A stretch of 64,000 nt of DNA from Frigoribacterium endophyticum. Lineage in GTDB: Bacteria; Actinomycetota; Actinomycetes; Actinomycetales; Microbacteriaceae. The stretch's first letter is position 1. Every line of letters begins with the position of its first letter. Of the stretch, positions 1 through 64,000 are shown one piece after another. The notes beneath the pieces are model-generated. The model made no database searches and was not told the origin of the DNA. It was given only the letters and a program-made list of their open reading frames with translations. Where the stretch lies: the NCBI RefSeq assembly GCF_011759585.1, contig NZ_JAAOYV010000001.1:1-64000 (forward strand), given 5' to 3'. Position numbers and translations under genes: made by a program.

Positions 1-91
1 CCATCGAGCAGGCGGCGAGCGAGAAGACGAGTGCGCCGGAGGCGACGAGGCCGAGGGCGGTCTTGGTGATGGTCTTGCGCGTGATGGTCAC
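1..91 (-). CDS. N-terminus of a secreted lipoprotein, cut by the window edge
   Basis: The reverse strand carries a GTG start at 91 preceded by the ribosome-binding sequence AAGGAG seven bases upstream. The first 30 residues form a lipoprotein signal peptide: positively charged start (Arg5, Lys6, Lys10), a hydrophobic stretch (residues 12-25) and a lipobox Leu-Ala-Ala-Cys ending at Cys28. All third codon positions but one are G or C, as expected of a real gene here. The mature part lies outside the window, so its function (for example a solute-binding protein or an enzyme) cannot be told. There is no ATG in frame near the GTG, so the start is fairly safe. Confidence 0.65.
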   Translation of the reverse strand, partial: MTITRKTITKTALGLVASGALVFSLAACSM

Positions 92-326
92 GATGGGACT
101 CCTTGTCTGTTCTTCCCGGTGGGGAGGTGACAGGGGTTCGCCGCCACCTCGGGAAGGGGTGGGTGTTCCCAGGTCCTGCTCAGCTTCGCCCACGCCGGGC
201 CCCCCGAACGGGGCACGCCCCGTGCTGGCACGCGGCGGGCCCGCCTGCTCTACTGGTCGTCCGTCACCATCGCCCCGACCGCCTCCTGGGCACCACCAGG
301 TCGGGGCCGCCGGATCAGGGAGAGAC
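92..326. other. Intergenic region between divergent genes
   Basis: This 235-base gap separates the lipoprotein start (reverse) from the phosphatase start (forward) and should hold both promoters. It contains C- and G-runs and short GC-rich inverted repeats. I see no convincing small gene or operator. Confidence 0.5.
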
Positions 327-1628
327 ATGCACGACCGAACGGGAACCGACACCGACACCGACACCGACGCCGCCGCGGACCCGGGCGGCGACGCCTCCGG
401 CTCGCACGACGTCGGCTGGCACGCGGTCGACGGCACCGCGCCCCTCGACGCCGCCGAGCGCGAGCGCCTGGCCGCCGTCGAGGCCTCGGCTCTCCTCGGC
501 ACCCCGCCGGAGGAGCGCTTCGACCGCATCACGCGCTTCGCCCGCGAGCTCTTCGACGTGCCGATGTCGTACCTCAACCTCGTCGACGACGCCTCGCTCG
601 TGGTCAAGTCGCCCCAGGAGCCGGGGGAGGCGGCGCCCCGGTTCCCGTACGGGGCCGCGTTCTGCGAGTACACCGTCCACGGGACGGGCCTCTTCGAGGT
701 GACCGACGCCTCCCTCGACCCCCGCTTCGCCGAGAGCCCGGCCGTCACGGCCTTCGGGGTGCGCTCGTACGCGGGCGTGCCGCTGCGCGCCGACGGCGGG
801 CAGGCGATCGGGACGCTGTGCATCCTGCACCCCGAGCCGCGCCGGCTCACCGGGGAGGAGCGCGGCCGGCTGGTCGACCTGGGCCGGTGGGCGGAGGCGG
901 AGATCCGCCAGGGGCAGGGGCAGGGCCCGGCGTCGGACGTCACCGTCGCCGTGGACCCGACGGCCGCGGGGCAGCGCCCCGCCCTGCACCACGGCGACCT
1001 CACGGCCACCGCCCTCGACCGGCCCCACGGCGCGGTGAGCGGCGACCTCCACGCCTGGGCCGAGGGCGGCGACGTCGTCACGGCGACGCTCGCCGACGTG
1101 ATGGGCAAGGGCGCGGCGGCCGGCGCCCTCGCCGAGGCCCTCCGCCGGAGCCTCTACGAGGGGCCCGACGGCACCGACGCGCCCCCCGCGACGGCGCTCG
1201 CCACGGCGGCGCGGGCCCTCGGCCCCCAGCTCGCGGAGGCCGGGTCGTTCGTGACCCTCTTCCACGCCCGCGTCGACACGCGCTCGGGCGACGTCGAGTA
1301 CGTCGACGCCGGCCACGGCCTCACGCTCCACCTCCGCGCCTCGGGGACGGTCGAGCGGCTCTCGTCGCACGACCTGCCGCTGGGGCTCCAGGACGCGGCC
1401 GAGGGCTGGACGACCGGGACGCTGCGCCTCGAGCCCGGCGACGCGCTCGTCTCCGTCTCGGACGGCGTGCTCGACGTCTACGACTCGACGCTCGCGAGCC
1501 TCGACCGCGTCGTCGCCGACCTGCGGGCCGAGCGCGACGTCGAGGCCTTCCTCGACGCGTTCTCGGTCAAGGTCGGCGTGGCCCAGGTCGACGACGACGT
1601 CACGGTGCTGGTCGTCACGAGGAGCTGA
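327..1628 (+). CDS. GAF-domain PP2C (SpoIIE-type) serine phosphatase
   Basis: 433 residues. A GAF sensor domain (about 45-195) is followed by a SpoIIE/PPM phosphatase domain (about 215-430) with the metal-site motifs GDLH, LADVMGKG, VDAGHG, SDGVLD and the terminal DDVTVLVV. The ATG at 327 has AGGGAGAG just upstream; the open frame extends further 5' but without protein-like sequence. A short Asp-Thr repeat (gac-acc units) follows the start. By family knowledge it dephosphorylates a STAS anti-sigma-factor antagonist, with the GAF domain sensing an unknown signal. It faces a second phosphatase (1702-3063) and lies near the STAS and kinase genes at 3214-3946, so a shared partner-switching circuit is the natural inference. 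Confidence 0.85.
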   Translation: MHDRTGTDTDTDTDAAADPGGDASGSHDVGWHAVDGTAPLDAAERERLAAVEASALLGTPPEERFDRITRFARELFDVPMSYLNLVDDASLVVKSPQEPGEAAPRFPYGAAFCEYTVHGTGLFEVTDASLDPRFAESPAVTAFGVRSYAGVPLRADGGQAIGTLCILHPEPRRLTGEERGRLVDLGRWAEAEIRQGQGQGPASDVTVAVDPTAAGQRPALHHGDLTATALDRPHGAVSGDLHAWAEGGDVVTATLADVMGKGAAAGALAEALRRSLYEGPDGTDAPPATALATAARALGPQLAEAGSFVTLFHARVDTRSGDVEYVDAGHGLTLHLRASGTVERLSSHDLPLGLQDAAEGWTTGTLRLEPGDALVSVSDGVLDVYDSTLASLDRVVADLRAERDVEAFLDAFSVKVGVAQVDDDVTVLVVTRS

Positions 1629-1701
1629 GCGGCCAGCCGGCCGGTCGGTCGGTCGGCCGGCCGGGCGTCGGAGCCGGCCGGGGGTCGGTGCGGCCCGGGC
1701 C
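1629..1701. terminator. GC-rich low-complexity gap between convergent phosphatase genes
   Basis: The 73 bases between two converging stop codons consist mostly of CCGG and GGTC units (1636-1664), which can fold back on themselves. A bidirectional terminator is likely from position, though there is no T-run. Confidence 0.4.
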
Positions 1702-3063
1702 TCAGGGTGCCGTCGGGGCGGCGACGGCCACGGGAGCGGACGCGTCGCCCGCGACCGGCGCCGCGACGGGCTCGCGCCGCAGGGCGACCACGGTCACGTC
1801 GTCGTCGTGGCCCAGCTCGCGGGCGAGGTCGGCCAGGGCGTCGACGACCGCCGACGGCCGCGGGTCGCGGCGCGCGAGGGCCGCGACGTGCTCGACGCTG
1901 TCGAGCCCGCCGCCGAAGAGGTCGAGCACCCCGTCGCTGAAGCAGACCACGAGGTCGCCGGGGCAGAGGGCGGTGGTCCGCGTCTCCCACACGTCGTGCA
2001 GGCCGAGGCCGAGGCCGATCGGGAGGTCGGGCGTCGACAGGCGCTCGGCCCCGCCGTCCTCCCGCACGACGACGGTCAGGCCGTGGCCGGCGTCGGCCCA
2101 GTGCAGCACGTCGCCGCGGAGGCGCGCGTGGAAGAGGGTGGTGAACACGACGGAGTCGGGCCCGTCGGCGAGGTCGGTGGCGAGCCCCTCCGAGGCGCGG
2201 ACGATGGCGGCCCCGGGGTCGGGGTCGCGGCGTGAGCTGCGCACCGTCGCCCGCACGGCCGCCGCGATGAGACCGGCGCCGACGCCCTTGCCCATGACGT
2301 CGCCGAGGGTCATCGCGACCCCGTCGTCGGTGCGGTACCAGTCGAAGAAGTCGCGGCCGACGGTCGTCGAGGGCAGGCAGGTGCCCGCGAGGGCGTAGCC
2401 GGGCGTGTCGGCCAGGGCTCCGGGGAGGAGCGAGCGCTGCACCTCGGCGGCGCGGGTGATCTCGGTCCGGACCACCGCCTCCCGCTCCTCCGACAGGCGC
2501 AGCTGGGCCGCGTACTGCCGGCTCAGCTCGTTCACGACGAGGGCCAGCGCGGTGTAGACGAGGACGCCGACGAGCAGGCGGGCGAGCTCGGTGACCCGGT
2601 CGCCGGCGCTGATGCCGGCGATGAAGGGCGTGAGGATGACGACCATCGAGCCGAGCACCGCCCAGAGCACCGACCGGCGTGGCTCGCGGGCGGCGAACCA
2701 CACGAGCGGCATCACCAGCAGGGCCGTGAAGACCGACGAGGAGGAGCCGGTCGACCAGCGCAGGACCCCCAGCGCGACGAAGTCGAGGGCGGGCACCAGG
2801 AGGGCCCACCCGCCGATCACGGCCGGGCGGGCGGTGGCGGCGGCCGCCCAGAGCGTGGCGACCGCGGTGACGCCCAGGGCGACGAGGAGGCCCGCGCCGC
2901 TGGTGACCACCAGCTGCGGGACGGTGAGCGAGAGGACGACGGCCAGGACGACGAGCAGCGCCGACGGTGCCTGCTTCACGAGGGGGGTCACGCCGTACCG
3001 CAGGAGGAACGTGTCGAGCGTGGAGCTCCGGCGTGCCCGCGACGGAGAGCGGTCAGAGGTCAC
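1702..3063 (-). CDS. Membrane-bound PP2C (SpoIIE/RsbU-type) phosphatase
   Basis: 453 residues. About six membrane segments occupy residues 33-178, followed by a short helical linker ending in the RsbU-type signature AAEVQRSLLP, then a SpoIIE phosphatase domain with GRDFFDW, LGDVMGKG, WADAGHG, FSDGVLD and DDDVTVVAL. The start is a GTG at 3063: TATCGT lies exactly six bases upstream (3070-3075 on the reverse strand), fitting the leaderless pattern repeated in this window, and there is no better ribosome-binding site. By family it would dephosphorylate a STAS antagonist in response to a membrane signal. It is divergent from the STAS and kinase genes at 3214-3946, their probable partners. Confidence 0.87.
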   Translation of the reverse strand: MTSDRSPSRARRSSTLDTFLLRYGVTPLVKQAPSALLVVLAVVLSLTVPQLVVTSGAGLLVALGVTAVATLWAAAATARPAVIGGWALLVPALDFVALGVLRWSTGSSSSVFTALLVMPLVWFAAREPRRSVLWAVLGSMVVILTPFIAGISAGDRVTELARLLVGVLVYTALALVVNELSRQYAAQLRLSEEREAVVRTEITRAAEVQRSLLPGALADTPGYALAGTCLPSTTVGRDFFDWYRTDDGVAMTLGDVMGKGVGAGLIAAAVRATVRSSRRDPDPGAAIVRASEGLATDLADGPDSVVFTTLFHARLRGDVLHWADAGHGLTVVVREDGGAERLSTPDLPIGLGLGLHDVWETRTTALCPGDLVVCFSDGVLDLFGGGLDSVEHVAALARRDPRPSAVVDALADLARELGHDDDVTVVALRREPVAAPVAGDASAPVAVAAPTAP

Positions 3064-3213
3064 CCCTCGACGATAGGTGTCGGCCGCCCCTCTCCGGTAC
3101 CCCCCGCACTGGAGCGCCGCGGCGGGCTGTGCCGGGGGTCGGCCGCAGCTATGGTGTCGCGGAGGACCGCGCCGACCCGTGCGCCGGGACGACGAGCCGA
3201 GGAGGCTGGCTGG

Positions 3214-3546
3214 ATGGATCTCGCTGTCGAGGGAGCGGGCGCCGACGTCGCCGTCGTGCGCTGCACCGGGAGGCTCAACATGGTCTCGGCCCCGGCCCTG
3301 CGGGAGGCCGTGACCGGCGCGATCGCCGACGGTAGGCCCCGCGTCGTCGTCGACCTCGCCGGCGTCGACTTCATGGACTCCTCCGGCCTGGGCGCCCTCG
3401 TCGGCTGCCTCAAGTCCGCCCGCTCGGCGGGCGGCGACCTGCGCATCGCCTCGCCGTCGGCCCAGGTGCTGATGGTGCTGAAGCTGTCGAACATCGACCG
3501 CATCCTCCGCCCGCACGACGACGCGGCGACGGCGTTCGATGAGTGA
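3214..3546 (+). CDS. STAS-domain anti-sigma-factor antagonist (RsbV/SpoIIAA-like)
   Basis: 110 residues, a single STAS domain. The motif MDSSGLGAL (residues 54-62) holds the serine that is phosphorylated in this family; Ser56 aligns with SpoIIAA Ser58. The ATG at 3214 is preceded by GAGGAGG at good spacing. The stop overlaps the next gene by 8 bases, so it is translationally coupled to the anti-sigma kinase. Known role: the unphosphorylated form binds the kinase and frees its sigma factor; SpoIIE phosphatases such as the two just upstream restore that form. A TATGGT hexamer near 3150 may be the promoter. No sigma factor gene lies nearby. Confidence 0.9.
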   Translation: MDLAVEGAGADVAVVRCTGRLNMVSAPALREAVTGAIADGRPRVVVDLAGVDFMDSSGLGALVGCLKSARSAGGDLRIASPSAQVLMVLKLSNIDRILRPHDDAATAFDE

Positions 3547-3946
3547 GCACCAGCTCGTCTTCGCCACGCCGCCGGACGACGTCAACACGGTGCACGACTT
3601 CCTCGAGTCGGTCTGGGGCGACGACACGACCCTCACCGACGAGGAGCGCATGGCCTTCGAGCTCGCCCTCGTCGAGCTGACCAGCAACGTCATCGAGCAC
3701 GCCGCGGCGGGCGAGGGCGTGGCCTGCCGGCTCTCCGTCGCCATCACCGACGGCGAGCTGACGGCCACCCTCAGCGACACGGCCGAGCCCGGCAGCGTCT
3801 CGCTCGTCGGCCGCGTCATGCCCGACGAGATGGCCGAGGGCGGCCGCGGCCTCGCCCTGGTCCAGCTGCTCGTCGACGACCTCGGCTACGAGCGGGTGGG
3901 CGACTCCAACGTGTGGTCGATCCGCAAGGCGCGCCCGACGGCCTAG
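3539..3946 (+). CDS. Anti-sigma-factor serine kinase (RsbW/SpoIIAB-like HATPase)
   Basis: 135 residues with a GHKL ATPase fold: the N-box is around ELTSNVIEHA (Asn50 as the Mg-binding residue) and a glycine-rich lid GGRGLALV lies near residue 105. The family binds a sigma factor or another client and phosphorylates a STAS antagonist; the gene overlaps its presumed substrate gene (3214-3546) by 8 bases. The length suits the short RsbW-type kinases of actinobacteria. The client sigma factor is not in this window, so which regulon is controlled (general stress, development or other) cannot be said. Confidence 0.88.
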   Translation: MSEHQLVFATPPDDVNTVHDFLESVWGDDTTLTDEERMAFELALVELTSNVIEHAAAGEGVACRLSVAITDGELTATLSDTAEPGSVSLVGRVMPDEMAEGGRGLALVQLLVDDLGYERVGDSNVWSIRKARPTA

Positions 3947-4039
3947 CCGAGGGGCGCCGCACGACCGGCCAGCTCGGGGGAGGCGACGGTGGTGGAGGCG
4001 ACGTCGGTGGTCTGGCCTAGGTTCTCTCCGGGAGGCACC

Positions 4040-4546
4040 GTGAGCGAGACGACAGGCGAGGCAGGGCGTGGGGCGCGCCCTCCGCGGTCGACCCGACCCG
4101 CGACTCCTGAGCTGCCGCCCGTCGTGCTCGGGCCCGTCGGGGGCGAGGAGCGCGCCGACGCCGACCTGCCGCGAGCCGCGCTCGAGGCCGTGCACGCCGG
4201 CTTCCCGTCGCCCGCCCAGGGCTACTGGTCGGGGCCGGTCGACCTCAACCGGCACCTGATGCGCGACCCGACGGCGACCTTCCTGGTGCGGGTGAGCGGC
4301 GACAGCATGACGGGCGCGGGCATCTTCGACGGCGACGAGCTCGTCGTCGACCGCGGGCTCGACGCGCACGACGGCGCCGTCGTCGTGGCCGTGGTCAACG
4401 CCGAGCTGACGGTCAAGCGCCTCTCATGGCGGCAGGGGCTGATGGTGCTCAGCCCGGAGAACCCCGCCTACCCCGAGATCGTGCTCTCCGAGCTCGACGA
4501 GGCGACCGTCTGGGGCGTCGTCACGAGGTGCCTGCACCGTGTCTGA
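4040..4546 (+). CDS. umuD: S24 self-cleaving peptidase, UmuD-like
   Basis: 168 residues with no DNA-binding domain, so a UmuD-type rather than LexA-type protein. Key residues are visible: an Ala53-Gly54 cleavage pair (VHAGFPSP), Ser89 in VSGDSM and Lys126 in LTVKRL, the catalytic dyad of S24 peptidases. The GTG start at 4040 has GGGAGG five bases upstream, and a TAGGTT hexamer lies at 4018-4023. The stop overlaps umuC by 8 bases. By family knowledge RecA filaments stimulate self-cleavage, and the product partners UmuC in translesion synthesis. I did not find a LexA box (GAAC-N4-GTTC type) upstream, so SOS control is not shown by the sequence. Confidence 0.88.
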   Translation: MSETTGEAGRGARPPRSTRPATPELPPVVLGPVGGEERADADLPRAALEAVHAGFPSPAQGYWSGPVDLNRHLMRDPTATFLVRVSGDSMTGAGIFDGDELVVDRGLDAHDGAVVVAVVNAELTVKRLSWRQGLMVLSPENPAYPEIVLSELDEATVWGVVTRCLHRV

Positions 4547-5825
4547 GCGCCACGTCGCCATCGTCGACGCCAACAACTTCTACGTGTCGTGCGAGCGCGT
4601 CTTCAACCCCGCGCTCGAGGGCAGGCCGGTGGTCGTCCTCTCGAACAACGACGGCTGCGTCATCGCCCGGTCGCAGGAGGCCAAGGCGCTGAACGTCGAC
4701 ATGGCCGCGCCCTGGCACACGATCGCGCCGATCGCCGCGATGCAGGGCGTCGTCGCGGTGTCGAGCAACTACGAGCTCTACGGCGACATGTCGGCGCGCT
4801 CGGCCGAGATCCTCAGCCGGTTCACGAGCCACCAGGAGGTCTACTCGATCGACGAGTCGTTCATCGAGCTGACCGGCACCGTCGACGAGACCACCGCGCA
4901 GGCCCGCGAGATCCGCCGGGTGGTGCGCAAGCTGATCGGCCTGCCCGTGAGCATCGGCATCGCGCCGACGAAGACGCTCGCGAAGCTCGCGAACCGCGGC
5001 TCGAAGCAGGCCACGGCGCTGGCGGGCGTCTGCCACCTGGGCAGCTACACGCCGGGGCAGCAGACCGCCATCCTCGCCAGCGTCGACGCGGGCGACGTGT
5101 GGGGCATCGGTCGACGCACGGCGAAGAAGCTCGTGCCGCTCGGCGTGCACACGGCCGCCGACCTGCGCGACGCCGACGCCGCCCGCATCCGGAAGCGCTT
5201 CGGCGTGGTGCAGGCGCGCGTCGTGCAGGAGCTCCGCGGGGTCGACTGCCTGCCGATCGAGGAGGTCCAGCCCGAGCGCGACCAGATCTACCACTCGCGG
5301 TCGTTCGCGGTGCCCGTGACGACGGTCGCCGAGCTGGAGGAGGTGCTGTCGGTCTACACGCAACGTGCCGCCGCACGACTCCGGGGGCAGGGCTCGCTGA
5401 CCCGGATGATGCGCTGCTTCGCCGCCACGTCGCCGTTCGCCACCGAGGCCGGCCACACCAACCACGTCGTCTCCGTCGCCTTCCCCGAGCCGACCGACGA
5501 CGCGACCACGCTCTACCGCGCCGCGATCGGAGCCCTCGGCCCCCAGCTCGAGCCCGGCAAGCGCTACGTGCGCGCCGGCGTCACCCTGATGGAGCTCACC
5601 CCGCGCGCCGAGCACGCGAGCCTCGACGTCTTCGGGGAGGTCGCCGCGGCACCGCCCGCCTACGGCGACGTGCTCGACCGGATCGCCGGCAAGTTCGGCG
5701 ACGAGAGCCTCGGCCTCGGCGTCGCGGGGCTGCGGCACCGCCGCGGCTGGGCGATGAAGCGCGACATGGTCTCGCCGCGCGCGACGACCCACTGGGACGA
5801 GCTCGCGACGGTGACGGCGCGGTAG
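4539..5825 (+). CDS. umuC: Y-family translesion DNA polymerase, UmuC-like
   Basis: 428 residues. Y-family catalytic signatures are present: Asp10 in IVDANNFYVSCERV and Asp105-Glu106 in VYSIDESFIEL, followed by a helix-hairpin-helix region near residues 180-235, a little-finger domain and a UmuC C-terminal domain. The GTG start at 4539 lies inside the end of the umuD-like gene (GTGTCTGA), so the pair is translationally coupled. The complex copies damaged DNA at the price of mutations. The C-terminus ends soon after a TTHWDEL motif, normal for actinobacterial UmuC. Downstream is a 143-base gap with no clear terminator. Confidence 0.92.
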   Translation: MSERHVAIVDANNFYVSCERVFNPALEGRPVVVLSNNDGCVIARSQEAKALNVDMAAPWHTIAPIAAMQGVVAVSSNYELYGDMSARSAEILSRFTSHQEVYSIDESFIELTGTVDETTAQAREIRRVVRKLIGLPVSIGIAPTKTLAKLANRGSKQATALAGVCHLGSYTPGQQTAILASVDAGDVWGIGRRTAKKLVPLGVHTAADLRDADAARIRKRFGVVQARVVQELRGVDCLPIEEVQPERDQIYHSRSFAVPVTTVAELEEVLSVYTQRAAARLRGQGSLTRMMRCFAATSPFATEAGHTNHVVSVAFPEPTDDATTLYRAAIGALGPQLEPGKRYVRAGVTLMELTPRAEHASLDVFGEVAAAPPAYGDVLDRIAGKFGDESLGLGVAGLRHRRGWAMKRDMVSPRATTHWDELATVTAR

Positions 5826-5968
5826 CTCCTCCGTGATCGAGGTGCCGCTTCCTGGGCTCTCCGGGGAGGACAGCGCCCCGGACGGGGCATCTCGATGACT
5901 CGTCGTGCATGTCGGTGCACAGCGCGCATCATTGCCCGGAACGCGCCGGGAGCCGTCACGATGGAGGC

Positions 5969-7867
5969 ATGGCAACGACAGAACCGCCCTCCTCCGGGGC
6001 CACCGACGCCCGACCCTCGACCCCGGGGGAGGCCGTCACGACGACCCCCCAGCTCCGTCGGTGGGTGTTCTGGCCCGCCGCGATCGTCGTCCTCGGCTTC
6101 GTGGCCTTCACGCTGATCGCCCCCGCCTCGGCCGAGGCTCTCTTCCTCGGGCTGCAGAGCGGCATCGTGCGCAACTTCAGCTGGTACTACGTGCTGATCG
6201 CCGCCTTCTTCGTCGGCTTCTCGGTCTTCGTCGGGTTCAGCCGCTTCGGCACCATCAAGCTCGGCAAGGACAAGGACGAGCCGGAGTTCTCGACCGGGTC
6301 GTGGTTCGCCCTGCTCTTCGCCGCGGGGATGGGCATCGGACTCGTCTTCTACGGCGTCTCCGAGCCCCTCAGCCACTTCGCCTCGCCGCGCCCCGGCGTC
6401 ACCGGCACGGAGGACCAGCTCGCGCAGCAGGCCCTCACGCAGACCTTCCTGCACTGGGGCCTGCACGCGTGGGCGATCTACGTCGTGCTCGGCCTCGCGC
6501 TCGCGTACGCGATCCACCGTCGGGGCCGTCCGGTCTCCATCCGCTGGGCGCTCGAGCCCCTGCTCGGCGACCGCGTGCGCGGCGGCTGGGGCAACCTCAT
6601 CGACGTCATCGCCCTGGTCGGCACGCTGTTCGGCGTCGCCACCTCGCTCGGCCTCGGCGTGATCCAGATCGGGGCGGGCCTCGAGGCCGCCGGCATCGCC
6701 GACAGCAGCATCGTCAGCCAGATCGCGATCATCGCGGTGATCACCGCGGTGACGATCGTCTCGCTCGTGACGGGCGTGACCAAGGGCATGAAGATCCTCT
6801 CGAACTTCAACCTGATCCTGGCCGCCGCCCTCCTCCTCTTCGTGCTCATCGTCGGCCCGACGCAGTTCCTGCTCCGCGACTTCGTGCAGTCGATCGGCGC
6901 CTACCTGCAGAACGTCGTCGGCCTCTCGTTCAACGTCACCGCCCAGCAGGGCGCCGCCGGCGAGGAGTGGCAGGGCGCCTGGACGACCTTCTACTGGGGC
7001 TGGTGGATGTCGTGGGCCCCCTTCGTGGGCATCTTCATCGCGCGCATCTCGAAGGGCCGCACCGTCCGCCAGTTCGTCTTCGGCGTGCTGCTCGTGCCGA
7101 CCGCCCTCACCTTCCTCTGGTTCGCCGTGCTCGGCGGCGCGGCCATCCACCGCCAGACCGACGGTGCCGGAGGGCTCATCGGCGCCGACGGTTCGGTCGA
7201 CGTCGAGGGCTCGCTCTTCGCCCTCCTCGGCGACCTCCCCGCGGGCGCCGTGCTGACCTTCGGCGCCATCCTCCTGATCGGCGTCTTCTTCGTCACGTCG
7301 TCCGACTCGGGCTCCCTCGTGATGGCGATGATCGCCTCCGGCGGCGACATCGAGCCGAAGAACTGGCTGCGCGTCTTCTTCGCGCTCGTCGCCGCCCTGC
7401 TCGCCGTCGCCCTGCTGCTCACGGGCGGCCTCGACGCCCTCAAGACCGCGGCGATCACGACGGCGCTGCCGTTCAGCGTGGTGCTGCTGCTCACCTGCTG
7501 GTCGACGATCATCGCCTTCACGCGTGAGCGGCGGGCCTACGACGCGGCTGAGCGCGACGTGCTGCTCGAGCACGTCGGGGCCTACTACGGGCTCGAGGTC
7601 GAGGCGCCGACCCAGGCCGGCGCACGCGGGCTGGCCCGCCCGTGGGAGGCGGTGAAGGGCCGCCTGCGCGGCTCTCGTCGTGCGGCGGGCGACGGCTCGC
7701 CCGTCTCATCCGGCCCATCCGGCTCGCCGGTCTCGCCGTCCTCCGTGGCGCCGGAGCCGCCCCTCCGCGTGAGCGCCGTCTCGGTCGACCCCGCGGTGGA
7801 CCCGAGCCTCGACCAGCGCCCCACCGACGACGGCGAGGGGACCGGCCCGTCGACTAGCGGCCGATGA
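5969..7867 (+). CDS. BCCT-family betaine/choline/carnitine transporter
   Basis: 632 residues with about 12 membrane segments. BCCT signatures are clear: GMGIGLVFYGVSEPLSHF after the third segment, and the tryptophan-rich WGWWMSWAPFVG with FIARISKGRTVR near residues 340-365 that lines the substrate site. Family role: uptake of quaternary ammonium osmoprotectants driven by Na+ or H+. The ATG at 5969 has GGAGG only one base away, too close for a normal ribosome site; CACGAT six bases upstream suggests a leaderless message. A start at 5909 is possible but its extension looks non-coding. The hydrophilic C-terminal tail (about 75 residues) may sense osmolarity. The 3' end overlaps the converging DUF2254 gene by 14 bases. 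Confidence 0.9.
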   Translation: MATTEPPSSGATDARPSTPGEAVTTTPQLRRWVFWPAAIVVLGFVAFTLIAPASAEALFLGLQSGIVRNFSWYYVLIAAFFVGFSVFVGFSRFGTIKLGKDKDEPEFSTGSWFALLFAAGMGIGLVFYGVSEPLSHFASPRPGVTGTEDQLAQQALTQTFLHWGLHAWAIYVVLGLALAYAIHRRGRPVSIRWALEPLLGDRVRGGWGNLIDVIALVGTLFGVATSLGLGVIQIGAGLEAAGIADSSIVSQIAIIAVITAVTIVSLVTGVTKGMKILSNFNLILAAALLLFVLIVGPTQFLLRDFVQSIGAYLQNVVGLSFNVTAQQGAAGEEWQGAWTTFYWGWWMSWAPFVGIFIARISKGRTVRQFVFGVLLVPTALTFLWFAVLGGAAIHRQTDGAGGLIGADGSVDVEGSLFALLGDLPAGAVLTFGAILLIGVFFVTSSDSGSLVMAMIASGGDIEPKNWLRVFFALVAALLAVALLLTGGLDALKTAAITTALPFSVVLLLTCWSTIIAFTRERRAYDAAERDVLLEHVGAYYGLEVEAPTQAGARGLARPWEAVKGRLRGSRRAAGDGSPVSSGPSGSPVSPSSVAPEPPLRVSAVSVDPAVDPSLDQRPTDDGEGTGPSTSGR

Positions 7868-9125
7868 GGGAGTCGCGGAGCGCCGACGCGTGCTCGTCGA
7901 GCAGCCCGGTGCGCGACGGCGGGGCCACCTGGTCGAGACGGGCGATCAGCCGCAGCGCCGCCTCCTGCACCGCCGGCTGCCCGTCGGCGTAGGTGCGCAC
8001 GGCGTCGAGGACGGACAGGGTGAGCTCCTCCACCGTCGGCCAGCGGACGAGCACGCGGTCGCGGCCCTGGTCGTCGAGGTGGGCCACCACGACGTCGCTC
8101 CGTCGCCAGAGCGGCACGAGCACGCCGGCCGACATGTCGAGCGCGCTCACCGCCGTGTAGGGGTCGTTGCTGCCCGAGGCCAGGCCGCGGACGGCGATCT
8201 CGACGAGCTGCTGCAGGGCGAACTCGACGTCCTGGTGCGGCGTCCGCGCGGGGCCGACCGTGACGGCGCGACGCAGCTCCTGCACCGCGCCGGAGCCGAG
8301 GGAGGCGCGGGCCACGACGAGCGCGTCGCCCGCGATCACGTAGCGGCCCGGCATGGCCACGACCTCGACGACGTCGTCCTCGCGGGCGGCGACGCGGCAC
8401 AGCTGCGCCCACGCGACCTCCTGCACGTAGCCGTCGGCCGAGGCTCGCACGACGGCGCCCCCCACGCCCTCGACGTCGGGTCGGGGCGGTGCTGCCGACG
8501 CTGGGGCCCCCGCCGGCCCGGCCTCCCGGCCCCGCGCCTCCGTCCGCACGTCGTCGCCCGGCTCGTCGGGCCACACCGTCGCCGCGACCGCGCGCAGGTC
8601 GCTGAGCACCCGGGCCTGGAGCGACGTGATCTGCACCGACGCGGCGATGTGGTGGATGAAGAAGACCAGCACCCCGACGTCGACGACGCCGAGGAGCACC
8701 GCGACGTGGACGGCGATGACGGGCACGAAGGCGGAGGCGTCGTCCACCTCGGTGTGGACGGTGCGCATCACGACGATGCAGTAGAGGAAGGTCGACGTGA
8801 AGGCGGCCAGCACGAGCTGGTTCGACCGGTCGGCCATGAAGTTGCGCACGAGGCGCGGCCCGTAGGTCGACGACGTCGTCGCCAGCACGGAGATGGTGAT
8901 GGAGAACGACGTGCCGGCCACCGTGAGCATCGACGAGCCGATGCCGGAGAGGAGCGACCTGCCGCCCGAGGCGCTGAGGGCCCCGAGCAGGGGCAGGCCC
9001 GCGGTCGTCGACGAGGGGATCGAGCGGTCGACGGTGACCAGCACCTCGGCGAGCACGAGGACCGCGAGGGCGAACACGGCTGGGAGGAACCAGAACGACT
9101 CCCGCACGCGGGTGAGGGACAGCAT
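7854..9125 (-). CDS. DUF2254 family membrane protein
   Basis: 423 residues. Four membrane segments lie in the first 160 residues, followed by a soluble domain containing the DUF2254 hallmarks FALQQLVEIAVRGLASGSNDPYTA. The family is widespread in bacteria and its function is unknown. The ATG at 9125 is the first sensible start; the open frame continues upstream only as the shadow of the divergent oxidoreductase gene. The C-terminus overlaps the BCCT stop by 14 bases in convergent orientation. A proline- and alanine-rich linker near residues 195-220 separates the membrane and soluble parts. Confidence 0.88.
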   Translation of the reverse strand: MLSLTRVRESFWFLPAVFALAVLVLAEVLVTVDRSIPSSTTAGLPLLGALSASGGRSLLSGIGSSMLTVAGTSFSITISVLATTSSTYGPRLVRNFMADRSNQLVLAAFTSTFLYCIVVMRTVHTEVDDASAFVPVIAVHVAVLLGVVDVGVLVFFIHHIAASVQITSLQARVLSDLRAVAATVWPDEPGDDVRTEARGREAGPAGAPASAAPPRPDVEGVGGAVVRASADGYVQEVAWAQLCRVAAREDDVVEVVAMPGRYVIAGDALVVARASLGSGAVQELRRAVTVGPARTPHQDVEFALQQLVEIAVRGLASGSNDPYTAVSALDMSAGVLVPLWRRSDVVVAHLDDQGRDRVLVRWPTVEELTLSVLDAVRTYADGQPAVQEAALRLIARLDQVAPPSRTGLLDEHASALRDSLIGR

Positions 9126-9197
9126 GTGGCCGAGAGTAGGCGTGCCGGTACCGCCGCGGTCGGGCGGGCCAGGGCCGTCACCTGCGAGGATCGGGCC

Positions 9198-10220
9198 ATG
9201 CCCGTCGACGGAACACCCCTGCGGCGCCTCGGCGTCCTCACCATCGGCTCGTTCGACCCCGCCTCGCCGGCCGCGGGCCACGAGGACGTCCTGCTCGTCA
9301 TCGAGCGCGCGGAGGAGCTCGGCCTCGACAGCGCGTGGCTGCGCCACCGCCACCTGCAGCCGGGCATCTCGTCGCCGGTCGCGATCATGGCGGCCGCGTC
9401 GCAGCGCACGAGCCGGATCGAGCTGGGCACGGCCGTCACGCCGATCGGCGCCGAGAACCCCTTCCGGCTCGCGGAGGACCTCGCCACGGTCGACGTGCTG
9501 CTGGGCGGCCGCCTCAACCCGGGCTTCTCGTCGGGCACCCCGATGAACTTCGACCTCTACCGCGACGCGATCTACCCCGACACCGCCGAGCACGAGGAGC
9601 TCGGGCCCGAGCGCCTGCTGCGACTCCGCGACCTCGTGCGCGGCGACGTCGTCTCGGCCTCGCCGGGCCGCCGCGGCATCGAGGAGTTCAGCGACGTCGT
9701 CCAGCCGCACAGCCCGGGGCTCGTCGACCGGCTGTGGTGCGGCGTCGGCAGCACGCGGTCCGCCGTCTGGGCCGGCGAGAACGGGTTCCACCTGCTCGCG
9801 TCGAGCGTGACGAAGGCCGAGCGGGGCACGGACTTCGCCGAGAACCAGCGCGCCCAGATCGACGCGTACCGCGACGCCCACCCGGCGGGCGCCTCCGCCC
9901 GGGTGTCGCAGGGGCTCGTCGTCGTGCCGACCGACTCGGCCACGCCCGAGCAGCGGGCCCGCTACGCGGCGTACGCCGAGGCGCGCGCCGGCCGCGTGGG
10001 CGTGCCGCAGGGCCCGGGGCAGCTGCTCTTCGCGGCCGACCTCGTCGGCACCTCGGCCGAGATCGCGGACGCCCTGCACGCCGACCCCGCCTACCAGGCG
10101 GTCGACGAGGTCGCCTTCGCGCTGCCGTTCGCCTTCGAGCCCGGCGACTACGCGCAGATGCTCACCGACATCGCCGAGCGCCTCGGGCCGGAGCTCGGCT
10201 GGAGCCCCGCCGCCGCGTGA
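9198..10220 (+). CDS. LLM-class flavin-dependent oxidoreductase (luciferase-like)
   Basis: 340 residues with the bacterial luciferase-like TIM-barrel fold. An N-terminal strand (LGVLTIGSFDP), the FRLAEDLATVDVLLGGRLNPGFSSG region that contacts FMN, and a C-terminal helix pair are typical of this class. The ATG at 9198 follows GCGAGGA. These enzymes use reduced flavin to oxidise small substrates; the substrate here is unknown. It is divergent from DUF2254 (72-base gap) and converges on the GntR gene, with a good hairpin between them. Confidence 0.88.
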   Translation: MPVDGTPLRRLGVLTIGSFDPASPAAGHEDVLLVIERAEELGLDSAWLRHRHLQPGISSPVAIMAAASQRTSRIELGTAVTPIGAENPFRLAEDLATVDVLLGGRLNPGFSSGTPMNFDLYRDAIYPDTAEHEELGPERLLRLRDLVRGDVVSASPGRRGIEEFSDVVQPHSPGLVDRLWCGVGSTRSAVWAGENGFHLLASSVTKAERGTDFAENQRAQIDAYRDAHPAGASARVSQGLVVVPTDSATPEQRARYAAYAEARAGRVGVPQGPGQLLFAADLVGTSAEIADALHADPAYQAVDEVAFALPFAFEPGDYAQMLTDIAERLGPELGWSPAAA

Positions 10221-10228
10221 CGGCACGC

Positions 10229-10258
10229 CCCGCGGGCGCTCGACGGTGAGCCCGCGGG
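10229..10258. terminator. Bidirectional terminator hairpin
   Basis: A perfect 9-bp stem, CCCGCGGGC (10229-10237) with GCCCGCGGG (10250-10258) and a 12-base loop, sits between the converging oxidoreductase and gntR genes. Confidence 0.7.
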
Positions 10259-10266
10259 ATCCTCGG

Positions 10267-11100
10267 TCAGGGCTGGTCGCCGCCGCGCACCACGCGTTCG
10301 AGCAGCTCGAGGTCGATGCCGACGTGGCGCCGTGCCAGGGCGGCGGCGCGCGCGGCCTCCCCGGCGCAGATCGCCTCGACGATCTGCTCGTGCTCGGCGA
10401 GGGCGCGCAGCTCCATCTCGCGCATGCCGTCCGGGCCGCCCCAGAGGTGGGCCGGCGCGGCGATGCTGACCCGCGACTCCAGCTCGAGCAGCACGGCCCG
10501 GAGCGTGGCGCTGTGCGCCGCGTCGGCGATCGCGACGTGCAGGCGCTCGTCGGCCTTCTGCGAGGCCAGGCCCGAGGCGGCGGCGCGGTAGCCCTCGAGG
10601 CGGTCGCGCAGCACGGCGACGTCGTCGTCGGTGCGGTTCTCGGCCGCGGCCTCGGCGACCGTGCCGTGCAGGCGGCCGATCGCGTCGCTGGTGTCGCGGA
10701 GGTCCGACCAGCGGGCGGCGAGCGTGCGCTGCGCGACGGCCGCGGCCCGGTCGGTCGAGCGCTCCTGCACGAACGAGCCGCCGCCGCGGCCGCGCTGGGT
10801 CTCGATGAGCCCCTGGTCGACGAGCCGGGCGAGGGCGGCCCGCACGGTCATCCGGCCCACGCGCAGCGAGGCGGCGAGCTCGCGCTCCGGGGGGAGGCGC
10901 TGGCCGGGCAGGTACTCGCCGGTCGCGATGGCCGTCATGAGGCGGTCGGAGATGTCGTCGACCCGGGTCGACGACTCGAGCGGGGCCTCGAGGACGCCGG
11001 GGGAGTCGGAGCCGGGGGAGGCGGTGGCGGCGTCGGTCGCGGCGGTCACCGGGGACCCGGCGCGCGCCTCCGCGGCGTCCACAGACCCGTCCTCCGTCAT
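10267..11100 (-). CDS. GntR/FadR-family transcriptional regulator
   Basis: 277 residues. After a disordered N-terminal stretch of about 45 residues comes a winged-helix GntR domain (RLMTAIATGEYLPGQRLPPERELAA, roughly 50-120) and a C-terminal all-helical FCD ligand domain (about 135-260). It starts at an ATG (11100) with GGGGAGGGG upstream. It is divergent from the peptidase, permease and formamidase genes at 11201-14661, and a perfect palindrome lies between them, so it probably controls that set in response to an amide, amino acid or organic acid. The ligand is unknown. Confidence 0.9.
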   Translation of the reverse strand: MTEDGSVDAAEARAGSPVTAATDAATASPGSDSPGVLEAPLESSTRVDDISDRLMTAIATGEYLPGQRLPPERELAASLRVGRMTVRAALARLVDQGLIETQRGRGGGSFVQERSTDRAAAVAQRTLAARWSDLRDTSDAIGRLHGTVAEAAAENRTDDDVAVLRDRLEGYRAAASGLASQKADERLHVAIADAAHSATLRAVLLELESRVSIAAPAHLWGGPDGMREMELRALAEHEQIVEAICAGEAARAAALARRHVGIDLELLERVVRGGDQP

Positions 11101-11155
11101 GCCGCGTCACCCCTCCCCAGCCCGTCGTCGTGTTACGCCCAGGTTAAGTCACGCA

Positions 11156-11180
11156 GAAAGGTCTTGGCGTGAGACCTTTC
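11156..11180. promoter_or_regulatory. Probable GntR operator
   Basis: A perfect 9-bp inverted repeat, GAAAGGTCT (11156-11164) and AGACCTTTC (11172-11180), separated by 7 bases. It lies in the short divergent region between gntR and the peptidase gene and would overlap the -35 area of the latter if CATGCT (11188-11193) is its -10 box. Confidence 0.75.
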
Positions 11181-11200
11181 GCGGGTGCATGCTGACGCGC

Positions 11201-12103
11201 ATGTCGACGAGCACCGCTGCCACCCTCCCGTTCCGCGACGGCCACACCTGGTACCAGGTCACCACGCCCGACGAGCCCCGCCCCGGCGCCCTGCCCCTCG
11301 TCGTGCTGCACGGCGGCCCGGGCATGGCCCACGACTACCTGCGCAACCTGGCGGCGCTCGCCGACGAGACCGGGCGCACCGTGGTGCACTACGACCAGTT
11401 CGGCTGCGGCCGCAGCAGCCACCGCCCCGACGCGCCGGTCGAGACCTGGGCGCCCCAGCTCTTCGTCGACGAGTTCGAGGCCGTCGTCGCGCACCTCGGG
11501 CTCGAGCGCTTCCACGTGCTCGGCCAGTCGTGGGGCGGCATGCTCGGCGCCGAGATCGCCGTGCGCGAGCCCGCCGGCCTCGCCAGCCTGGCCATCTGCA
11601 ACTCGCCCGCCTCGATGCAGCTCTGGATCGACGGCGCGGCCGAGCTCCGGGCCCAGCTGCCCGCCGACGTGCAGGAGGCGCTGCTCCGGCACGAAGACGC
11701 GGGCACGACCGACGACCCCGAGTACCTCGCCGCGACCCAGGTCTTCTACGAGCGCCACGTGTGCCGCGTGGTGCCGATGCCCCAGGACTTCGTCGACAGC
11801 GAGGAGCAGATGGAGGCCGAGCCGACGGTCTACCACACCATGAACGGCCCGAACGAGTTCCACGTCATCGGCACGATGCGCGACTGGACGATCGTCGACC
11901 GCCTGCCGAGCGTCACCGCGCCCACGCTGGTGGTCGCGGGCGAGCACGACGAGGCGACGCCGGCCACCTGGCAGCCCTTCGTCGACGGCATCGACGGCGC
12001 CGTCTCCCACGTCTTCCCCGGCGCCAGCCACTGCTCGCACCTCGAGCAGCCGGAGGAGTTCCGCCGCGTCGTCGCCGGCTTCTTCGCCGACCACGACGCC
12101 TGA
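11201..12103 (+). CDS. pip: Proline iminopeptidase-family alpha/beta hydrolase
   Basis: 300 residues. Signatures of peptidase family S33 are visible: the oxyanion motif LHGGPG near residue 35, the nucleophile elbow GQSWGG, an acid in the strand VVAGEHDEATP and a histidine in GASHCSHLE. Such enzymes release N-terminal proline or hydrolyse amino-acid amides. Two starts are possible, 11189 and 11201; I prefer 11201 because CATGCT sits seven bases upstream, as in leaderless genes here, and neither has a ribosome site. Next on the same strand are an amino-acid permease and an amidase, suggesting scavenging of peptides or amides. Confidence 0.88.
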   Translation: MSTSTAATLPFRDGHTWYQVTTPDEPRPGALPLVVLHGGPGMAHDYLRNLAALADETGRTVVHYDQFGCGRSSHRPDAPVETWAPQLFVDEFEAVVAHLGLERFHVLGQSWGGMLGAEIAVREPAGLASLAICNSPASMQLWIDGAAELRAQLPADVQEALLRHEDAGTTDDPEYLAATQVFYERHVCRVVPMPQDFVDSEEQMEAEPTVYHTMNGPNEFHVIGTMRDWTIVDRLPSVTAPTLVVAGEHDEATPATWQPFVDGIDGAVSHVFPGASHCSHLEQPEEFRRVVAGFFADHDA

Positions 12104-12250
12104 CCGCCACCCCCGCCACCCCCCCCTGACGGGCGTGGGCCGCGTCACCTGGACCGACGCGACCCGCGCCTCCCCGCACCACCCGCACCGCGCCTCCCCG
12201 GCACCACCCCCTCCCCGCACCGTTCCTCCCTCACCCCGAAGAGAGACACC
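12104..12250. other. C-rich intergenic leader with repeated decamer
   Basis: 147 C-rich bases between the peptidase and permease genes. Two exact copies of CCGCGCCTCC (12164-12173 and 12188-12197) occur here, part of the over-represented word described in the findings. GAAGAGAGAC just before the permease ATG serves as its ribosome site. Confidence 0.5.
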
Positions 12251-13714
12251 ATGTCCGAGCGCACCGAGTCCCCCGAGCTGAGCGCGCAGGCGCAGCTCGA
12301 GCAGTACGGCTACAAGCAGGAGCTGAAGCGGTCGGTCTCGACCGGCGACCTGCTCGTCTACGGCCTGATCTTCATGGTGCCGATCGCCCCCTGGGCGATC
12401 TTCGGCACCGTCTACAACGCGTCGTCGGGCCTCGTGCCCCTGGTCTACCTCGTGGGCCTGGTCGCGATGATCTTCACCGCCCTCGCCTACGCGCAGATGG
12501 CCAAGTCGATCCCCCTCGCGGGGTCGGTCTTCTCGTACGTGGGGCGCGGCATCCACCCCACGGTCGGCTTCTTCGCCGGCTGGGCCATCCTGCTCGACTA
12601 CCTGCTCGTGCCGACGCTGCTCTACGTGTTCGCCGCCGAGTCGATGGTCGGCATCTTCCCCGGCACCGCCCGCTGGATGTGGGCGCTGATCTTCGTCGCG
12701 ATCAACACGGCCGTGAACCTGCTCGGCATCACCTCGCTGAAGCTGATGAACCGCGTCTTCCTCGCCATCGAGGTCGTCTTCATCGTCATCTTCGTGATCA
12801 TCGCCGTGACCGCGCTCAACGGCGGCACCATCCCCGGCGCCGAGTTCAGCGTGAGCCAGGTGTGGGACCCGTCGAAGGTCACCGGCCCGCTGATCGCGTC
12901 GGCGCTCTCGATCGCCGTGCTGTCGTTCCTCGGCTTCGACGGCATCTCGACCCTCGCCGAGGAGTCGACCGGCAAGCGCGGAGGCGCGGGTCGGGCCATG
13001 ATCATCGCCCTCGTCATCGTCGCCTTCCTGTTCGTGCTGCAGACCTGGCTGGCGAGCGCGCTCGCCGCGGGCCGCGACTCCTTCCCCGAGGGGGAGGCCG
13101 GCAACGCCTTCTTCGACCTCGTCGCCCAGGCGTCGTCGAGCGGCTGGATGACCGCCTTCTTCGTCGTCAACGTGCTCGCCGTCGGCATCGCGAACGCGAT
13201 GGCGGCGCAGGCCGCGACCTCGCGCCTGCTGTTCTCGATGAGCCGCGACCGGCAGCTGCCGGCCGTGCTCTCGCGCCTGAACTCGCGTCAGGTGCCGCAG
13301 GCCGCCATCCTCGTCGTGTCGGTGCTCTCGGCGATCCTCGTGCTGTTCTTCGTCGGCCAGATCGACGTCATCTCGTCGCTGGTCAACTTCGGCGCCCTCT
13401 TCGGCTTCATGCTGCTGCACCTCTCGGTGATCTGGCACTACGTCGTGAAGGGGAAGTCGCGCAACTACCTGCTGCACCTCGTCGTGCCCGTGGTCGGCTT
13501 CCTGATCATCGGCTACGTGCTCGTCAACGCGGCCCCCGCGGCGAAGATCGGCGGCCTCGTCTGGCTCGTGGTCGGGGCAGGAGTCTTCCTCTTCTACAAG
13601 ATCCGGGGAGGCGCGGCGCCGACCCTGGGGCAGGTCGACGAGGGCGACGGGTCGGGAGCGGCCGCCACGGCGACCCCGGCGGCGGACACCCTCGAGAAGG
13701 AGGCGGGGCGATGA
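12251..13714 (+). CDS. APC-family amino acid permease
   Basis: 487 residues with 12 predicted membrane segments. The cytosolic N-terminus leads to the APC-type first segment (TGDLLVYGLIFMVPIAPWAIFG), and a conserved FLGFDGISTLAEES loop lies in the middle (about 220-240), as in APC transporters of the amino-acid/polyamine group. The ATG at 12251 is preceded by GAAGAGAGACACC. The stop overlaps the amidase start (ATGA), so the two are translationally coupled; uptake of an amine or amide substrate for that enzyme is a reasonable inference. Confidence 0.9.
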   Translation: MSERTESPELSAQAQLEQYGYKQELKRSVSTGDLLVYGLIFMVPIAPWAIFGTVYNASSGLVPLVYLVGLVAMIFTALAYAQMAKSIPLAGSVFSYVGRGIHPTVGFFAGWAILLDYLLVPTLLYVFAAESMVGIFPGTARWMWALIFVAINTAVNLLGITSLKLMNRVFLAIEVVFIVIFVIIAVTALNGGTIPGAEFSVSQVWDPSKVTGPLIASALSIAVLSFLGFDGISTLAEESTGKRGGAGRAMIIALVIVAFLFVLQTWLASALAAGRDSFPEGEAGNAFFDLVAQASSSGWMTAFFVVNVLAVGIANAMAAQAATSRLLFSMSRDRQLPAVLSRLNSRQVPQAAILVVSVLSAILVLFFVGQIDVISSLVNFGALFGFMLLHLSVIWHYVVKGKSRNYLLHLVVPVVGFLIIGYVLVNAAPAAKIGGLVWLVVGAGVFLFYKIRGGAAPTLGQVDEGDGSGAAATATPAADTLEKEAGR

Positions 13715-14661
13715 GCGACGCGCACCGCGACGCCTCGGGCGTCGACCACTTCCTCGGCAACGAGCTCGGCCGGCCCGGCTTCAGCGCCGCCGTCGAGCCC
13801 GTGCTGCACATCACCCCCGGCACGGGCGAGACGATCGGCTTCGAGACGAGCGACGCCGTCTACGCCGAGCTGCACGAGCACCACGACCTGGCGCAGCTGT
13901 TGGTGCCGATCAACCCCGTCACCGGCCCGGTGTACGTCGAGGGCGCGATGCCCGGCGACGCGCTCGCCGTGACGGTGCACGACATCCGGCTCGTCGACCA
14001 CGGCTGGTCGGTCAGCCTGCCCGGCTCGGGCGCCCTGCAGCACGTGATGGGCGACGAGATGTTCACCCGTCGCGTGCCGATCGACGCGGAGGGCGTGCAC
14101 GTCACCGACCGCCACGTCTTCGCGCCGCGGCCGATGATCGGCTGCATGGGCACCGCGCCCGCCGAGGGCGAGAACTCGACGATCATGCCCGCCTACCCGC
14201 AGGGCGGCAACATGGACGTGACCGAGAACACGGTCGGCTCGACGGTGTTCCTGCCCGTGATGGTCGAGGGCGCGTACCTCTCGATCGGCGACGTGCACGC
14301 GATCATGGCCGAGGGCGAGTCGTCGTTCGTGGCGATCGAGGCGCAGGGCACGGCGGTCGTCTCGATCGACCTCGTCAAGGGAGCCCGGCTGCGGGCGCCG
14401 CGGATCGAGACCGCCGACGACTGGATCTTCGTCGGCCTCGGCGACCCCGTGCAGGAGAGCGTCCGGCGCGGCTACGAGGACGCCTTCTCCTTCCTGGTCG
14501 ACGACCACGGCTGGTCACGCGGCGACGCCTATGCGGTGCTCAGCGCCGTCGGGCACTCCCGGCTCGGCGGGCCGACCGGCTCGGTCGCGCCCGACCCGCT
14601 GCACCCGTTCGCGGCCGTCGGGGCGGTGACGCTGCACCGCGTGCCGAAGTCCGTCCTGTAG
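13711..14661 (+). CDS. Acetamidase/formamidase family protein
   Basis: 316 residues, full length for the FmdA/AmdA family. The N-terminal part resembles the family start (LGNELGRPGFSAAVEPVLHI), with the conserved central region FAPRPMIGCMGTAPAEG and GGNMD near residue 170. These enzymes hydrolyse formamide or short amides to ammonia and the acid. The ATG at 13711 overlaps the permease stop by 4 bases and has GGAGG upstream. Together with the peptidase and permease it forms a GntR-flanked nitrogen-scavenging set. The decamer GGAGGCGCGG begins at the last base of the stop codon. Confidence 0.88.
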   Translation: MSDAHRDASGVDHFLGNELGRPGFSAAVEPVLHITPGTGETIGFETSDAVYAELHEHHDLAQLLVPINPVTGPVYVEGAMPGDALAVTVHDIRLVDHGWSVSLPGSGALQHVMGDEMFTRRVPIDAEGVHVTDRHVFAPRPMIGCMGTAPAEGENSTIMPAYPQGGNMDVTENTVGSTVFLPVMVEGAYLSIGDVHAIMAEGESSFVAIEAQGTAVVSIDLVKGARLRAPRIETADDWIFVGLGDPVQESVRRGYEDAFSFLVDDHGWSRGDAYAVLSAVGHSRLGGPTGSVAPDPLHPFAAVGAVTLHRVPKSVL

Positions 14662-14694
14662 GAGGCGCGGGGCGGGCCGGCCGCCCGGCCGCCC

Positions 14695-15393
14695 TCAGCT
14701 CGAGAGGTGCGTGAGGATCGACCCGAGCAGGTCGTTCGTCGGGTAGTTCGACTGCCCGACGGCGATGAAGAGGTCGCCTCGCACGAAGTAGGTGTCGGTG
14801 CTGTCGGTGCCGTACATCTCGACGACGGTGGTCTGCTGGCAGAGCCGACCGTCGTGGGCCTCGGAGCAGGTGGCCCCGCGCGCCTCCGCCTGCTGCAGCA
14901 GGGCGGCGCCGGTGGCCTCGTCGAGACGGCCCAGCTGCACGGACAGGCCGGTGATGTCCGCCCCCGGGTCCCGCCAGAGGCAGTCGAGCTCCGCCGCCGT
15001 GTCGGCGATCATGAAGGGGGCGTCGCCGGCCGCGGGGACGCCGGGCGTGCGGGCGCCGCGGGCGCTGCCGTCACGGCGCGTGTACGCCTCCGGGTTCAGC
15101 GGCGTGGAGCCCATGGTCGCCTGGTACGTCGCCGTGTCGACGATCTGCGTGCAGTCGGTCGGGATGGTGACGACCGGCGACGCGTCGGGGGCCGCGGTCG
15201 CCGTCGGGGCCGGGGTCGTGTCGGGCTCGGCGGTCGGCGTCGTGGCCGGCGTCGGAGCGGCGTCGCCGGTGGCCGTGGCCGTCGGGCTCGCCGACGCCGC
15301 GGCGTCGCCCCCGGGCGTCCCCGTGCAGCCGGCCAGGGCGAGCACGACGAGGGCGGCGGCCGCGACGGTGGTGAGCGGGCGGACGTTCGACAT
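14695..15393 (-). CDS. Cysteine-rich secreted lipoprotein of unknown function
   Basis: 232 residues. A lipoprotein signal peptide ends in Leu-Ala-Gly-Cys23, then a Thr/Pro/Ala-rich linker (about 25-80) leads to a globular domain. The domain has spaced cysteines in the patterns PTDC, DCLWRDPGAD, GATC and GRLC. The divergent lipoprotein at 15626 shows the same pattern (PTSC, ACLWSSPGSD, GFAC, GQRC) and has exactly the same length, so the two are probably paralogues. The ATG at 15393 has GAGGAG upstream. No function is recognised; an extracytoplasmic disulfide-bonded binding domain is likely. Confidence 0.82.
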   Translation of the reverse strand: MSNVRPLTTVAAAALVVLALAGCTGTPGGDAAASASPTATATGDAAPTPATTPTAEPDTTPAPTATAAPDASPVVTIPTDCTQIVDTATYQATMGSTPLNPEAYTRRDGSARGARTPGVPAAGDAPFMIADTAAELDCLWRDPGADITGLSVQLGRLDEATGAALLQQAEARGATCSEAHDGRLCQQTTVVEMYGTDSTDTYFVRGDLFIAVGQSNYPTNDLLGSILTHLSS

Positions 15394-15625
15394 GGCGGTT
15401 CTCCTCGACGGGCAGGTGCCGTGCGCACCCCTGGCGCTCGCGGCGGGCCCTCGGTCGGGCCCCGTTCTCACGCTAGTGAGCGGGGGAGGAGTCGCCCGTC
15501 AACCTCGGGGATGATCCCCGCCCGTGCCGGTCACGATCTGGTCACGTCGACCCGGTGTCGGACGGCGGCCCGCTACGGTCTCCCCGTCGGCCTGCGGCGG
15601 CCCGACGCCGGCCCTGAGGAGGACC

Positions 15626-16324
15626 ATGCTCTCGCTCCGCTCCGCACCCGTCGGTGCGACCCGTCGGCGACCGTCGTCCCGTGCCCTCGGCGGCCTCGTG
15701 CTCGTCGTCGGCATCGCCCTCTCGGCGGCCGGTTGCGCCTCTGCCGACGGCGCCGCCTCCGCCTCCCACCGTCAGGTGTCGGTGGCGGGCCACGGCTCCG
15801 GCGAGGCCGAGGCGACCCAGGCGGCCACGGTGAGCCCGACGCCCAGCTCGGAGGGCGCAGGGGCGGCGGTCGCCGCTCCGGCCTCCCTCCCGACGTCGTG
15901 CGACGACGTGCTGCCCCCCGCCGAGGCCGTGGCCGCGGTGGGCGACCGTCCGGTCGTCGAGCTCGAGCCCCGCGCGGAGGCGGACGCCGTCATGAAGAGC
16001 GAGCGGCCCGTGCTGGCCGCCGAGGCCCTCGCCTGCCTCTGGTCGTCACCCGGCTCCGACCTCGGCACGAGCGTCGAGTACAGCGTCGTGGCCCCCGAGG
16101 TCTCCGACCAGTACCTGTACGACCTCAGCCTCGAGGGCTTCGCCTGCACCGAGTCGCTCGGCGGGCAGCGCTGCGCGTACTCGCACCCCGGCACGGCGGG
16201 GTCGTCGGCGGACGCCGGGCTGCTGACGATCTTCGAGCGCGACGGCGTCGTGATCACGCTGACGGAGTTCGGCGACGTGTCGGGGTCGCTGCTCCAGGCC
16301 GTCGTGCACCGCTTCTGGCCCTGA
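15626..16324 (+). CDS. Cysteine-rich secreted lipoprotein, paralogue of the divergent gene
   Basis: 232 residues. The arginine-rich start leads to a hydrophobic stretch and lipobox Ala-Ala-Gly-Cys37, a Ser/Ala/Thr-rich linker and a domain with the same cysteine framework as the neighbour (PTSC, ACLWSSPGSD, GFAC, GQRC). The ATG at 15626 is preceded by GAGGAGG. A TACGGT hexamer lies at about 15574. Divergent arrangement and equal length point to an inverted duplication followed by divergence. Function unknown; acts on the outer face of the membrane. Confidence 0.82.
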   Translation: MLSLRSAPVGATRRRPSSRALGGLVLVVGIALSAAGCASADGAASASHRQVSVAGHGSGEAEATQAATVSPTPSSEGAGAAVAAPASLPTSCDDVLPPAEAVAAVGDRPVVELEPRAEADAVMKSERPVLAAEALACLWSSPGSDLGTSVEYSVVAPEVSDQYLYDLSLEGFACTESLGGQRCAYSHPGTAGSSADAGLLTIFERDGVVITLTEFGDVSGSLLQAVVHRFWP

Positions 16325-16359
16325 GTCCGTGGCGGCTCGGCCCCTCGGGGCGAGCCAGC

Positions 16360-17415
16360 TCAGTGGGCGTGACCGTGCCCCGGCCGCCCCGTCGCGTCGT
16401 CCCAGGTCGGGAAGGGGTCGACCAGGTCGCGCCACGAGGCCGGGTCGGCGAGCAGCTCGGCGTCCGTGAGGAGGCACTCGTCGAGCGCGCGACGGACGAG
16501 CCCGGCGTCGAGGTCGAGCCCGAAGAAGGCGAGCTGCTGGCCGTGCGGCGACTCCGGGTGCCACGACGGCCGTGACGTCGGGTCGAGGCTGAGCATCTGG
16601 CCGACGCTCGACCAGGAGCCGACCCGGTCGGCCCGGGTCGCGAACTGGGTGAAGCCCCGTGACCGGAGCACGGTGCCGGCCGGCCCGGGGGTGAACGTCT
16701 GCTCCAGCGCGACGGCCAGGCGCTCGGGGTGGAAGGGCCGCTCGTCGCGGTAGACCACCGTCGACACGGGGTCGCCCTCGACGACGTCGGGGGCGTCGTC
16801 GGAGAGGGCCCGCATCCAGCCCGCGGAGCCCGCGAGGGCCGAGGCGCGGCCCGGGGTGGGCAGGCAGCCCGCCGTCAGCGACGTGATCGGCAGCACCGTC
16901 GCGGTCGGGGCCAGCACCCCGAGCAGGGCCGCGAGGAGGCGGTGCTCGCGCTCCGTCACCGCGCCCACGTCGGTCAGCACGACGAGCGTCGCATGCTCGA
17001 CGAGCTCGATGACGTGCTCGGCCGCCGCGAAGCGGTCGTCGGTGCCGCGCAGCACGAGGTCGGCGAGGTCGTCGGCGCTGACCACGCACGCCACGTGCTG
17101 CAGCAGCGACGCCCCGTCGGGGCGGCCGAGGTCGTGGTCGAGCAGCGAGCCGAGCAGCAGCGCCGTCGAGCGGGTCGGGGTGCCGGGGCGCAGCCGGACG
17201 GTCACGTCCACGGGCTCGCCGCTCCGGGCGAGGTCGAGCACGGCACGGTGGACCTCGTCGGCGGCGTCGTGCACGTCGGGCCCCGGGGCCAGCCGGTGGC
17301 TGTCGGGGCGGGCGAGCGTGTCGGCGACGTGCTGCAGGGCCGCCTCCTCCTGCCCGGCCACGAGGGTGACCCCCCGGTGTCGTGGGAGGCGCGGGCTCGG
17401 CAGGTCGTGTCTCAT
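16360..17415 (-). CDS. CobW/COG0523-like protein with degenerate GTPase motifs
   Basis: 351 residues. The C-terminal CobW domain is well preserved (SRGFTQFATRADRVGSW, FFGLDLDAG, DPFPTWD) and the tail ends in GHGHAH, suited to zinc binding. The N-terminal GTPase half has lost its hallmarks: where Walker A should be there is GVTLVAGQEEAAL without GKT/GKS, the GCxCC metal motif is reduced to GCLPT (183-187), and the NKxD motif reads LTDV. So it is probably not a working GTPase. It starts at ATG 17415 with TAGAGT six bases upstream (leaderless). It is divergent from L36 across a Zur-like site, which indicates zinc-starvation control. Confidence 0.85.
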   Translation of the reverse strand: MRHDLPSPRLPRHRGVTLVAGQEEAALQHVADTLARPDSHRLAPGPDVHDAADEVHRAVLDLARSGEPVDVTVRLRPGTPTRSTALLLGSLLDHDLGRPDGASLLQHVACVVSADDLADLVLRGTDDRFAAAEHVIELVEHATLVVLTDVGAVTEREHRLLAALLGVLAPTATVLPITSLTAGCLPTPGRASALAGSAGWMRALSDDAPDVVEGDPVSTVVYRDERPFHPERLAVALEQTFTPGPAGTVLRSRGFTQFATRADRVGSWSSVGQMLSLDPTSRPSWHPESPHGQQLAFFGLDLDAGLVRRALDECLLTDAELLADPASWRDLVDPFPTWDDATGRPGHGHAH

Positions 17416-17429
17416 GCGGCTACTCTAGA

Positions 17430-17444
17430 TGAAAACCGTTCTCA
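17430..17444. promoter_or_regulatory. Zur-like operator in a divergent promoter
   Basis: TGAAAACCGTTCTCA is a 7-1-7 dyad with one mismatched pair, close to actinobacterial Zur boxes (TGAAAATGATTTTCA type). It sits immediately upstream of the -10 hexamer of the CobW-like gene and 18 bases before the L36 start, so one bound repressor could silence both. Confidence 0.75.
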
Positions 17445-17461
17445 ACAATAAGGAGGCACCC

Positions 17462-17584
17462 ATGAAGGTCCGCAACTCGCTCAAGGCGCTGAAGCTCGTC
17501 CCCGGCTCGCAGGTGGTGCGCCGGCGCGGTCGCGTCTACGTCATCAACAAGGCGAACCCGCGCTGGAACACGCGCCAGGGCTGA
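17462..17584 (+). CDS. rpmJ: 50S ribosomal protein L36, zinc-free form
   Basis: 40 residues, starting [11 protein letters not shown] and ending NPRWNTRQG, the C-minus L36 paralogue that lacks the zinc-binding Cys/His residues of the normal form. The ATG at 17462 has GGAGG six bases upstream. In actinobacteria such paralogues replace the zinc-containing proteins during zinc starvation and release zinc. The Zur-like site directly upstream and the CobW-like neighbour support this role. A second, zinc-binding L36 would be expected elsewhere in the genome. Confidence 0.93.
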
Positions 17585-17656
17585 CGCCGCCGCCGGTCGT
17601 CGTCGGTCACGGGTCGCAGTGTCTCGCTGTCGGTGCTGGTTCTCATCATCGATTGG

Positions 17657-17680
17657 ATGAACGCATTGCAATTCGTGCAT
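17657..17680. promoter_or_regulatory. 24-bp near-palindromic operator upstream of the His-rich gene
   Basis: The site reads ATG-A-ACG-C-ATTGCAAT-T-CGT-G-CAT: a dyad with 10 of 12 base pairs matched, centred on ATTGCAAT (17665-17672). Its local AT content is much higher than the surroundings. It lies 54 bases before the His-rich gene and upstream of the ArsR gene, so a metal-responsive repressor is the likely ligand. Confidence 0.7.
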
Positions 17681-17734
17681 GTGTTGTGGTGGACTCGTCC
17701 TGCCCGCTTGACCCGCCCCTCCGGAAGGACCGCC

Positions 17735-17890
17735 ATGACCGACACCGAGACCCACGCCGAGCACACCGTCACCGAGCACCAGCACGGCACCGACTGCGGC
17801 CACGAGACCGTCACGCACGACGACCACGTCGACTACGTGCACGGCGACCACAAGCACGCTCAGCACGGCGACCACTACGACGAGCACTGA
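17735..17890 (+). CDS. Small histidine-rich metal-binding protein
   Basis: 51 residues, of which 13 are histidine and about 14 aspartate or glutamate, plus a single cysteine (Cys21) in TDCGHE. The second half has the repeating form HVDYVHGDHKHAQHGDHYDEH split by Gly and Ala, seen in small His-rich proteins of many actinobacteria. There is no signal peptide or membrane segment, so a cytosolic zinc or nickel buffer or chaperone is the likely role. I chose the ATG at 17735 after GGAAGGAC; the open frame runs further upstream through the operator and promoter. A strong terminator follows at 17901. Confidence 0.82.
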   Translation: MTDTETHAEHTVTEHQHGTDCGHETVTHDDHVDYVHGDHKHAQHGDHYDEH

Positions 17891-17900
17891 TCGTCGCGAC

Positions 17901-17930
17901 CGAGGGCCCCGCTCATCAGCGGGGCCCTCG
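17901..17930 (+). terminator. Strong terminator after the His-rich gene
   Basis: A perfect 13-bp stem, CGAGGGCCCCGCT with AGCGGGGCCCTCG, and the 4-base loop CATC, eleven bases after the stop codon. Confidence 0.85.
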
Positions 17931-17985
17931 GTGCGCCCGGCACCGCGGCCGCGCGCGTCGCATGCGCCACGGCTAATGTGTCTCC

Positions 17986-18279
17986 ATGTCCACCGAGGGC
18001 CTCGAGGCCGCCGCCGAGCTCTTCAAGGCGCTGTCGTCGTCGTCCCGCCTGCGCCTGCTCCGCCTCCTCGGCGAGGGCGAGGCGGGGGTCTCCGCCCTCG
18101 TCGAGGCGTCCGGGCTGTCACAGCCCCTCGTCTCGCAGCACCTGCGCACCCTGCGAGCTGCGGGCCTCGTCCAGGTCGACCGCGTCGGGCGCGAGGCGAT
18201 CTACTCGGTCGCCGACCTGCACGTCTCGCACATCGTCGACGACGCCGTGGCGCACGCGGGCGAACAGCCCGGCGCCTGA
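17986..18279 (+). CDS. ArsR/SmtB-family metalloregulator
   Basis: 97 residues, a single winged-helix domain. The recognition segment reads SGLSQPLVSQHLRTLRAAGLV, followed by the wing VGREAIYSV and a C-terminal helix with DLHVSHIVDDAVAH, whose Asp and His residues match the alpha-5 zinc-site pattern of SmtB/CzrA-type sensors. The canonical ELCVC arsenic motif is absent. The ATG at 17986 has TAATGT exactly six bases upstream, a clear leaderless start. It follows the His-rich gene and is the best candidate to bind the 24-bp dyad at 17657, de-repressing in metal excess. Confidence 0.88.
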   Translation: MSTEGLEAAAELFKALSSSSRLRLLRLLGEGEAGVSALVEASGLSQPLVSQHLRTLRAAGLVQVDRVGREAIYSVADLHVSHIVDDAVAHAGEQPGA

Positions 18280-18318
18280 CGCGCGCCCTCTGACGCCCGG
18301 TGCGGGCGCCCGGCCGCC

Positions 18319-19482
18319 CTACGCCAGCTCGGCGAGCAGCGCCACGACGAACTCGCTGCGCTCGACCATGCCGTCGAGGCTGATCCACTCGTGGCGCGCG
18401 TGGGCGCCGCCGCCCACCCCGCCGACCCCGTCGAGCACGGCGGCGCCGAGCGCGGCTGCGAAGTTGCCGTCGCTGGCCCCGCCGACCGACACCTCGCGCA
18501 GCTCGAAGCCCAGCTGCTCGGCGACCGCGGCGGCTCGCTCGTAGAGCGCGCCCGTCGCCGCCGACCGCTCCATCACGGGGCGGTTCCAGCCGCCGGTGAC
18601 CTCCACCCGGGCGAGCGGGTCGTGCGGGGCGAGCGACGCGAACAGCCGCTCGACGCGGGCGGCCTCGTCGGCTCGGGTGACCCGCACGTCGACCATGGCG
18701 CGGGCGTGCCCGGCCCGGACGTTCGTCCGCGTGCCGCCCTGCACGATGCCGACGTTGAGCGAGGTGCCGGCCTCGACGTCGGCCTCGCCGTGCAGCTGCA
18801 GCACGAGACGGGCCATCTCGTCGATGGCGCTCGCCCCGCCGCGCGGGTGGAGCCCGGCGTGCACCTCGACGCCGAACGTCTCGACCTCGTAGATGCCGAC
18901 GCCCTTGCGGGCGGTCTTGACCGCGCCCTCGGCGGCGGACTCGAAGACCAGCACCGCGCCTCCCCGGCTCACCTCGGCCTCGATCACGGGGCGCGACGCG
19001 ATGCTGCCGACCTCCTCGTCGCCGGTCAGCACGATGCGCACGCCGGGCCGCGGCAGGCCGAGCGCGTCAGAGACGGCCAGGGAGTGCCCGAGCTGCACCA
19101 GCCCGGACTTCATGTCGAAGACGCCGGGCCCGGTCATGCGGTCGCCGTCGATCTGCACGGGCCACTCGGCGAGCGTGCCCTCGGCCCAGACCGTGTCGTA
19201 GTGGCAGAGCGCGGTGACCCACTCGGCCGAGCCGGTCGGCGACGGGTGCTCGAGCGTGACGGCGTCGCCGTAGCCCTCCACGACGCTCACCCGGCGGGCG
19301 GCGGCGGGGCCGGCCGTCCGCTCGAGCCACGCCTCGATCCAGGCGAGCCCCGCGGCGAGCAGGTCGACGTCGTCGGACGGGGTCTCGAGCGACGCGTAGG
19401 CCACGAGGTCGGCGATCATCGCCTCGCGGCGGGCGGCGACCGCCTCGCGCAGGGCGGTCGTGTCGGTCTCGGTGAGGGTCAC
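18319..19482 (-). CDS. M20-family metallopeptidase (glutamate carboxypeptidase-like)
   Basis: 387 residues. The di-zinc site motifs are present: CHYDTVW, GPGVFDMKSG and LTGDEEVGS, and the lid/dimerisation domain follows (about 185-295, with GVEVHAG). This is the CPG2-like branch that removes C-terminal amino acids or deacylates N-acyl amino acids. The start is a GTG at 19482 with GGAG eight bases upstream; the longer open frame upstream has no protein character. It is divergent from sbcD, and the shared upstream region contains a 68-bp palindrome (family A). Confidence 0.88.
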   Translation of the reverse strand: MTLTETDTTALREAVAARREAMIADLVAYASLETPSDDVDLLAAGLAWIEAWLERTAGPAAARRVSVVEGYGDAVTLEHPSPTGSAEWVTALCHYDTVWAEGTLAEWPVQIDGDRMTGPGVFDMKSGLVQLGHSLAVSDALGLPRPGVRIVLTGDEEVGSIASRPVIEAEVSRGGAVLVFESAAEGAVKTARKGVGIYEVETFGVEVHAGLHPRGGASAIDEMARLVLQLHGEADVEAGTSLNVGIVQGGTRTNVRAGHARAMVDVRVTRADEAARVERLFASLAPHDPLARVEVTGGWNRPVMERSAATGALYERAAAVAEQLGFELREVSVGGASDGNFAAALGAAVLDGVGGVGGGAHARHEWISLDGMVERSEFVVALLAELA

Positions 19483-19777
19483 GGGGGTCTCCGGGGGCGT
19501 CTCGGTCGGTGCGGGCGGCGCGGGCTCCGACCATGTTCCTCCCTCCCGGGGCCGACGGGCGACGAGGAGGCGCGGTGCCGGCCCCGCAGGGAGGGCCCGA
19601 CCGCGGGTCGGCTCGTCACGACGGTGCGGCGGGTCCGCGTCCTCGGCGGCGGGCCGGCGCCGGCCCGCCGCCGAGGACGGCGACCCGCCGCACCTCGGGT
19701 GTCGGTCGGCGTCGATACAGTGACGACCGTCCGGCAGCACCGCCGGCGCCACGACCACCGCGAGCGAGAGGGGCCCC
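19483..19777. other. Divergent intergenic region carrying a 68-bp palindrome
   Basis: 295 bases between the M20 peptidase and sbcD starts. It holds repeat A1 (19625-19692), one copy of GGAGGCGCGG (19566-19575) and, near sbcD, GATACAGT, which may be the sbcD -10 region. No small gene is apparent. Confidence 0.55.
19625..19692. repeat. Dispersed palindrome family A, copy 1
   Basis: A 68-bp near-perfect palindrome (about 32 of 34 positions pair). The outer arms read TGCGGCGGGTC and GACCCGCCGCA; the centre is GCCGGCGCCGGC. Three further copies of the same length lie at 39557, 39742 and 51543. Confidence 0.85.
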
Positions 19778-20956
19778 GTGCGCATCCTGCACACGAGCGA
19801 CTGGCACCTGGGGCGGACCCTGCACGGCGTCGACCTCCTCGAGCACCAGGCCGCCTTCGTCGACCACCTGGTCGACCTCGTGGCCGAGCGCGCGGTCGAC
19901 GTGGTCGTGGTGGCGGGCGACGTGTACGACCGGGCCGTGCCCTCGGTGCCCAGCGTGCGCCTCCTCGGCTCGGCCCTGCGACGGCTGAGCGAGCTCGCCG
20001 TCGTCGTCGTGACGCCGGGCAACCACGACTCCGCCGCGCGGCTGGGCTTCGCCGCCGAGCTGATGCGGCCTGGCCTGCACGTGCTGGCCGCGGTCGACCG
20101 GCTCGACGAGCCGGTCGTCGTCGACGACGCGCACGGGCCCGTGGCCTTCTACGGGCTGCCCTACCTCGACCCCGACACCGTGCGGCACGCCCTCGCGCCC
20201 GACGGCGCCGACGAGCCCCTCGCGCGCTCGCACGAGGCCGTCGTCGGCGCCGCGCTCGACCGGGTCAGGGCCGACCTGGCGACGAGGCCCGGCACCCGCT
20301 CGGTCGTCGTCGCGCACGCCTTCGTCGCGGGCGGGGCGGTCGTCGAGCGGAGCGAGAGCGAGCGCGACATCCGCGTCGGCGGGGTCGACGTGGTGCCCTC
20401 GGCGGTCTTCGACGGCGTCGACTACGTCGCACTCGGTCACCTGCACGGCGCCCAGCGCGTGGGCGCCGCCGCCGGGTCGCATCCGGTGCTGCGCTACTCG
20501 GGCTCGCCCCTGGCGTTCTCGTTCGGCGAGGTCGGGCACGTGAAGTCGACCGCCGTCGTCGACCTCGCCGCCGACGGCACGGTCGAGGTCGAGCTCGTCG
20601 CCGCACCCGTGCCGCGTCGCCTGGCCGAGGTGACCGACACCCTCGAGCACCTGCTCGACGGCCGCCACGACGACCTCGTCGACGCCTGGCTGCGCGTCAG
20701 CGTCACCGACCCCGTGCACCCCGACCACCTGTGGGCGCGCGTCCGGGAGAGGTTCCCGCACGCGCTCGCCGTGCTGCACACGCCCGTCGGCGCCGTCGAC
20801 TCGCCCCGGCTGCGCGTGGTGACGGCCGAGACCGACCCCGTCGAGGTCGCGGCCGACTTCGTCGCGTTCGCCTCGGGGGCCCCGGCCAGCGACGCCGAGC
20901 TCGCCGTCGTGCGGGCGGCGTACGAGGCCGCGAGGGCGAGCGAGGGCAGCGAGTGA
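19778..20956 (+). CDS. sbcD: Exonuclease SbcD (Mre11-like nuclease subunit)
   Basis: 392 residues. Calcineurin-type metallophosphoesterase motifs run in order: ILHTSDWHLG (residues 3-12), VVVAGDVYD, TPGNHDS and the late GHLHG, followed by an SbcD C-terminal domain. With SbcC it forms the SbcCD complex, which cuts hairpins and processes DNA ends. It begins with GTG at 19778 behind GAGAGGGG. The stop overlaps the sbcC start (GTGA). A hairpin-cutting nuclease next to long palindromic repeats is notable but may be coincidence. Confidence 0.93.
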   Translation: MRILHTSDWHLGRTLHGVDLLEHQAAFVDHLVDLVAERAVDVVVVAGDVYDRAVPSVPSVRLLGSALRRLSELAVVVVTPGNHDSAARLGFAAELMRPGLHVLAAVDRLDEPVVVDDAHGPVAFYGLPYLDPDTVRHALAPDGADEPLARSHEAVVGAALDRVRADLATRPGTRSVVVAHAFVAGGAVVERSESERDIRVGGVDVVPSAVFDGVDYVALGHLHGAQRVGAAAGSHPVLRYSGSPLAFSFGEVGHVKSTAVVDLAADGTVEVELVAAPVPRRLAEVTDTLEHLLDGRHDDLVDAWLRVSVTDPVHPDHLWARVRERFPHALAVLHTPVGAVDSPRLRVVTAETDPVEVAADFVAFASGAPASDAELAVVRAAYEAARASEGSE

Positions 20957-23900
20957 TCCTGCACCGGCTGACCCTGCGCGCCCTCGGCCCCTACGCCGGC
21001 GAGCACTCGATCGACTTCGCCGCGCTCGGCGCCTCGGGCACCTTCCTGCTCGAGGGGCCGACCGGGGCCGGCAAGTCGACCGTCATCGACGCGATCGTCT
21101 TCGCCCTCTACGGGCAGCTCGCCGGCGAGGGCGCCAGCCGCGACCGCCTCCGCAGCCACCACGCCGCGGCGCACGTCGAGCCGTTCGCCGAGCTCGTGTT
21201 CGAGACGGCGGCGGGCGTGCACCGCATCCGCCGGAGCCCGGCGTGGCAGCGGCCGAAGAGCCGGGGCACCGGCACGACGCCCGCGAACGCGACGGCCACG
21301 CTCGTCCGCCTGACCTCGCCCGACGCCGTCGACGGCGAGGTGGTCTCGACCAGCACGCAGGAGGTCGGGCACGAGATCGGCCGGGTGCTCGGCCTGACCC
21401 GTCAGCAGTTCGTGCAGACGGTCGTGCTGCCCCAGGGCGAGTTCGCGGCGTTCCTCCGCTCGTCGGGGGAGGACCGCCGGCGCATGCTGCAGTCCCTCTT
21501 CGGCACCGAGATCTACGAGCTGACGACGGCCCGGCTGGCCGAGGGGCGGCGCACGGCCCACGCGGCCGTCGCCGAGGCCGACCGGGGCGTCGAGCTCGCG
21601 GTCGCCCGGCTGCGCGAGGCGGTCGGGGTCGACGACGACCCGGTCGTCGGAGCCGCGCTGGAGGCGGCGCTCGCCGGGCAGGCCGCCCCGGTCGTGGCGG
21701 GCGGCGGGAGCGACTCGGGCGCTCAGCCCGCCGAGGGTGGCGAGGGCGCGGCGGGCGCCGAGGGCCTCGTCGCCACCGTCGATGACGTCCTCGCCGGGCT
21801 CGTCAGCGAGTCCGACGCGGCCGCCGACCGGCGGGGCACGGCCCGGTTGGCGCACGACGACGCGCGGCGTCGCCTCGACGAGCAGCGCCGTCTGCGCGAG
21901 GCTCTCGACCTCCGCGCCGACCTGCAGGCCCGGAGCGCCCGCCTGACGGAGGCGGCGGTCGCGGTCGACGAGGCCCGGTCGCGCCTCGAGGCCGCGGGCC
22001 GGGCCGACACGGTGACCGGGGCGGCTCGGGGCCTCCGGGCGGCGCAGGGTGTGCTCGCCGAGTCGGGAGCGACGCTGGTCGACGCGCGGCAGGCGGCGAC
22101 GGAGGTCGACCCGGAGCTGGAGACCGTGCCCGGGCTGGTGCTCGTCACGGGGCCGTCGACGCCGACCGACGGCATCGACGGCATCGGCGGCACCGCCGGC
22201 CTCGACAGCTCTGGGGGCTCCCCCGATCTGCCGGAGGTGACCGCCGCCGTCGCGGCCCACCGCGACGACCTGCGCTCCGACCTCGCCGTGCTCGGCCGGG
22301 TCGCCGCCGTCGAGCGGGGGCTGCCCGGTCGTCGTGCCGAGCTGCTCGACGCGGGCCGAGCGCTCGAGCAGGTCGACGTCGACCTCTCGACGCTCGACGC
22401 CGAGCTCGTCGAGCTCCCCGTCGCGAGGGTCGCCCTGGTGGCCGCTCGTGAGGGCGCCCGGCAGTCGGCCGACGACGAGCCCGCCGCCGTTCGCCGGGTC
22501 GCCGACGCCCGGGCGGCGCTCGCCGCCGTGCTCGCGACGGACGCCCTGCGGGAGGAGGCGACACGGCTCGACGAGCTCCTCGCCGACCGGTCGACGGAGG
22601 CGCTGGCCGCGGTCGACCTCGAGGCCGGGCTCCGTCGTCGGCAGATCACCGGCACGGCCGGCCAGCTCGCGCTCTCGCTCGAGGCCGGAGAGCCGTGCCC
22701 GGTCTGCGGGTCCATCGAGCACCCGGCCCCGGCCACCCCGACCGACGACCACCCGACCGACGACGACGTCGAGGCCGCCGCCCTCTCCGCCCGCGCCGCG
22801 GGCCAGCGGCAGCGCGACGCGGCCGCCGCCGCGGCCGCCGCCCGTGCCCGTCTCGAGGTCGCCGTGGCGGGGCTCGGCGACCTCGACGAGGCCGGGGCCC
22901 GGGAGGCCGTCGCCGAGGCGGAGCAGGCGCTCGCCCGCGCCCGTGCCGCCGTGGCCTCCGCCCGGGCCGCGGAGCGGGCGCTCGACGACCACGACCGTGA
23001 GGCGGAGGCACTGCGCACCCGGGCCGAGACGACCCGCACGCTCCGAGCGACCCGTGCCGAGCGGCTCGAGGGCGATCGACGCCGGCTCGCCGACGACGAG
23101 GCGCTCGTCGCCGAGGCCGTCGCCGGAGCAGGAGCCGGAGCCGAGGGGCGTGCCGACGGGAACGCCGACGGCCACGCCGAGCGCCCGACCGGCACCGTCG
23201 CCGACCGCGTCGACCTCCTCACCCGTCGCGCCGACCTCGCGGATCGTCTCGTCTCCGCCCTCCGGGCGGCCGAGGTCGCCCGGGTCGCGCACGACCAGCG
23301 TCGCGTCGAGCTCGCCGAGGCGCTGGCCGCCTCGGGCTTCGCGACGGCCGACGCCGCCGCCGCGGCGGTCCTGCCCGGCCCGGAGCGCGACTCCCTCGGT
23401 CGTCGCGTCGCGGGGCACGACGCCGAGCTGGCCGTCGTCGGCGCGGGCCTGGCCGACCCGTCCATCGCCGCCCTCACCGGTGAGGAGGAGGTCGACGTCC
23501 CGGCCGCGGAGGGGGCTCTCGGCGTCGCCGAGGTGGACCTCGCTGCGGCCACCGACGCGGCCGGGCGGTCCGCCGACCGGGCCCGACGCGCGACCGAGGC
23601 GCTCGCCGCGCTCCGACGTGCCGAGGCCGCGGGCGAGTCCGTCGCCGAGGAGGCGCGGGCCGTCGTGCGGATGGCCGACCTCACGAGCGCCACCGGCACC
23701 GTCAACGTGCGCGGGGTGACGCTCGGCACGTACGTGCTCCTCCGTCGGTTCGACGACGTCGTCGCGGCCGCGAACGCCCGGCTGCGGGTGATGTCGAGCG
23801 GTCGCTACGTGCTCGAGGCCTCGGAGGAGCGCGAGCAGGGCTCCCGCTCCCGGCGCACGGGCCTCGCGCTCGCCATTCGCGACGCGTCGACCGACACGAC

Positions 23901-24213
23901 CCGCGACCCCGCGAGCTTCTCGGGCGGCGAGACCTTCTACGCCTCGCTGAGCCTCGCGCTCGGGCTCGCCGACGTCGTCCAGGCGGAGGCGGGCGGCCTC
24001 GAGCTCGGCACGCTCTTCGTCGACGAGGGGTTCGGCTCGCTCGACCCCGAGACTCTCGACGCCGTGATGACCGAGCTCGGCCGCCTCTCCGACTCCGGCC
24101 GGGTGATCGGCATCGTGAGCCACGTCGACGAGCTCAAGCAGCGCATCGCCGACCGCATCGAGGTGCGACGCCTGCCCGACGGCTCGTCGACGCTGCGCTC
24201 CACGGTCGGCTGA
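20953..24213 (+). CDS. sbcC: Exonuclease SbcC (Rad50-like ATPase subunit)
   Basis: 1086 residues. It has an SMC/Rad50 layout: N-terminal ATPase half with Walker A GPTGAGKST (Lys41), long charged coiled coils, a zinc-hook CPVC (582-585) in the centre, and the C-terminal half with the ABC signature FSGGETFYASLSLALGLADV and Walker B LFVDEGFGSLD. The GTG start at 20953 overlaps the sbcD stop by 4 bases. The length is normal for actinobacteria. The coiled-coil regions are extremely alanine-, glutamate- and arginine-rich, which also creates long shadow frames on the other strand. Confidence 0.94.
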   Translation: MILHRLTLRALGPYAGEHSIDFAALGASGTFLLEGPTGAGKSTVIDAIVFALYGQLAGEGASRDRLRSHHAAAHVEPFAELVFETAAGVHRIRRSPAWQRPKSRGTGTTPANATATLVRLTSPDAVDGEVVSTSTQEVGHEIGRVLGLTRQQFVQTVVLPQGEFAAFLRSSGEDRRRMLQSLFGTEIYELTTARLAEGRRTAHAAVAEADRGVELAVARLREAVGVDDDPVVGAALEAALAGQAAPVVAGGGSDSGAQPAEGGEGAAGAEGLVATVDDVLAGLVSESDAAADRRGTARLAHDDARRRLDEQRRLREALDLRADLQARSARLTEAAVAVDEARSRLEAAGRADTVTGAARGLRAAQGVLAESGATLVDARQAATEVDPELETVPGLVLVTGPSTPTDGIDGIGGTAGLDSSGGSPDLPEVTAAVAAHRDDLRSDLAVLGRVAAVERGLPGRRAELLDAGRALEQVDVDLSTLDAELVELPVARVALVAAREGARQSADDEPAAVRRVADARAALAAVLATDALREEATRLDELLADRSTEALAAVDLEAGLRRRQITGTAGQLALSLEAGEPCPVCGSIEHPAPATPTDDHPTDDDVEAAALSARAAGQRQRDAAAAAAAARARLEVAVAGLGDLDEAGAREAVAEAEQALARARAAVASARAAERALDDHDREAEALRTRAETTRTLRATRAERLEGDRRRLADDEALVAEAVAGAGAGAEGRADGNADGHAERPTGTVADRVDLLTRRADLADRLVSALRAAEVARVAHDQRRVELAEALAASGFATADAAAAAVLPGPERDSLGRRVAGHDAELAVVGAGLADPSIAALTGEEEVDVPAAEGALGVAEVDLAAATDAAGRSADRARRATEALAALRRAEAAGESVAEEARAVVRMADLTSATGTVNVRGVTLGTYVLLRRFDDVVAAANARLRVMSSGRYVLEASEEREQGSRSRRTGLALAIRDASTDTTRDPASFSGGETFYASLSLALGLADVVQAEAGGLELGTLFVDEGFGSLDPETLDAVMTELGRLSDSGRVIGIVSHVDELKQRIADRIEVRRLPDGSSTLRSTVG

Positions 24214-24269
24214 CCGCGCCACCCGCTCCGCGCCTCCCGCCTGTCTCCGCCCGCTGGCCGACCTCGCTC

Positions 24270-24333
24270 GGCGAGTGGTCGCGAACTGCTGCTCCCGCGC
24301 CGAGTGAGGAGCACATCGCGACCATTCGACGCC
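24270..24333. repeat. Dispersed palindrome family B, copy 1
   Basis: A 64-bp unit beginning GGCGAGTGGTCGCGA and ending TCGCGACCATTCGACGCC. The arms are imperfectly complementary. It stands directly before copy 2 with a 20-base spacer. Confidence 0.75.
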
Positions 24334-24353
24334 GTCAGCCAGCGACGGCGTTC

Positions 24354-24417
24354 GGCGAGTGGTCGCGAACTGCTGCTCCCGGCCGCCGCGGAGCGCAGTT
24401 CGTGACCACTCGGCGCC
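24354..24417. repeat. Dispersed palindrome family B, copy 2
   Basis: A 64-bp unit with arms CGAGTGGTC-G-CGAACTGC and GCAGTTCG-T-GACCACTCG, nearly perfect. It is the same length and has the same start as copy 1; related units lie at 53983 and 54079. Confidence 0.8.
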
Positions 24418-24439
24418 AGCCCACGCCGTCCCCCACGAG

Positions 24440-24495
24440 CGACGGGCCGCGACCCCGCCACGACCACGGGGGTCGGGAGGGGGCGCGGCCCGTCG
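24440..24495 (-). terminator. Terminator hairpin after the DUF6458 gene
   Basis: Perfect 12-bp arms CGACGGGCCGCG (24440-24451) and CGCGGCCCGTCG (24484-24495), with inner GACCCC/GGGGTC pairing. It lies just beyond the DUF6458 stop on the reverse strand. Confidence 0.65.
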
Positions 24496-24514
24496 AGGGG
24501 TCGTGCGGGGTCGA

Positions 24515-24775
24515 TCAGACGATCGGGCCGCCGTCGTCGCGCGTCGAGCGACGCGTGACCTGCTCGCCGCTGACCGGGTCGACCGCGCTGCGCGAGGTCG
24601 ACGTCACCTGACGACGACGCGTCGCGAAGACGAGCCCGAGGATCGTGACGATGATGCCCGCCGCGATGAGGATGTAGCCGATCAGCTGGATGTCGATGCC
24701 CGCGACCTGGAAGTCGAGAGCGAACGCGAGGATCGCGCCGATCACGATCAAGGCGATTCCGCCGCCGATGCTCAT
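24515..24775 (-). CDS. Small DUF6458 membrane protein
   Basis: 86 residues with two membrane helices (about 4-22 and 28-50) rich in Ile, Gly and Leu, then a basic RRR turn and a polar tail containing VDPVSGEQVTRR. This matches the DUF6458 family found in Microbacteriaceae and relatives; the function is unknown. The ATG at 24775 has AAGGAGAA in front. It is a single gene; its promoter lies in the long intergenic region upstream. Confidence 0.87.
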   Translation of the reverse strand: MSIGGGIALIVIGAILAFALDFQVAGIDIQLIGYILIAAGIIVTILGLVFATRRRQVTSTSRSAVDPVSGEQVTRRSTRDDGGPIV

Positions 24776-25229
24776 GGGTTCTCCTTCGTGAGCCGGAGCC
24801 TCTGCTCCGGGTGCCTGAAGGGTACTGACCCCGCGCCTCCTCCGTCACCATCTCGTCGAGGGCTCCTCACCCCCTCCGCGGCCTGTGGGCAGCCCTCGGG
24901 CGGGCCGGACGCTGACTGAGCGTCACCCGGGTGGACGGGGGACGACGGGCCGAGACAGGTCGGGCGGCGAGGTAACCTCGGGTCACTCCGGCGGATCCTC
25001 GGCCTCGAGACTCCTGTTGAGCGACGCCCGTCGCTCGTTTCCCGGTGGTGGAGCCGAGGTCGGGTCCGCCGGAGGCCTCGCCGCTCCCGACGCGGCGGCA
25101 GACCACCTGGTCGACCCTCGATCTGGGGGAGGCGCGGGGCACGCCGGTCCGATCACCTCGGCCGGCAGCGCCCCCGGTCGGCACGCGTCGGCCCCAGTCG
25201 CCCCGCCAGCCCCCCCTCTCAGACCTCGG
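24776..25229. other. 454-base intergenic region with a possible small RNA
   Basis: No open frame here looks protein-coding. A 13-bp palindrome, CGAGGT-A-ACCTCG (24969-24981), contains the promoter-like hexamer TAACCT, and 40 bases further on a 7-bp hairpin, GAGCGAC-gccc-GTCGCTC (25020-25037), is followed by GTTTCCC. That layout could make a short RNA on the + strand. One GGAGGCGCGG word lies at 25128-25137. The aroED message also ends here on the reverse strand. Confidence 0.35.
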
Positions 25230-26021
25230 TCAGGCCCCGTGCAGCAGGTCGAGCGCAGCACCGAGTGCCAGGGCGTCGAGCTGCCCCGGGGCACTCGTCG
25301 CCCCGACCGCGCCGAACGTCAGGCACGAGCCGACCGTCTCGCCGGCGAGACGCGAGAGGGCGCCGAGCGGCCCCATCGACATCGTCACCGCGGGCACCAG
25401 GCCGGGCCCCGACCGGAAGTCGTCGGTCGCCGCCAGGAGGGTCAGCACGTCGGCGGGCGACGTCGGCATCGCGGCGAGCTTGACCACGTCGGCGCCGTTC
25501 TCCTGCTGCTCGACGAGGCGCGAGACGATCTCGGCGCGGGGCGGCGTCGCCGTGAAGTCGTGCGACGACATGACGACGCGGAGCCCCGCGCCGTGCGCGG
25601 CGTCGACGAGGTGCTCGCGCACGTCGGGCTGCGTGTACATCTCGACGTCGACCGCGTCGGGGCGCTCGGCGCCGTCGAGGGCGACGACAGCGTCGAGCAG
25701 CGCACCGTAGGCGTCGGGCGTGATGTCGCGCTCGCCGCCCTCCTGCTTCGTGCGGAAGGTCGCGAGCAGCGGGACGTCGTCTCGCAGCGACCGCCGCACC
25801 GCGGCCACGGCCTCCCGCACGCGGTCGTGGTCGGCGACGGCGGTGAGGTAGTCGAGGCGGAGCTCGACGACGTCGACCACTCCGCGGGGCAGGGCCGCGA
25901 GCTCGACGGCGGTGGCCTCCAGCGCGGCGGCGGTGCGCCCGACCAGCGGCACGCAGACGGCGGGGCGACCGTCGCCCAGGGTCACCGAGCGCAGGGTGAC
26001 GGGCTGCGGGGTGGGCCGCAC
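25230..26021 (-). CDS. aroD: Type I 3-dehydroquinate dehydratase
   Basis: 263 residues, third step of the shikimate pathway. Catalytic residues of the type I class are visible: Glu53 and Arg55 in VVELRLDY, His154 in SSHDF and the Schiff-base Lys181 in DVVKLAAMP. Most actinobacteria use the unrelated type II enzyme, so a type I enzyme paired with aroE is worth noting. The GTG start at 26021 lies one base after the aroE stop, so the two are co-transcribed and probably coupled. Confidence 0.92.
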   Translation of the reverse strand: MRPTPQPVTLRSVTLGDGRPAVCVPLVGRTAAALEATAVELAALPRGVVDVVELRLDYLTAVADHDRVREAVAAVRRSLRDDVPLLATFRTKQEGGERDITPDAYGALLDAVVALDGAERPDAVDVEMYTQPDVREHLVDAAHGAGLRVVMSSHDFTATPPRAEIVSRLVEQQENGADVVKLAAMPTSPADVLTLLAATDDFRSGPGLVPAVTMSMGPLGALSRLAGETVGSCLTFGAVGATSAPGQLDALALGAALDLLHGA

Positions 26022-26022
26022 G

Positions 26023-26886
26023 TCAGACCACCGCCCGGTCGGTGAGCCCGGCCGCCGCACGGACGGCCGCCCGCACGGCACCCTCCTCGCGGAGCGGCTC
26101 GTCCGCCGCGCCCCCTGTGAACAGCCGCACCTGGCCGATCGCCTGCTCGACGAGCATGTCGAGCCCGCTGAGCACGACGCCGCCCTGCGCCGCCCACGCG
26201 CTCGCGGCGCGCGTCGGCCACGGGTCGTAGGCGACGTCGAACAGCACCGACGTCGAGCTCCGAGGCCGCAGCGGCAGGTCGTCGGCCGCGCCGGCGGGCA
26301 GGGTGCTGACGACGAAGTCGAGGGGGCCGATGGAGGGCAGCTCGCTGAGCGGGGCCACGACGACGTCGCCGCCGAGCTCCGCGGCGAGGGCGGTCAGCTC
26401 GCCGGCGCGGCCGGGGCTGCGCAGGTGGACGGAGAACGACCGGGCTCCCAGCTGCCAGGCCGCGTGCATCGCGGAGGCCGCCGTCGCGCCCCCGCCGAGG
26501 ATGACGGCCGACTCGGGCCGCACGTCGTGTCGGCGCTGCACGGCGCGGACGATGCCGTCGACGTCGGTGTTGTGCCCGTGCCGGCGGCCCTCGTCGTCGA
26601 TGACGACGGTGTTGGCGACGCCGAGCAGGGCCGCGAGCGGCGAGACGGTGTCGAGCAGCGGCAGCACCTCGCGCTTGAGCGGCATCGTGAGGCTGAGCCC
26701 CCGCCAGCTCGCGTCGAGGCCGTCGACGAAGCCCTGCAGCTCGCCCGAGGCGACCTCGGCGCGGCCGTAGTCGTAGTCGAGCCCGAGCACCTCGTAGGCC
26801 GCGGCGTGCAGGCTCGGCGACAGCGAGTGGGCGATCGGCGAGCCGAGCACGGCCAGGCGGCGGCGGGGGGCGTCGGCTCGGGTCAC
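26023..26886 (-). CDS. aroE: Shikimate dehydrogenase
   Basis: 287 residues, NADPH-dependent reduction of 3-dehydroshikimate. It shows the substrate motif IAHSLSPSLH, catalytic Lys71 (LTMPLKRE), Asp108 in NTDVDG and the nucleotide-binding loop ILGGGATAASA. The GTG at 26886 has GAGGAG five bases upstream, and TAGGAT (reverse strand, 26921-26926) may be the promoter. First gene of an aroE-aroD pair. Since other aro genes are not here, this may be a separate, perhaps catabolic quinate/shikimate unit; the sequence alone cannot decide. Confidence 0.92.
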   Translation of the reverse strand: MTRADAPRRRLAVLGSPIAHSLSPSLHAAAYEVLGLDYDYGRAEVASGELQGFVDGLDASWRGLSLTMPLKREVLPLLDTVSPLAALLGVANTVVIDDEGRRHGHNTDVDGIVRAVQRRHDVRPESAVILGGGATAASAMHAAWQLGARSFSVHLRSPGRAGELTALAAELGGDVVVAPLSELPSIGPLDFVVSTLPAGAADDLPLRPRSSTSVLFDVAYDPWPTRAASAWAAQGGVVLSGLDMLVEQAIGQVRLFTGGAADEPLREEGAVRAAVRAAAGLTDRAVV

Positions 26887-27022
26887 ACGGGCTCCTCGGG
26901 GTCGGCGGGGCAGACGGCCCATCCTACGACCGGGCCTCCGGGCGGGCCTCGACCCGCGACTCCTGCCGGCCCCGCCGCCGGGCCGGGCCGCCGGGCCGGT
27001 CACGGTCTGGCAGGCTCGACCG

Positions 27023-27466
27023 ATGGAGATCCGCGCCTTCGCCCCCGCCGACACCGAGACCGTCGTCGCCCTGTGGGAGGAGTGCGGCCTCACCCGCCCG
27101 TGGAACGACCCGCGCCGCGACATCGAGCGCAAGCTGCAGGTGCAGCCCGAGCTCTTCCTCGTCGGCACCGAGCGGGTCGAGACGGCCGACGGCGGAGTGC
27201 AGGAGGCGGTGGTCGCCACCGCCATGGCCGGTCACGAAGGCCACCGCGGCTGGCTCTACTACGTCGCCGTCGCCCCGGCCCTCCGCGGCGGCGGCCGGGC
27301 CCGCGCGCTCGTGGCCGAGGCCGAGCGCCTGCTCACCGAGGCGGGCTGCCCCAAGCTGCAGCTGATGGTGCGGTCGGGCAACGACGACGCGCTCGCCGCG
27401 TGGAGCGCGCTCGGCTACGAGCGGCAGGACGTCGTCGTGCTCGGCAAGCGGCTCATCGAGGACTGA
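27023..27466 (+). CDS. GNAT-family acetyltransferase, YpeA-like
   Basis: 147 residues, a complete GNAT domain. The start EIRAFAPADTETVVALWEECGLTRPWNDP, here given in part, is characteristic of the YpeA subgroup; the acetyl-CoA loop is LRGGGRARALV and the C-terminal strand reads LGYERQDVVVLGKRL. The ATG at 27023 has CAGGCT six bases upstream, so a leaderless message is likely. The substrate is unknown. It converges on the EamA gene with a small hairpin between. Confidence 0.87.
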   Translation: MEIRAFAPADTETVVALWEECGLTRPWNDPRRDIERKLQVQPELFLVGTERVETADGGVQEAVVATAMAGHEGHRGWLYYVAVAPALRGGGRARALVAEAERLLTEAGCPKLQLMVRSGNDDALAAWSALGYERQDVVVLGKRLIED

Positions 27467-27474
27467 GCGGGCGG

Positions 27475-27492
27475 GCCGTCGACGCCGACGGC
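27475..27492. terminator. Short hairpin between converging genes
   Basis: GCCGTCG (27475-27481) pairs with CGACGGC (27486-27492) around a 4-base loop, between the acetyltransferase and EamA stops. Confidence 0.5.
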
Positions 27493-27500
27493 GGCCGCGC

Positions 27501-28454
27501 TCAGTCGAGCGCGAGCAGCACGGCCGCCGCGAGGGCGAGCACGAGGCCGACGACCTGCGACCGGGTGAGCCGCTCGCGCAGCACGACGGCGGCCAGCACC
27601 ACCGTCACGGCGGAGTAGAGCGCGGTCAGCACGCTCATCACCGTGAGGTCGCCGAGCCGGAGCCCGAGGAGGATGAGCACGTTCGCCCCGGCGTCGGCCA
27701 CGCCGCAGAGCAGGGCCAGGCGGAGCGCGGGGGCGAGGCCCCGGGTCGCCGACGGCGCGCCGGCAGGCGTGCCTGCGGGCCCGGCCGTGCCGGGGGCGTG
27801 AGCTGTCGGCACGGCCAGGCCCGCGCCTCCCGGGCCCGGCGACCGCCGCCGCCTCGAGAGCGCGACCAGGGCGAGCACCGCCACCGCGCCTCCGGTCAGC
27901 ACCACGTTCGTGACCCTGTTCGCGACCAGCGGCACGAGGCCCGAGTCGGCGGGCGTCTGGTCGAGGAAGACGAGGACGACGCCGATGCCGACGCCCGCCG
28001 CGAGGGCCATCAGCAGGCCGGCGGCCGTCGGCTTCGGGGCGGAGGCGTCGGGCACGAAGCCGACGAGCACCACCGCGACGAGGGCGAGCGAGATGCCCGC
28101 CCACCCGGCCGGCCCGAGCCGCGAGCCCTGCAGCAGGCCCACGCCCACCGGCACGATCGCGGAGACCACGGCGGTCAGCGGCGACAGGATGCTCATCGGC
28201 CCGATCGCGAGGCAGGCGTAGAGCAGCGCGATGGCGGCCGCGCCGGCCACGCCGCTCGCGACGCCCCAGCCGACCGCGGCGCCCGAGGGGGTGCCGGGCA
28301 CGACGGCGAGCAGCACGAGCAGCAGCACGAGGCCGCTCGCCGCCGAGATCGCCGTGACGCGGAGCGGCGGCAGGCGCCGCGCCGCGAGCCCGCCGAGGAA
28401 GTCGCCCGAGCCGTAGGCGACGGCGGCGGCGAGGCCGAGGAGCACGGACAGCAA
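27501..28454 (-). CDS. EamA/DMT-superfamily transporter
   Basis: 317 residues with 10 predicted membrane helices in two EamA repeats, the second ending SLLLGLRLGDLTVMSVLTALYSAVTVVLA in part, as in drug/metabolite transporters. The middle loop (about 185-215) is Gly/Ala/Pro-rich. The start is uncertain: TTG at 28454 has GGAGG five bases upstream and gives a compact protein beginning with the first helix; a GTG at 28508 would add 18 non-conserved residues. Substrate unknown. Confidence 0.85.
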   Translation of the reverse strand: MLSVLLGLAAAVAYGSGDFLGGLAARRLPPLRVTAISAASGLVLLLVLLAVVPGTPSGAAVGWGVASGVAGAAAIALLYACLAIGPMSILSPLTAVVSAIVPVGVGLLQGSRLGPAGWAGISLALVAVVLVGFVPDASAPKPTAAGLLMALAAGVGIGVVLVFLDQTPADSGLVPLVANRVTNVVLTGGAVAVLALVALSRRRRSPGPGGAGLAVPTAHAPGTAGPAGTPAGAPSATRGLAPALRLALLCGVADAGANVLILLGLRLGDLTVMSVLTALYSAVTVVLAAVVLRERLTRSQVVGLVLALAAAVLLALD

Positions 28455-28650
28455 GGGGACCTCCGGAGGCGCGGTGGGGGTGGGCGACGACCGTCGCGTT
28501 AACAGCACGTGACGAAGTCGTGCGGAGCCTTGTGCGGCTCCCAGCCAGATCTTATGTTCGTCGGGTCTGTCCCTCGTCCGAGGGGCGGGCCGCCCCGGGC
28601 ACCTCCCGCGGGCCTGAGATCACGCACGGACACCAGGAGACACACCGCAC
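28455..28650. other. Divergent promoter region
   Basis: 196 bases between the EamA gene and the nucleotidase. It includes GTTAAC and CTTATGTT, AT-rich for this genome and likely parts of promoters, and one GGAGGCGCGG word (28465-28474). CAGGAGACAC before 28651 is the nucleotidase ribosome site. Confidence 0.45.
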
Positions 28651-30927
28651 ATGCGCCCCCGTCACCCCATCGCACCTCCGGCCGAGACGGGAGCGCCGCG
28701 TCGTCGCCGCCGCGCCGCCCTCTCGCTCGTCGCCGTCGCCACCCTCGGCGCCGGCCTCGTCGCCGCCGTCCCGGCCCAGGCGGCCCCGACCAGCATCGAC
28801 ATCCTCGGCATCAACGACTTCCACGGCCGCATCGCGCAGGAGGCCTCGCCGGTCGCCGGCGCCGCCGTCATGGCCGGGTTCATCGACCAGTTCCGCACGA
28901 CCCACCCGAACACCTCGTTCGTGTCGTCGGGCGACAACATCGGTGCCTCGACGTTCACCTCCTTCATCCAGGAGGACAAGCCGGCCCTCGACGCGCTCAA
29001 CGCGATGGACCTCGACGTCAGCGCGCTGGGCAACCACGAGTTCGACCGCGGCCAGGACGACCTCAACGGCCGCGTCACCGAGGCCAGCGACTTCCCCTAC
29101 CTCGGCGCCAACGTCTTCCGTGCCGACGGCTCGCACGCCTACGACCCCTATTTCGTCAAGGACGTCGGCGGCGTCAGGGTCGGCTACATCGGCGCGATCA
29201 CCGAGCTCATGCCCGAGCTGGTCAGCCCGTCCGGCATCGCCGGCCTCACCTTCGGCGACATCGTGGACAGCGTCAACGACGTGGCCGACGACCTGAGCGA
29301 CGGCGACGCCGCGAACGGCGAGGCCGACGTGCTCGTGCTGCTCGTGCACGAGGGCAACTCGTCGGGCACGGCGCTCGACGCGGGCGGCGACTTCGCCCGC
29401 ATCGCGACCGACGTCTCGCCGAAGGTCGACGCGATCCTGTCGGGTCACACGCACCAGTCGTACAACTTCTCGGTCGTGCCGACCGGCGGCACCACGCCTC
29501 GCCCGGTCGTGCAGACCGGCAGCTACGGCGCGAACCTGAGCCACCTCGCGATCACGTTCGACGCCGACACGAAGGCCACGACGGTCACGAGCGAGCTGCT
29601 GCCGCTCTACCAGAAGGCGACGCCCGACCCCGAGGTCGCGACGATCGTCAGCGACGCCGTCGCGGTCGCCGCGGTCGAGGGCGCGAAGAAGGTCGGCGAG
29701 ATCACCGCCGACTTCCCCCGCGCCGTGCAGTCCGACGGCACCGAGAACCGCGGGGGCGAGTCGACCCTCGGCAACTTCGTCGCCGACGTGCAGCTCGAGG
29801 CCACGGTCGGCAACGGCTCGCAGATGGCCTTCATGAACCCGGGCGGCCTCCGTGCCGACCTGCGCTACGCCTCCACGGGCGCCAGCGACCCCGCGGGCAA
29901 CCTGACCTTCGCCGAGGCCGCCGCCGTGCAGCCCTTCGCCAACACGCTCGTCGTCGTCGACATGACGGGGGCGCAGATCGAGCAGGCCCTCGAGCAGCAG
30001 TGGCAGCCGGCCGGGTCGTCGCGGCCGTTCCTCAAGCTGGGCGTCTCGAAGGGCCTCAGCTACACGTACGACCCGGCCGCCGCCTCCGGCGAGCGCATCC
30101 GCACGATCACGCTGAACGGCACGGAGCTCGACCGCGCGGCCTCGTACAAGGTCACGGTCAACTCGTTCCTGTCGTCGGGCGGTGACAACTTCACCGCCTT
30201 CAACACCGGCTCGGCCGCCGACAGCGGCAAGGTCGACCTGCAGGCCCAGGTGGACTACTTCACCGTGCCCGCCGGCTCGCCCGCCCGCGTCGCCACGCCG
30301 GACTTCACCCAGCGCTCGGTCGGCGTCACGGCGACCCCGTCGCCCGAGGCTGGCTTCGCGGCCGGCGACACGGTGACGTTGTCGCTCTCGTCGCTGCTCT
30401 TCAGCTCGCAGGTCGGGCCGGAGACGGGCACCGTCGCGGTCAGCCTCGACGGCGTCGAGCTCGCCTCGCAGCCGATCGACCGCACCGTGGTCGACAAGGG
30501 CGACGAGACCGGGCGCGCGACGCTGTCGTTCGCGGTGCCCGCCGGCGTCACGGCCCCCACGGCCGGACCGGTCGTGCGTCAGCTGCGCGTCACGGTGGCC
30601 GGGACGGGGACCGTCGTCGACGTGCCCGTCGTCCTCGCCGCCGCCGAGCCGGTCGTCGTCGACCCGACCCCGGCCCCGACCGACCCCGCCGTCCCCGCCC
30701 CCGGGGCCGGAGCGGGCACCGGCGCGGGCACCGGGACGGGTGCCGGCACCGGCACCTCGACCCGCCCCACGCGCGTCACGGCCGCGGGCGACCTCGCCTA
30801 CACGGGATCCGACGCCGCGATGACCGGGCTGGCGCTCGCGCTGACCCTGATGCTGGCCGGCGCCGGCGTGGTCACGGCCACGCGCCTCCGTCGCCGCCGC
30901 ACCGCCTCGGTCGGCACCACCGACTGA
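28651..30927 (+). CDS. Secreted, wall-anchored 5'-nucleotidase/cyclic phosphodiesterase (UshA-like)
   Basis: 758 residues. A signal peptide ends at Ala-Gln-Ala44. The metallophosphoesterase domain follows with INDFHGR, SSGDNIGAST, GNHEFDRG, HEGN and SGHTHQS, then a 5'-nucleotidase C-terminal domain (about 345-520), a beta-rich linker, a Gly-Thr/Pro-Ala low-complexity stretch and a wall-sorting tail. The tail has LAYTG (715-719), a hydrophobic helix and an Arg-rich end, fitting class E sortases, which recognise LAxTG. Its likely role is phosphate and nucleoside scavenging from extracellular nucleotides. A strong terminator follows. Confidence 0.92.
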   Translation: MRPRHPIAPPAETGAPRRRRRAALSLVAVATLGAGLVAAVPAQAAPTSIDILGINDFHGRIAQEASPVAGAAVMAGFIDQFRTTHPNTSFVSSGDNIGASTFTSFIQEDKPALDALNAMDLDVSALGNHEFDRGQDDLNGRVTEASDFPYLGANVFRADGSHAYDPYFVKDVGGVRVGYIGAITELMPELVSPSGIAGLTFGDIVDSVNDVADDLSDGDAANGEADVLVLLVHEGNSSGTALDAGGDFARIATDVSPKVDAILSGHTHQSYNFSVVPTGGTTPRPVVQTGSYGANLSHLAITFDADTKATTVTSELLPLYQKATPDPEVATIVSDAVAVAAVEGAKKVGEITADFPRAVQSDGTENRGGESTLGNFVADVQLEATVGNGSQMAFMNPGGLRADLRYASTGASDPAGNLTFAEAAAVQPFANTLVVVDMTGAQIEQALEQQWQPAGSSRPFLKLGVSKGLSYTYDPAAASGERIRTITLNGTELDRAASYKVTVNSFLSSGGDNFTAFNTGSAADSGKVDLQAQVDYFTVPAGSPARVATPDFTQRSVGVTATPSPEAGFAAGDTVTLSLSSLLFSSQVGPETGTVAVSLDGVELASQPIDRTVVDKGDETGRATLSFAVPAGVTAPTAGPVVRQLRVTVAGTGTVVDVPVVLAAAEPVVVDPTPAPTDPAVPAPGAGAGTGAGTGTGAGTGTSTRPTRVTAAGDLAYTGSDAAMTGLALALTLMLAGAGVVTATRLRRRRTASVGTTD

Positions 30928-30948
30928 CGCTCCGCCGCACAGCTCGAC

Positions 30949-30992
30949 CCGGACGGCCCGGTCGCACCCCACGGTGCGGCCGGGCCGTCCGG
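30949..30992 (+). terminator. Strong terminator after the nucleotidase gene
   Basis: CCGGACGGCCCGG (30949-30961) pairs perfectly with CCGGGCCGTCCGG (30980-30992), with further pairing inside, 21 bases after the stop. Confidence 0.85.
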
Positions 30993-31023
30993 CGTCGCAG
31001 CTGCCCCGGCTAGCCTCGACCCC

Positions 31024-31968
31024 GTGACCGTCGCCTACCACCGCCTGTTCCGCACGCTGCCGACGTACCGCTGGTACCGGCCGTTGTTCGCGCTCCTGCT
31101 CGGCACGGTCTTCTACGTCGTCGCGTCGAACGTCGTCGTGCTCGCCCTCTACGCCGTGGTCGCCGCGGCCGGGGGAGCGGACGCCGCCTCCCGCCTCGCC
31201 GAGGGCCTCCAGAGCGACCCGCTCGACGCCTCCCAGCCCCTCGTCATGCTCGCGACGCTGGGCTCGATCGCGACCATGCTGCCCTCCGTGCTGCTCGCGA
31301 CGAAGCTCGCCGGGCTCGGCGGCTGGGGTCAGCTCTCGAGCGTCGCCGGCCGCCTGCGCCGGCGCTGGCTGCTCCGCTGCGTGGGCCCGGCCGCCGCCTT
31401 CATGGCGCTCACCGTCCTGCTCAGCTACCTCGTCGTGCCGCTGGTCACGGGCGACGATCTGGGCTCCGGGCCCGTCACGACCCCGCCCGCGGCCCTCGTC
31501 TGGTCGGTCGTCGTGATCCTGCTGCTCGTGCCCCTGCAGGCCAGCGCGGAGGAGTACGTCTTCCGCGGCTTCGCGATGCAGTCGCTGGGGTCGTGGATCG
31601 CCCGGCCGCTCGTCGCGATCGTCGTGCCCACCGTCGCCTTCGGCCTCTCGCACGCCTACAACGTCTGGGGCGTGCTCGACGTCGCCGTCTTCGGCGTGAC
31701 CGCCGCCTGGCTGACCTGGCGCACCGGCGGGCTCGAGGCCGCCATCGTCGCGCACGTGCTCAACAACACGGTCCTCTTCCTCCTCCTGGCGCCCTACGCG
31801 GGCACCCCGTCGAGCGACGGCAGCCCCCTCGCGCTCGCCGTGACGGTCGTCTGCACGCCGTTCTGGGCCTGGCTCGTGCTGCGCTCGTTCCACAGGTCGG
31901 GCGAGCTCGCGTCCTCCCCCGCGAGCGAGCTCACGGGGCGTCACCCGGTGGAGTCGCGGGTCGGCTGA
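31024..31968 (+). CDS. CPBP intramembrane metalloprotease (CAAX-protease-like)
   Basis: 314 residues with about eight membrane helices. The three active-site motifs of the CPBP/Abi family are present: Glu176-Glu177 with Arg181 (EEYVFRG), His210 (FGLSH) and His244 with Asn248 (HVLNN). Bacterial members cleave membrane proteins or process peptides and are often linked to bacteriocin immunity; the target here is unknown. The GTG at 31024 has TAGCCT seven bases upstream and no ribosome site, so it is leaderless. Confidence 0.9.
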   Translation: MTVAYHRLFRTLPTYRWYRPLFALLLGTVFYVVASNVVVLALYAVVAAAGGADAASRLAEGLQSDPLDASQPLVMLATLGSIATMLPSVLLATKLAGLGGWGQLSSVAGRLRRRWLLRCVGPAAAFMALTVLLSYLVVPLVTGDDLGSGPVTTPPAALVWSVVVILLLVPLQASAEEYVFRGFAMQSLGSWIARPLVAIVVPTVAFGLSHAYNVWGVLDVAVFGVTAAWLTWRTGGLEAAIVAHVLNNTVLFLLLAPYAGTPSSDGSPLALAVTVVCTPFWAWLVLRSFHRSGELASSPASELTGRHPVESRVG

Positions 31969-31999
31969 CCGCGTCAGTGGCGCCTCCTAGACTCGCCTG

Positions 32000-34201
32000 G
32001 TGACCGACGCTCCCCCCTCCTCCGCAGCCCCCGCCACCGGCAGCCCGACCGACGCCTCCGGCAGCGCGACCGACGCCTCCGGGCGGGCCGGCTCGCCCGT
32101 CGAGGTGCTGCAGCGGGTCTTCGGGTACGACGCCTTCCGCGGCGACCAGGCGGCGATCATCGACCAGGTCGTCGGCGGCGGCGACGCCCTCGTGCTGATG
32201 CCGACCGGCGGCGGCAAGTCGCTCTGCTACCAGGTGCCCGCGCTCGTGCGGCCCGGCACCGGGGTCGTCGTCTCGCCGCTGATCGCGCTGATGCAAGACC
32301 AGGTCGACGCCCTCGAGGCCGTGGGCGTGCGGGCGTCGTTCCTCAACAGCACGCAAGACCCCGACCAGCGCCGTGCCGTCGAGCAGGCCTTCGTCACGGG
32401 CGAGCTCGACATGCTCTACCTGGCGCCCGAGCGGCTGAAGCTCGACAGCACCAAGTCGCTGCTCGACCGCGGCCGGGTCTCGCTCTTCGCGATCGACGAG
32501 GCGCACTGCGTGGCGCAGTGGGGCCACGACTTCCGCCCCGATTACCTCGAGCTGTCGGTGCTCCACGAGCGCTGGCCCGACGTGCCGCGCATCGCCCTCA
32601 CCGCGACCGCCACCGAGACCACCCACCGCGAGATCTCGCGGCGGCTCGAGCTCGACGACGCCGCGCACTTCGTGGCCGACTTCGACCGCCCCAACATCCA
32701 GTACCGCATCGAGGCGAAAGACGGCCCGCAGCAGCAGCTGCTCCGCTTCATCCGCGCCGAGCACGACGGCGACGCCGGCATCGTCTACTGCCTCTCGCGC
32801 AAGTCGGTCGAGAGCACCGCCGAGTTCCTGGTGAAGCAGGGCATCGCCGCGCTGCCCTACCACGCGGGCCTCGACGCGGGCACGCGCGCCCGCAACCAGT
32901 CGCGCTTCCTCCGCGAAGACGGCATCGTGATGGTCGCCACGATCGCGTTCGGCATGGGCATCGACAAGCCCGACGTCCGCTTCGTCGCCCACCTCGACCT
33001 GCCCAAGTCGGTCGAGGGCTACTACCAGGAGACCGGGCGGGCCGGGCGAGACGGCCTGCCCGCCACCGCGTGGCTGGCCTACGGCCTGCAGGACGTCATG
33101 CAGCAGCGCCGCATGATCGACCAGTCGGAGGGCGACGCCGACCACCGCCGCAAGCTCAGCGCGCACCTCGACGCGATGCTCGCGCTCTGCGAGACGGTCG
33201 AGTGCCGCCGCGTGCAGCTGCTCGGCTACTTCGGCCAGGCGAGCACGCCGTGCCACAACTGCGACACCTGCCTGAACCCGCCGCAGTCGCTCGACGGCAC
33301 CGTGCCGGCGCAGAAGCTCCTGTCGACGATCGTGCGCCTCAAGCGCGAGCGCGACCAGCAGTTCGGCGCGGGGCAGATCATCGACATCCTGCTCGGCAAG
33401 ACGACGCCGCGCATCACGCAGAACCGCCACGAGCAGCTCAGCACCTTCGGCATCGGCACGGAGCTGACCGAGATCGAGTGGCGCGGCGTCGTGCGCCAGC
33501 TGCTCGCCCAGGGCGTTCTGGCCGTCTCGCCCGACGGCTACGGCACCCTGCTCATCACCGACGCCGCGGCCGAGGTGCTCTCGGGCTCGCGGCCCGTCCG
33601 TCTCCGCAAGGAGCCCGAGCGGGCACCCCGCTCCCGCTCGGCCCGCGGGGCGGGCGGCTCGTCGCGCGGGGCGCGCACCGGTGCCGGGGCCGCCGACCTC
33701 GACGCCGCCGACGTGCCGCTGTTCGAGACGCTGCGGCAGTGGCGGGCCGGGGTCGCCAAGGCCCAGGGCGTGCCCGCGTACGTCGTCTTCGGCGACGTCA
33801 CGCTGCGCGGCGTCGCCGCGGCCCGGCCCACGTCGATGACCGAGCTCGCGGGCATCAGCGGCGTCGGGCAGAAGAAGCTCGACACCTACGGCCAGCAGGT
33901 GCTCGACGTCGTGGCCGGCGTCTCGCCCGAGGAGGCCGCCGCCGCGGCGGCCGAGCGCGGCCCGGCGAGCTCCGGCCCGAGCTTCGGCGGGGGAGGGGGC
34001 GGGGCCGACGAGGCCCAGCCCGCCACGGCGCCCGGGGCGGCCCGGCGGGCCGCGCCCGCTCGCTCACGCCCGGCGACGCGCCCCGCGCCGGCGGCGGCTC
34101 CGGCCAGCGGGGGCGCTCCCGACCTCGAGCCCTACCCGTACGACGACGAGCCGCCCTTCGACCCCTACGTCGACGACGTCCCGCCCGACGACTGGCGCTG
34201 A
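32000..34201 (+). CDS. recQ: ATP-dependent DNA helicase RecQ
   Basis: 733 residues. Helicase motifs: Walker A TGGGKS (Lys73), IDEAHCVAQWGHDFRPDY, and a motif VI region TGRAGRDG. A RecQ zinc site follows (CETVECRR and TPCHNCDTC), then an RQC winged helix and an HRDC domain (about 573-645). Beyond that is a 90-residue Gly/Ala/Pro-rich, then acidic, tail not found in shorter RecQ proteins. It starts with GTG at 32000, TAGACT lying six bases upstream (leaderless). The stop codon falls inside a 13-bp tandem repeat. Role: unwinding of recombination and stalled-fork structures. Confidence 0.94.
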   Translation: MTDAPPSSAAPATGSPTDASGSATDASGRAGSPVEVLQRVFGYDAFRGDQAAIIDQVVGGGDALVLMPTGGGKSLCYQVPALVRPGTGVVVSPLIALMQDQVDALEAVGVRASFLNSTQDPDQRRAVEQAFVTGELDMLYLAPERLKLDSTKSLLDRGRVSLFAIDEAHCVAQWGHDFRPDYLELSVLHERWPDVPRIALTATATETTHREISRRLELDDAAHFVADFDRPNIQYRIEAKDGPQQQLLRFIRAEHDGDAGIVYCLSRKSVESTAEFLVKQGIAALPYHAGLDAGTRARNQSRFLREDGIVMVATIAFGMGIDKPDVRFVAHLDLPKSVEGYYQETGRAGRDGLPATAWLAYGLQDVMQQRRMIDQSEGDADHRRKLSAHLDAMLALCETVECRRVQLLGYFGQASTPCHNCDTCLNPPQSLDGTVPAQKLLSTIVRLKRERDQQFGAGQIIDILLGKTTPRITQNRHEQLSTFGIGTELTEIEWRGVVRQLLAQGVLAVSPDGYGTLLITDAAAEVLSGSRPVRLRKEPERAPRSRSARGAGGSSRGARTGAGAADLDAADVPLFETLRQWRAGVAKAQGVPAYVVFGDVTLRGVAAARPTSMTELAGISGVGQKKLDTYGQQVLDVVAGVSPEEAAAAAAERGPASSGPSFGGGGGGADEAQPATAPGAARRAAPARSRPATRPAPAAAPASGGAPDLEPYPYDDEPPFDPYVDDVPPDDWR

Positions 34202-34235
34202 CGACCGGCGCTGTCGACCGGCGCTGACGACCGGC
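34189..34235 (+). repeat. 13-bp tandem repeat spanning the recQ stop codon
   Basis: About 3.6 copies of CGACCGGCGCTGA/T: units at 34189, 34202, 34215 and 34228. The first unit encodes the last codons and stop of recQ. Loss or gain of a unit or a base here could lengthen the protein. Confidence 0.75.
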
Positions 34236-34317
34236 CGCGCCGGGGCGGGCCAGGGCGAGCCCCGGCGGTCTGATGGCCTCCGACCTCGTGGGTCGGGGCG
34301 ATCCGTGGGCGTCGTCG

Positions 34318-34899
34318 TCAGCCCTGGGCCTGGCGCGCGTCGATGACCGGCAGTTCGTCGACCTCGGCGACCTGCACGACCTGCGGTGCAGGCCGCACGG
34401 GCACCCGTATCGGCCCCGAGACCGGGCCGGCGGAGCCGAGCTGGAGCTCGGAGACGCGTCGGGCGAGCAGCACGAGCGCGAGGGTCGTCCCGACCATCGC
34501 CTCGAAGCCGCCGGCGAACCCGCCGCCGTGCAGGCGGGAGACGTACGCGGCCGAGAGCAGGAAGGCGCAGCCCAGGGGAGCGCTCAGGTACAGGGCCTGC
34601 ACCGGCTGCAGCAGCAGCGGCAGACCGAGTCGCACCCGCACGCGGATCACCGTCATCGTGACGAGCAGCGCGACGGCGACCGCCGCGGCGAGACCGTAGA
34701 GGACGACGGCGACGTCGGCCGCGACGAAGTCCGCCCGGGCCGCCCCCGCGGCCCCGGCGGACGCCACCGCCGCGAAGTAGAGGTAGACCGCCGGCGCGAC
34801 GGCGTAGGCCGCGCGCCGGAGACGCCCGGCCGGCAACGCGATGATCGCGTCGGCCCCTTGCCCGTCGCGAGTCGTCGGCTCCTGCGTGTCGTGCGTCAT
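34318..34899 (-). CDS. Hypothetical four-helix membrane protein
   Basis: 193 residues. After a polar N-terminus there are four membrane segments (about 30-52, 58-85, 100-118, 125-145), then a Pro/Val-rich cytosolic tail of about 45 residues. I do not recognise the family. The ATG at 34899 is preceded by GGGGGGACGACG, and TAGGCT on the reverse strand (near 34950) may be the promoter with a leader of about 45 bases. Codon use is normal for the window, so it is very likely real. It is divergent from plsC and converges on recQ. Confidence 0.75.
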   Translation of the reverse strand: MTHDTQEPTTRDGQGADAIIALPAGRLRRAAYAVAPAVYLYFAAVASAGAAGAARADFVAADVAVVLYGLAAAVAVALLVTMTVIRVRVRLGLPLLLQPVQALYLSAPLGCAFLLSAAYVSRLHGGGFAGGFEAMVGTTLALVLLARRVSELQLGSAGPVSGPIRVPVRPAPQVVQVAEVDELPVIDARQAQG

Positions 34900-35125
34900 C
34901 GTCGTCCCCCCGGTGCGCCCCCACGGCGCACCTGCATCCCCGGGTCGAGCCTAGACAGGTCCGTCGGAGGCGCGCAATCAGTCACAAGGAGGACACCCGC
35001 CGTACCCGCCGCGGGTGGTCCGCCGGCTCCGCGCCTCCCGCCCGCCCCTCGCCCGCCGCGCCTCCGGCCGTCACCCGCCGCCCGTGCACCGGCCGTCGAC
35101 GCCCGGCGAGCATGCCCGCCCGGGC

Positions 35126-35875
35126 ATGCGGCGTCGGGCACCCTGGAGCGTGCTCACCTTCGTCAGCCGGGCTGTCCTCGCGCCCCTCGTGCGCCTCCTC
35201 TGGCGGCCCCGCGTCGTCGGCCGCCGCAACGTTCCCAAGCGGGGCGCGGTCATCCTCGCCAGCAACCACCTGTCGTTCATGGACAGCGTCGTCATCACGC
35301 TGATGGCCCCGCGGGAGGTGTCGTTCCTCGCGAAGAACGCCTACTTCACGGGCACGGGCCTCCGCGGCCGGCTGCGCCGCTCCTTCTTCACCGGCATCGG
35401 GGCCATCGGCGTCGAGCGCGGCGCCGGCTCCGCCGCGCAGCACGCCCTCGATCTCGGGCTCGAGCGCCTGACGCAGGAGGCCGCCTTCGCGATCTACCCC
35501 GAGGGCACCCGGTCGCTCGACGGCCGTCTCTACAAGGGCCGCACGGGCGTCGCCTGGCTCGCCCTCACGAGCGGCGCCCCCGTCGTGCCCGTCGCCCTGA
35601 CCGGCACGCAGGAGCTGCAGCCGGTCGGCTCCACCCTGCCGCGCCTGACCCGCTTCACCGTCGAGTTCGGCGAGCCGATCGACCTGTCGCACCACGGCGA
35701 GGCGAAGTCGGGCCGCGCCCGGCGCCAGGCGACCGACGAGGTGATGGCGGCCATCGCGCGCCTCAGCGGCCAGGAGCTCGCCGGCACGTACAACGAGCCG
35801 CCGAACCCCTCCGTCGTCGAGCGCGTGCGGCGGGCGATCCGCCGCGACCCGGTGGGCGAGGACGCGGTCGACTGA
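35126..35875 (+). CDS. plsC: 1-acylglycerol-3-phosphate O-acyltransferase (PlsC family)
   Basis: 249 residues. The acyltransferase motifs are NHLSFMD (His48, Asp53), the glycerophosphate site GIGAIGVERG and PEGTRS (126-130), with VVPVALTG as the fourth block. Role: second acylation step of phospholipid synthesis at the inner membrane face. The start is uncertain: ATG 35126 gives the usual family length but has no ribosome site, while an open frame from 35015 adds 37 Arg/Pro-rich residues that look non-coding. The gene is monocistronic. Confidence 0.88.
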   Translation: MRRRAPWSVLTFVSRAVLAPLVRLLWRPRVVGRRNVPKRGAVILASNHLSFMDSVVITLMAPREVSFLAKNAYFTGTGLRGRLRRSFFTGIGAIGVERGAGSAAQHALDLGLERLTQEAAFAIYPEGTRSLDGRLYKGRTGVAWLALTSGAPVVPVALTGTQELQPVGSTLPRLTRFTVEFGEPIDLSHHGEAKSGRARRQATDEVMAAIARLSGQELAGTYNEPPNPSVVERVRRAIRRDPVGEDAVD

Positions 35876-36038
35876 GCCGCCCTGCCGGGGCCGCTCCCCA
35901 CGGCGGCCGACCCGCGCCTCCCCGTGTCCCCGGGCGCGCCCCGAGCCGCCCGGCGTACGGTGCACCTCGGCGGTGCACCAGCCCGCCCCCGCACATCGAC
36001 GCGGCCGCACGACGGCCGCCGGCAAGGAGCACCAGGGC

Positions 36039-36902
36039 ATGCACGTCGCAGTCATCGGCACCGGGATCATGGGCGGCGGCGTCGCCAGAACGCTGCTCCG
36101 CGAGGGCTTCGACGTGACGGTCTGGAACCGCACCCGGGCCAAGGCCGAGCCGCTCGCCGACGACGGGGCCCGCGTGGTCGACACGGTCGCCGAGGCCGTC
36201 GCCGACGCGGACGTCGTCGTGACGGTGCTGTTCGACGGCCCCGCCGTGCTCGACGTGCTCCGCGAGGGCGGCCGGGCCGCGCGCTCCGCCGACGGCGCGC
36301 CCCTCTGGGTCCAGGCGAGCACGATCGGCACCGCCGCCACCGCCCAGGTCGTCGACCTCGCCCGCGAGCTCGACGTGCCGCTCGTCGAGGCGATGATGCT
36401 CGGCACGAAGAAGCCCGCCGAGACGGGTGCGCTCGTCATGCTCGCCGCCGGCGACCCCGACCTCGTCGCCCGGGCGACCCCCGTGCTCGACGCCATGGGT
36501 GCGAAGACGGTCGTGGCCGGCACCGAGGTGGGCCAGGGCACGGCGCTCAAGCTCGCCGCCAACGCCTGGATCGCGTCGATCACGGCGGCGACCGCGCAGT
36601 CGCTCGCCCTGACGCAGGCTCTCGGGCTCGACCCCCGGCTCTTCCTCGACGCCATCGCCGGCGGGCAGTCCGACAGCCAGTACGCGCACGTCAAGGGCGC
36701 GACGATGATCGCCGGCGAGTACCCCGCGCAGTTCGCCCTCGACGGCATCCGGAAGGACATCGACCTCATGCGCGAGGCGGCCGACGGCACGCCCGTCGAC
36801 ACCGGACTGCTGGAGGCGCTGGCCGGCCTCTACGGGCGTGCGTCCGACCGCGGCCACGGCGGCGACGACATCGCCGCGGTGCGCACCGGCTTCGACGCGT
36901 GA
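36039..36902 (+). CDS. NAD(P)-dependent beta-hydroxyacid dehydrogenase
   Basis: 287 residues of the 3-hydroxyisobutyrate/6-phosphogluconate dehydrogenase-like family. The Rossmann start GTGIMGGGVARTLLREGF, a substrate loop QASTIG and the catalytic lysine in GTALKLAANAW (near residue 170) are in place, with an all-helical C-terminal domain. The ATG at 36039 has AAGGAG upstream; TACGGT near 35956 may be the promoter. Substrates in the family include 3-hydroxyisobutyrate, tartronate semialdehyde and glyoxylate; the exact one cannot be read from the sequence. Confidence 0.88.
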   Translation: MHVAVIGTGIMGGGVARTLLREGFDVTVWNRTRAKAEPLADDGARVVDTVAEAVADADVVVTVLFDGPAVLDVLREGGRAARSADGAPLWVQASTIGTAATAQVVDLARELDVPLVEAMMLGTKKPAETGALVMLAAGDPDLVARATPVLDAMGAKTVVAGTEVGQGTALKLAANAWIASITAATAQSLALTQALGLDPRLFLDAIAGGQSDSQYAHVKGATMIAGEYPAQFALDGIRKDIDLMREAADGTPVDTGLLEALAGLYGRASDRGHGGDDIAAVRTGFDA

Positions 36903-37115
36903 CGCCCCTCCGACGCCTCTCCGCCTGACGCGCCGCTACCGCTCCCGCAGCTGACTGCAGGCGGTCGAACCTGCGCTCCTCCTGAGAGTCCCGTCGCCGC
37001 GCCGTCGCGGCGGAATGCCCTCCCCGCACCTCCGGTTGCCCTCGCGGGCGCCGCTGCCTCCGTGCGCCGCACCCGCGGTCGCGCCCCGTCCTCATCCCCG
37101 ACGAAAGGACCCTCC
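36903..37115. other. Intergenic region
   Basis: 213 bases between the dehydrogenase and the alkene reductase. GACGAAAGGAC before 37116 is the ribosome site. No repeat, hairpin of note or small gene is seen. Confidence 0.45.
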
Positions 37116-38201
37116 GTGGACCTCTTCTCCTCCGCCTCGTTCGGCGACCTCACCCTCGCGAACCGCGTCACCATGGCGCCCCTGACCCGCATGCGCGCCG
37201 ACGCCGGCGACGTGCCCGGCGACCTGATCGTCGAGCACTACCGCCAGCGCGCGACCGTGGGCCTGATCGTGACCGAGGGCACCTACCCGACCGTGGAGGG
37301 CAAGGGCTACACCGGCCAGCCCGGCATCGTCACCGACGAGCAGGTCGCCGGCTGGAAGCGCGTCGCCGACGAGGTGCACGCCGCCGGCGGCACGATCGTC
37401 ATGCAGGTGATGCACGCGGGCCGCGTCTCGCACACCGAGGTCACCGGCACCGAGCGCGTCGTCGGCCCGAGCGCCATCGCGATCGACGGCGAGATCCACA
37501 CGCCGAGCGGCAAGTCGGCCTACCCGGTGCCGCACGAGCTGACCACCGAGGAGGTCCGTCAGGTCGTGCAGGACATCGTCACCGCGTCGAAGCGCGCCGT
37601 CCTCGAGGCCGGCCTCGACGGCGTCGAGCTGCACAGCGCCAACGGCTACCTGCTGCACGAGTTCCTCTCGCCCGTGTCGAACGTGCGCACCGACGAGTAC
37701 GGCGGAAGCCCCGCCGCCCGCGCCCGCATCGGCGTCGAGACTGCCACGGCCGTCGCCGCGGCGATCGGCGCCGGCCGTGTCGGCATGCGCATCTCGCCCA
37801 TGCACAACATCCAGGACGTCGCCGAGACCGACCTCGCCGACGTGACCGCGACCTACGAGGCCCTGCTCGACGGCGTCGCGCCGCTCGGCCTCGCCTACCT
37901 GAGCGTGCTGCACGCGGAGCCCCGCGGCGAGCTCGTGCAGCACCTCCGGGCCCGCTTCGGCGGCCCCGTCGTGCTGAACAGCGGCTTCGGCGTCGTCACC
38001 GACAAGGCCGAGGCCGAGGAGCTCGTCGGCGGCGGCCACGCCGACGCCGTCGCGGTCGGCCGCATGGTCATCGCGAACCCCGACCTCGTCGCGCGCTGGC
38101 AGGGCGACACCGAGCTGAACGAGCCGAACTCGGCCACGTTCTACGCCGAGGGCGCCACCGGCTACACCGACTACCCGACGCTGGAGACGGTCTCGAACTG
38201 A
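37116..38201 (+). CDS. Old-yellow-enzyme family alkene reductase
   Basis: 361 residues, FMN-dependent TIM barrel of the NemA/OYE type. Motifs: MAPLTRMRA at the start, QVMHAGRVS, the substrate-binding HSANGYLLHEFLSPVSNVR (shown in part), RTDEYGGS and the FMN phosphate loop VAVGRMVIANPDL. It reduces activated C=C bonds or nitro groups with NAD(P)H. The GTG at 37116 has GAAAGGA eight bases upstream. A strong palindromic terminator follows. Confidence 0.92.
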   Translation: MDLFSSASFGDLTLANRVTMAPLTRMRADAGDVPGDLIVEHYRQRATVGLIVTEGTYPTVEGKGYTGQPGIVTDEQVAGWKRVADEVHAAGGTIVMQVMHAGRVSHTEVTGTERVVGPSAIAIDGEIHTPSGKSAYPVPHELTTEEVRQVVQDIVTASKRAVLEAGLDGVELHSANGYLLHEFLSPVSNVRTDEYGGSPAARARIGVETATAVAAAIGAGRVGMRISPMHNIQDVAETDLADVTATYEALLDGVAPLGLAYLSVLHAEPRGELVQHLRARFGGPVVLNSGFGVVTDKAEAEELVGGGHADAVAVGRMVIANPDLVARWQGDTELNEPNSATFYAEGATGYTDYPTLETVSN

Positions 38202-38222
38202 CCCGCGCCTCCTCGCTCGGCC

Positions 38223-38271
38223 CGACGCCCGGCCTCGCCGCGACCCCTGGTCGCCGCGGGGCCGGGCGTCC
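38223..38271 (+). terminator. Terminator after the alkene reductase gene
   Basis: GACGCCCGGCC pairs with GGCCGGGCGTC, and inside that CGCGAC pairs with GTCGCC imperfectly, around CCCTG. It lies 20 bases after the stop. Confidence 0.7.
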
Positions 38272-38358
38272 CGCGAAGGGGGCGGCGCGCCGCGAGCCCG
38301 CGGCGCGTTACGATCCCTCAGGCGGTCGACCCCGACGACGCCGCCGAAGGGGACCACC

Positions 38359-39537
38359 GTGGCCGATGCCGACCTGCCGCCGACGCACCAGCGCGTCGCG
38401 GCGCTCCTCCGCCACGAGTTCTCCGGTCTCGAGCTCACCGACGTCGCGAGCGAGTACCCGGGCACCCGTGCGCCGGGTGCCGCCCTCCGCCTGCGCCTCG
38501 GCCACCGTCTCTGGCTCGACCTCGCCGACGACGGCCGGGAGTGGTTCGTCGCCGGCCTCTACGCCGACCAGTCGGGCGTCACCCCGCCCGACCAGCGGTC
38601 GCGCGAGTCGCTCGCCGTGCCCCTGGACGCGGAGGCGCGGGTCGTCGCCGACGCAGCCGTCGCGTCGGTCTGGCGCTGGGTCGACGCCGTGGGCCCGGCC
38701 GAGGCCGACGCTCCGTTCGCCCGGGAGCGCCCCGCCGCGCCTCCCGCGATCCCCAGCCCCGCCGTCTTCGGGGCGCCGGCGCCCGCTCCGTACGTCCCCC
38801 AGCCGACGCAGGCGCTGACGCCCTCGCCCGGGGCGTGGGCCGGGCAGGGTGCGGGCCAGCCCGTGCCGAACGCGTACGTGCCGCAGGCCGCCCCCGGGGC
38901 GTCGCCCTACGGCGCGCCCGGCGGCTACGGCGCCGCGCCCGCCTACGGCGCCGCGCCCGCCTACGGCGCCGCGCCCGCCTACGGCGCCTGGGCGCCCGCC
39001 GCCCCCGCGAAGCCGCGGAACCGCGGCCTGCTCATCGGCGGCATCATCGCCGCCTCCGTGCTCGTGCTCGGGGGCGTCTCCGCCGCGGTCCTCAGCGGCA
39101 TCGACACCTTGTCGAGCGAGGTCGCGGCCGGGTCGGACCCGGGCATCGACCCCGACGCCGTGCCCGACACCGGCATCGAGGAGCTCACGGTCGGCGACTG
39201 CTTCTCGTTCGGCGGCGCCGACGCGACGGCGGAGGAGGTCTCGATGGTCGACCTCCGCTCGTGCGACGAGGAGCACCAGAACGAGGTCTACCTGCAGGAC
39301 GAGCTCACTGACGCGGACGCGTACCCCGGCGACGAGGAGACCGCGGCCGAGGCGGACGACCTCTGCTACGGCGCCTTCGAGGGGTTCATCGGGCTGCCGT
39401 GGGAGGAGTCGGAGGTCGAGTACCTCTACCTGACGCCGACCGAGCAGAGCTGGGGCCAGGGCGACCGGAGCGTGCTCTGCTACGCGTACCTCTACGGCGA
39501 CACGTCGCCCGGCAGCCTGCAGGACTACGGGTACTGA
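38359..39537 (+). CDS. Septum-formation family membrane protein with Tyr-Gly-Ala repeats
   Basis: 392 residues. An N-terminal globular region (about 1-110) is followed by a Pro/Ala/Gln/Tyr linker with YGAAPA repeats, one membrane helix (about 222-245) and an extracytoplasmic domain resembling the actinobacterial septum-formation domain: TVGDCFSF, LRSCDEEHQNEVY, DLCYGAFEGFIG and VLCYAYLYGD, with four cysteines likely in two disulfides. The GTG at 38359 has AAGGGGACC upstream, and TTACGAT near 38305 may be its promoter. A role at the division septum is assigned by family only. Confidence 0.82.
   Translation: MADADLPPTHQRVAALLRHEFSGLELTDVASEYPGTRAPGAALRLRLGHRLWLDLADDGREWFVAGLYADQSGVTPPDQRSRESLAVPLDAEARVVADAAVASVWRWVDAVGPAEADAPFARERPAAPPAIPSPAVFGAPAPAPYVPQPTQALTPSPGAWAGQGAGQPVPNAYVPQAAPGASPYGAPGGYGAAPAYGAAPAYGAAPAYGAWAPAAPAKPRNRGLLIGGIIAASVLVLGGVSAAVLSGIDTLSSEVAAGSDPGIDPDAVPDTGIEELTVGDCFSFGGADATAEEVSMVDLRSCDEEHQNEVYLQDELTDADAYPGDEETAAEADDLCYGAFEGFIGLPWEESEVEYLYLTPTEQSWGQGDRSVLCYAYLYGDTSPGSLQDYGY
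38926..38988 (+). repeat. 18-bp in-frame tandem repeat inside the septum-protein gene
   Basis: TACGGCGCCGCGCCCGCC is repeated three and a half times without a mismatch (units at 38926, 38944, 38962, half unit at 38980), encoding YGAAPA units in the linker. Copy number is likely to vary between strains. Confidence 0.9.
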
Positions 39538-39556
39538 ACCGCCGCTGGTCGGGCAG

Positions 39557-39624
39557 TGCGGCGGGTCGCCGTCCCCGCGGGCGGGTCGGCGCCAGCCCGC
39601 CGGGGAGGACGGCGACCCGCCGCC
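39557..39624. repeat. Dispersed palindrome family A, copy 2
   Basis: 68 bp, starting 19 bases after the septum-protein stop. The outer 17 bp of the arms are perfectly complementary (GCGGCGGGTCGCCGTCC and its complement); the centre is GTCGGCGCCAGC. Confidence 0.85.
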
Positions 39625-39661
39625 TCCGCTGAGCGGTGGCCGGGGCGCCGGGGGAGGCCGT

Positions 39662-39677
39662 TCCACTCCGGAGTGGA
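39662..39677. repeat. Short palindrome family C, copy 1
   Basis: TCCACTCCGGAGTGGA, a perfect 16-bp palindrome followed by GGAGCGATCCTGG. A second copy with a similar flank is at 48072. Confidence 0.7.
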
Positions 39678-39741
39678 GGAGCGATCCTGGAGCAACGCCC
39701 TGCTGGCCGCCGAGCGGGTCGTGCGCCCGTGCGCCCGCGCG

Positions 39742-39809
39742 TACGGCGGGTCCGTGTCCCCGCTGGCGGGTCGGCGCCGGCCCGCCCAGGAGGACGGGGA
39801 CCCGCCGCG
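39742..39809. repeat. Dispersed palindrome family A, copy 3
   Basis: 68 bp with the same organisation as copies 1, 2 and 4: outer CGGCGGGTCC and GGACCCGCCG-type arms and centre GTCGGCGCCGGC. It lies 117 bases after copy 2. Confidence 0.85.
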
Positions 39810-39923
39810 CTCCTCGCGGACCGGGCTCGCGCCTCCCGTCCTCGCCCGCCCACCCGCCGCGGCGCGCCCCGTAGGATCGGAGCGCCCCCGCGACCCGCCG
39901 GGAGCGTGACCCGAGAGGACGTC

Positions 39924-40547
39924 GTGCAGCTCGTCGACCGTCTGTTCCGCACCGACGAGTGGCGGACCGTGCCCAACGCGATCACGGCCGTGCGACTCCT
40001 GCTGCTGCCCGTCTTCGTCGTGCTCGTCGTCGGCGCGCACTACTGGTCGTCGCTGCTGGTGATCGCCGTGGTGTTCTTCACCGACTTCCTCGACGGGTTC
40101 GTCGCGCGGCGCACCGGCGCGACGTCCGAGCTCGGTCGCTGGCTCGACCCCGTGGCCGACCGGCTGACGGTGATCGTCGTGATGGTCTCGCTCGCGCTGG
40201 GCGACCTGCTCAACTGGCCCGTCGTCGTGCTGATCCTGCTGCCCGACGTGCTGCTCAGCCTCTACGCGCTGGTGCGCTTCGGCGGCGCGCCCTTCCCGGT
40301 CACGCGGGTCGGCAAGGTGCGCACCGCCCTGATCTTCGTCGGGCTGCTGATGCTGCTCGTCGGCCACGCGGCCGTCGACCAGTGGCGAGGAGTCGCGGGC
40401 TCGGAGGGCCTGGACGTCGCGGGCCAGGTGATGATCCTGATCAGTGCGTTCGTGCTGTTGCTCGGGCTGATCGGGCACTACGTCGCGGCGGTGATCTACG
40501 GGCGAGCCCTCGTCGCTCGGCACCGCGAGGACCGCCGGGCCGGCTGA
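39924..40547 (+). CDS. CDP-alcohol phosphatidyltransferase family protein
   Basis: 207 residues with about six membrane helices. The family motif D-x2-DG-x2-AR-x8-G-x3-D-x3-D is complete: Asp54, Asp57-Gly58, Ala61-Arg62, Gly71, Asp75 and Asp79. Such enzymes join CDP-diacylglycerol to an alcohol (glycerol-3-phosphate, inositol phosphate or another lipid) at the membrane. I chose GTG 39924 because GAGAGG lies five bases upstream; GTG 39906 is possible. It resembles PgsA-like cardiolipin or phosphatidylglycerophosphate synthases. The next gene follows after 9 bases. Confidence 0.88.
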   Translation: MQLVDRLFRTDEWRTVPNAITAVRLLLLPVFVVLVVGAHYWSSLLVIAVVFFTDFLDGFVARRTGATSELGRWLDPVADRLTVIVVMVSLALGDLLNWPVVVLILLPDVLLSLYALVRFGGAPFPVTRVGKVRTALIFVGLLMLLVGHAAVDQWRGVAGSEGLDVAGQVMILISAFVLLLGLIGHYVAAVIYGRALVARHREDRRAG

Positions 40548-40556
40548 GGTCGCCGG

Positions 40557-41063
40557 ATGACGACTCCCGACAGGGGCCCGGACCCCGCCGCGATCGAGCT
40601 CGCCGAGGTCGACCCCGACGACCCGAGGGCCGTCTGGTGCCTCGGGCAGTACCTCGCCGAGATCGACGCCCGCTTCGACGTCGGCTACGACCCCGCCGCG
40701 GCCGTGCCGACCACGGCGGCGTCGATGCGCCCGCCGAAGGGCCTCTTCGTGCTCGCGACGCGGAGCGGCGAGCCCGTCGGCTGCGGCGCCCTCAAGCTGC
40801 ACGACGACGGCTCCGCCGAGGTCAAGCGGGTGTGGGTCTCGGGGGCGGTGCGGGGAGCTGGGCTCGGCCGACGCCTCCTGCGCGACCTCGAGCGCCGGGC
40901 CGTCGAGCGCGGCGTCACCCTGCTGCGGCTCGACACGAACGCGACGCTGGTCGAGGCGATCCGCCTCTACCGCGCCGAGGGCTGGGTCGAGGTGTCGCCG
41001 TTCAACGACGAGCGCTACGCCGACCACTGGTTCGAGAAGCCCGTGGCACCCGCCGCCTCCTAG
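40557..41063 (+). CDS. GNAT-family N-acetyltransferase
   Basis: 168 residues. After an N-terminal strand-helix region comes the GNAT core: VKRVWVSGAVRGAGLGRRLLRDLE, of which RGAGLG is the acetyl-CoA pyrophosphate loop, then TLLRLDTNATLVEAIRLYRAEGW and the C-terminal FNDERYADHWFEK. This C-terminus is common in GNATs linked to MarR proteins, but no MarR domain is fused here. The gene follows the CDP-alcohol transferase by 9 bases and is likely co-transcribed. Substrate unknown. Confidence 0.87.
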   Translation: MTTPDRGPDPAAIELAEVDPDDPRAVWCLGQYLAEIDARFDVGYDPAAAVPTTAASMRPPKGLFVLATRSGEPVGCGALKLHDDGSAEVKRVWVSGAVRGAGLGRRLLRDLERRAVERGVTLLRLDTNATLVEAIRLYRAEGWVEVSPFNDERYADHWFEKPVAPAAS

Positions 41064-41072
41064 GCTCGCCCC

Positions 41073-41648
41073 GTGACCTCGACCACCGCCTCCGCCGGCC
41101 TCGACGCGGCGTCGCCGGTCGCCCTCGTGCTGCCCGGCGCCGGCTACACCGCGCAGGCGCCGGTGCTCGCCTGGTCCGTCGCGCTGCTCGCCGAGCGGGG
41201 CTGGCACGTGCAGGTCGTCTCGTGGACGATCGACGCCGCCGCCGAGGGCGACCCGGAGGCGTTCGTCACGGCGGAGGCGCGCTCCGCGCTCGACGCGGCC
41301 CGCGCCTCCGGCGCCACCGGGCCCGCCCACGTCGTCGCCAAGTCGCTCGGCACCTGGTGCCTGCCGTGGGCGCTCCGGGAAGGCCTGCCGGGCGCGTGGC
41401 TCACCCCGCTGACGACCGAGCCGGCCGTGCGGGCCGCGCTCGACGCCGCCGGCCCCGAGCACCTGGCCGTCGGGGGTGACGTCGACGCGTGGTGGCGGCC
41501 GGAGGGCCTGGGCGGCTCCGGCCTCGAGCTCGTCACCGTGCCCGGCGCCGACCACGGACTCCGGCGCCCGGGCGACTGGCGTGCCTCGCTCGACCTCCAG
41601 CGCGGCGTCCTCGAGCGGGTCGACGCCTGGGCCGGCCGCTCCGCCTGA
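41073..41648 (+). CDS. Small alpha/beta hydrolase
   Basis: 191 residues, shorter than most alpha/beta hydrolases. Visible elements are the first strand and turn LVLPGAGYTAQAP, the nucleophile elbow VVAKSLGTW (the Ser in KSLG), a late strand LVTVPGADHGL with the catalytic histidine, and no lid domain. The GTG at 41073 has TAGGCT exactly six bases upstream, a leaderless start, so it can be transcribed separately from the acetyltransferase just before it. Substrate unknown. Confidence 0.8.
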   Translation: MTSTTASAGLDAASPVALVLPGAGYTAQAPVLAWSVALLAERGWHVQVVSWTIDAAAEGDPEAFVTAEARSALDAARASGATGPAHVVAKSLGTWCLPWALREGLPGAWLTPLTTEPAVRAALDAAGPEHLAVGGDVDAWWRPEGLGGSGLELVTVPGADHGLRRPGDWRASLDLQRGVLERVDAWAGRSA

Positions 41649-41724
41649 CCCCCGGCCGTCGAGGGGCCGAGCACGGACCCGGCCACAGACCCCGGCCACA
41701 GACCCCGGGGCTACCGTTCACCGC

Positions 41725-42681
41725 ATGACACGTCTCACCACCCCGTTCTCCGCCGCCACGACCGCCGCCGAGGTGGTCGACGGCGTCGACCTCACCGGCC
41801 GCCGCATCGTCGTCACGGGCGGCGCCTCGGGCCTCGGCCTCGAGACGGCGCGCGCCCTCGCCGGGGCCGGCGCCGAGGTGACCCTCGCCGTCCGACGCCC
41901 GGAGCAGGGCGAGGAGGCGGCGGCCGACATCGGCCGCAGCACCGGCAGCGAGACGGTGCGGCACGCCGTCCTCGACCTGCAGCGCCGCGACTCCCTCACC
42001 GCCTTCGCCGACGCCTGGCAGGGCCCGCTGTACGCCCTCGTGAACAACGCCGGAGTCATGGCCACGCCGGAGACCCGGACGCCCGAGGGCTGGGAGCTCC
42101 AGTTCTCGAACAACCACCTCGGCCACATGGCCCTGTCGCTCGCCCTCAAGTCGGCCCTCGTCGCCGGCGCGGACGACGCCGGAGCCCCGTCGCGCATCGT
42201 CTCGCTCAGCTCGACCGGCCACCACTACTCGCCCGTCGTCTTCGACGACGTGATGTTCGAGCGCCGCCCCTACGACCCGTGGTCCGCCTACGGCCAGTCG
42301 AAGACGGCCAACTCGCTCTTCGCGGTCGGCGTCACCCAGCGCTGGGCCGACGAGGGCGTGCTCGCCAACGCCGTGCACCCCGGCGGCATCATGACGGCCC
42401 TGCAGCGGCACATGCCCGAGCAGGAGATCCTCGACCGCGGCTGGCGCGACGCCGACGGCACCCCGAACCCCGCGTTCAAGACGCCGGAGCAGGGCGCCGC
42501 CACCTCGGTGCTGGTCGCCGCGTCGCCGCTCGTCGAGGGCGTCGGGGGCCGCTACTTCGAGGACGTCGAGGAGGCGCTGCCCTTCTCCGAGGACCGCCCG
42601 CGCGTCGGCGTCAAGGCGTACGCGCTCGACCCCGAGGCCGCCGACATGCTCTGGCAGTACAGCGCCGGCCTGCTCGACTGA
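41725..42681 (+). CDS. Short-chain dehydrogenase/reductase
   Basis: 318 residues, the longer retinol-dehydrogenase/WWOX-like kind of SDR. It has the Rossmann motif TGGASGLGLETA, the NNAG motif (VNNAGVM), catalytic Ser in SLSSTGHHYSP and Tyr-Lys in YGQSKTAN. The ATG at 41725 has TACCGT seven bases upstream, so it is leaderless. Upstream there is a 13-bp duplication of GGCCACAGACCCC. An 18-bp perfect hairpin terminates the gene. Substrate unknown. Confidence 0.9.
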   Translation: MTRLTTPFSAATTAAEVVDGVDLTGRRIVVTGGASGLGLETARALAGAGAEVTLAVRRPEQGEEAAADIGRSTGSETVRHAVLDLQRRDSLTAFADAWQGPLYALVNNAGVMATPETRTPEGWELQFSNNHLGHMALSLALKSALVAGADDAGAPSRIVSLSSTGHHYSPVVFDDVMFERRPYDPWSAYGQSKTANSLFAVGVTQRWADEGVLANAVHPGGIMTALQRHMPEQEILDRGWRDADGTPNPAFKTPEQGAATSVLVAASPLVEGVGGRYFEDVEEALPFSEDRPRVGVKAYALDPEAADMLWQYSAGLLD

Positions 42682-42697
42682 GCCCGCCCCGAACGGC

Positions 42698-42736
42698 AGG
42701 ACGCCCCGTCACGACCAGGTCGTGACGGGGCGTCCT
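42698..42736. terminator. Strong bidirectional terminator
   Basis: A perfect 18-bp stem, AGGACGCCCCGTCACGAC with its complement, and a 3-base loop CAG (42716-42718), between the converging SDR gene and the 70-residue protein gene. Confidence 0.85.
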
Positions 42737-42783
42737 CGCGCCGAGCCGCCCGCAGGGGCGAGCTCAGCGGACGTCTGCGGAGC

Positions 42784-42996
42784 TCAGCTCCAGCGCTTCT
42801 TGGCCTTCTTCGCGGCGACCTTGCGGGCCTTGGCGACGTTCTTGCCGGCGCTCTTGCGGGCCTTCTTCACCTGCGGGTCGTTCCAGAACGAGCCGAAGTA
42901 GCTCGCGATCTCCTTGTAGCGGCCGTGGCCGGCCTTGGCTCCGAAGGTGTACGCGACGAAGGCGATGACGGCGATGAACAGGAAACGGAAACTCAT
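42784..42996 (-). CDS. Small membrane protein with lysine-rich tail
   Basis: 70 residues. One N-terminal membrane helix (MSFRFLFIAVIAFVAYTFGAK, in part) is followed by a short amphipathic region and a tail with about 14 lysines and arginines (KKARKSAGKNVAKARK in part). The ATG at 42996 has GGGAGGACC upstream. The basic tail suggests contact with membrane phospholipid, DNA or RNA; no family name comes to mind. Codon use is normal and the gene is bounded by a strong terminator, so it is very probably real. Confidence 0.78.
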   Translation of the reverse strand: MSFRFLFIAVIAFVAYTFGAKAGHGRYKEIASYFGSFWNDPQVKKARKSAGKNVAKARKVAAKKAKKRWS

Positions 42997-43155
42997 GGGG
43001 TCCTCCCGAGTGGAACGATGTGCGATTCGTCCCGACGCTAGTCCCTGAGGCTGCGCATCGGCTCGCCCACGAGCATGAGATCGCCGGGTGCGGCCAGCGG
43101 CGACGGCGTCGCGCCCGAGAGGAGTCGCCCCCCCCCGTCGGCAGGGATCGCCCGG
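42997..43155. other. Intergenic region downstream of the 43-residue gene
   Basis: 159 bases holding a long C-run near 43130 and the ribosome site of the 70-residue protein gene (around 43003-43009). No other feature is evident. Confidence 0.4.
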
Positions 43156-43287
43156 TCAGCCCGTCGGGTGCAGGAAGTGGTCGATCGCGTCGTGCCGCGG
43201 CCACGCCGTGCCGCCGATCGGGAGGAGGCGCTGCTCGTCGGGCTGGGAGGCGGAGGCGAGCGCCTCGGTCATCGTCATCTGGTCCAC
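43156..43287 (-). CDS. Probable 43-residue peptide gene opposite the ATP-grasp operon
   Basis: On the reverse strand a GTG at 43287 opens a 44-codon frame (stop 43158-43156). TAGCGT lies exactly six bases upstream (43294-43299), matching the leaderless promoter pattern used all over this window. In the 40 codons from the internal ATG at 43278, every third position is G or C, and the sequence is varied rather than Arg/Ala-rich: it includes TEALASASQPDEQ, LLPIGGTAWPRHD and ends DHFLHPTG. It has no signal peptide. Function unknown. Its place beside a predicted peptide-modifying operon makes a substrate or partner role possible but unproven. It could still be a chance frame. Confidence 0.5.
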   Translation of the reverse strand: MDQMTMTEALASASQPDEQRLLPIGGTAWPRHDAIDHFLHPTG

Positions 43288-43526
43288 GCTGCGACGCTAC
43301 GTCGCGCGGCCCCGGGCGCTGCAGCCCCAGAGCGGGTGCGCCCAGACCGGGGGAGCCCCGCGCGGGGGACGGCGCGGCGGAGGCCGGTGCGGCCGAGGCC
43401 GAGGCCGAGGCCGAGGCGGCGGCGCCCAGACCGACGACCGCTCGCTCGGCACCGCCACAGCGAGCTCGTCCCCGCGTGCAACGCCGCGGAAACACCCCCG
43501 CAACACCCCGTGGATACCGTCGAGCC
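43288..43526. other. Divergent region upstream of the ATP-grasp operon
   Basis: 239 bases containing the promoters of the 43-residue gene (TAGCGT, reverse, 43294-43299) and of the ATP-grasp gene (TACCGT, 43515-43520), plus a run of about five GAGGCC-type hexamers near 43395-43425. Confidence 0.55.
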
Positions 43527-45353
43527 ATGGGAGACCTCTTCGACGGATACGCGGCCACGGCCGACCCGGGCAGCCGTCGCGGCGGGGGCCTGCGGGCTGC
43601 CGCCGGGGCCCTCGGCGTCGGCTCGGGCGCCCGCCAGGCCGCGGCCCGGCAGGCCGCCGACCGCATGCCGCCCGCCCGCGCCTGGGACGAGATGTTCGAG
43701 CGCGACGGCACCCCGCGCCGGGCGTACCACGAGATCCACGCGACGCTCGAGGGCATGACGCAGGACGACCTGCGGCACCGCACCGCCGCGCTGGCCGACT
43801 CGTACCTCGCCCAGGGCGTCACCTTCGACTTCGCCGGCGAGGAGCGCCCCTTCCCCCTCGACGCCGTGCCGCGCGTGATCGAGCAGCCCGAGTGGGCCTC
43901 GGTCGAGAAGGGCGTCGCGCAGCGGGTGCGGGCGCTCGAGGCCTTCCTCTCCGACGTGTACGGCGCGCAGCGGGCCGTGGCCGACGGCGTGATCCCCGCG
44001 CGGCTGATCACCTCGTCGTCGCACTTCCACCGGCAGGCCGCGGGCATCGAGCCCTCGGGCGGCGCGCGCATCCAGGTCAGCGGCATCGACCTGGTGCGTG
44101 ACGAGGCCGGCGCGTGGCGCGTGCTCGAGGACAACGTGCGGGTGCCGTCCGGCGTCAGCTACGTGATCTCGAACCGGCGGGTGATGGCACAGACCCTGCC
44201 CGAGCTCTTCGTCTCGATGAGGGTGCGGCCGGTGGGTGACTACCCCAACCGCCTCCTCGCGGCCCTGAAGAAGAGCGCACCGTCCGGCGTCGACGAGCCG
44301 ACGGTGGTCGTGCTGACGCCCGGCGTCTTCAACAGCGCGTACTACGAGCACACGCTGCTGGCCCGGCTGATGGGCGTCGAGCTCGTCGAGGGGCGCGACC
44401 TCTACTGCTCCGGCGGACGCGTCTTCATGCGCACCACCGGCGGCCCCGAGCGGGTCGACGTCATCTACCGCCGGGTCGACGACGAGTTCCTCGACCCGCT
44501 GCAGTTCCGCGCCGACTCGGTGCTCGGCTCGCCGGGCCTGCTGATGGCGGCGCGCCTCGGCACCGTGACCATCGCGAACGCGGTGGGCAACGGCGTCGCC
44601 GACGACAAGCTCGTCTACACGTACCTGCCCGAGCTGATCCGCTACTACCTGGGCGAGGAGGCGCTGCTGCCGAACGTCGACACGTGGCGGCTGGAGGACC
44701 CGGGCGCCCTCGAGGAGGTGCTCGACCGCCTCGACGAGCTCGTCGTGAAGCCGGTCGACGGCTCGGGCGGCAAGGGCCTCGTCGTCGGCCCGGCCGCGAG
44801 CCGCCGCGAGCTCGACGAGCTGCGCACCCGCCTGCAGCGCGACCCCCGCGGCTGGATCGCGCAGCCGGTCGTGCAGCTGAGCACCATCCCGACCCTCGTC
44901 GACGAGGGGCTGCGGCCCCGGCACGCCGACCTGCGGCCCTTCGCGGTGCACGACGGCGACGACGTCTGGGTGCTGCCCGGCGGGCTCACCCGGGTCGCGC
45001 TGCCCGAGGGGCAGCTCGTCGTCAACAGCAGCCAGGGCGGCGGCTCGAAGGACACCTGGATCGTCGGCGGCGACGTCAACGCCTGGGCGGGGCACGACGT
45101 CAGCGCCCTGATCGCCGAGCAGACGACGCCCACGGCCGCGATCCCGATCGTGACCGCCGCGGAGGCGGGCACCCCGGCGGTCGCCGACCACAGCCCCGAC
45201 CACGCTCCGCAGGACGACCCCCGCAACGACCAGCAGGCCCAGCAGCAGCAGGAGCACGTCCAGCAGCAACAGCAGCAGCGACAGCAACACCGACAGCGGC
45301 ACCGACAGCGACCGAACGACGACCGCGCCACCACCGAGAGGGAATCATGCTGA
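43527..45353 (+). CDS. Circularly permuted ATP-grasp protein
   Basis: 608 residues. The core (about 75-520) matches the circularly permuted ATP-grasp family, with IQVSGIDLVRDE, EDNVRVPSGVSYV, KPVDGSGGKG (ATP-binding loop) and VVNSSQGGGSKDTW. Family knowledge: these proteins occur with alpha-E and transglutaminase-like proteins in a conserved operon predicted to make or modify peptides; the product is unknown. Unusual here is a tail of about 35 residues after position 570 made largely of Gln, Arg and His. The ATG at 43527 has TACCGT six bases upstream (leaderless). It overlaps the alpha-E gene by 7 bases. Confidence 0.9.
   Translation: MGDLFDGYAATADPGSRRGGGLRAAAGALGVGSGARQAAARQAADRMPPARAWDEMFERDGTPRRAYHEIHATLEGMTQDDLRHRTAALADSYLAQGVTFDFAGEERPFPLDAVPRVIEQPEWASVEKGVAQRVRALEAFLSDVYGAQRAVADGVIPARLITSSSHFHRQAAGIEPSGGARIQVSGIDLVRDEAGAWRVLEDNVRVPSGVSYVISNRRVMAQTLPELFVSMRVRPVGDYPNRLLAALKKSAPSGVDEPTVVVLTPGVFNSAYYEHTLLARLMGVELVEGRDLYCSGGRVFMRTTGGPERVDVIYRRVDDEFLDPLQFRADSVLGSPGLLMAARLGTVTIANAVGNGVADDKLVYTYLPELIRYYLGEEALLPNVDTWRLEDPGALEEVLDRLDELVVKPVDGSGGKGLVVGPAASRRELDELRTRLQRDPRGWIAQPVVQLSTIPTLVDEGLRPRHADLRPFAVHDGDDVWVLPGGLTRVALPEGQLVVNSSQGGGSKDTWIVGGDVNAWAGHDVSALIAEQTTPTAAIPIVTAAEAGTPAVADHSPDHAPQDDPRNDQQAQQQQEHVQQQQQQRQQHRQRHRQRPNDDRATTERESC
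45232..45312 (+). repeat. CAG/CAR-rich microsatellite in the ATP-grasp tail
   Basis: A run dominated by CAG, CAA and CGA codons encoding Gln and Arg. Slippage here would alter the tail length and could shift the frame just before the overlapping alpha-E start. Confidence 0.75.
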
Positions 45354-46276
45354 GCCGCATCGCCGAGAGCCTCTTCTGGATCGGTCGGTACATCGAACGC
45401 TCCGACGGCACCGCGCGCATCCTCGACGTGCACCTGCAGCTGCTGCTCGAGGACCCGTGGATCGAGGAGGACGCCGCCTGCCGCAGCCTCCTCGCGGTGA
45501 TGGGCAGCGAGGCCCCCGCCGACGTGTCGCTGACCCGCGCCGACGTGCTCGCGATGCTCGCCGTCGACCGGCACAACCCCGCCTCGATCGCCTACTCGCT
45601 CGGCGCCGCCCGCGAGAACGCGCGACGGGCCCGCGAGATCGTCTCGACCGAGCTGTGGGAGTCGCTGAACACCACGAGGGCGCGCATGCCCCGCAAGGTG
45701 GCCGGCGACAAGGTGCACGAGTTCTTCGGCTGGGTGCGCGAGCGCAGCGCCCTCGCCGTCGGCATCATCGAGAGCGCCACGAGCCGCGACGAGGTCTGGC
45801 ACTTCTTCACCCTGGGCCGGTCGATCGAGCGGGCCGACATGACCGCCCGCCTGCTCGCGACGCGCACGCTGACCGAGGCGTCCGGCCCGTCGTGGACGAC
45901 CATCCTCCGCTCCTGCGGCGCCTACGAGGCCTACCTGCGCACCTACCGGGGCGTGCCGAGCGCCCGCAACGCGGCGGAGTTCCTCCTGCTCGACCGCCTC
46001 TTCCCGCGCAGCGTCCTGTTCGCGGTGAGCCGCGCCGAGATGTGCCTCCGCGAGGTGGAGCCGACGAACCACCGGGTGGCGGCCTCCGACAGCGGGGTGC
46101 GCATCCTCGGCCAGATGCGCAGCGAGCTCGAGTACCGGCCCATCGGCGAGATCCTCGACGACCTGCCCGGCCACATGGACAGCGTGCAGGCGGCGACGAG
46201 CGCGGCCTCCGAGGCGATCCGCCAGCGGTACTTCCCGACCAGCGCGGCACCGACCTGGGTCGGCGGCCGCGCGTGA
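45347..46276 (+). CDS. Alpha-E domain protein
   Basis: 309 residues, almost entirely helical. It begins MLSRIAESLFWIGRYIERSD, in part the diagnostic opening of the alpha-E family, and contains HFFTLGRSIERADMTARLL and RSELEYRPIGEIL. The ATG at 45347 overlaps the ATP-grasp stop by 7 bases, with GAGAGGGAATC upstream. The biochemical role is not established; constant linkage to the permuted ATP-grasp and transglutaminase genes suggests one complex or pathway. It overlaps the next gene by 4 bases. Confidence 0.92.
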   Translation: MLSRIAESLFWIGRYIERSDGTARILDVHLQLLLEDPWIEEDAACRSLLAVMGSEAPADVSLTRADVLAMLAVDRHNPASIAYSLGAARENARRAREIVSTELWESLNTTRARMPRKVAGDKVHEFFGWVRERSALAVGIIESATSRDEVWHFFTLGRSIERADMTARLLATRTLTEASGPSWTTILRSCGAYEAYLRTYRGVPSARNAAEFLLLDRLFPRSVLFAVSRAEMCLREVEPTNHRVAASDSGVRILGQMRSELEYRPIGEILDDLPGHMDSVQAATSAASEAIRQRYFPTSAAPTWVGGRA

Positions 46277-47115
46277 GCCGCCTGCGCATCCGGCACCTGA
46301 CCGGGTTCTCGTACGCCGGGGAGGCGGTGGCCAGCTACAACGAGGCCCGCATGCTGCCGGCGCACACCGAGGGGCAGTACGTGCTCTCGTCGCACCTGCG
46401 CATCGAGCCCGTCGCGGCCTCGCACGAGTACGTCGACTACTGGGGCACCCGCGTCTCGTCGTTCGAGGTGCTGCTGCCGCACCGGCAGCTGTCGCTGACC
46501 GCGACGTCGCTCGTCGAGGTCAGGCCCGTCGCGCACCCCGACACGAGCATGGGGTGGGACGACCTCGCGCGGGTCGCGGGCGCCACCGCCCCGTTCGTCG
46601 AGCACCTCGAGCAGACGCCGCTGACGACGCCGCCCGACGACCTCGTCGCGCTCGCGGCCGAGGCGCGGGGCTCGGCGGCGCCGTGCGAGGCGGCCCTCGC
46701 GATCTGCCGGGCCGTGGGAGGCGCGGTGTCTTACCTGCCCGGCGTCACCAACGTGAAGACCACCGCCGCCGAGAGCTGGGCCGCCCGGGCCGGCGTCTGC
46801 CAGGACATCGCCCACGTGACGATCGGGGCCCTCCGCTCGGCGGGCATCCCGGCCCGCTACGTGAGCGGGTACCTGCACCCGAAGCCCTCGGCCGAGCTGC
46901 GCGAGACGATCGTGGGCGAGTCGCACGCGTGGGTCGAGTACTTCTGCGGCACCTGGCACGGCTACGACCCGACGAACCTCATCGACATCGGCGAGCGGCA
47001 CGTGGTCGTCGGCCAGGGCCGCGACTACCGCGACGTGCCGCCGCTGCGCGGCGTCTACGCGGGGTCGGGGGCGTCGTCGCTCTTCGTCACGGTGGAGATC
47101 ACGCGCGAGGCGTGA
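46273..47115 (+). CDS. Transglutaminase-like cysteine peptidase of the ATP-grasp operon
   Basis: 280 residues. An N-terminal beta domain typical of bacterial transglutaminase-like proteins (about 1-90) precedes the catalytic core with Cys176 (AGVCQDIAH), His218 (ESHAWVEYF) and Asp232 (GYDPTN), a complete triad. The GTG start at 46273 overlaps the alpha-E stop. Family knowledge suggests a peptidase or amidase that acts on the product of the ATP-grasp ligase. It has no signal peptide, so it acts in the cytosol. It ends the operon, 15 bases before the converging lipoprotein gene. Confidence 0.92.
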   Translation: MSRLRIRHLTGFSYAGEAVASYNEARMLPAHTEGQYVLSSHLRIEPVAASHEYVDYWGTRVSSFEVLLPHRQLSLTATSLVEVRPVAHPDTSMGWDDLARVAGATAPFVEHLEQTPLTTPPDDLVALAAEARGSAAPCEAALAICRAVGGAVSYLPGVTNVKTTAAESWAARAGVCQDIAHVTIGALRSAGIPARYVSGYLHPKPSAELRETIVGESHAWVEYFCGTWHGYDPTNLIDIGERHVVVGQGRDYRDVPPLRGVYAGSGASSLFVTVEITREA

Positions 47116-47130
47116 GCGGACGGGCGCCCG

Positions 47131-47955
47131 TCAGCAGCGCTCGAACACGTAGCCGGGGTCGTCGGGCCCCACGAGGTCGCGGTCGCGGAGGACGGTGCTC
47201 GCCGGCGTCGTCGCCCGGCCGCAGGTGCCGGCGAACGTGTCGCGGAGCTCGTCGGAGTACTCGACCGCGAGCACCCGGTCGCCGTACACCTCGGTGAACG
47301 CGGGGCACTCGTCGTAGGCGTCGCACTCCTCGACGACCGCGAAGTCGAAGCCGACCTCGTCCCGGCCCCGCGACTCCAGCTCGGCCGTGTTCTTCTGCGC
47401 GGCGGCCAGCCCGACGGCGTGCGCCCGGTCGACGAGCAGCGTCGCGTACGCGACGGCGTCGTCGAGGCCGAAGGCGCCCTCCGAGCGGCTGTACGAGTCG
47501 AGGTTGTCGAACTCGACGGCGTCGTAGCCGTCGTCGGCGCAGCCCTCGATCGTGGCCGTCATGCGCGCCGCGACCGTGGCCCTCGTCTCGGGGCGGGCGA
47601 GGTCGAAGAGGTGCTCGTCGGGCCACCCGGGGTCGACGAGCAGCTCGCCGGAGGCGCGGTGCACGAGGAGCTCGTCAGGCCAGTCCACGCCCGGCTGCGT
47701 CTGGAACCCGTTCACGTAGCAGACCCCGTAGGCGCCGGCGGCAGGCTCGGCCGTGCTGTCGCGCACGACGACGTCGGTGCCGGCCGGTGGGTCGTAGGCG
47801 GCACCGAGCTGGTAGTCGAAGGTCGCTCCGGGAGGAGGCGCCTGCGGTGCGCTCGCCGCGCACCCGGCGACGGCCGTGGCGACGACGGCGGAGGCGAGCA
47901 GCAGCAGCGCGGCGCGGACCGCGCGGTGACGGCGGGGGCGCGGCGAGGTGGGCAC
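47131..47955 (-). CDS. Secreted lipoprotein, endo-alpha-1,4-polygalactosaminidase-like (GH114)
   Basis: 274 residues. An Arg-rich start and lipobox Val-Ala-Gly-Cys32 mark a lipoprotein. The remainder fits the GH114 TIM barrel: VCYVNGFQTQPG near the first strand, GYDAVEFDNLDSY with the acidic pair expected at the active site, and AAQKNTAEL. Known members cleave galactosamine-rich exopolysaccharide. The GTG start at 47955 has TAGGCT exactly six bases upstream on the reverse strand, so it is leaderless. Likely substrates are surface or environmental polysaccharides. Confidence 0.85.
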   Translation of the reverse strand: MPTSPRPRRHRAVRAALLLLASAVVATAVAGCAASAPQAPPPGATFDYQLGAAYDPPAGTDVVVRDSTAEPAAGAYGVCYVNGFQTQPGVDWPDELLVHRASGELLVDPGWPDEHLFDLARPETRATVAARMTATIEGCADDGYDAVEFDNLDSYSRSEGAFGLDDAVAYATLLVDRAHAVGLAAAQKNTAELESRGRDEVGFDFAVVEECDAYDECPAFTEVYGDRVLAVEYSDELRDTFAGTCGRATTPASTVLRDRDLVGPDDPGYVFERC

Positions 47956-48035
47956 CCCGGGAGCCTAGACGCCCGGGTCAGGCGTCGGGGAGGCGGGCGA
48001 GCGGCGGCGGGACGGGTGAGCCGACGCGCGACGGG
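47956..48035. promoter_or_regulatory. Promoter of the GH114-like gene
   Basis: TAGGCT on the reverse strand (47962-47967) is six bases before the GTG. No other feature is visible in this short gap. Confidence 0.6.
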
Positions 48036-48617
48036 TCAGTCGTGCTGCGGGGTCGCCGGCGCAGGCGGCTGATCCACTCCGGAGTGGATGAGCGTTCCTG
48101 GCGGGTCGCCCGCCGGGGCGGCTGCCGGTGCGGCGCCCCCGGTCGTCGCCCCGACCGCCGAGACGACCCGCGGCGGCGTCACCGTCGTCGGGCGTCGGCC
48201 GAACGTCGACCCGTCCGGGCTGTCGGCGAGCACGCGGTCCGCGAGGGCGACGAGCAACACGACGAGCCCGCCGACCACGACGGCCGCCGCGAGCAGCGCC
48301 AGGGCCACCCCGACGTAGTCGCCGCCGGCCAGCGGGGTGACGACGGAGGTGCCCGCGGCGCCCGTGCCGTCGACCGCACCGGGCGTCGCGGCCGCGCCGG
48401 CACCGGCCGTCGCCGCGGCCGACGGCACCGCGGCGACCGGCGTCGCGGCGGCCCCGGCGCCCGTCGTCGTGAGCGGCGTGAGCGCGGTGGCGACACCGCC
48501 GGCCTCGGCTCCGGAGCCGGCCGTGCGGTCGAGGCGAGCGAGCACGACGAGGCCCAACGCGCCTCCCACGGTCGTGGTGGCGATCGCCACGACGCCGCTG
48601 ACCGTCGCTCTGCCCAT
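48036..48617 (-). CDS. Hypothetical Ala/Thr-rich membrane protein
   Basis: 193 residues. One N-terminal membrane helix (about 5-27), an Ala/Thr/Gly/Val-rich spacer with repeated GAGAAATPV-type units, a second helix (about 105-127) and a cytosolic Pro/Ala-rich tail. The last 20 codons contain palindrome C2, so the repeat has been taken into the reading frame (GTLIHSGVDQ). I do not recognise a family. The ATG at 48617 has GGAGGGCC upstream. Composition and lack of conserved blocks make the function opaque. Confidence 0.65.
   Translation of the reverse strand: MGRATVSGVVAIATTTVGGALGLVVLARLDRTAGSGAEAGGVATALTPLTTTGAGAAATPVAAVPSAAATAGAGAAATPGAVDGTGAAGTSVVTPLAGGDYVGVALALLAAAVVVGGLVVLLVALADRVLADSPDGSTFGRRPTTVTPPRVVSAVGATTGGAAPAAAPAGDPPGTLIHSGVDQPPAPATPQHD
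48072..48089. repeat. Short palindrome family C, copy 2
   Basis: ATCCACTCCGGAGTGGAT, a perfect 18-bp palindrome inside the 3' end of the membrane-protein gene. The flank GAGCG-T-TCCTGG matches the flank of copy 1 (GAGCG-A-TCCTGG). Confidence 0.75.
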
Positions 48618-48723
48618 GGCCGGCCCTCCGCCGCCGAGTCGCTCGGCTCGTCGATCGACGACCCGGTTGCTCGTGCCGGGGAGCGTACGCCCCGCGGCGA
48701 CCGCGCGGCGGCCCGGCCGGTCG

Positions 48724-50061
48724 CTACGTCGTCTGGCGGACAGCGGCCTCGTCGGCCGCCATCGCCTCGGCGGTCTCCTCCCGCTGTGCGCGGAGGCCGT
48801 CGCCGTCGTGCTCGACCCGGAAGCGCGGGTGGAGCACCGACCCGCCCCGGCGCAGCCGCAGGTGCTGGCGGCGGATCAGCCACGCCAGCGCGAGGCCGCC
48901 TGCGACGTAGCCGGCGCTCGCGCCGACGCCGATGGCCCAGCGCGGGCCGAGGGTGTCGGCGACCCAGCCGACGATCGGGGCGCCGAGCGGGGTGCCGCCC
49001 GTGAAGATCGCCATGTAGAGCGCCATCACGCGACCGCGCATCTCGGGGGCCGCCGACAGCTGCACCGAGCCGTTGGCCGTCGTCATGAGCGTGATGGACG
49101 AGAGCCCCACGGTGACGAGCACGGCGGCGAAGCTCCAGTACGTCGGCATCAGCGCCGCGACCGTGCAGGTCACGCCGAAGGCGAAGGCCGCGAGCACCAG
49201 CACGCGCATCCGCGGCCGCTCGCGCCGCGCCGAGAGCAGGGCGCCCGCCAGCGAGCCGACCGCGATGCACGACGACAGCAGGCCGAAGCCGCTGGCGTCG
49301 ACCCCGAACTCGACGCTCGCCATCGTCGAGGTGAAGATCGGGAAGTTGAGGCCGAAGGTGCCGATCACGAAGATGACGGCGAAGATCACCAGGAGGTCGG
49401 GGCGGCCGCGCACGTAGCGGAACCCCTCCCTGATCTGCCCCTTCGCCCGCGACACCCGGGGCTTCGCCTCGAGCTGCGACACCCGGATGAAGCGCAGCGA
49501 CACCAGCACCGCCGCGAACGACGCCGCGTTGATCAGGAACACCCAGCCCGTGCCGACCCCCGCGATCAGCACGCCGGCGACCGCGGGGCCGAGGAGGCGC
49601 GCGGCGTTGAACGAGGCCGAGTTCAGCGAGACGGCGTTGGTCAGGTGCCCCGGCGGGACGAGCTCGGAGACGAAGCTCTGGCGGATGGGCGCGTCGATCG
49701 CGTTCGCCGTGCCGAGCAGCAGCGCGAAGACCCAGACCATCCAGAGCTGGGCGACGTCGGTCAGCACCAGCAGCCCGAGCGCGAGCCCGAGCAGCCCCAT
49801 CGTCGCCTGCGTCAGCATCAGCATGCGCCGCCGGTCGAAGCGATCGGCGATCAGCCCGGTCACGGGCACGAGGAGGATCGGCGGCGCGAACTGCAGCGCC
49901 ATCGTGATGCCGACGGCCGTCGCGTCGTGGTCGGTGAGGTGCGTGAGCACGAGCCAGTCCTGCGCGGTCGACTGCATCCAGGTGCCGGTGTTCGAGACGA
50001 GCGCCCCGGCCGACCAGAGCCGGTAGTTGTAGAGGCGCAACGAGCGGAACATGGCGCTCAC
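48724..50061 (-). CDS. Major facilitator superfamily exporter (MFS_3/DHA3 type)
   Basis: 445 residues with 12 membrane helices. The start MFRSLRLYNYRLWSAGALVSNTG, in part, and loop motif ADRFDRRRMLM (motif A-like) place it in the enterobactin-exporter/DHA3-like group, which extrudes drugs or siderophores. The GTG start at 50061 overlaps the marR stop (GTGA), so it is coupled to and co-transcribed with that regulator. The hydrophilic C-terminal tail is about 45 residues. The substrate is unknown; induction by it through MarR is the usual arrangement. Confidence 0.9.
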   Translation of the reverse strand: MSAMFRSLRLYNYRLWSAGALVSNTGTWMQSTAQDWLVLTHLTDHDATAVGITMALQFAPPILLVPVTGLIADRFDRRRMLMLTQATMGLLGLALGLLVLTDVAQLWMVWVFALLLGTANAIDAPIRQSFVSELVPPGHLTNAVSLNSASFNAARLLGPAVAGVLIAGVGTGWVFLINAASFAAVLVSLRFIRVSQLEAKPRVSRAKGQIREGFRYVRGRPDLLVIFAVIFVIGTFGLNFPIFTSTMASVEFGVDASGFGLLSSCIAVGSLAGALLSARRERPRMRVLVLAAFAFGVTCTVAALMPTYWSFAAVLVTVGLSSITLMTTANGSVQLSAAPEMRGRVMALYMAIFTGGTPLGAPIVGWVADTLGPRWAIGVGASAGYVAGGLALAWLIRRQHLRLRRGGSVLHPRFRVEHDGDGLRAQREETAEAMAADEAAVRQTT

Positions 50062-50537
50062 GAGAGGGTCAGCTTCCGCAGGATCTCGGTCGCGTCGGCC
50101 AGCGTGCGGCGCTCGTCGGGGGTGAGGGCGGCGAGCCGGGGCGCGAGCCAGGCGTCGCGGCGGCGGCGCGTCTCGACCACGAACGCGGACCCCGCCGGCG
50201 TCGTCTCGAGCACGACGCGGCGACGGTCGGCCTCGTCGACCCGGCGCGCCAGCAGACCGGCCTCGACGAGCTTGCCGACGGTGCGGTTCATCGACGGCGG
50301 CGTGACGCCCTCGTGCTCGGTGAGGGCACCGATGGTCAGCGGCTGCGACTGGTAGACCCAGCCGAGCGCCGCCATCTGCGCGTCGCTGACGTCGGCCTCG
50401 GCCTTCTGCTGGCGGAGGCGCCGCGCCAGCCTCAGCACCGACCCGCGCACCGTCGTGGCCAGCTGGGCGTGCGGCAGCGCACGGAGCGGGGCAGCGGCGG
50501 AGGGGGGAGCGGGGGAGGCGGGAGTCACGTCGGTCAT
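50058..50537 (-). CDS. MarR-family regulator of the downstream exporter
   Basis: 159 residues. The winged helix is clear: LTIGALTEHEGVTPPSMNRTVGKLVEAGLL (in part) and the wing DEADRRRVVLETTPAG. The ATG at 50537 has GGAGG close upstream and CATACT further up as a -10 box. The gene overlaps the MFS gene by 4 bases. A perfect dyad at 50557-50569, just upstream, is the probable autoregulatory site. The divergent SDR gene may be under the same control. Confidence 0.9.
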   Translation of the reverse strand: MTDVTPASPAPPSAAAPLRALPHAQLATTVRGSVLRLARRLRQQKAEADVSDAQMAALGWVYQSQPLTIGALTEHEGVTPPSMNRTVGKLVEAGLLARRVDEADRRRVVLETTPAGSAFVVETRRRRDAWLAPRLAALTPDERRTLADATEILRKLTLS

Positions 50538-50556
50538 CGCCCTCCAGTATGAGCAG

Positions 50557-50569
50557 TTAGCTCGGCTAA
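50557..50569. promoter_or_regulatory. Probable MarR operator
   Basis: TTAGC-TCG-GCTAA, a perfect 5-3-5 dyad in an AT-rich patch between the divergent marR-MFS operon and the SDR gene; it lies 20 bases before the marR start. Confidence 0.75.
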
Positions 50570-50600
50570 GTAAACATCTCGGGCAGATCGACGACACCTG

Positions 50601-50629
50601 TTGAGGATCGGTCGATGCAGGCGTATCGT
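50601..50629 (+). promoter_or_regulatory. Likely sigma-70-type promoter of the SDR gene
   Basis: TTGAGG (50601-50606) and TATCGT (50624-50629) are separated by 17 bases, about 90 bases before the SDR start. Confidence 0.55.
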
Positions 50630-50721
50630 CGTGGACGGCTCGACGACGAGCCCCCACGACAGGGCCCCGAGGGGCGCCAGGACGCCGGCGCGAGAACGCC
50701 GCAGAAGGAAGAAGGACCACC

Positions 50722-51474
50722 ATGGCCAGGTTCACCGACAAGACCGCGATCGTCACCGGCGGAGGCAGCGGCATCGGCGCCGAGATCTCGCGGGCGCTCG
50801 CCGCCGAGGGCGCCTCCGTCGTCGTCACCGACATCAAGCTGGACGCCGCGCAGTCGGTCGTCGATGAGATCATCGCCGCGGGCGGCGCCGCGACCGCCTT
50901 CGAGCAGAACACCGCCGTCGCCGAGCAGTCCGACGCCGCCGTCGAGTTCGCGAAGACGACCTACGGCGCCCTGCACCTCGCCGTGAACAACGCCGGCATC
51001 GCGGGCGCCCCGGCCGACATCGGCGAGTACGACGTCGCCACGTGGGACCGCGTGCGCAGCGTCGACCTCGACGGCGTCTTCTACGGCCTCCGCTACCAGC
51101 TGCCCGCCATCGTCGAGGCCGGCGGCGGAGCGGTCGTCAACATGAGCTCGGTGCTCGGCACCGTCGGCCTGGCCCAGAACGCGGCCTACGTCACGAGCAA
51201 GCACGCCCTGGTCGGCCTGACCAAGGTCGCGGCGCTCGAGTACACCGCCCGCGGCGTCCGCACGAACGCGGTCGGCCCCGGCTTCATCGACACGCCCCTC
51301 GTGCGCGCGTCGCTCTCGGGCGAGGCGCTCACCGCGCTCGAGCAGCAGCACGCCGCCGGCCGTCTCGGCACCGACGCCGAGGTCGCCGCGCTGGTGCTGT
51401 TCCTCCTCAGCCCGGAGGCGTCGTTCATCTCGGGCAGCTACCACCTCGTCGACGGCGGCTACTCGGCGCACTGA
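50722..51474 (+). CDS. SDR-family oxidoreductase
   Basis: 250 residues, a classical SDR: TGGGSGIGAEIS cofactor loop, NNAG in VNNAGIAGAP, catalytic Ser in NMSSVLG, Tyr-Lys in YVTSKHALVG, and the C-terminal SGSYHLVDGGYSA. The ATG at 50722 has AAGGAAGAAGGAC upstream. It is divergent from the marR-MFS operon, sharing a region with the TTAGC dyad, and may be co-regulated. Directly after its stop comes CCGCGCCTCC and then palindrome A4. Substrate unknown. Confidence 0.9.
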   Translation: MARFTDKTAIVTGGGSGIGAEISRALAAEGASVVVTDIKLDAAQSVVDEIIAAGGAATAFEQNTAVAEQSDAAVEFAKTTYGALHLAVNNAGIAGAPADIGEYDVATWDRVRSVDLDGVFYGLRYQLPAIVEAGGGAVVNMSSVLGTVGLAQNAAYVTSKHALVGLTKVAALEYTARGVRTNAVGPGFIDTPLVRASLSGEALTALEQQHAAGRLGTDAEVAALVLFLLSPEASFISGSYHLVDGGYSAH

Positions 51475-51542
51475 CCCGCGCCTCCCCGGGGGGCTCGGGC
51501 TCGCTGCGCGGTGCAGTGCGGTGCGGCGGGCTCGCTGCGCGG

Positions 51543-51610
51543 TGCGGCGGGTCCGTGTCCTCGTGGGCGGGTGGGCGCCGGCCCGCCCAGGAGGACGGCG
51601 ACCCGCCGCA
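51543..51610. repeat. Dispersed palindrome family A, copy 4
   Basis: 68 bp with arms TGCGGCGGGTCC and GACCCGCCGCA and centre GTGGGCGCCGGC. It lies between the SDR gene and the two-component system. Confidence 0.85.
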
Positions 51611-51683
51611 GCTCGAGGTGCGGCCGCCGACGATGACACCGACCCGCCGGCCGTGGCAGGCCGTGCGACGTCGGCTCCCTCCG

Positions 51684-51701
51684 CTTCAGCGCCGGTTCAG
51701 C
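51684..51701 (+). promoter_or_regulatory. Direct repeats upstream of the response-regulator gene
   Basis: CTTCAGC at 51684 and GTTCAGC at 51695, 11 bases apart, one helical turn, just before the -10 box CAGACT. OmpR-family regulators bind such direct repeats, so autoregulation is likely. Confidence 0.65.
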
Positions 51702-51756
51702 GCTCGCCCGCCAGACTGGGCCCGTGGGCAGGGCGCCCGCGGGGAGGGAGCCGGCC

Positions 51757-52434
51757 GTGCGAGTGCTCGTCGTCGAGGACCAGGCGACCCTGGCCGAGGG
51801 CCTGCGGGTCGGGCTCGAGGCCGAGGGCATGGCCGTCGACGTGGCCGGCACCGGCACCGACGCCCTCTGGCGCACCCGTGAGGGCAGCTACGACGTCGTC
51901 GTGCTCGACATCATGCTGCCCGGCATGAGCGGCTACGCCGTCTGCCGGGCCATGCGCGAGGGCGGCGACTGGACCCCCGTCATCATGCTCACGGCGAAGG
52001 ACGGCGAGTGGGACCAGGTCGAGGCCCTCGACACCGGCGCCGACGACTACCTCACCAAGCCGTTCTCGTTCGCCGTGCTGCTCGCGCGCCTGCGCGCCCT
52101 CGTGCGGCGCGGCGCCCGCGAGCGGCCGGTCGTGCTCGAGGCCGGCGACCTGCGGCTCGACCCTGCCGCCCGCACCGTGCACCGCGGTGACGCGCTCGTC
52201 GACCTGACGAGCCGCGAGTTCGCGGTGCTCGAGTTCCTGATGCGGCGGGCCGGCAGCGTCGTCACGAAGCGCGAGGTGCTCGACGGCGTCTGGAACGACG
52301 ACTTCGAGGGCGACCCCAACATCGTCGAGGTGTACGTGCGGCACCTGCGCAACAAGGTCGACCGCCCCTTCGGGCGGGAGGCGATCGTCACGCTCCGCGG
52401 GGCCGGGTACCGGTTGGAGTCGCGGGGTGGCTGA
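51757..52434 (+). CDS. OmpR/PhoB-family response regulator
   Basis: 225 residues. The receiver domain (about 1-115) has the acidic pair in VVEDQ, the phosphorylation Asp in VVLDIMLPG, Thr in MLTAKDG and Lys in LTKPF. The DNA-binding winged helix (about 130-223) has LTSREFAVLEFLMRR and VEVYVRHLRNKVD. I chose GTG 51757, six bases after GGGGAGGGAG; a GTG at 51724 sits six bases after the -10 hexamer CAGACT and would add 11 residues in a leaderless message, or simply mark the transcript start. It overlaps the kinase gene by 8 bases. Confidence 0.92.
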   Translation: MRVLVVEDQATLAEGLRVGLEAEGMAVDVAGTGTDALWRTREGSYDVVVLDIMLPGMSGYAVCRAMREGGDWTPVIMLTAKDGEWDQVEALDTGADDYLTKPFSFAVLLARLRALVRRGARERPVVLEAGDLRLDPAARTVHRGDALVDLTSREFAVLEFLMRRAGSVVTKREVLDGVWNDDFEGDPNIVEVYVRHLRNKVDRPFGREAIVTLRGAGYRLESRGG

Positions 52435-53947
52435 GCGCATCCCTCCCGCCGGGCGCCGTGGTCGCCGTGGCTCGCTGCGCCTCCGCACGACCGCGGCCGC
52501 CGTGCTCGCCGTCGCCGTCACCCTCGGCCTCTTCACGCTCGTCTTCGCGCTCGTGCAGCGCGCCGTGCTCGACGACGCCCCGCGCTCGGCGGCCGAGGAG
52601 GACGTCTCGCGCGTCGCCTCGGCGCTCGAGGCCGGGCAGACGCCCACCGTCGCGGTGGCCGGCGACGCGGACGGCACGCTGGTCGTCGTGCTCGACGCCG
52701 CCGGCGCCGTGCTCGCGGCCGGCGGCGACGACGACCTCGTCGCCGAGGCGGCCCGTCTGTCGACCGTGCCGTCGGGCGGCCGGGCACGGCTCGACGGCGA
52801 GGCCTTCGTCGTCGAGCGCGACACCGCCGACGTCGACGGCGGGGCGACCGGCGGGGCGTCGTCGGGCGACGAGCCCTCCGCGTCGGCGTCGGCGTCGGCG
52901 TCAGGCGACGACGACGATGACGACGACTCGTCCGGCCGCGGGGGCCGGGGCACCGACGACGACACGGCCGACGCTGCAGACGACGACGCGGTCGGCACCA
53001 CCGAGCTCACCGTCGTGGCCGCGCGCTCCCTCGACGAGGCGCAGGCCGCCTCCGCGGCGAGCCTGGTGACGCTCGGCGTCGCCGTGCCCGTGGCGCTGGT
53101 CGTGCTCGGCGTGACGACCTGGTTCGTGGTCGGCCGGGCCCTGCGCCCGGTCGAGGCCATGCGCCGCGAGGTCGACGAGGTCACCGCCGCGCGCCTCGAC
53201 CGACGGCTGCGCGACCCCGGCGGGCGCGACGAGATCGCCCGCCTGGCCCGCACCCTGAACGGCATGCTCGACCGGCTCGACGCCTCGGCCCGCGCGCAGC
53301 GGCGCTTCGTCGGCGACGCCTCCCACGAGCTCAAGACGCCCCTGGCGACGATCCGACAGCACGCGGAGGTCGCGCTGCTCCACCCCGGCAGCATCGACGG
53401 GCAGGCCCTCGCGGGCACCGTGCTCGGCGAGGAGGCGCGCCTCACGGCCCTGGTGCAGGGCCTGCTGGTGCTGGCGCGCGCCGACGAGGGGCAGCTCGGC
53501 GTGGCCCGACGGCCCGTCGACCTCGACGACCTCGTGGTGGCGGAGGTGTCGCGGCTCCGCGCCTCCTCACCGCTCCGCGTCGACGCCACCGGCGTCGGGC
53601 CCGCCCGCGTCGTCGGCGACGAGCCGCTGCTCGGGCAGGTCGTGCGCAACCTCGTCGCCAACGCCGCACGGCACGCCACGTCGACCGTCGCTCTCGCCCT
53701 CGTCGAGCGCGACGGCCGGGCGGTGCTGACCGTCGACGACGACGGTGCCGGGGTGCCCGTCGCCGACCGCGGGCGGGTGTTCGAGCGCTTCGTCCGCCTC
53801 GACGAGGCCCGCGACCGCGACGCCGGGGGCAGCGGCCTCGGGCTCGCCATCGTGGCCGAGATCGTCCGCGTGCACGGGGGAGCGGTGCGCGTCGACGACT
53901 CCCCGCTCGGCGGCGCGCGCTTCGTGGTCGACCTCCCCGCCGGCTGA
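52427..53947 (+). CDS. Sensor histidine kinase with acidic extracytoplasmic loop
   Basis: 506 residues. Membrane helices lie at about 22-44 and 212-235, flanking an outer domain. That domain contains a low-complexity stretch (150-190): Ala-Ser repeats, then seven consecutive Asp (161-167) and more Asp/Gly. A HAMP linker follows, then the phospho-acceptor His300 in DASHELKTPL and a GHKL ATPase with NLVANAARHA, DDDGAGVP and GGSGLGLAI. The GTG start overlaps the regulator stop. Poly-acidic sensor loops can bind divalent cations or cationic peptides; this is inference. Confidence 0.92.
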   Translation: MAERIPPAGRRGRRGSLRLRTTAAAVLAVAVTLGLFTLVFALVQRAVLDDAPRSAAEEDVSRVASALEAGQTPTVAVAGDADGTLVVVLDAAGAVLAAGGDDDLVAEAARLSTVPSGGRARLDGEAFVVERDTADVDGGATGGASSGDEPSASASASASGDDDDDDDSSGRGGRGTDDDTADAADDDAVGTTELTVVAARSLDEAQAASAASLVTLGVAVPVALVVLGVTTWFVVGRALRPVEAMRREVDEVTAARLDRRLRDPGGRDEIARLARTLNGMLDRLDASARAQRRFVGDASHELKTPLATIRQHAEVALLHPGSIDGQALAGTVLGEEARLTALVQGLLVLARADEGQLGVARRPVDLDDLVVAEVSRLRASSPLRVDATGVGPARVVGDEPLLGQVVRNLVANAARHATSTVALALVERDGRAVLTVDDDGAGVPVADRGRVFERFVRLDEARDRDAGGSGLGLAIVAEIVRVHGGAVRVDDSPLGGARFVVDLPAG

Positions 53948-53982
53948 CGCCGCTCCTGCCGCCGGCTGACGCCGAGCCTCCC

Positions 53983-54043
53983 GTCGAGTGGTCACGATCT
54001 GCGTGTCGCAGGGCCCGCGAGCAGCAGATCGTGACCACTCGAC
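53983..54043. repeat. Dispersed palindrome family B, copy 3
   Basis: Perfect 20-bp arms (53983-54002 and 54024-54043), beginning GTCGAGTGGTCACGATC, around a 21-base loop, 36 bases after the kinase stop. Confidence 0.85.
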
Positions 54044-54078
54044 GCCTGCGCACGGACGCGTGCCGCCGAGCCTCCCGC

Positions 54079-54135
54079 CGAGTGGTCGCGATCTGCGCCT
54101 CGCGGGGTCGGCGAGCAGCAGATCGTGGCCACTCG
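54079..54135. repeat. Dispersed palindrome family B, copy 4
   Basis: Arms CGAGTGGTCGCGATCTGC and GCAGATCGTGGCCACTCG pair at 16 of 18 positions. It follows copy 3 after 35 bases, mirroring the copy 1 and 2 pair at 24270. Confidence 0.85.
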
Positions 54136-54162
54136 ACGCGTGACCGCGCCGGCTGAACGTCC

Positions 54163-54189
54163 CTTCAGGTCGCTTCAGGGGTGCTTCAG
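54163..54189 (+). promoter_or_regulatory. CTTCAG direct repeats upstream of the PepSY gene
   Basis: CTTCAG occurs at 54163, 54173 and 54184, spaced 10 and 11 bases. The same motif and spacing precede the response-regulator gene, so this is a probable binding site of that regulator. Confidence 0.65.
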
Positions 54190-54296
54190 CGCCCGGTCGG
54201 CACAGTGGGGTCATCGCCGACGGGCCCGCCCCGCACCGGCACCGACCACCCCACGACCACCGGCCGCACCGCGGCTCGACGAACGGAGACACCGTC

Positions 54297-54941
54297 ATGA
54301 AGAACACCAAGAAGACCCTGCTGATGGCCGGCGGAGTGGCGGCCGTGCTCGTGCTCGGCGGCGGCGGCGTCGCCCTGGCGACCGGCCTCGACGACGACCG
54401 GCTGTCGGCCCAGACCACCGACCGTGTCCGGGAGGCGGCGCTCGCCGAGACCGGTGGCGGCACCGTCACCGAGGTCGACACGATCGGCGACGGCCTGCCC
54501 GGCTACGAGGTCGAGGTCTCGCTGCCCGGCGGCGGCGAGACGCACGTGTACCTCGACGACGACTACGCCGTGACGTCGACCCGCACGGGCGACGACCACG
54601 GCGGCGACCGGGGCGACCGGGGAGGCCGTGACGACGACGACGACCGCGACGGCACCTCCGGCAGCGCGACCGACGACTCCGCGGGCGGCTCGGACGACGC
54701 CACGACCGGCACCGGCACCGGCACCGACGACGACACCGTCACCGGCGCCGACCACGACCAGGCCTCCGCCGCAGCGCTCAGCGCGGCCGGCGGCGGCACC
54801 GTCACCGACGTCGACCGCAGCGACGACGGCGGCGTGGCCTACGAGGTCGACGTCCGCCTCGACGACGGCACCGAGGTCGACGTCGACCTCGACGCCGCGT
54901 TCGGCGTCGTCCGCACCGACGTCGACGCGCCGCGCAGCTGA
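54297..54941 (+). CDS. Exported double-PepSY protein with acidic linker
   Basis: 214 residues. An N-terminal hydrophobic helix (8-29) acts as signal anchor or signal peptide. Two PepSY-like domains (about 36-95 and 155-210) share ALAETGGGTVTEVD / ALSAAGGGTVTDVD and YEVEVSLPGGG / YEVDVRLDDG. Between them is a linker (98-150) very rich in Asp, Gly and Thr. PepSY domains inhibit proteases or bind in the cell envelope. It lies directly after the two-component system with the same promoter motif, so it is a likely target gene and perhaps a modulator of the kinase. Confidence 0.87.
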   Translation: MKNTKKTLLMAGGVAAVLVLGGGGVALATGLDDDRLSAQTTDRVREAALAETGGGTVTEVDTIGDGLPGYEVEVSLPGGGETHVYLDDDYAVTSTRTGDDHGGDRGDRGGRDDDDDRDGTSGSATDDSAGGSDDATTGTGTGTDDDTVTGADHDQASAAALSAAGGGTVTDVDRSDDGGVAYEVDVRLDDGTEVDVDLDAAFGVVRTDVDAPRS

Positions 54942-55049
54942 CCCTGACGCCGTGCCGGGGGCGCGGGCCGGCCCTCGGGAGCCGGCCCGCGCCTCCTCGC
55001 GTCCGCCCGCCGCACCGTGACCGCCCCCGGTCGGTGCCAAGATGACCGC

Positions 55050-55919
55050 ATGCCCACCTTCTCCGCCGCCCGGGGCGACTTCGAGTTCGTCGACGCGCAC
55101 GGCGTCACCGTCCACTACTACGTGTGGCGGGCGGCCGACCCCCGCGGGTCGGTGCAGATCATGCACGGCGTCGGCGAGCACGCGCTCCGCTACGAGGAGG
55201 TCGCGCAGCACCTCGTCCGCGCCGGCTGGACGGTCTACGCCGACGACCACCTCGGCCACGGCGCCACCGGTCTCGGCCAGCACGGCGGCGACCACACGAA
55301 GCTCGGGCGCCTCGGCCCCTCGGGCGTGCGAGGAGCCGCGGAGGCGGTGGTCCAGCTGACGGGGATCATCCGCTCCGAGGCCCCCGGCCTCCCCGTCGTC
55401 GCGCTCGGCCACTCGTGGGGGTCGCTGATGCTCCAGGCGATCGTCGACCGGCAGGCCTCGCTCTACGACGCCGTCGTGCTCACCGGCACCGCCTACCGCG
55501 TGCCCGGCAGCATGAACGGCGGCGACCTGAACTCCCGCCACGCCCACCTCGGCAGCACCGGCTTCGAGTGGCTGAGCCGCGACCCCGCGGTCGCCGAGGC
55601 GATGGCGGCCGACCCCCTCGTCGTCGACGCGAAGGTGATGCAGCTCTTCGGCTGGCGCGACACGCTGCGCCTGCTGGGCCGCCCGTCGAAGCACCTCGAG
55701 CACGACGTGCCGCTGCTGATCATGGTCGGCGACGACGACCCGCTCGGCGGGGAGGAGAGCGCGCGCAGGCTCGCCGACGCCTACGTGAACCGGAGCGGCC
55801 TCACCGACGTCGAGCTCGTCGTCTACCAGGGCGCACGGCACGAGATCTTCCGCGAGACGAACCGCGACGAGGTGCTCGACGACCTGACCCGCTGGCTGGA
55901 CTCCCGCGTGCCCCGCTGA
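55050..55919 (+). CDS. Monoacylglycerol lipase-like alpha/beta hydrolase
   Basis: 289 residues, the lysophospholipase/monoacylglycerol lipase group. It has the oxyanion-forming MHGVGEHALRY, the DDHLGHGAT block, nucleophile in LGHSWGSLM, acid in VGDDDPLGG and His in GARHEIFRET. No signal peptide is present. The ATG at 55050 has CAAGAT six bases upstream and no ribosome site, so it is probably leaderless. The gene is monocistronic, and CCGCGCCTCC stands directly after the stop (55921-55930). Confidence 0.9.
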   Translation: MPTFSAARGDFEFVDAHGVTVHYYVWRAADPRGSVQIMHGVGEHALRYEEVAQHLVRAGWTVYADDHLGHGATGLGQHGGDHTKLGRLGPSGVRGAAEAVVQLTGIIRSEAPGLPVVALGHSWGSLMLQAIVDRQASLYDAVVLTGTAYRVPGSMNGGDLNSRHAHLGSTGFEWLSRDPAVAEAMAADPLVVDAKVMQLFGWRDTLRLLGRPSKHLEHDVPLLIMVGDDDPLGGEESARRLADAYVNRSGLTDVELVVYQGARHEIFRETNRDEVLDDLTRWLDSRVPR

Positions 55920-56001
55920 CCCGCGCCTCCCCGGGGGCTGCTGCCCGCCGACGCCCCCCGCCCGCCCCGCCCGCCCCGGCCGGCAGGCATAGGCTGCTCG
56001 C

Positions 56002-57051
56002 ATGCACGGTGAGTACAAGGTCCCTGGCGGCAAGCTCGTGGTGGTCGACCTGGAGGTGCGCGACGGGCGCATCGCCGAGTTCCGCCTCGCGGGCGACTTC
56101 TTCCTCGAGCCCGACACGGCGCTCGACGCCATCGACCGCTCGATCACGGGCCTGCCCGTCGAGTCCGACGCCGCGACGATCGCCGCGGCCGTCCGTGCCG
56201 GGCTGCCCGACGACGCCGTCCTGCTCGGCTTCACGCCCGAGGCCGTCGCCGTGGCGATCCGTCGCAGCCTGTCGAAGGCCAGCGACTGGCGCGACCACGA
56301 GTGGCAGATCATCCACGACGCCCCCGTGTCGCCGAACATGCACCTCGCCCTCGACCAGGTGCTCACCGAGGAGGTCGGCGCCGGCCGTCGGGGCCCCACC
56401 CTGCGCTTCTGGGAGTGGGAGCAGCCGGCCGTCGTCATCGGCAGCTTCCAGTCGCTCCGCAACGAGGTCGACCTCGACGCGGCCGAGGAGCACGGCTTCG
56501 AGGTCGTCCGCCGCATCAGCGGCGGCGGCGCCATGTTCATGGACGCCCAGTCGATCGTCACGTACTCGCTCTACGCCCCCGGCGAGCTCGTGCAGGGCAT
56601 GAGCTTCGCCGACAGCTACGCCTACCTCGACGAGTGGGTCATCACGGCGCTGAAGTCGCTCGGCATCGACGCGTTCTACCAGCCGCTGAACGACATCACG
56701 AGCGCCAAGGGCAAGATCGGCGGGGCCGCCCAGAAGCGCCTCGGGAACGGCGCGCTGCTGCACCACGCGACCATGTCGTACGACATGGACGGCGAGAAGA
56801 TGGTGAAGGTGCTCCGCATCGGCCGCGAGAAGATGAGCGACAAGGGCACCACGAGCGCCGCGAAGCGCGTCGACCCGCTCCGCAGCCAGACCGGCCTGCC
56901 CCGCGCCGAGATCATCGAGCGGATGAAGCAGACCTTCACGGGCCTCTACGGCGCCACGACCGGCCACGTCACCGAGGCCGAGCTCGAGGCCGCCGAGCAG
57001 CTCGTGACGACGAAGTTCGCCACGCCCGAGTGGCTCCGCCGGGTCCCGTGA
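56002..57051 (+). CDS. lplA: Lipoate-protein ligase A family protein with N-terminal accessory domain
   Basis: 349 residues. Residues 1-85 resemble the small lipoate-ligase accessory domain (KVPGGKLVVVDLEVRDGRI), which in E. coli LplA is at the C-terminus. The catalytic BirA/LplA-type domain follows (about 105-330) with RRISGGGAMFMD, NDITSAKGKIGGAAQKR and the conserved lysine in it. It attaches lipoate (or octanoate) to E2 and GcvH proteins using ATP. The ATG at 56002 has TAGGCT exactly six bases upstream, a leaderless start. Both parts appear intact, so this is a permuted but complete enzyme. Confidence 0.9.
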   Translation: MHGEYKVPGGKLVVVDLEVRDGRIAEFRLAGDFFLEPDTALDAIDRSITGLPVESDAATIAAAVRAGLPDDAVLLGFTPEAVAVAIRRSLSKASDWRDHEWQIIHDAPVSPNMHLALDQVLTEEVGAGRRGPTLRFWEWEQPAVVIGSFQSLRNEVDLDAAEEHGFEVVRRISGGGAMFMDAQSIVTYSLYAPGELVQGMSFADSYAYLDEWVITALKSLGIDAFYQPLNDITSAKGKIGGAAQKRLGNGALLHHATMSYDMDGEKMVKVLRIGREKMSDKGTTSAAKRVDPLRSQTGLPRAEIIERMKQTFTGLYGATTGHVTEAELEAAEQLVTTKFATPEWLRRVP

Positions 57052-57123
57052 CCTGAGCCTCGCGGGTGTGCCCGGCGGGCGCAGCTCCGAGAGCCGGGGG
57101 GAGTCGCGGGTCGGCGACCGGGG

Positions 57124-57408
57124 TCAGCGGGCCAGCAGCTCCTGGTAGTCGACGTGCTCGTCGACCCAGTCGGCGACGAACGGGCACAGCGGCACGACGC
57201 GCAGCGAGGTCTCGGCGCGCACGTCGTCGAGGGCGCCCTGCACGAGCTGCGCACCGAGGCCGGCCGAGCGACGGCTGGGCTCGATCTCGGTGTGGGTGAA
57301 GCGGATCTCGTCGCCGACGACGTCGTAGGCGGCGAAGCCGACGGTCTCGCCGTCCTCGACGAGGGCGTACTGGGACTGCTGCGGGCGGTTCTCGACGGTG
57401 ATGCTCAT
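57124..57408 (-). CDS. Small GNAT-like acetyltransferase (YjdJ/GCN5-related)
   Basis: 94 residues, the short GNAT-fold type. It has GFAAYDVVGDEIRFTHTEI, SRRSAGLGAQLVQGALDDVR in part as the acetyl-CoA loop and the family's ending VVPLCPFVADWVDEH. The conserved Cys in PLCPF is typical. The ATG at 57408 has TAGGGT six bases upstream on the reverse strand, so the message is leaderless. Its target is unknown. It is divergent from the DNA methyltransferase gene with only 56 bases between. Confidence 0.88.
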   Translation of the reverse strand: MSITVENRPQQSQYALVEDGETVGFAAYDVVGDEIRFTHTEIEPSRRSAGLGAQLVQGALDDVRAETSLRVVPLCPFVADWVDEHVDYQELLAR

Positions 57409-57464
57409 CCGGCGACCCTACGCCCGGTGAACTGGCCGCTGCCCGGCACGACAGAATGGTGACC

Positions 57465-58370
57465 ATGCCCGTCGACTGGACCCGTGACTCCCCGAGCCTC
57501 GTGGTCCACGGCGACAACCTCGACGCGACCCGTCAGCTGCCCGACGGCGCCTTCACGGTCGTCTACCTCGACCCGCCGTTCAACACCGGGCGGCCCCAGC
57601 AGCGGCGCTCGACGACCTCGATCCGCAGCGTGGAGGGGTCGGTCACCGCCGTGACCGGTTTCAAGGGGCGAGGCTACGAGCGGATCCGCGGCGACCTGAT
57701 GCGCTACGACGACCACTTCGACGACTACTGGTCGTTCCTCGAGCCGCGCCTCGCCGAGGCCTGGCGCCTGCTCGCCCGCGACGGCACGCTCTACCTGCAC
57801 CTCGACTACCGCGAGGCCCACTACGCGAAGGTGCTGCTCGACGCGCTCTTCGGCCGCGAGTCGTTCCTCAACGAGATCATCTGGGCCTACGACTACGGCG
57901 CCAAGAGCCGCAACCGCTGGCCGACGAAGCACGACACGATCCTCGTCTACGTGAAGGACGCCTCGGCGTACCACTTCGACTCCGAGACGGTCGACCGGGA
58001 GCCCTACATGGCGCCCGGTCTCGTCACCCCCGAGAAGGTCGCCCGGGGCAAGCTGCCGACCGACGTCTGGTGGCACACGATCGTGTCGCCGACCGGCCGC
58101 GAGAAGACCGGCTACCCCACGCAGAAGCCCGAGGGCGTGCTGCGCCGCATCGTGCAGGCCTCGTCGCGCGAGGGCGACTGGGTGCTCGACTTCTTCGCCG
58201 GCAGCGGCACGACCGGTGCCGTGGCCGACGCCCTGGGGCGCCGCTACGTGCTCGTCGACAGCAACGAGGAGGCGGTGGCCGTCATGCGTCGACGGCTCCC
58301 GTCGGCGGAGTTCGTCGTCGCGGAGCCGCCGGCCACCGAGCCGGGCTCCGAGACGGCCACGGCGAGCTGA
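57465..58370 (+). CDS. Orphan beta-class DNA N4/N6 methyltransferase
   Basis: 301 residues. Motif IV DPPF (36-39, in VVYLDPPFNTG) comes before motif I FAGSGTTG (244-251), the beta-class order typical of DNA adenine-N6 or cytosine-N4 methylases. The central region (WAYDYGAKSRNRWPTKHD and TDVWWHTIVSPT) is intact. No restriction endonuclease or specificity gene lies nearby, so it is solitary and may have an epigenetic role. I prefer ATG 57465, which CAGAAT precedes by seven bases; ATG 57456 would add three residues. The recognition site cannot be told from sequence. Confidence 0.9.
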   Translation: MPVDWTRDSPSLVVHGDNLDATRQLPDGAFTVVYLDPPFNTGRPQQRRSTTSIRSVEGSVTAVTGFKGRGYERIRGDLMRYDDHFDDYWSFLEPRLAEAWRLLARDGTLYLHLDYREAHYAKVLLDALFGRESFLNEIIWAYDYGAKSRNRWPTKHDTILVYVKDASAYHFDSETVDREPYMAPGLVTPEKVARGKLPTDVWWHTIVSPTGREKTGYPTQKPEGVLRRIVQASSREGDWVLDFFAGSGTTGAVADALGRRYVLVDSNEEAVAVMRRRLPSAEFVVAEPPATEPGSETATAS

Positions 58371-58423
58371 GCTGAGCGGCGCGGCCGAGCAGAGCTGGGC
58401 GCCCTGCCGCACGGGTCAACGGC

Positions 58424-59032
58424 TCAGGCGTTCTCGGTCTCGCGGACGGTGGCGACATGCGGGTGGGCGGCCACGGCGGCCGGCGCCGCGGTCGTCGCGT
58501 CGTGTCCCTGGCCGGCGGGCCCGTCGACGCCGTGGTCGTCGATCTCGATCGCGGAGGTCATGTCGCGGAGGAAGCCCACGACGGCCGCCGACTCGTCGGC
58601 GGTGAGAGACTCGGCCGCGCTGATCATCCGCGTGTGCATGCTCGCCATCGTGGCGCGCACCTCGCTGTTCGAGTCGCCGGTGGCCGTGAGCAGGACTCCG
58701 CGCTTGTCGGTCGGGTGCGAGTGGCGCTCCATGTGGCCGCTGCGCACGAGGCGGTTGATGAGCACCGAGGTCGAGGCGGAGGTGATGCCGAGGTGGTCGG
58801 CCAGCTCCTTGGCGCTGACGGTCTCGCTGCGGCGCTGGGCGCGGAGGAGGAAGCGGACGGCCGCGAGGTCGGTCTCGCCCATCTTCATCGAGGTGCGCGT
58901 GCGACGGCGCATCTCGGACTCGGCCGCACGGTAGCGGCGCAGGGCGTTGAGCACTTCGACGCCGCGCTCCTCGTTGCTGCTGGAGTACCAGTAGCCGGAG
59001 GCGTCGTAGATCGGGGCTGACCTGTCGGGCAT
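58424..59032 (-). CDS. MarR-family regulator with extended C-terminus
   Basis: 202 residues. After a Tyr/Ser-rich N-terminus the winged-helix domain (about 45-140) shows SAKELADHLGITSASTSVLINRL (in part) and the wing HPTDKRGVLLT. Some 40 extra C-terminal residues rich in Ala, His and Thr follow. The ATG at 59032 has TAGACT seven bases upstream (reverse, 59040-59045), a leaderless start overlapped by a perfect dyad. It lies downstream of the DHA2 exporter on the same strand, with a terminator between; control of that exporter is possible. Confidence 0.88.
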   Translation of the reverse strand: MPDRSAPIYDASGYWYSSSNEERGVEVLNALRRYRAAESEMRRRTRTSMKMGETDLAAVRFLLRAQRRSETVSAKELADHLGITSASTSVLINRLVRSGHMERHSHPTDKRGVLLTATGDSNSEVRATMASMHTRMISAAESLTADESAAVVGFLRDMTSAIEIDDHGVDGPAGQGHDATTAAPAAVAAHPHVATVRETENA

Positions 59033-59050
59033 GCTAGAGAGTCTAGCTAG
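59033..59050. promoter_or_regulatory. Dyad overlapping the promoter of the MarR gene
   Basis: GCTAGA-GAG-TCTAGC is a perfect 6-3-6 dyad (59033-59047) that runs into CTAGCTAG (59043-59050). It covers the -10 hexamer, so autorepression is likely. Confidence 0.75.
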
Positions 59051-59331
59051 GGCTGGCGACGGTGGCGAGGGGCCCGTCGTTCTCCCAGGGAGGGGCCGGC
59101 GGCGCGGCCCGGAACCGGGCCCGGACGCGTGGACCGGCCCGACACGGGCCGAGAGGGAGCCTGGCTCGGAGACGAGGACGGGCCGTGCACCCTGAGGTGC
59201 ACGGCCCGGGGTCGTCGCGCCTCCCGCGCTGAGCTTCACGGGCAGGGACCGCCGGAGGCGAGACGACCAGGACGTCAGCGCGTGGCGCCTACGTCGTCGT
59301 CAACGTTACTCGCCTCGGCGACGGAGTCCAG
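59051..59331. other. Intergenic region between the exporter and MarR genes
   Basis: 281 bases holding the exporter terminator (59179-59208) and an AT-richer patch around GTCAACGTTACTC near 59298-59310. No gene is seen. Confidence 0.45.
59179..59208 (-). terminator. Strong terminator after the DHA2 exporter gene
   Basis: CGGGCCGTGCACC (59179-59191) pairs perfectly with GGTGCACGGCCCG (59196-59208) around the loop CTGA. Confidence 0.85.
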
Positions 59332-61197
59332 TCACGGTCGGTGATCCGCAGGCTCCTCGGAGGCTCCGTCGGCGGCCTTCCCCCGGCGGGGAGCGTCGCC
59401 CCCGTCGACCGTCCGGACGCTGCCCGTGTCGGGCGAGACGAGCGCGCCCGTCGCGGCGGCCGCCTCCTGCGCCTGCACGGCCGCGTCGGCGGCGAGGGCC
59501 GCCTGGGCGTCGTCGTGGGCCTCGTCGATGGCCGACTTCTGTCGCAGCGGCGTCGCCTTGAGGAAGAAGCTGAGCACGAACGCCACCAGCACGACGGTCA
59601 GCGCGACCCAGAACACGGTCACCGTCGCGTTGGCGAACCCGTCGAGGAAGGGCGCGGCCAGACGGCGGTCGGCCGTGTTGAGGAACGACGTGTCGCCGTT
59701 GAGCGCACCGCCGACCTGCGAGGTGTCGCCGCCCTGGGCCGACTGGTACAGCCCGAGGATGGAGGCGTTGGCCGGGTCGCTCGCGACGGCCGGGTCGGCG
59801 AGGGCCGCCTGGGCGTCGGCCTGCAGGTCGCGGTCGGCGAACGCGCCGGCGATGGTCTGCGGGATGCGCGAGAACAGCACCGAGAAGAGGACGGCGGTGC
59901 CCAGCGTGCCGCCGATCTGGCGGAAGAACGTCGAGGCCGACGTGGCCACGCCGATGTCGCGCGGGCCGACCGAGTTCTGCGACGCGATGGTCAGCGTCTG
60001 CATCAGCTGGCCGAGGCCGAGGCCGACCAGCAGCATGCCGAACATCATGAACCAGTAGGGCTTGTCGTACGACAGGGTCGTGAACCAGAAGAAGCCCAGG
60101 GCCATGAAGGCCGTGCCGGTGATCGGGAAGATCTTGTAGCGCCCGGTGCGGGCGATCAGCTGGCCGGAGACGATCGACGAGATCATCAGACCCGCGATCA
60201 TCGGCAGCATCTGGAAGCCGCTCTCGGTCGGCGTCGCGCCGTTGACGAGCTGCAGGTACAGCGGCACCGTCAGGAGGGCGCCGAACATGCCGAAGCCGAC
60301 CAGGACGCCCAGCACCGTCGACATCGCGAAGGTCGGGATGCGGAAGAGCTTGAGCGGGATGAGCGCGTCGTCGCCCATGCGGCGCTCGACGGCGATGAAC
60401 GCGGCGATCCCGACGACGCCGACGACGTAGCAGGCGAAGGCGCGGGGCGAGCTCCAGCCCCACTCGCGGCCCTGCTCGGCGACGAGCAGCAGCGGCACGG
60501 CGGCCACGATGACGGCGCCGGCGCCGAGCCAGTCGATGCGGACGTTCTCGCGGCGCACCTGCCCGGGGATGTGCAGGAACCGCACGACGACGCCCAGCGC
60601 GACGATGCCGATCGGGATGTTGATCAGGAAGACCCAGCGCCAGCCGGTGACGAAGAGGATCTCGTCGGCGCCGGCGAACAGGCCGCCGACCAGCGGGCCG
60701 ATGACGCTCGAGATGCCGAAGACGGCGAGGAAGTAGCCCTGGTACTTGGCGCGCTCGCGCGGGGCGAGGATGTCGCCCATGATCGTGAGCGGCAGAGCCA
60801 TGAGGCCGCCGGCGCCCATGCCCTGGATCGCCCGGAAGATCGCGAGCTGGTACATGCTCTCGCTGAACCCGGCGGCGAGCGAGCCGACCAGGAAGATCGA
60901 GATCGCGATGAGGAACAGCGGGCGGCGGCCGAAGATGTCGCTGAGCTTGCCGTAGATCGGCGTCGAGATGGTCGACACGATCAGGTACGCGGTGGTGACC
61001 CAGGCCTGCAGGCTGAGCCCGTCGAGGTCGTCGGCGATGGTGCGCATCGACGTGCCGACGATCGTCTGGTCGAGGGCGGAGAGGAACATGCCGGCCATCA
61101 GCCCGAAGATGACGAAGAGGATCTGACGGTGCGTCATCAGCCCCTGTCTCTCGGCGGGCGCGGCGGCGGCGGGGGAGGAGTCGGTGACCCGGGACAT
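59332..61197 (-). CDS. DHA2-family (EmrB/QacA-type) MFS drug exporter
   Basis: 621 residues with 14 predicted membrane helices. DHA2 features include the first-helix motif LDQTIVGTSMRTIADDL, motif A GKLSDIFGRRP and motif C GISSVIGPLVGGLF in helix 5. The loop between helices 13 and 14 (about 455-520) is long and outward-facing, and the C-terminal cytosolic tail is about 80 residues and Ala/Asp-rich. Its role is proton-driven export of amphipathic compounds. The ATG at 61197 is reached through a leader of more than 100 bases with two palindromes upstream that could bind a regulator, perhaps the nearby MarR protein. Confidence 0.92.
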   Translation of the reverse strand: MSRVTDSSPAAAAPAERQGLMTHRQILFVIFGLMAGMFLSALDQTIVGTSMRTIADDLDGLSLQAWVTTAYLIVSTISTPIYGKLSDIFGRRPLFLIAISIFLVGSLAAGFSESMYQLAIFRAIQGMGAGGLMALPLTIMGDILAPRERAKYQGYFLAVFGISSVIGPLVGGLFAGADEILFVTGWRWVFLINIPIGIVALGVVVRFLHIPGQVRRENVRIDWLGAGAVIVAAVPLLLVAEQGREWGWSSPRAFACYVVGVVGIAAFIAVERRMGDDALIPLKLFRIPTFAMSTVLGVLVGFGMFGALLTVPLYLQLVNGATPTESGFQMLPMIAGLMISSIVSGQLIARTGRYKIFPITGTAFMALGFFWFTTLSYDKPYWFMMFGMLLVGLGLGQLMQTLTIASQNSVGPRDIGVATSASTFFRQIGGTLGTAVLFSVLFSRIPQTIAGAFADRDLQADAQAALADPAVASDPANASILGLYQSAQGGDTSQVGGALNGDTSFLNTADRRLAAPFLDGFANATVTVFWVALTVVLVAFVLSFFLKATPLRQKSAIDEAHDDAQAALAADAAVQAQEAAAATGALVSPDTGSVRTVDGGDAPRRGKAADGASEEPADHRP

Positions 61198-61289
61198 GTG
61201 TGGTCTTCCTGGTGCGGTGAGTCTGACGGGGTGCGCGGCGGGCCGCGGGGGGAGGGGGCAGCAGCGCCGGAGGCGCGGTGAGCGCCGAT

Positions 61290-61334
61290 CGTCGACGTCA
61301 CGTCGACGAGAAACTTGCGTGGTACGCAGAAGTT
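61290..61334. promoter_or_regulatory. Two adjacent dyads in the exporter/VanY divergent region
   Basis: CGTCGACGT-C-ACGTCGACG (61290-61308) is a perfect 9-1-9 palindrome. It is followed at once by AACTTGCGT (61312-61320) and ACGCAGAAGTT (61324-61334), which pair except for a two-base bulge. The region is AT-rich for this genome and fits a repressor site controlling the exporter. Confidence 0.6.
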
Positions 61335-61403
61335 ACTCCACGCGGCGTCGCGCCGCCACGTGACGTCCGCTCGACCCGCGGTGCGCCCCCTACCCTGGAG
61401 CGC

Positions 61404-62270
61404 ATGTCGTCACGCCGCCCGCGCCTCCGCCCCGCCTCCCCGGGCCGCGTCTCGCGGCGCCGCGTGGCCACGGCCCTGGCGCTCGGGCTCGTGGCCGCGG
61501 TGCTCGCCGGGTGCACCGGCGCGGGCGACCCGGCCTCGGTGACCGGCACCGCGACTCCCTCGGCGACGCCCCGGGCGACCTCGACGCCCCCCGCCCCGGC
61601 CCCGACGGAGGACCCCGTGACCCCAGCCCCGGAGCCGGCCGCGCCGGCGACGCCCACGTTCGACCGCGGCGCCCTCTCGGTCGACGACCCCGCCAGCCTC
61701 TGGGTCGTCAGCGACAAGCTGCGGCCGCTCGACCCGGTCGACTACGCCCCCGCCGACCTCGTCACCGTCGACGTCTCGTCGCAGAACCCGCCCGTCTTCC
61801 GGAAGGAGGCCGGCGACGCCCTGCTCGCCCTCTTCGCCGCGGGGGAGGCGGAGGGCGCGGGCCCCATGACCGTGCAGAGCGCGTACCGCTCGTACGCGAC
61901 GCAGGTGACCGTCTACGCGGGGTGGGTGCAGCAGCTCGGCCAGGCCCAGGCCGACGTGCAGAGCGCCCGGCCGGGCTTCTCGGAGCACCAGACCGGGCTC
62001 GTCGCCGACATCAGCCCGCTGCCGCTGAGCTGCGTGCTGCAGGCGTGCTTCGGCGACACGTCGCAGGGCCGCTGGCTCGCGGAGAACGCCTGGCGGTTCG
62101 GCTGGCTGCTGCGGTACCCGGCCGACAAGACCGCGGTGACGGGCTTCACGTACGAGCCCTGGCACTTCCGCTACGTGGGCGTGCCGCTCTCGACCGAGAT
62201 GCACCAGCAGGGCGTCACCACGCTCGAGGAGTTCTTCGGCCTGCCGGCCGCGCCGACGTACGCCGGCTGA
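61404..62270 (+). CDS. Lipoprotein D-alanyl-D-alanine carboxypeptidase (VanY/M15B family)
   Basis: 288 residues. An Arg-rich start and lipobox Leu-Ala-Gly-Cys37 are followed by a Pro/Thr/Ala-rich spacer (40-85) and the M15B domain. The domain has SAYRSYATQ, the zinc motif SEHQTGLVADIS (His195, Asp202) and EPWHFRYVG (His254), all catalytic positions kept. It trims the terminal D-Ala of peptidoglycan stem peptides on the outer face. The ATG at 61404 has TACCCT seven bases upstream (leaderless). It is divergent from the DHA2 exporter. Confidence 0.92.
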   Translation: MSSRRPRLRPASPGRVSRRRVATALALGLVAAVLAGCTGAGDPASVTGTATPSATPRATSTPPAPAPTEDPVTPAPEPAAPATPTFDRGALSVDDPASLWVVSDKLRPLDPVDYAPADLVTVDVSSQNPPVFRKEAGDALLALFAAGEAEGAGPMTVQSAYRSYATQVTVYAGWVQQLGQAQADVQSARPGFSEHQTGLVADISPLPLSCVLQACFGDTSQGRWLAENAWRFGWLLRYPADKTAVTGFTYEPWHFRYVGVPLSTEMHQQGVTTLEEFFGLPAAPTYAG

Positions 62271-62312
62271 CCGCCGCTGTGGCTGCGGCCGCGGCTGCGG
62301 CCGTGGTCGTGA

Positions 62313-62360
62313 CGACGAGGAGGGGCCGGGCTGCGATCGCAGCCCGGCCCCTCCTCGTCG
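62313..62360. terminator. 48-bp perfect palindrome, bidirectional terminator
   Basis: The arms are fully complementary over 24 bp with no loop; the centre is TGCGATCGCA. It lies between the converging vanY-like and pgm genes, 43 bases after one stop and 15 bases from the other. Confidence 0.85.
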
Positions 62361-62374
62361 CGTGAGGCCCGTCG

Positions 62375-63994
62375 CTAGCTGCCGAGGGCGGCGTCGACGA
62401 TCGTCTTCGCCTCCTGCTGCACGCGCGCCAGGTGCTCGGGGCCCTCGAACGACTCGGCGTAGATCTTGTAGACGTCCTCCGTGCCGCTGGGGCGGGCCGC
62501 GAACCACGCCTTGTCGGTGACGACCTTGAGGCCGCCGACCGCGGCGCCGTTGCCGGGCGCCTCGCTGAGCGTGGCGGTGATCGGGTCGCCCGCGAGCTCG
62601 GTGGCCGTGATGGCGTCGCCGTCGAGCTTGCCGAGGCGCGCCTTCTGCTCCTTGCTGGCCGCGGCGTCGACGCGCTCGTAGACGGGGTCGCCGAACTCCT
62701 CGGTGAGCTCGCGGTAGAGCTGCGACGGGGTCTTGCCCGTGACGGCGATGATCTCGCTCGCGAGCAGGGCGAGGAGGATGCCGTCCTTGTCGGTCGTCCA
62801 GACCGTGCCGTCCTTGCGCAGGAAGGACGCGCCGGCGCTCTCCTCGCCGCCGAAGGCGACGGAGCCGTCGACGAGCCCGGGCACGAACCACTTGAAGCCG
62901 ACCGGCACCTCCCAGAGGCGACGGCCGTGCTTCTCGGCGACCTTGTCGATGATGCTCGACGACACGAGCGTCTTGCCGATCGCGGCGTCCTCGCGCCACT
63001 GCGGGCGGTGCGTGTAGAGGTAGTCGATCGCGACGGCCAGGTAGTGGTTCGGGTTCATCAGGCCGCCGTCGGGCGTCACGATGCCGTGGCGGTCGGCGTC
63101 GGCGTCGTTGCCGGTGAGCACGTCGAACTCGTCCTTGCGGCGCACGACGCTCGCCATGGCCGAGGGGCTGGACGGGTCCATGCGGATCTTGCCGTCCCAG
63201 TCGAGCGTCATGAAGCGCCAGGTCGGGTCGACGCCGGGGTTCACGACGGTGAGGTCGAGGCCGTAGACGTCGCGGATGGCGCCCCAGTACTCGACGCTCG
63301 CGCCGCCGAGCGGGTCGGCGCCGATCTTGACGCCCGCGGCCTTGATGGCCTCCATGTCGATGATGTTCGCGAGGTCGCCGACGTAGCCGCGGAGGAAGTC
63401 GTGGCGACCCGGGCTGCCGTCGCCGCGGAGCACGTCGACGTTGCCCGCCGCGATGATCTCGTTGGCCCTGTCAGCGATCCAGCCGGTCGCGTCGCTGTCG
63501 GCGGGCCCGCCGTGCGGCGGGTTGTACTTGAAACCGCCGTCGCGGGGCGGGTTGTGGCTCGGCGTGACGACGATGCCGTCGGCCTTGTCGAGGTTCGCCG
63601 GGTCGGAGTTGTAGACGAGGATGGCGTGGCTGAGCGCGGGGGTCGGCACGTAGCCGCCCTCGGCGTCGGCGAGCACGTGCACGCCGTTGCCGGTGAGCAC
63701 CTCGACCGCGGTGCGCTCGGCCGGCCCGCTCAGCACGTGGGTGTCGCGCCCGATGAACAGCGGGCCCGTGATGCCCTGCCCCGCCCGGTACTCGACGATC
63801 GCCTGCGTGATCGCGGCGATGTGCGTCTCGGTGAACGCGGCGTCGAGCGACGAGCCGCGGTGGCCCGAGGTGCCGAAGACGACCTTCTGCTCGGCCTTCG
63901 TGACGTCGGGGACGAGGGAGTAGTAGGCGTCGACGACCTCACCGGTGTCGATCAGGTCGCTGTCTTGTGCGGGGGTTCCGGCGCGGTCGGTCAT
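62375..63994 (-). CDS. pgm: Phosphoglucomutase (alpha-D-glucose-1,6-bisphosphate dependent)
   Basis: 539 residues, full length. The phosphoserine loop TPSHNPPRDGG holds catalytic Ser146, the metal loop reads GNDADADRHG, the sugar loop is GGEESAGASFL and the phosphate-binding end is RPSGTEDVYKIYAESF. It interconverts glucose-1-phosphate and glucose-6-phosphate, linking glycolysis with glycogen, trehalose and cell-wall sugar synthesis. The ATG at 63994 is six bases from the right edge, so its promoter and ribosome site lie outside the window. The 3' end is bounded by a perfect palindromic terminator. Confidence 0.95.
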   Translation of the reverse strand: MTDRAGTPAQDSDLIDTGEVVDAYYSLVPDVTKAEQKVVFGTSGHRGSSLDAAFTETHIAAITQAIVEYRAGQGITGPLFIGRDTHVLSGPAERTAVEVLTGNGVHVLADAEGGYVPTPALSHAILVYNSDPANLDKADGIVVTPSHNPPRDGGFKYNPPHGGPADSDATGWIADRANEIIAAGNVDVLRGDGSPGRHDFLRGYVGDLANIIDMEAIKAAGVKIGADPLGGASVEYWGAIRDVYGLDLTVVNPGVDPTWRFMTLDWDGKIRMDPSSPSAMASVVRRKDEFDVLTGNDADADRHGIVTPDGGLMNPNHYLAVAIDYLYTHRPQWREDAAIGKTLVSSSIIDKVAEKHGRRLWEVPVGFKWFVPGLVDGSVAFGGEESAGASFLRKDGTVWTTDKDGILLALLASEIIAVTGKTPSQLYRELTEEFGDPVYERVDAAASKEQKARLGKLDGDAITATELAGDPITATLSEAPGNGAAVGGLKVVTDKAWFAARPSGTEDVYKIYAESFEGPEHLARVQQEAKTIVDAALGS

Positions 63995-64000
63995 GGGGTC

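Follow-up and report, generated by a model that had tools for sequence, protein, structure and literature searches.

A REPIN-like family of intergenic palindromes in Frigoribacterium with phased motifs, no tag and no RAYT

Main finding

The palindromes found between genes of Frigoribacterium endophyticum are a REPIN-like family that has no tag and no RAYT and is built from phased motifs. We consider it probable that they are a non-autonomous mobile DNA family working like REPINs, in which the spreading unit is the whole 72-bp inverted dimer. RAYT transposases are the usual explanation of REP-like palindromes. The present family shows signs of having spread recently, yet it occurs in a genus where the Y1 domain was not found and its copy number differs more than ten-fold between species, which makes it a tractable system for finding a different route by which short palindromes are multiplied. 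Individual copies do not maintain the pairing of their arms, which also allows a hairpin under selection to be told apart from an array of phased motifs that a protein reads.

Four palindromes in the window

The window is the whole stretch of 64,000 nucleotides that was analysed, in which four near-perfect palindromes of 68 bp had been predicted. All four were present where they had been placed and align with each other without gaps: c1 (19623..19694), c2 (39555..39626), c3 (39740..39811) and c4 (51541..51612), none with an assigned strand. Their equal-length layout held, but conservation extends 2 bp further at both ends than first described, giving a unit of 72 bp. In c1, 34 of 36 arm positions are complementary; columns 1–5, 14–16 and 23–25 are often unpaired. 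A four-core pattern allowing up to 3 mismatches matched the window at exactly these 4 sites and had no match in 100 dinucleotide shuffles. Folded as single-stranded DNA, c1 to c4 gave energies of −50.5, −38.9, −30.4 and −35.4 kcal/mol (z −9.4, −6.4, −3.2 and −6.0), and Rfam gave no match in the window at the gathering score. A degenerate extra half-arm with 3 mismatches to the arm pattern adjoins c4 (51623..51650, minus strand).

As the original prediction stated, the four copies lie between called genes and c2 and c3 share one gap; genes were called with a simple purpose-written script. A peptidase M20 family gene (18319..19482, minus strand) and a gene for an SbcD-like phosphoesterase (Metallophos, SbcD_C; 19778..20956, plus strand) flank c1, which is 83 bp upstream of the start of the latter. 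The stop of a Septum_form domain gene (38359..39537, plus strand) is 17 bp before c2, and c3 is flanked by a CDP-alcohol phosphatidyltransferase gene (39906..40547, plus strand). The flanking genes of c4 are a short-chain dehydrogenase (SDR) gene (50722..51474, plus strand), whose stop is 66 bp before the copy, and a response regulator gene (51763..52434, plus strand, from the called start, with a longer ORF starting at 51724).

Motif architecture

The 72-bp unit contains a 12-bp motif four times, each with GGCGGGT at its end, separated by 8-bp spacers (4 × 12 + 3 × 8 = 72). Two motifs are forward and the following two inverted, giving a 20-bp period with one inversion; in c1 the forward motifs are at 19623-19634 and 19643-19654 and the inverted ones at 19663-19674 and 19683-19694. 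Three motif types, A, B and C, differ in the 5′ part of the motif. Types A and B are found together in one genome, and in types B and C four alike motifs follow the 20-bp period in direct and inverted orientation. In the 26 copies of this genome (G000), a set obtained with a model built on copies having one exact arm, conservation was 0.96–1.0 in the core columns with the exception of column 32 (0.60), and 0.50–0.62 in columns 14–16. In the wider set of 118 studied copies, 92 were selected via exact cores, so their core conservation is built in by selection.

Most copies keep to the basic unit: of the 52 strand-wise matches to the model in G000, 47 are exactly 72 nt, and 90 of the 118 copies have no further core within 40 bp. 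Some arms are longer, by increments of about 20 or 40 bp, and L086 has an arm extended to as many as five motifs. Past 232 arm ends we found extra cores of the same orientation, 13 at 20–22 bp and 18 at 40–43 bp, while cores of opposite orientation showed no peak at those distances.

Arm pairing and compensatory change

The original prediction held that pairing is kept despite sequence drift, and that compensatory changes show the fold to be under selection. Neither claim was borne out. Pairing was found in 84.6% of cells across 21 copies from this genome, compared with 83.9 ± 0.7% in shuffles, and within a genome an arm is no more complementary to its own partner than to the arms of different copies. 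Tested as a structured RNA, the copies showed no covariation beyond column composition within genomes. The exceptions are weak: the inner motif gave a covariation signal in G000 (p = 0.03) and in Leaf304 (0 of 300 shuffles), as did the spacers in the two sets pooling genomes. In Frigoribacterium sp. CFBP 13712 and F. faeni AS3.2, two of the five groups and both high-copy, the likeness of an arm to its own partner was below that in nearly every random re-pairing; in AS3.2 certain columns apparently set the two arms apart consistently, and the result may mean no more than a directional element. Consensus symmetry per genome (29–35 of 36 pairs, with a change on either side at 218 of the 400 positions that differ, each matched by one on the other) was not used as evidence, since it is partly an artefact of mixing copies of unknown orientation.

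Copy number, dispersal and turnover

A covariance model search found 26 copies in this genome, placing the four in the window within a genome-wide family, and gave matches in 16 of 16 genus genomes. Strand-wise matches per genome ranged from 2 to 118, or about 1 to 59 copies, with 1 model copy in G010, and as scoring was limited to 150 candidates per genome the high counts may be underestimates; the four-core pattern counted 77 in G007. That pattern is present in 2 of the 85 family genera sampled and, among the named records listed, is carried by Frigoribacterium and Frondihabitans. By the test set out with the original prediction, the family idea is upheld by copy number and by the sister genomes but fails on compensatory changes, and the family spread and faded unequally across the species of the genus. 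By hand count, 49 of the 60 arm matches in G000 are in the 26 palindromes, 7 are beside one and 4 are isolated, the last not above chance (6 with a reversed pattern).

The nearest relative of 89 of the 118 copies is in the same genome, where 18.8 were expected. Within genomes, 34 pairs have 4 or fewer differences over the 72 bp; for 30 of them, identity falls to 20–57% in the 30-bp flanks on both sides. At orthologous gaps, copies are present in some genomes and absent in others. In these three respects, and in lacking target duplication, the copies behave like a non-autonomous mobile repeat that has been amplified by lineage. In the region upstream of sbcD, copies were absent from the 322–420 bp examined from G004, G007, G011 and G001, and the gap orthologous to that of c2 and c3 holds none in the six relatives examined (G007, G011, G012, G001, G002 and G006). 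The gap orthologous to that of c4 has a type-A and a type-B copy in G007 and G011 and type B alone in G001. Copies are also present in some genomes and absent from others (G000, G002) in the SDR-LigD gap; those of G005, G008, G009, G010 and G015 have core changes or indels by eye, some are common to several species by descent, and G013 has an imprecise deletion.

Presence and absence could also stem from loss, as the G013 deletion shows, and most genomes are too diverged for exact junctions, with a clean empty site from G002 alone. Against G009, this site showed no duplication above 2 bp. Target-site duplication, the criterion for a MITE of a DDE transposon, gave no signal at the natural boundaries of the 90 copies without extra cores, and the best scores of the scan came from offsets within the element, whose own sequence accounts for them. 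The L050 gap of G009, considered as a 1.2-kb insertion with an 8-bp duplication, was rejected as transposition evidence because related DNA is found at that place in G003, G011 and G007 and an 8-bp direct-repeat deletion fits equally; the gap holds an AbiEi-like gene (weak match, 23.8 bits at a cut-off of 25). The L093 copy at 1015 aligned too poorly with G002 to yield a junction.

It counts against mobility that neither transposition itself nor an enzyme able to mobilise the copies was observed. The absence of a REP-associated transposase, noted for the window in the original prediction, extends to the genus, with Y1_Tnp (PF01797) in 0 of 16 genomes and absent also from G019, a Frondihabitans by sequence match. 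The domain was detected in 5 of 14 control genomes; across 150 family genomes it turned up once, in a different genus. Beside the copies of low-copy genomes we noticed no recombinase among the genes examined, which by eye resemble LigD, SDR, epimerase-like and alcohol dehydrogenase-like genes. Nor is there a general tag, as of 236 ends 2 carry GTAG and 23 carry CGTC. Taken together, copy number, sister genomes, dispersal and turnover make a REP/BIME-type or nonautonomous mobile palindrome, as originally suggested, the best reading.

Position relative to genes

Between called genes we found 112 of the 118 copies, with 2 overlapping called genes and 4 at locus edges. Convergent gaps hold 50 of the 112, against 50 of 300 background gaps of at least 60 bp (Fisher p = 1.5e-8), and divergent gaps hold 16, c1 among them, against 79 of 300 (p = 0.012). 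Most simply, this gene-end bias is tolerance, with sites sparing promoters, and not a demonstrated function, although the convergent share would fit a gene-end function as well.

Proposed mechanism and alternative explanations

For a mobile family, we propose a putative protein, acting in trans, that would recognise the array of motifs as duplex DNA or as a single-stranded hairpin and would copy or insert it. Spread would be restricted to copies with intact cores, so that cores would stay conserved and spacer positions drift, and copies would decay after insertion. Tentatively, this may be a new class of mobile palindrome. Its driver would be a putative protein other than Y1, present in Frigoribacterium and Frondihabitans, whose recognition target is the 12-bp motif with its 20-bp phasing; the motif types A, B and C would then record successive changes in specificity.

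It is unlikely that the palindrome is a by-product of a host binding-site array, whose phased 12-bp motifs would be bound by a sequence-specific host or plasmid protein such as a nucleoid protein or an FtsK/TraB-like translocase. The alike direct and inverted motifs of types B and C go beyond what pairing alone explains, and extension in the same orientation at about 20 and 40 bp points the same way. The available text of PMC4170104 describes TraB recognising 8-bp TRS repeats and clt-like sequences on Streptomyces chromosomes. Such an array is hard to reconcile with about 1 to about 59 copies among species of one genus, with positions that turn over between genomes and with a motif 5′ part that varies by type even where A and B coexist; plasmids and phages had no match to the one type-A copy used as query.

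A bidirectional transcription terminator or 3′ RNA-stability element would account for the stable fold, the enrichment in convergent gaps and the depletion in divergent ones. We think this very unlikely, as a run of at least 5 T within the next 8 nt occurs at 0 of 236 ends, pairing is not maintained copy by copy, and 16 copies are between divergent genes; by eye, the SDR-LigD gap has a separate hairpin after the SDR stop even in the copy-less G000 and G002. The lowest probability goes to a passive minisatellite, with 20-bp repeats growing through slippage and template switching and no recognition involved. Arrays extended in steps of about 20 bp and local tandem duplications including a copy (L110, L093) agree with it, but near-identical 72-mers in unrelated flanks require dispersal, and the predominance of exact 72-nt matches and of copies without extra cores argues against it.

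Comparison with known systems

Our literature search found no paper joining Frigoribacterium with palindromic intergenic repeats. One close likeness is to the REPINs of Pseudomonas fluorescens and their RAYT, as presented in the available text of PMC3116915: both are extragenic and dispersed as inverted dimers, the common GI spacing there being 71 bp and the unit here 72 bp, and single arms are not dispersed alone, which for our family applies to G000. Unlike REPINs, the palindromes occur in 16 genus genomes lacking a Y1 domain, and each arm has two 12-bp motifs with a 20-bp period, or up to five. With the GTAG- and CGTC-tagged REPs, going by the portion of PMC3733652 available, they share being palindromic, extragenic and mostly between convergent or unidirectional genes, and some CGTC families are also without a dedicated transposase. 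The Frigoribacterium unit differs in being untagged and longer, with phased internal repeats; the same portion names untagged REP-like families in other taxa, including M. tuberculosis. A Porphyromonas gingivalis MITE with an internal minisatellite, compared through its brief description in PMC4596501, likewise joins an inverted-repeat element to minisatellite-type repeats, whereas no target duplication was found here. Finally, the clt and clt-like TraB sites of Streptomyces, as far as PMC4170104 describes them, resemble our family in having a short motif in an array that is also chromosomal; the Frigoribacterium palindromes differ in their inverted layout of 72 bp and in showing signs of dispersal.

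Anatomy and Gene Context of the 72-bp Palindromes

All four palindromes of the window (c1, 19623-19694; c2, 39555-39626; c3, 39740-39811; c4, 51541-51612) were found where the original prediction had placed them, in gap-free alignment, but the conserved unit is 72 bp and not 68 bp. It consists of four 12-bp motifs ending in the core GGCGGGT, the first two forward and the last two inverted, and three 8-bp spacers. Within the window, a four-core pattern with fixed spacing and at most three mismatches hits exactly these 4 places, whereas 100 shuffles gave no hit. Using a simple codon-usage gene caller written for this analysis, we also found all four copies to be intergenic, as had been proposed: c1 has a peptidase M20 gene on one side and an SbcD-like gene on the other, c2 and c3 share a gap bordered by genes for a Septum_form protein and a CDP-alcohol phosphatidyltransferase, and c4 is flanked by genes for an SDR and a response regulator.

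Across the 26 copies of the window's genome (G000), core columns are conserved at 0.96-1.0, column 32 excepted (0.60), and columns 17-19 (GTC) reach 0.98-1.0 with columns 14-16 at 0.50-0.62. Type A copies (G000, CFBP 13712 and others) mostly have GGTGCGGCGGGT as the outer motif, and in type B all four motifs are TCGAGGGCGGGT-like; type B accounts for the majority of copies in AS3.2 and ACAM 257, all three in PhB160, and some of those in PhB116 and G007. In Frondihabitans sp. Leaf304, equated with G019 on the grounds that identical sequences occur in the two, motifs are GAGTGGGCGGGT-like with centre GCTGCAGC, or GCTCCAGC/GCTGGAGC. Arms normally comprise two motifs, though longer ones occur, with five motifs in one arm at locus L086. 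Outward from 232 arm ends there are additional same-orientation cores, 13 of them at a distance of 20-22 bp and 18 at 40-43 bp; cores in the opposite orientation show no such peak.

The near-perfect palindrome c1 lies 83 bp 5′ of the SbcD-like gene (19778-20956), and the known relatives of this gene act on DNA hairpins. This placement is probably a coincidence, since the upstream stretches of 322-420 bp from four relatives (G004, G007, G011 and G001) hold no copy. Around 51690-51710, ahead of the response regulator gene, TTCAG occurs as a pair of half-sites with a spacing of about 11 bp; the pair was seen by eye in 16 of 16 gaps compared, and looks like a regulator binding site.

Other repeats share the window. 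CGAGTGGTCNCGANCTGC, together with its inverse, makes up a second family of palindromes, with 8 sites against 0.24 expected (24269-24331, 24342-24426, 53982-54044, 54076-54138), and one such palindrome adjoins a 72-bp copy on contig C3 (locus L029). The 10-mer GGAGGCGCGG is scattered over 32 sites on both strands (e.g., 19566, 23649, 38212 and 54996) compared to 3 in a reversed-sequence control; by eye, it forms small hairpins 3′ of stop codons in several genomes. The perfect palindrome CCACTCCGGAGTGG occurs at 39663-39676, between c2 and c3, at 48074-48087, and in the flanks of the L034 copy.

Distribution of the Family

A covariance model built from 21 copies gave 52 strand-wise matches in the window's genome (3.32 Mb), 47 of them exactly 72 nt, corresponding to 26 copies. 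All 16 genus genomes searched match (2-118 strand-wise, about 1-59 copies each), where high counts may be underestimates as 150 candidates were scored per genome. The predicted genome-wide family, with relatives in sister genomes, is therefore real. A four-core scan of named genomes returned at least 105 stretches, and all 80 among the matches listed belong to Frigoribacterium or Frondihabitans. Among 150 genomes of the taxonomic family (three of the window's genus), the pattern matched in 4 genomes from 2 of 85 genera, and the reversed pattern in no listed genome. One of the 4 is G019, and a second genome of its genus had no four-core match, viral contigs had no exact pattern match, and plasmids and phages gave no blastn match to one type A copy.

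Signs of Mobility

The mobility analysis drew on 118 copies, of which the pattern scan supplied 92 and G000 the other 26. The nearest relative lies in the same genome for 89 of these (18.8 expected), and 34 same-genome pairs differ at no more than 4 of 72 positions. In 30 of these pairs both 30-bp flanks are just 20-57% identical; in the remaining 4 the two copies resemble each other in a single flank, as is seen with local duplications. CFBP 13712 carries tandem local duplications of about 154-164 bp including a copy (L110 6719/6873, L093 182/346).

Orthologous gaps show gain or loss of copies. Besides the copy-free stretches upstream of sbcD described above, the c2/c3 gap is without copies in the six relatives compared (G007, G011, G012, G001, G002 and G006). 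By eye, the c4 gap holds one copy of each type in G007 and G011, type B alone in G001, and no family copy in the other 12 genomes. The SDR-LigD gap, read in 15 of 16 genomes with genes named by eye, has a type A copy in six (G003, G005, G008, G009, G010 and G015), type B in two (G001 and G007), and no complete copy in seven. Its cleanest empty site, in G002, shows no duplication longer than 2 bp. The 90 copies without extra cores likewise show no target duplication, and their flanks share nothing beyond a weakly preferred G in front of the copy and C behind it. In G003, G009 and G010, the gap orthologous to that of c4 (51475-51762) holds a different palindrome, a hairpin with GTCACGAC (by eye), as though one kind of site served several palindrome families.

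Tests for Selection on the Fold, Termination and a Mobilising Enzyme

Compensatory change had been predicted to show a fold under selection. With the full palindrome as structure, pairing is 84.6% of cells versus 83.9 ± 0.7% in shuffles and covariation is at shuffle level, so this claim fails. Broken down by region and genome, arms pair no better with their own partners than with the arms of other copies, with two inner-motif exceptions; inner-motif pairing is above shuffles in G000 (p = 0.03) and Leaf304 (0 of 300 shuffles). Spacer pairing signals appear in both genome-pooling sets, which differences between genomes can produce. Type A arms are 0.797 identical to their own partner, 0.812 to other copies of the same genome and 0.737 to those of other genomes (type B: 0.836, 0.854 and 0.808), so arm likeness is a property of the genome and not of the copy. 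This fits copying from a common source followed by drift, rather than selection on each fold.

Convergent gaps hold 50 of the 118 copies, tandem gaps 46 and divergent gaps 16, with a further 2 running into called genes and 4 sitting at the edges of loci. Among 300 background gaps of at least 60 bp, the corresponding numbers are 50, 171 and 79. Convergent gaps are enriched (Fisher p = 1.5e-8) and divergent gaps depleted (p = 0.012) against this background, which is not independent, being drawn from the window and related stretches of other genomes. PMC3733652 reports a similar orientation bias for REPs. Termination is not favoured, since no T run follows a copy (0 of 236 ends) and the SDR-LigD gap has a separate hairpin after the SDR stop, also in G000 and G002, where that gap is free of copies.

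The Y1_Tnp domain (PF01797) of RAYT and IS200/IS605 transposases was found in none of the 16 genus genomes. Of 150 genomes of the taxonomic family a single one has it, which is neither G019 nor a member of the window's genus; 5 of 14 control genomes were positive. Isolated arms in G000 do not exceed a reversed-pattern control, thus no larger element ending in these arms is visible there.

Comparison with REP Systems

A REP/BIME-like or otherwise nonautonomous mobile repeat is the best-fitting reading. The family works like REPINs, inverted REP doublets, as PMC3116915 describes them, but departs from REP families in two tested features, the tag and the RAYT. PMC3733652 already describes CGTC REPs that have no transposase of their own, as well as REP-like families lacking a tag.
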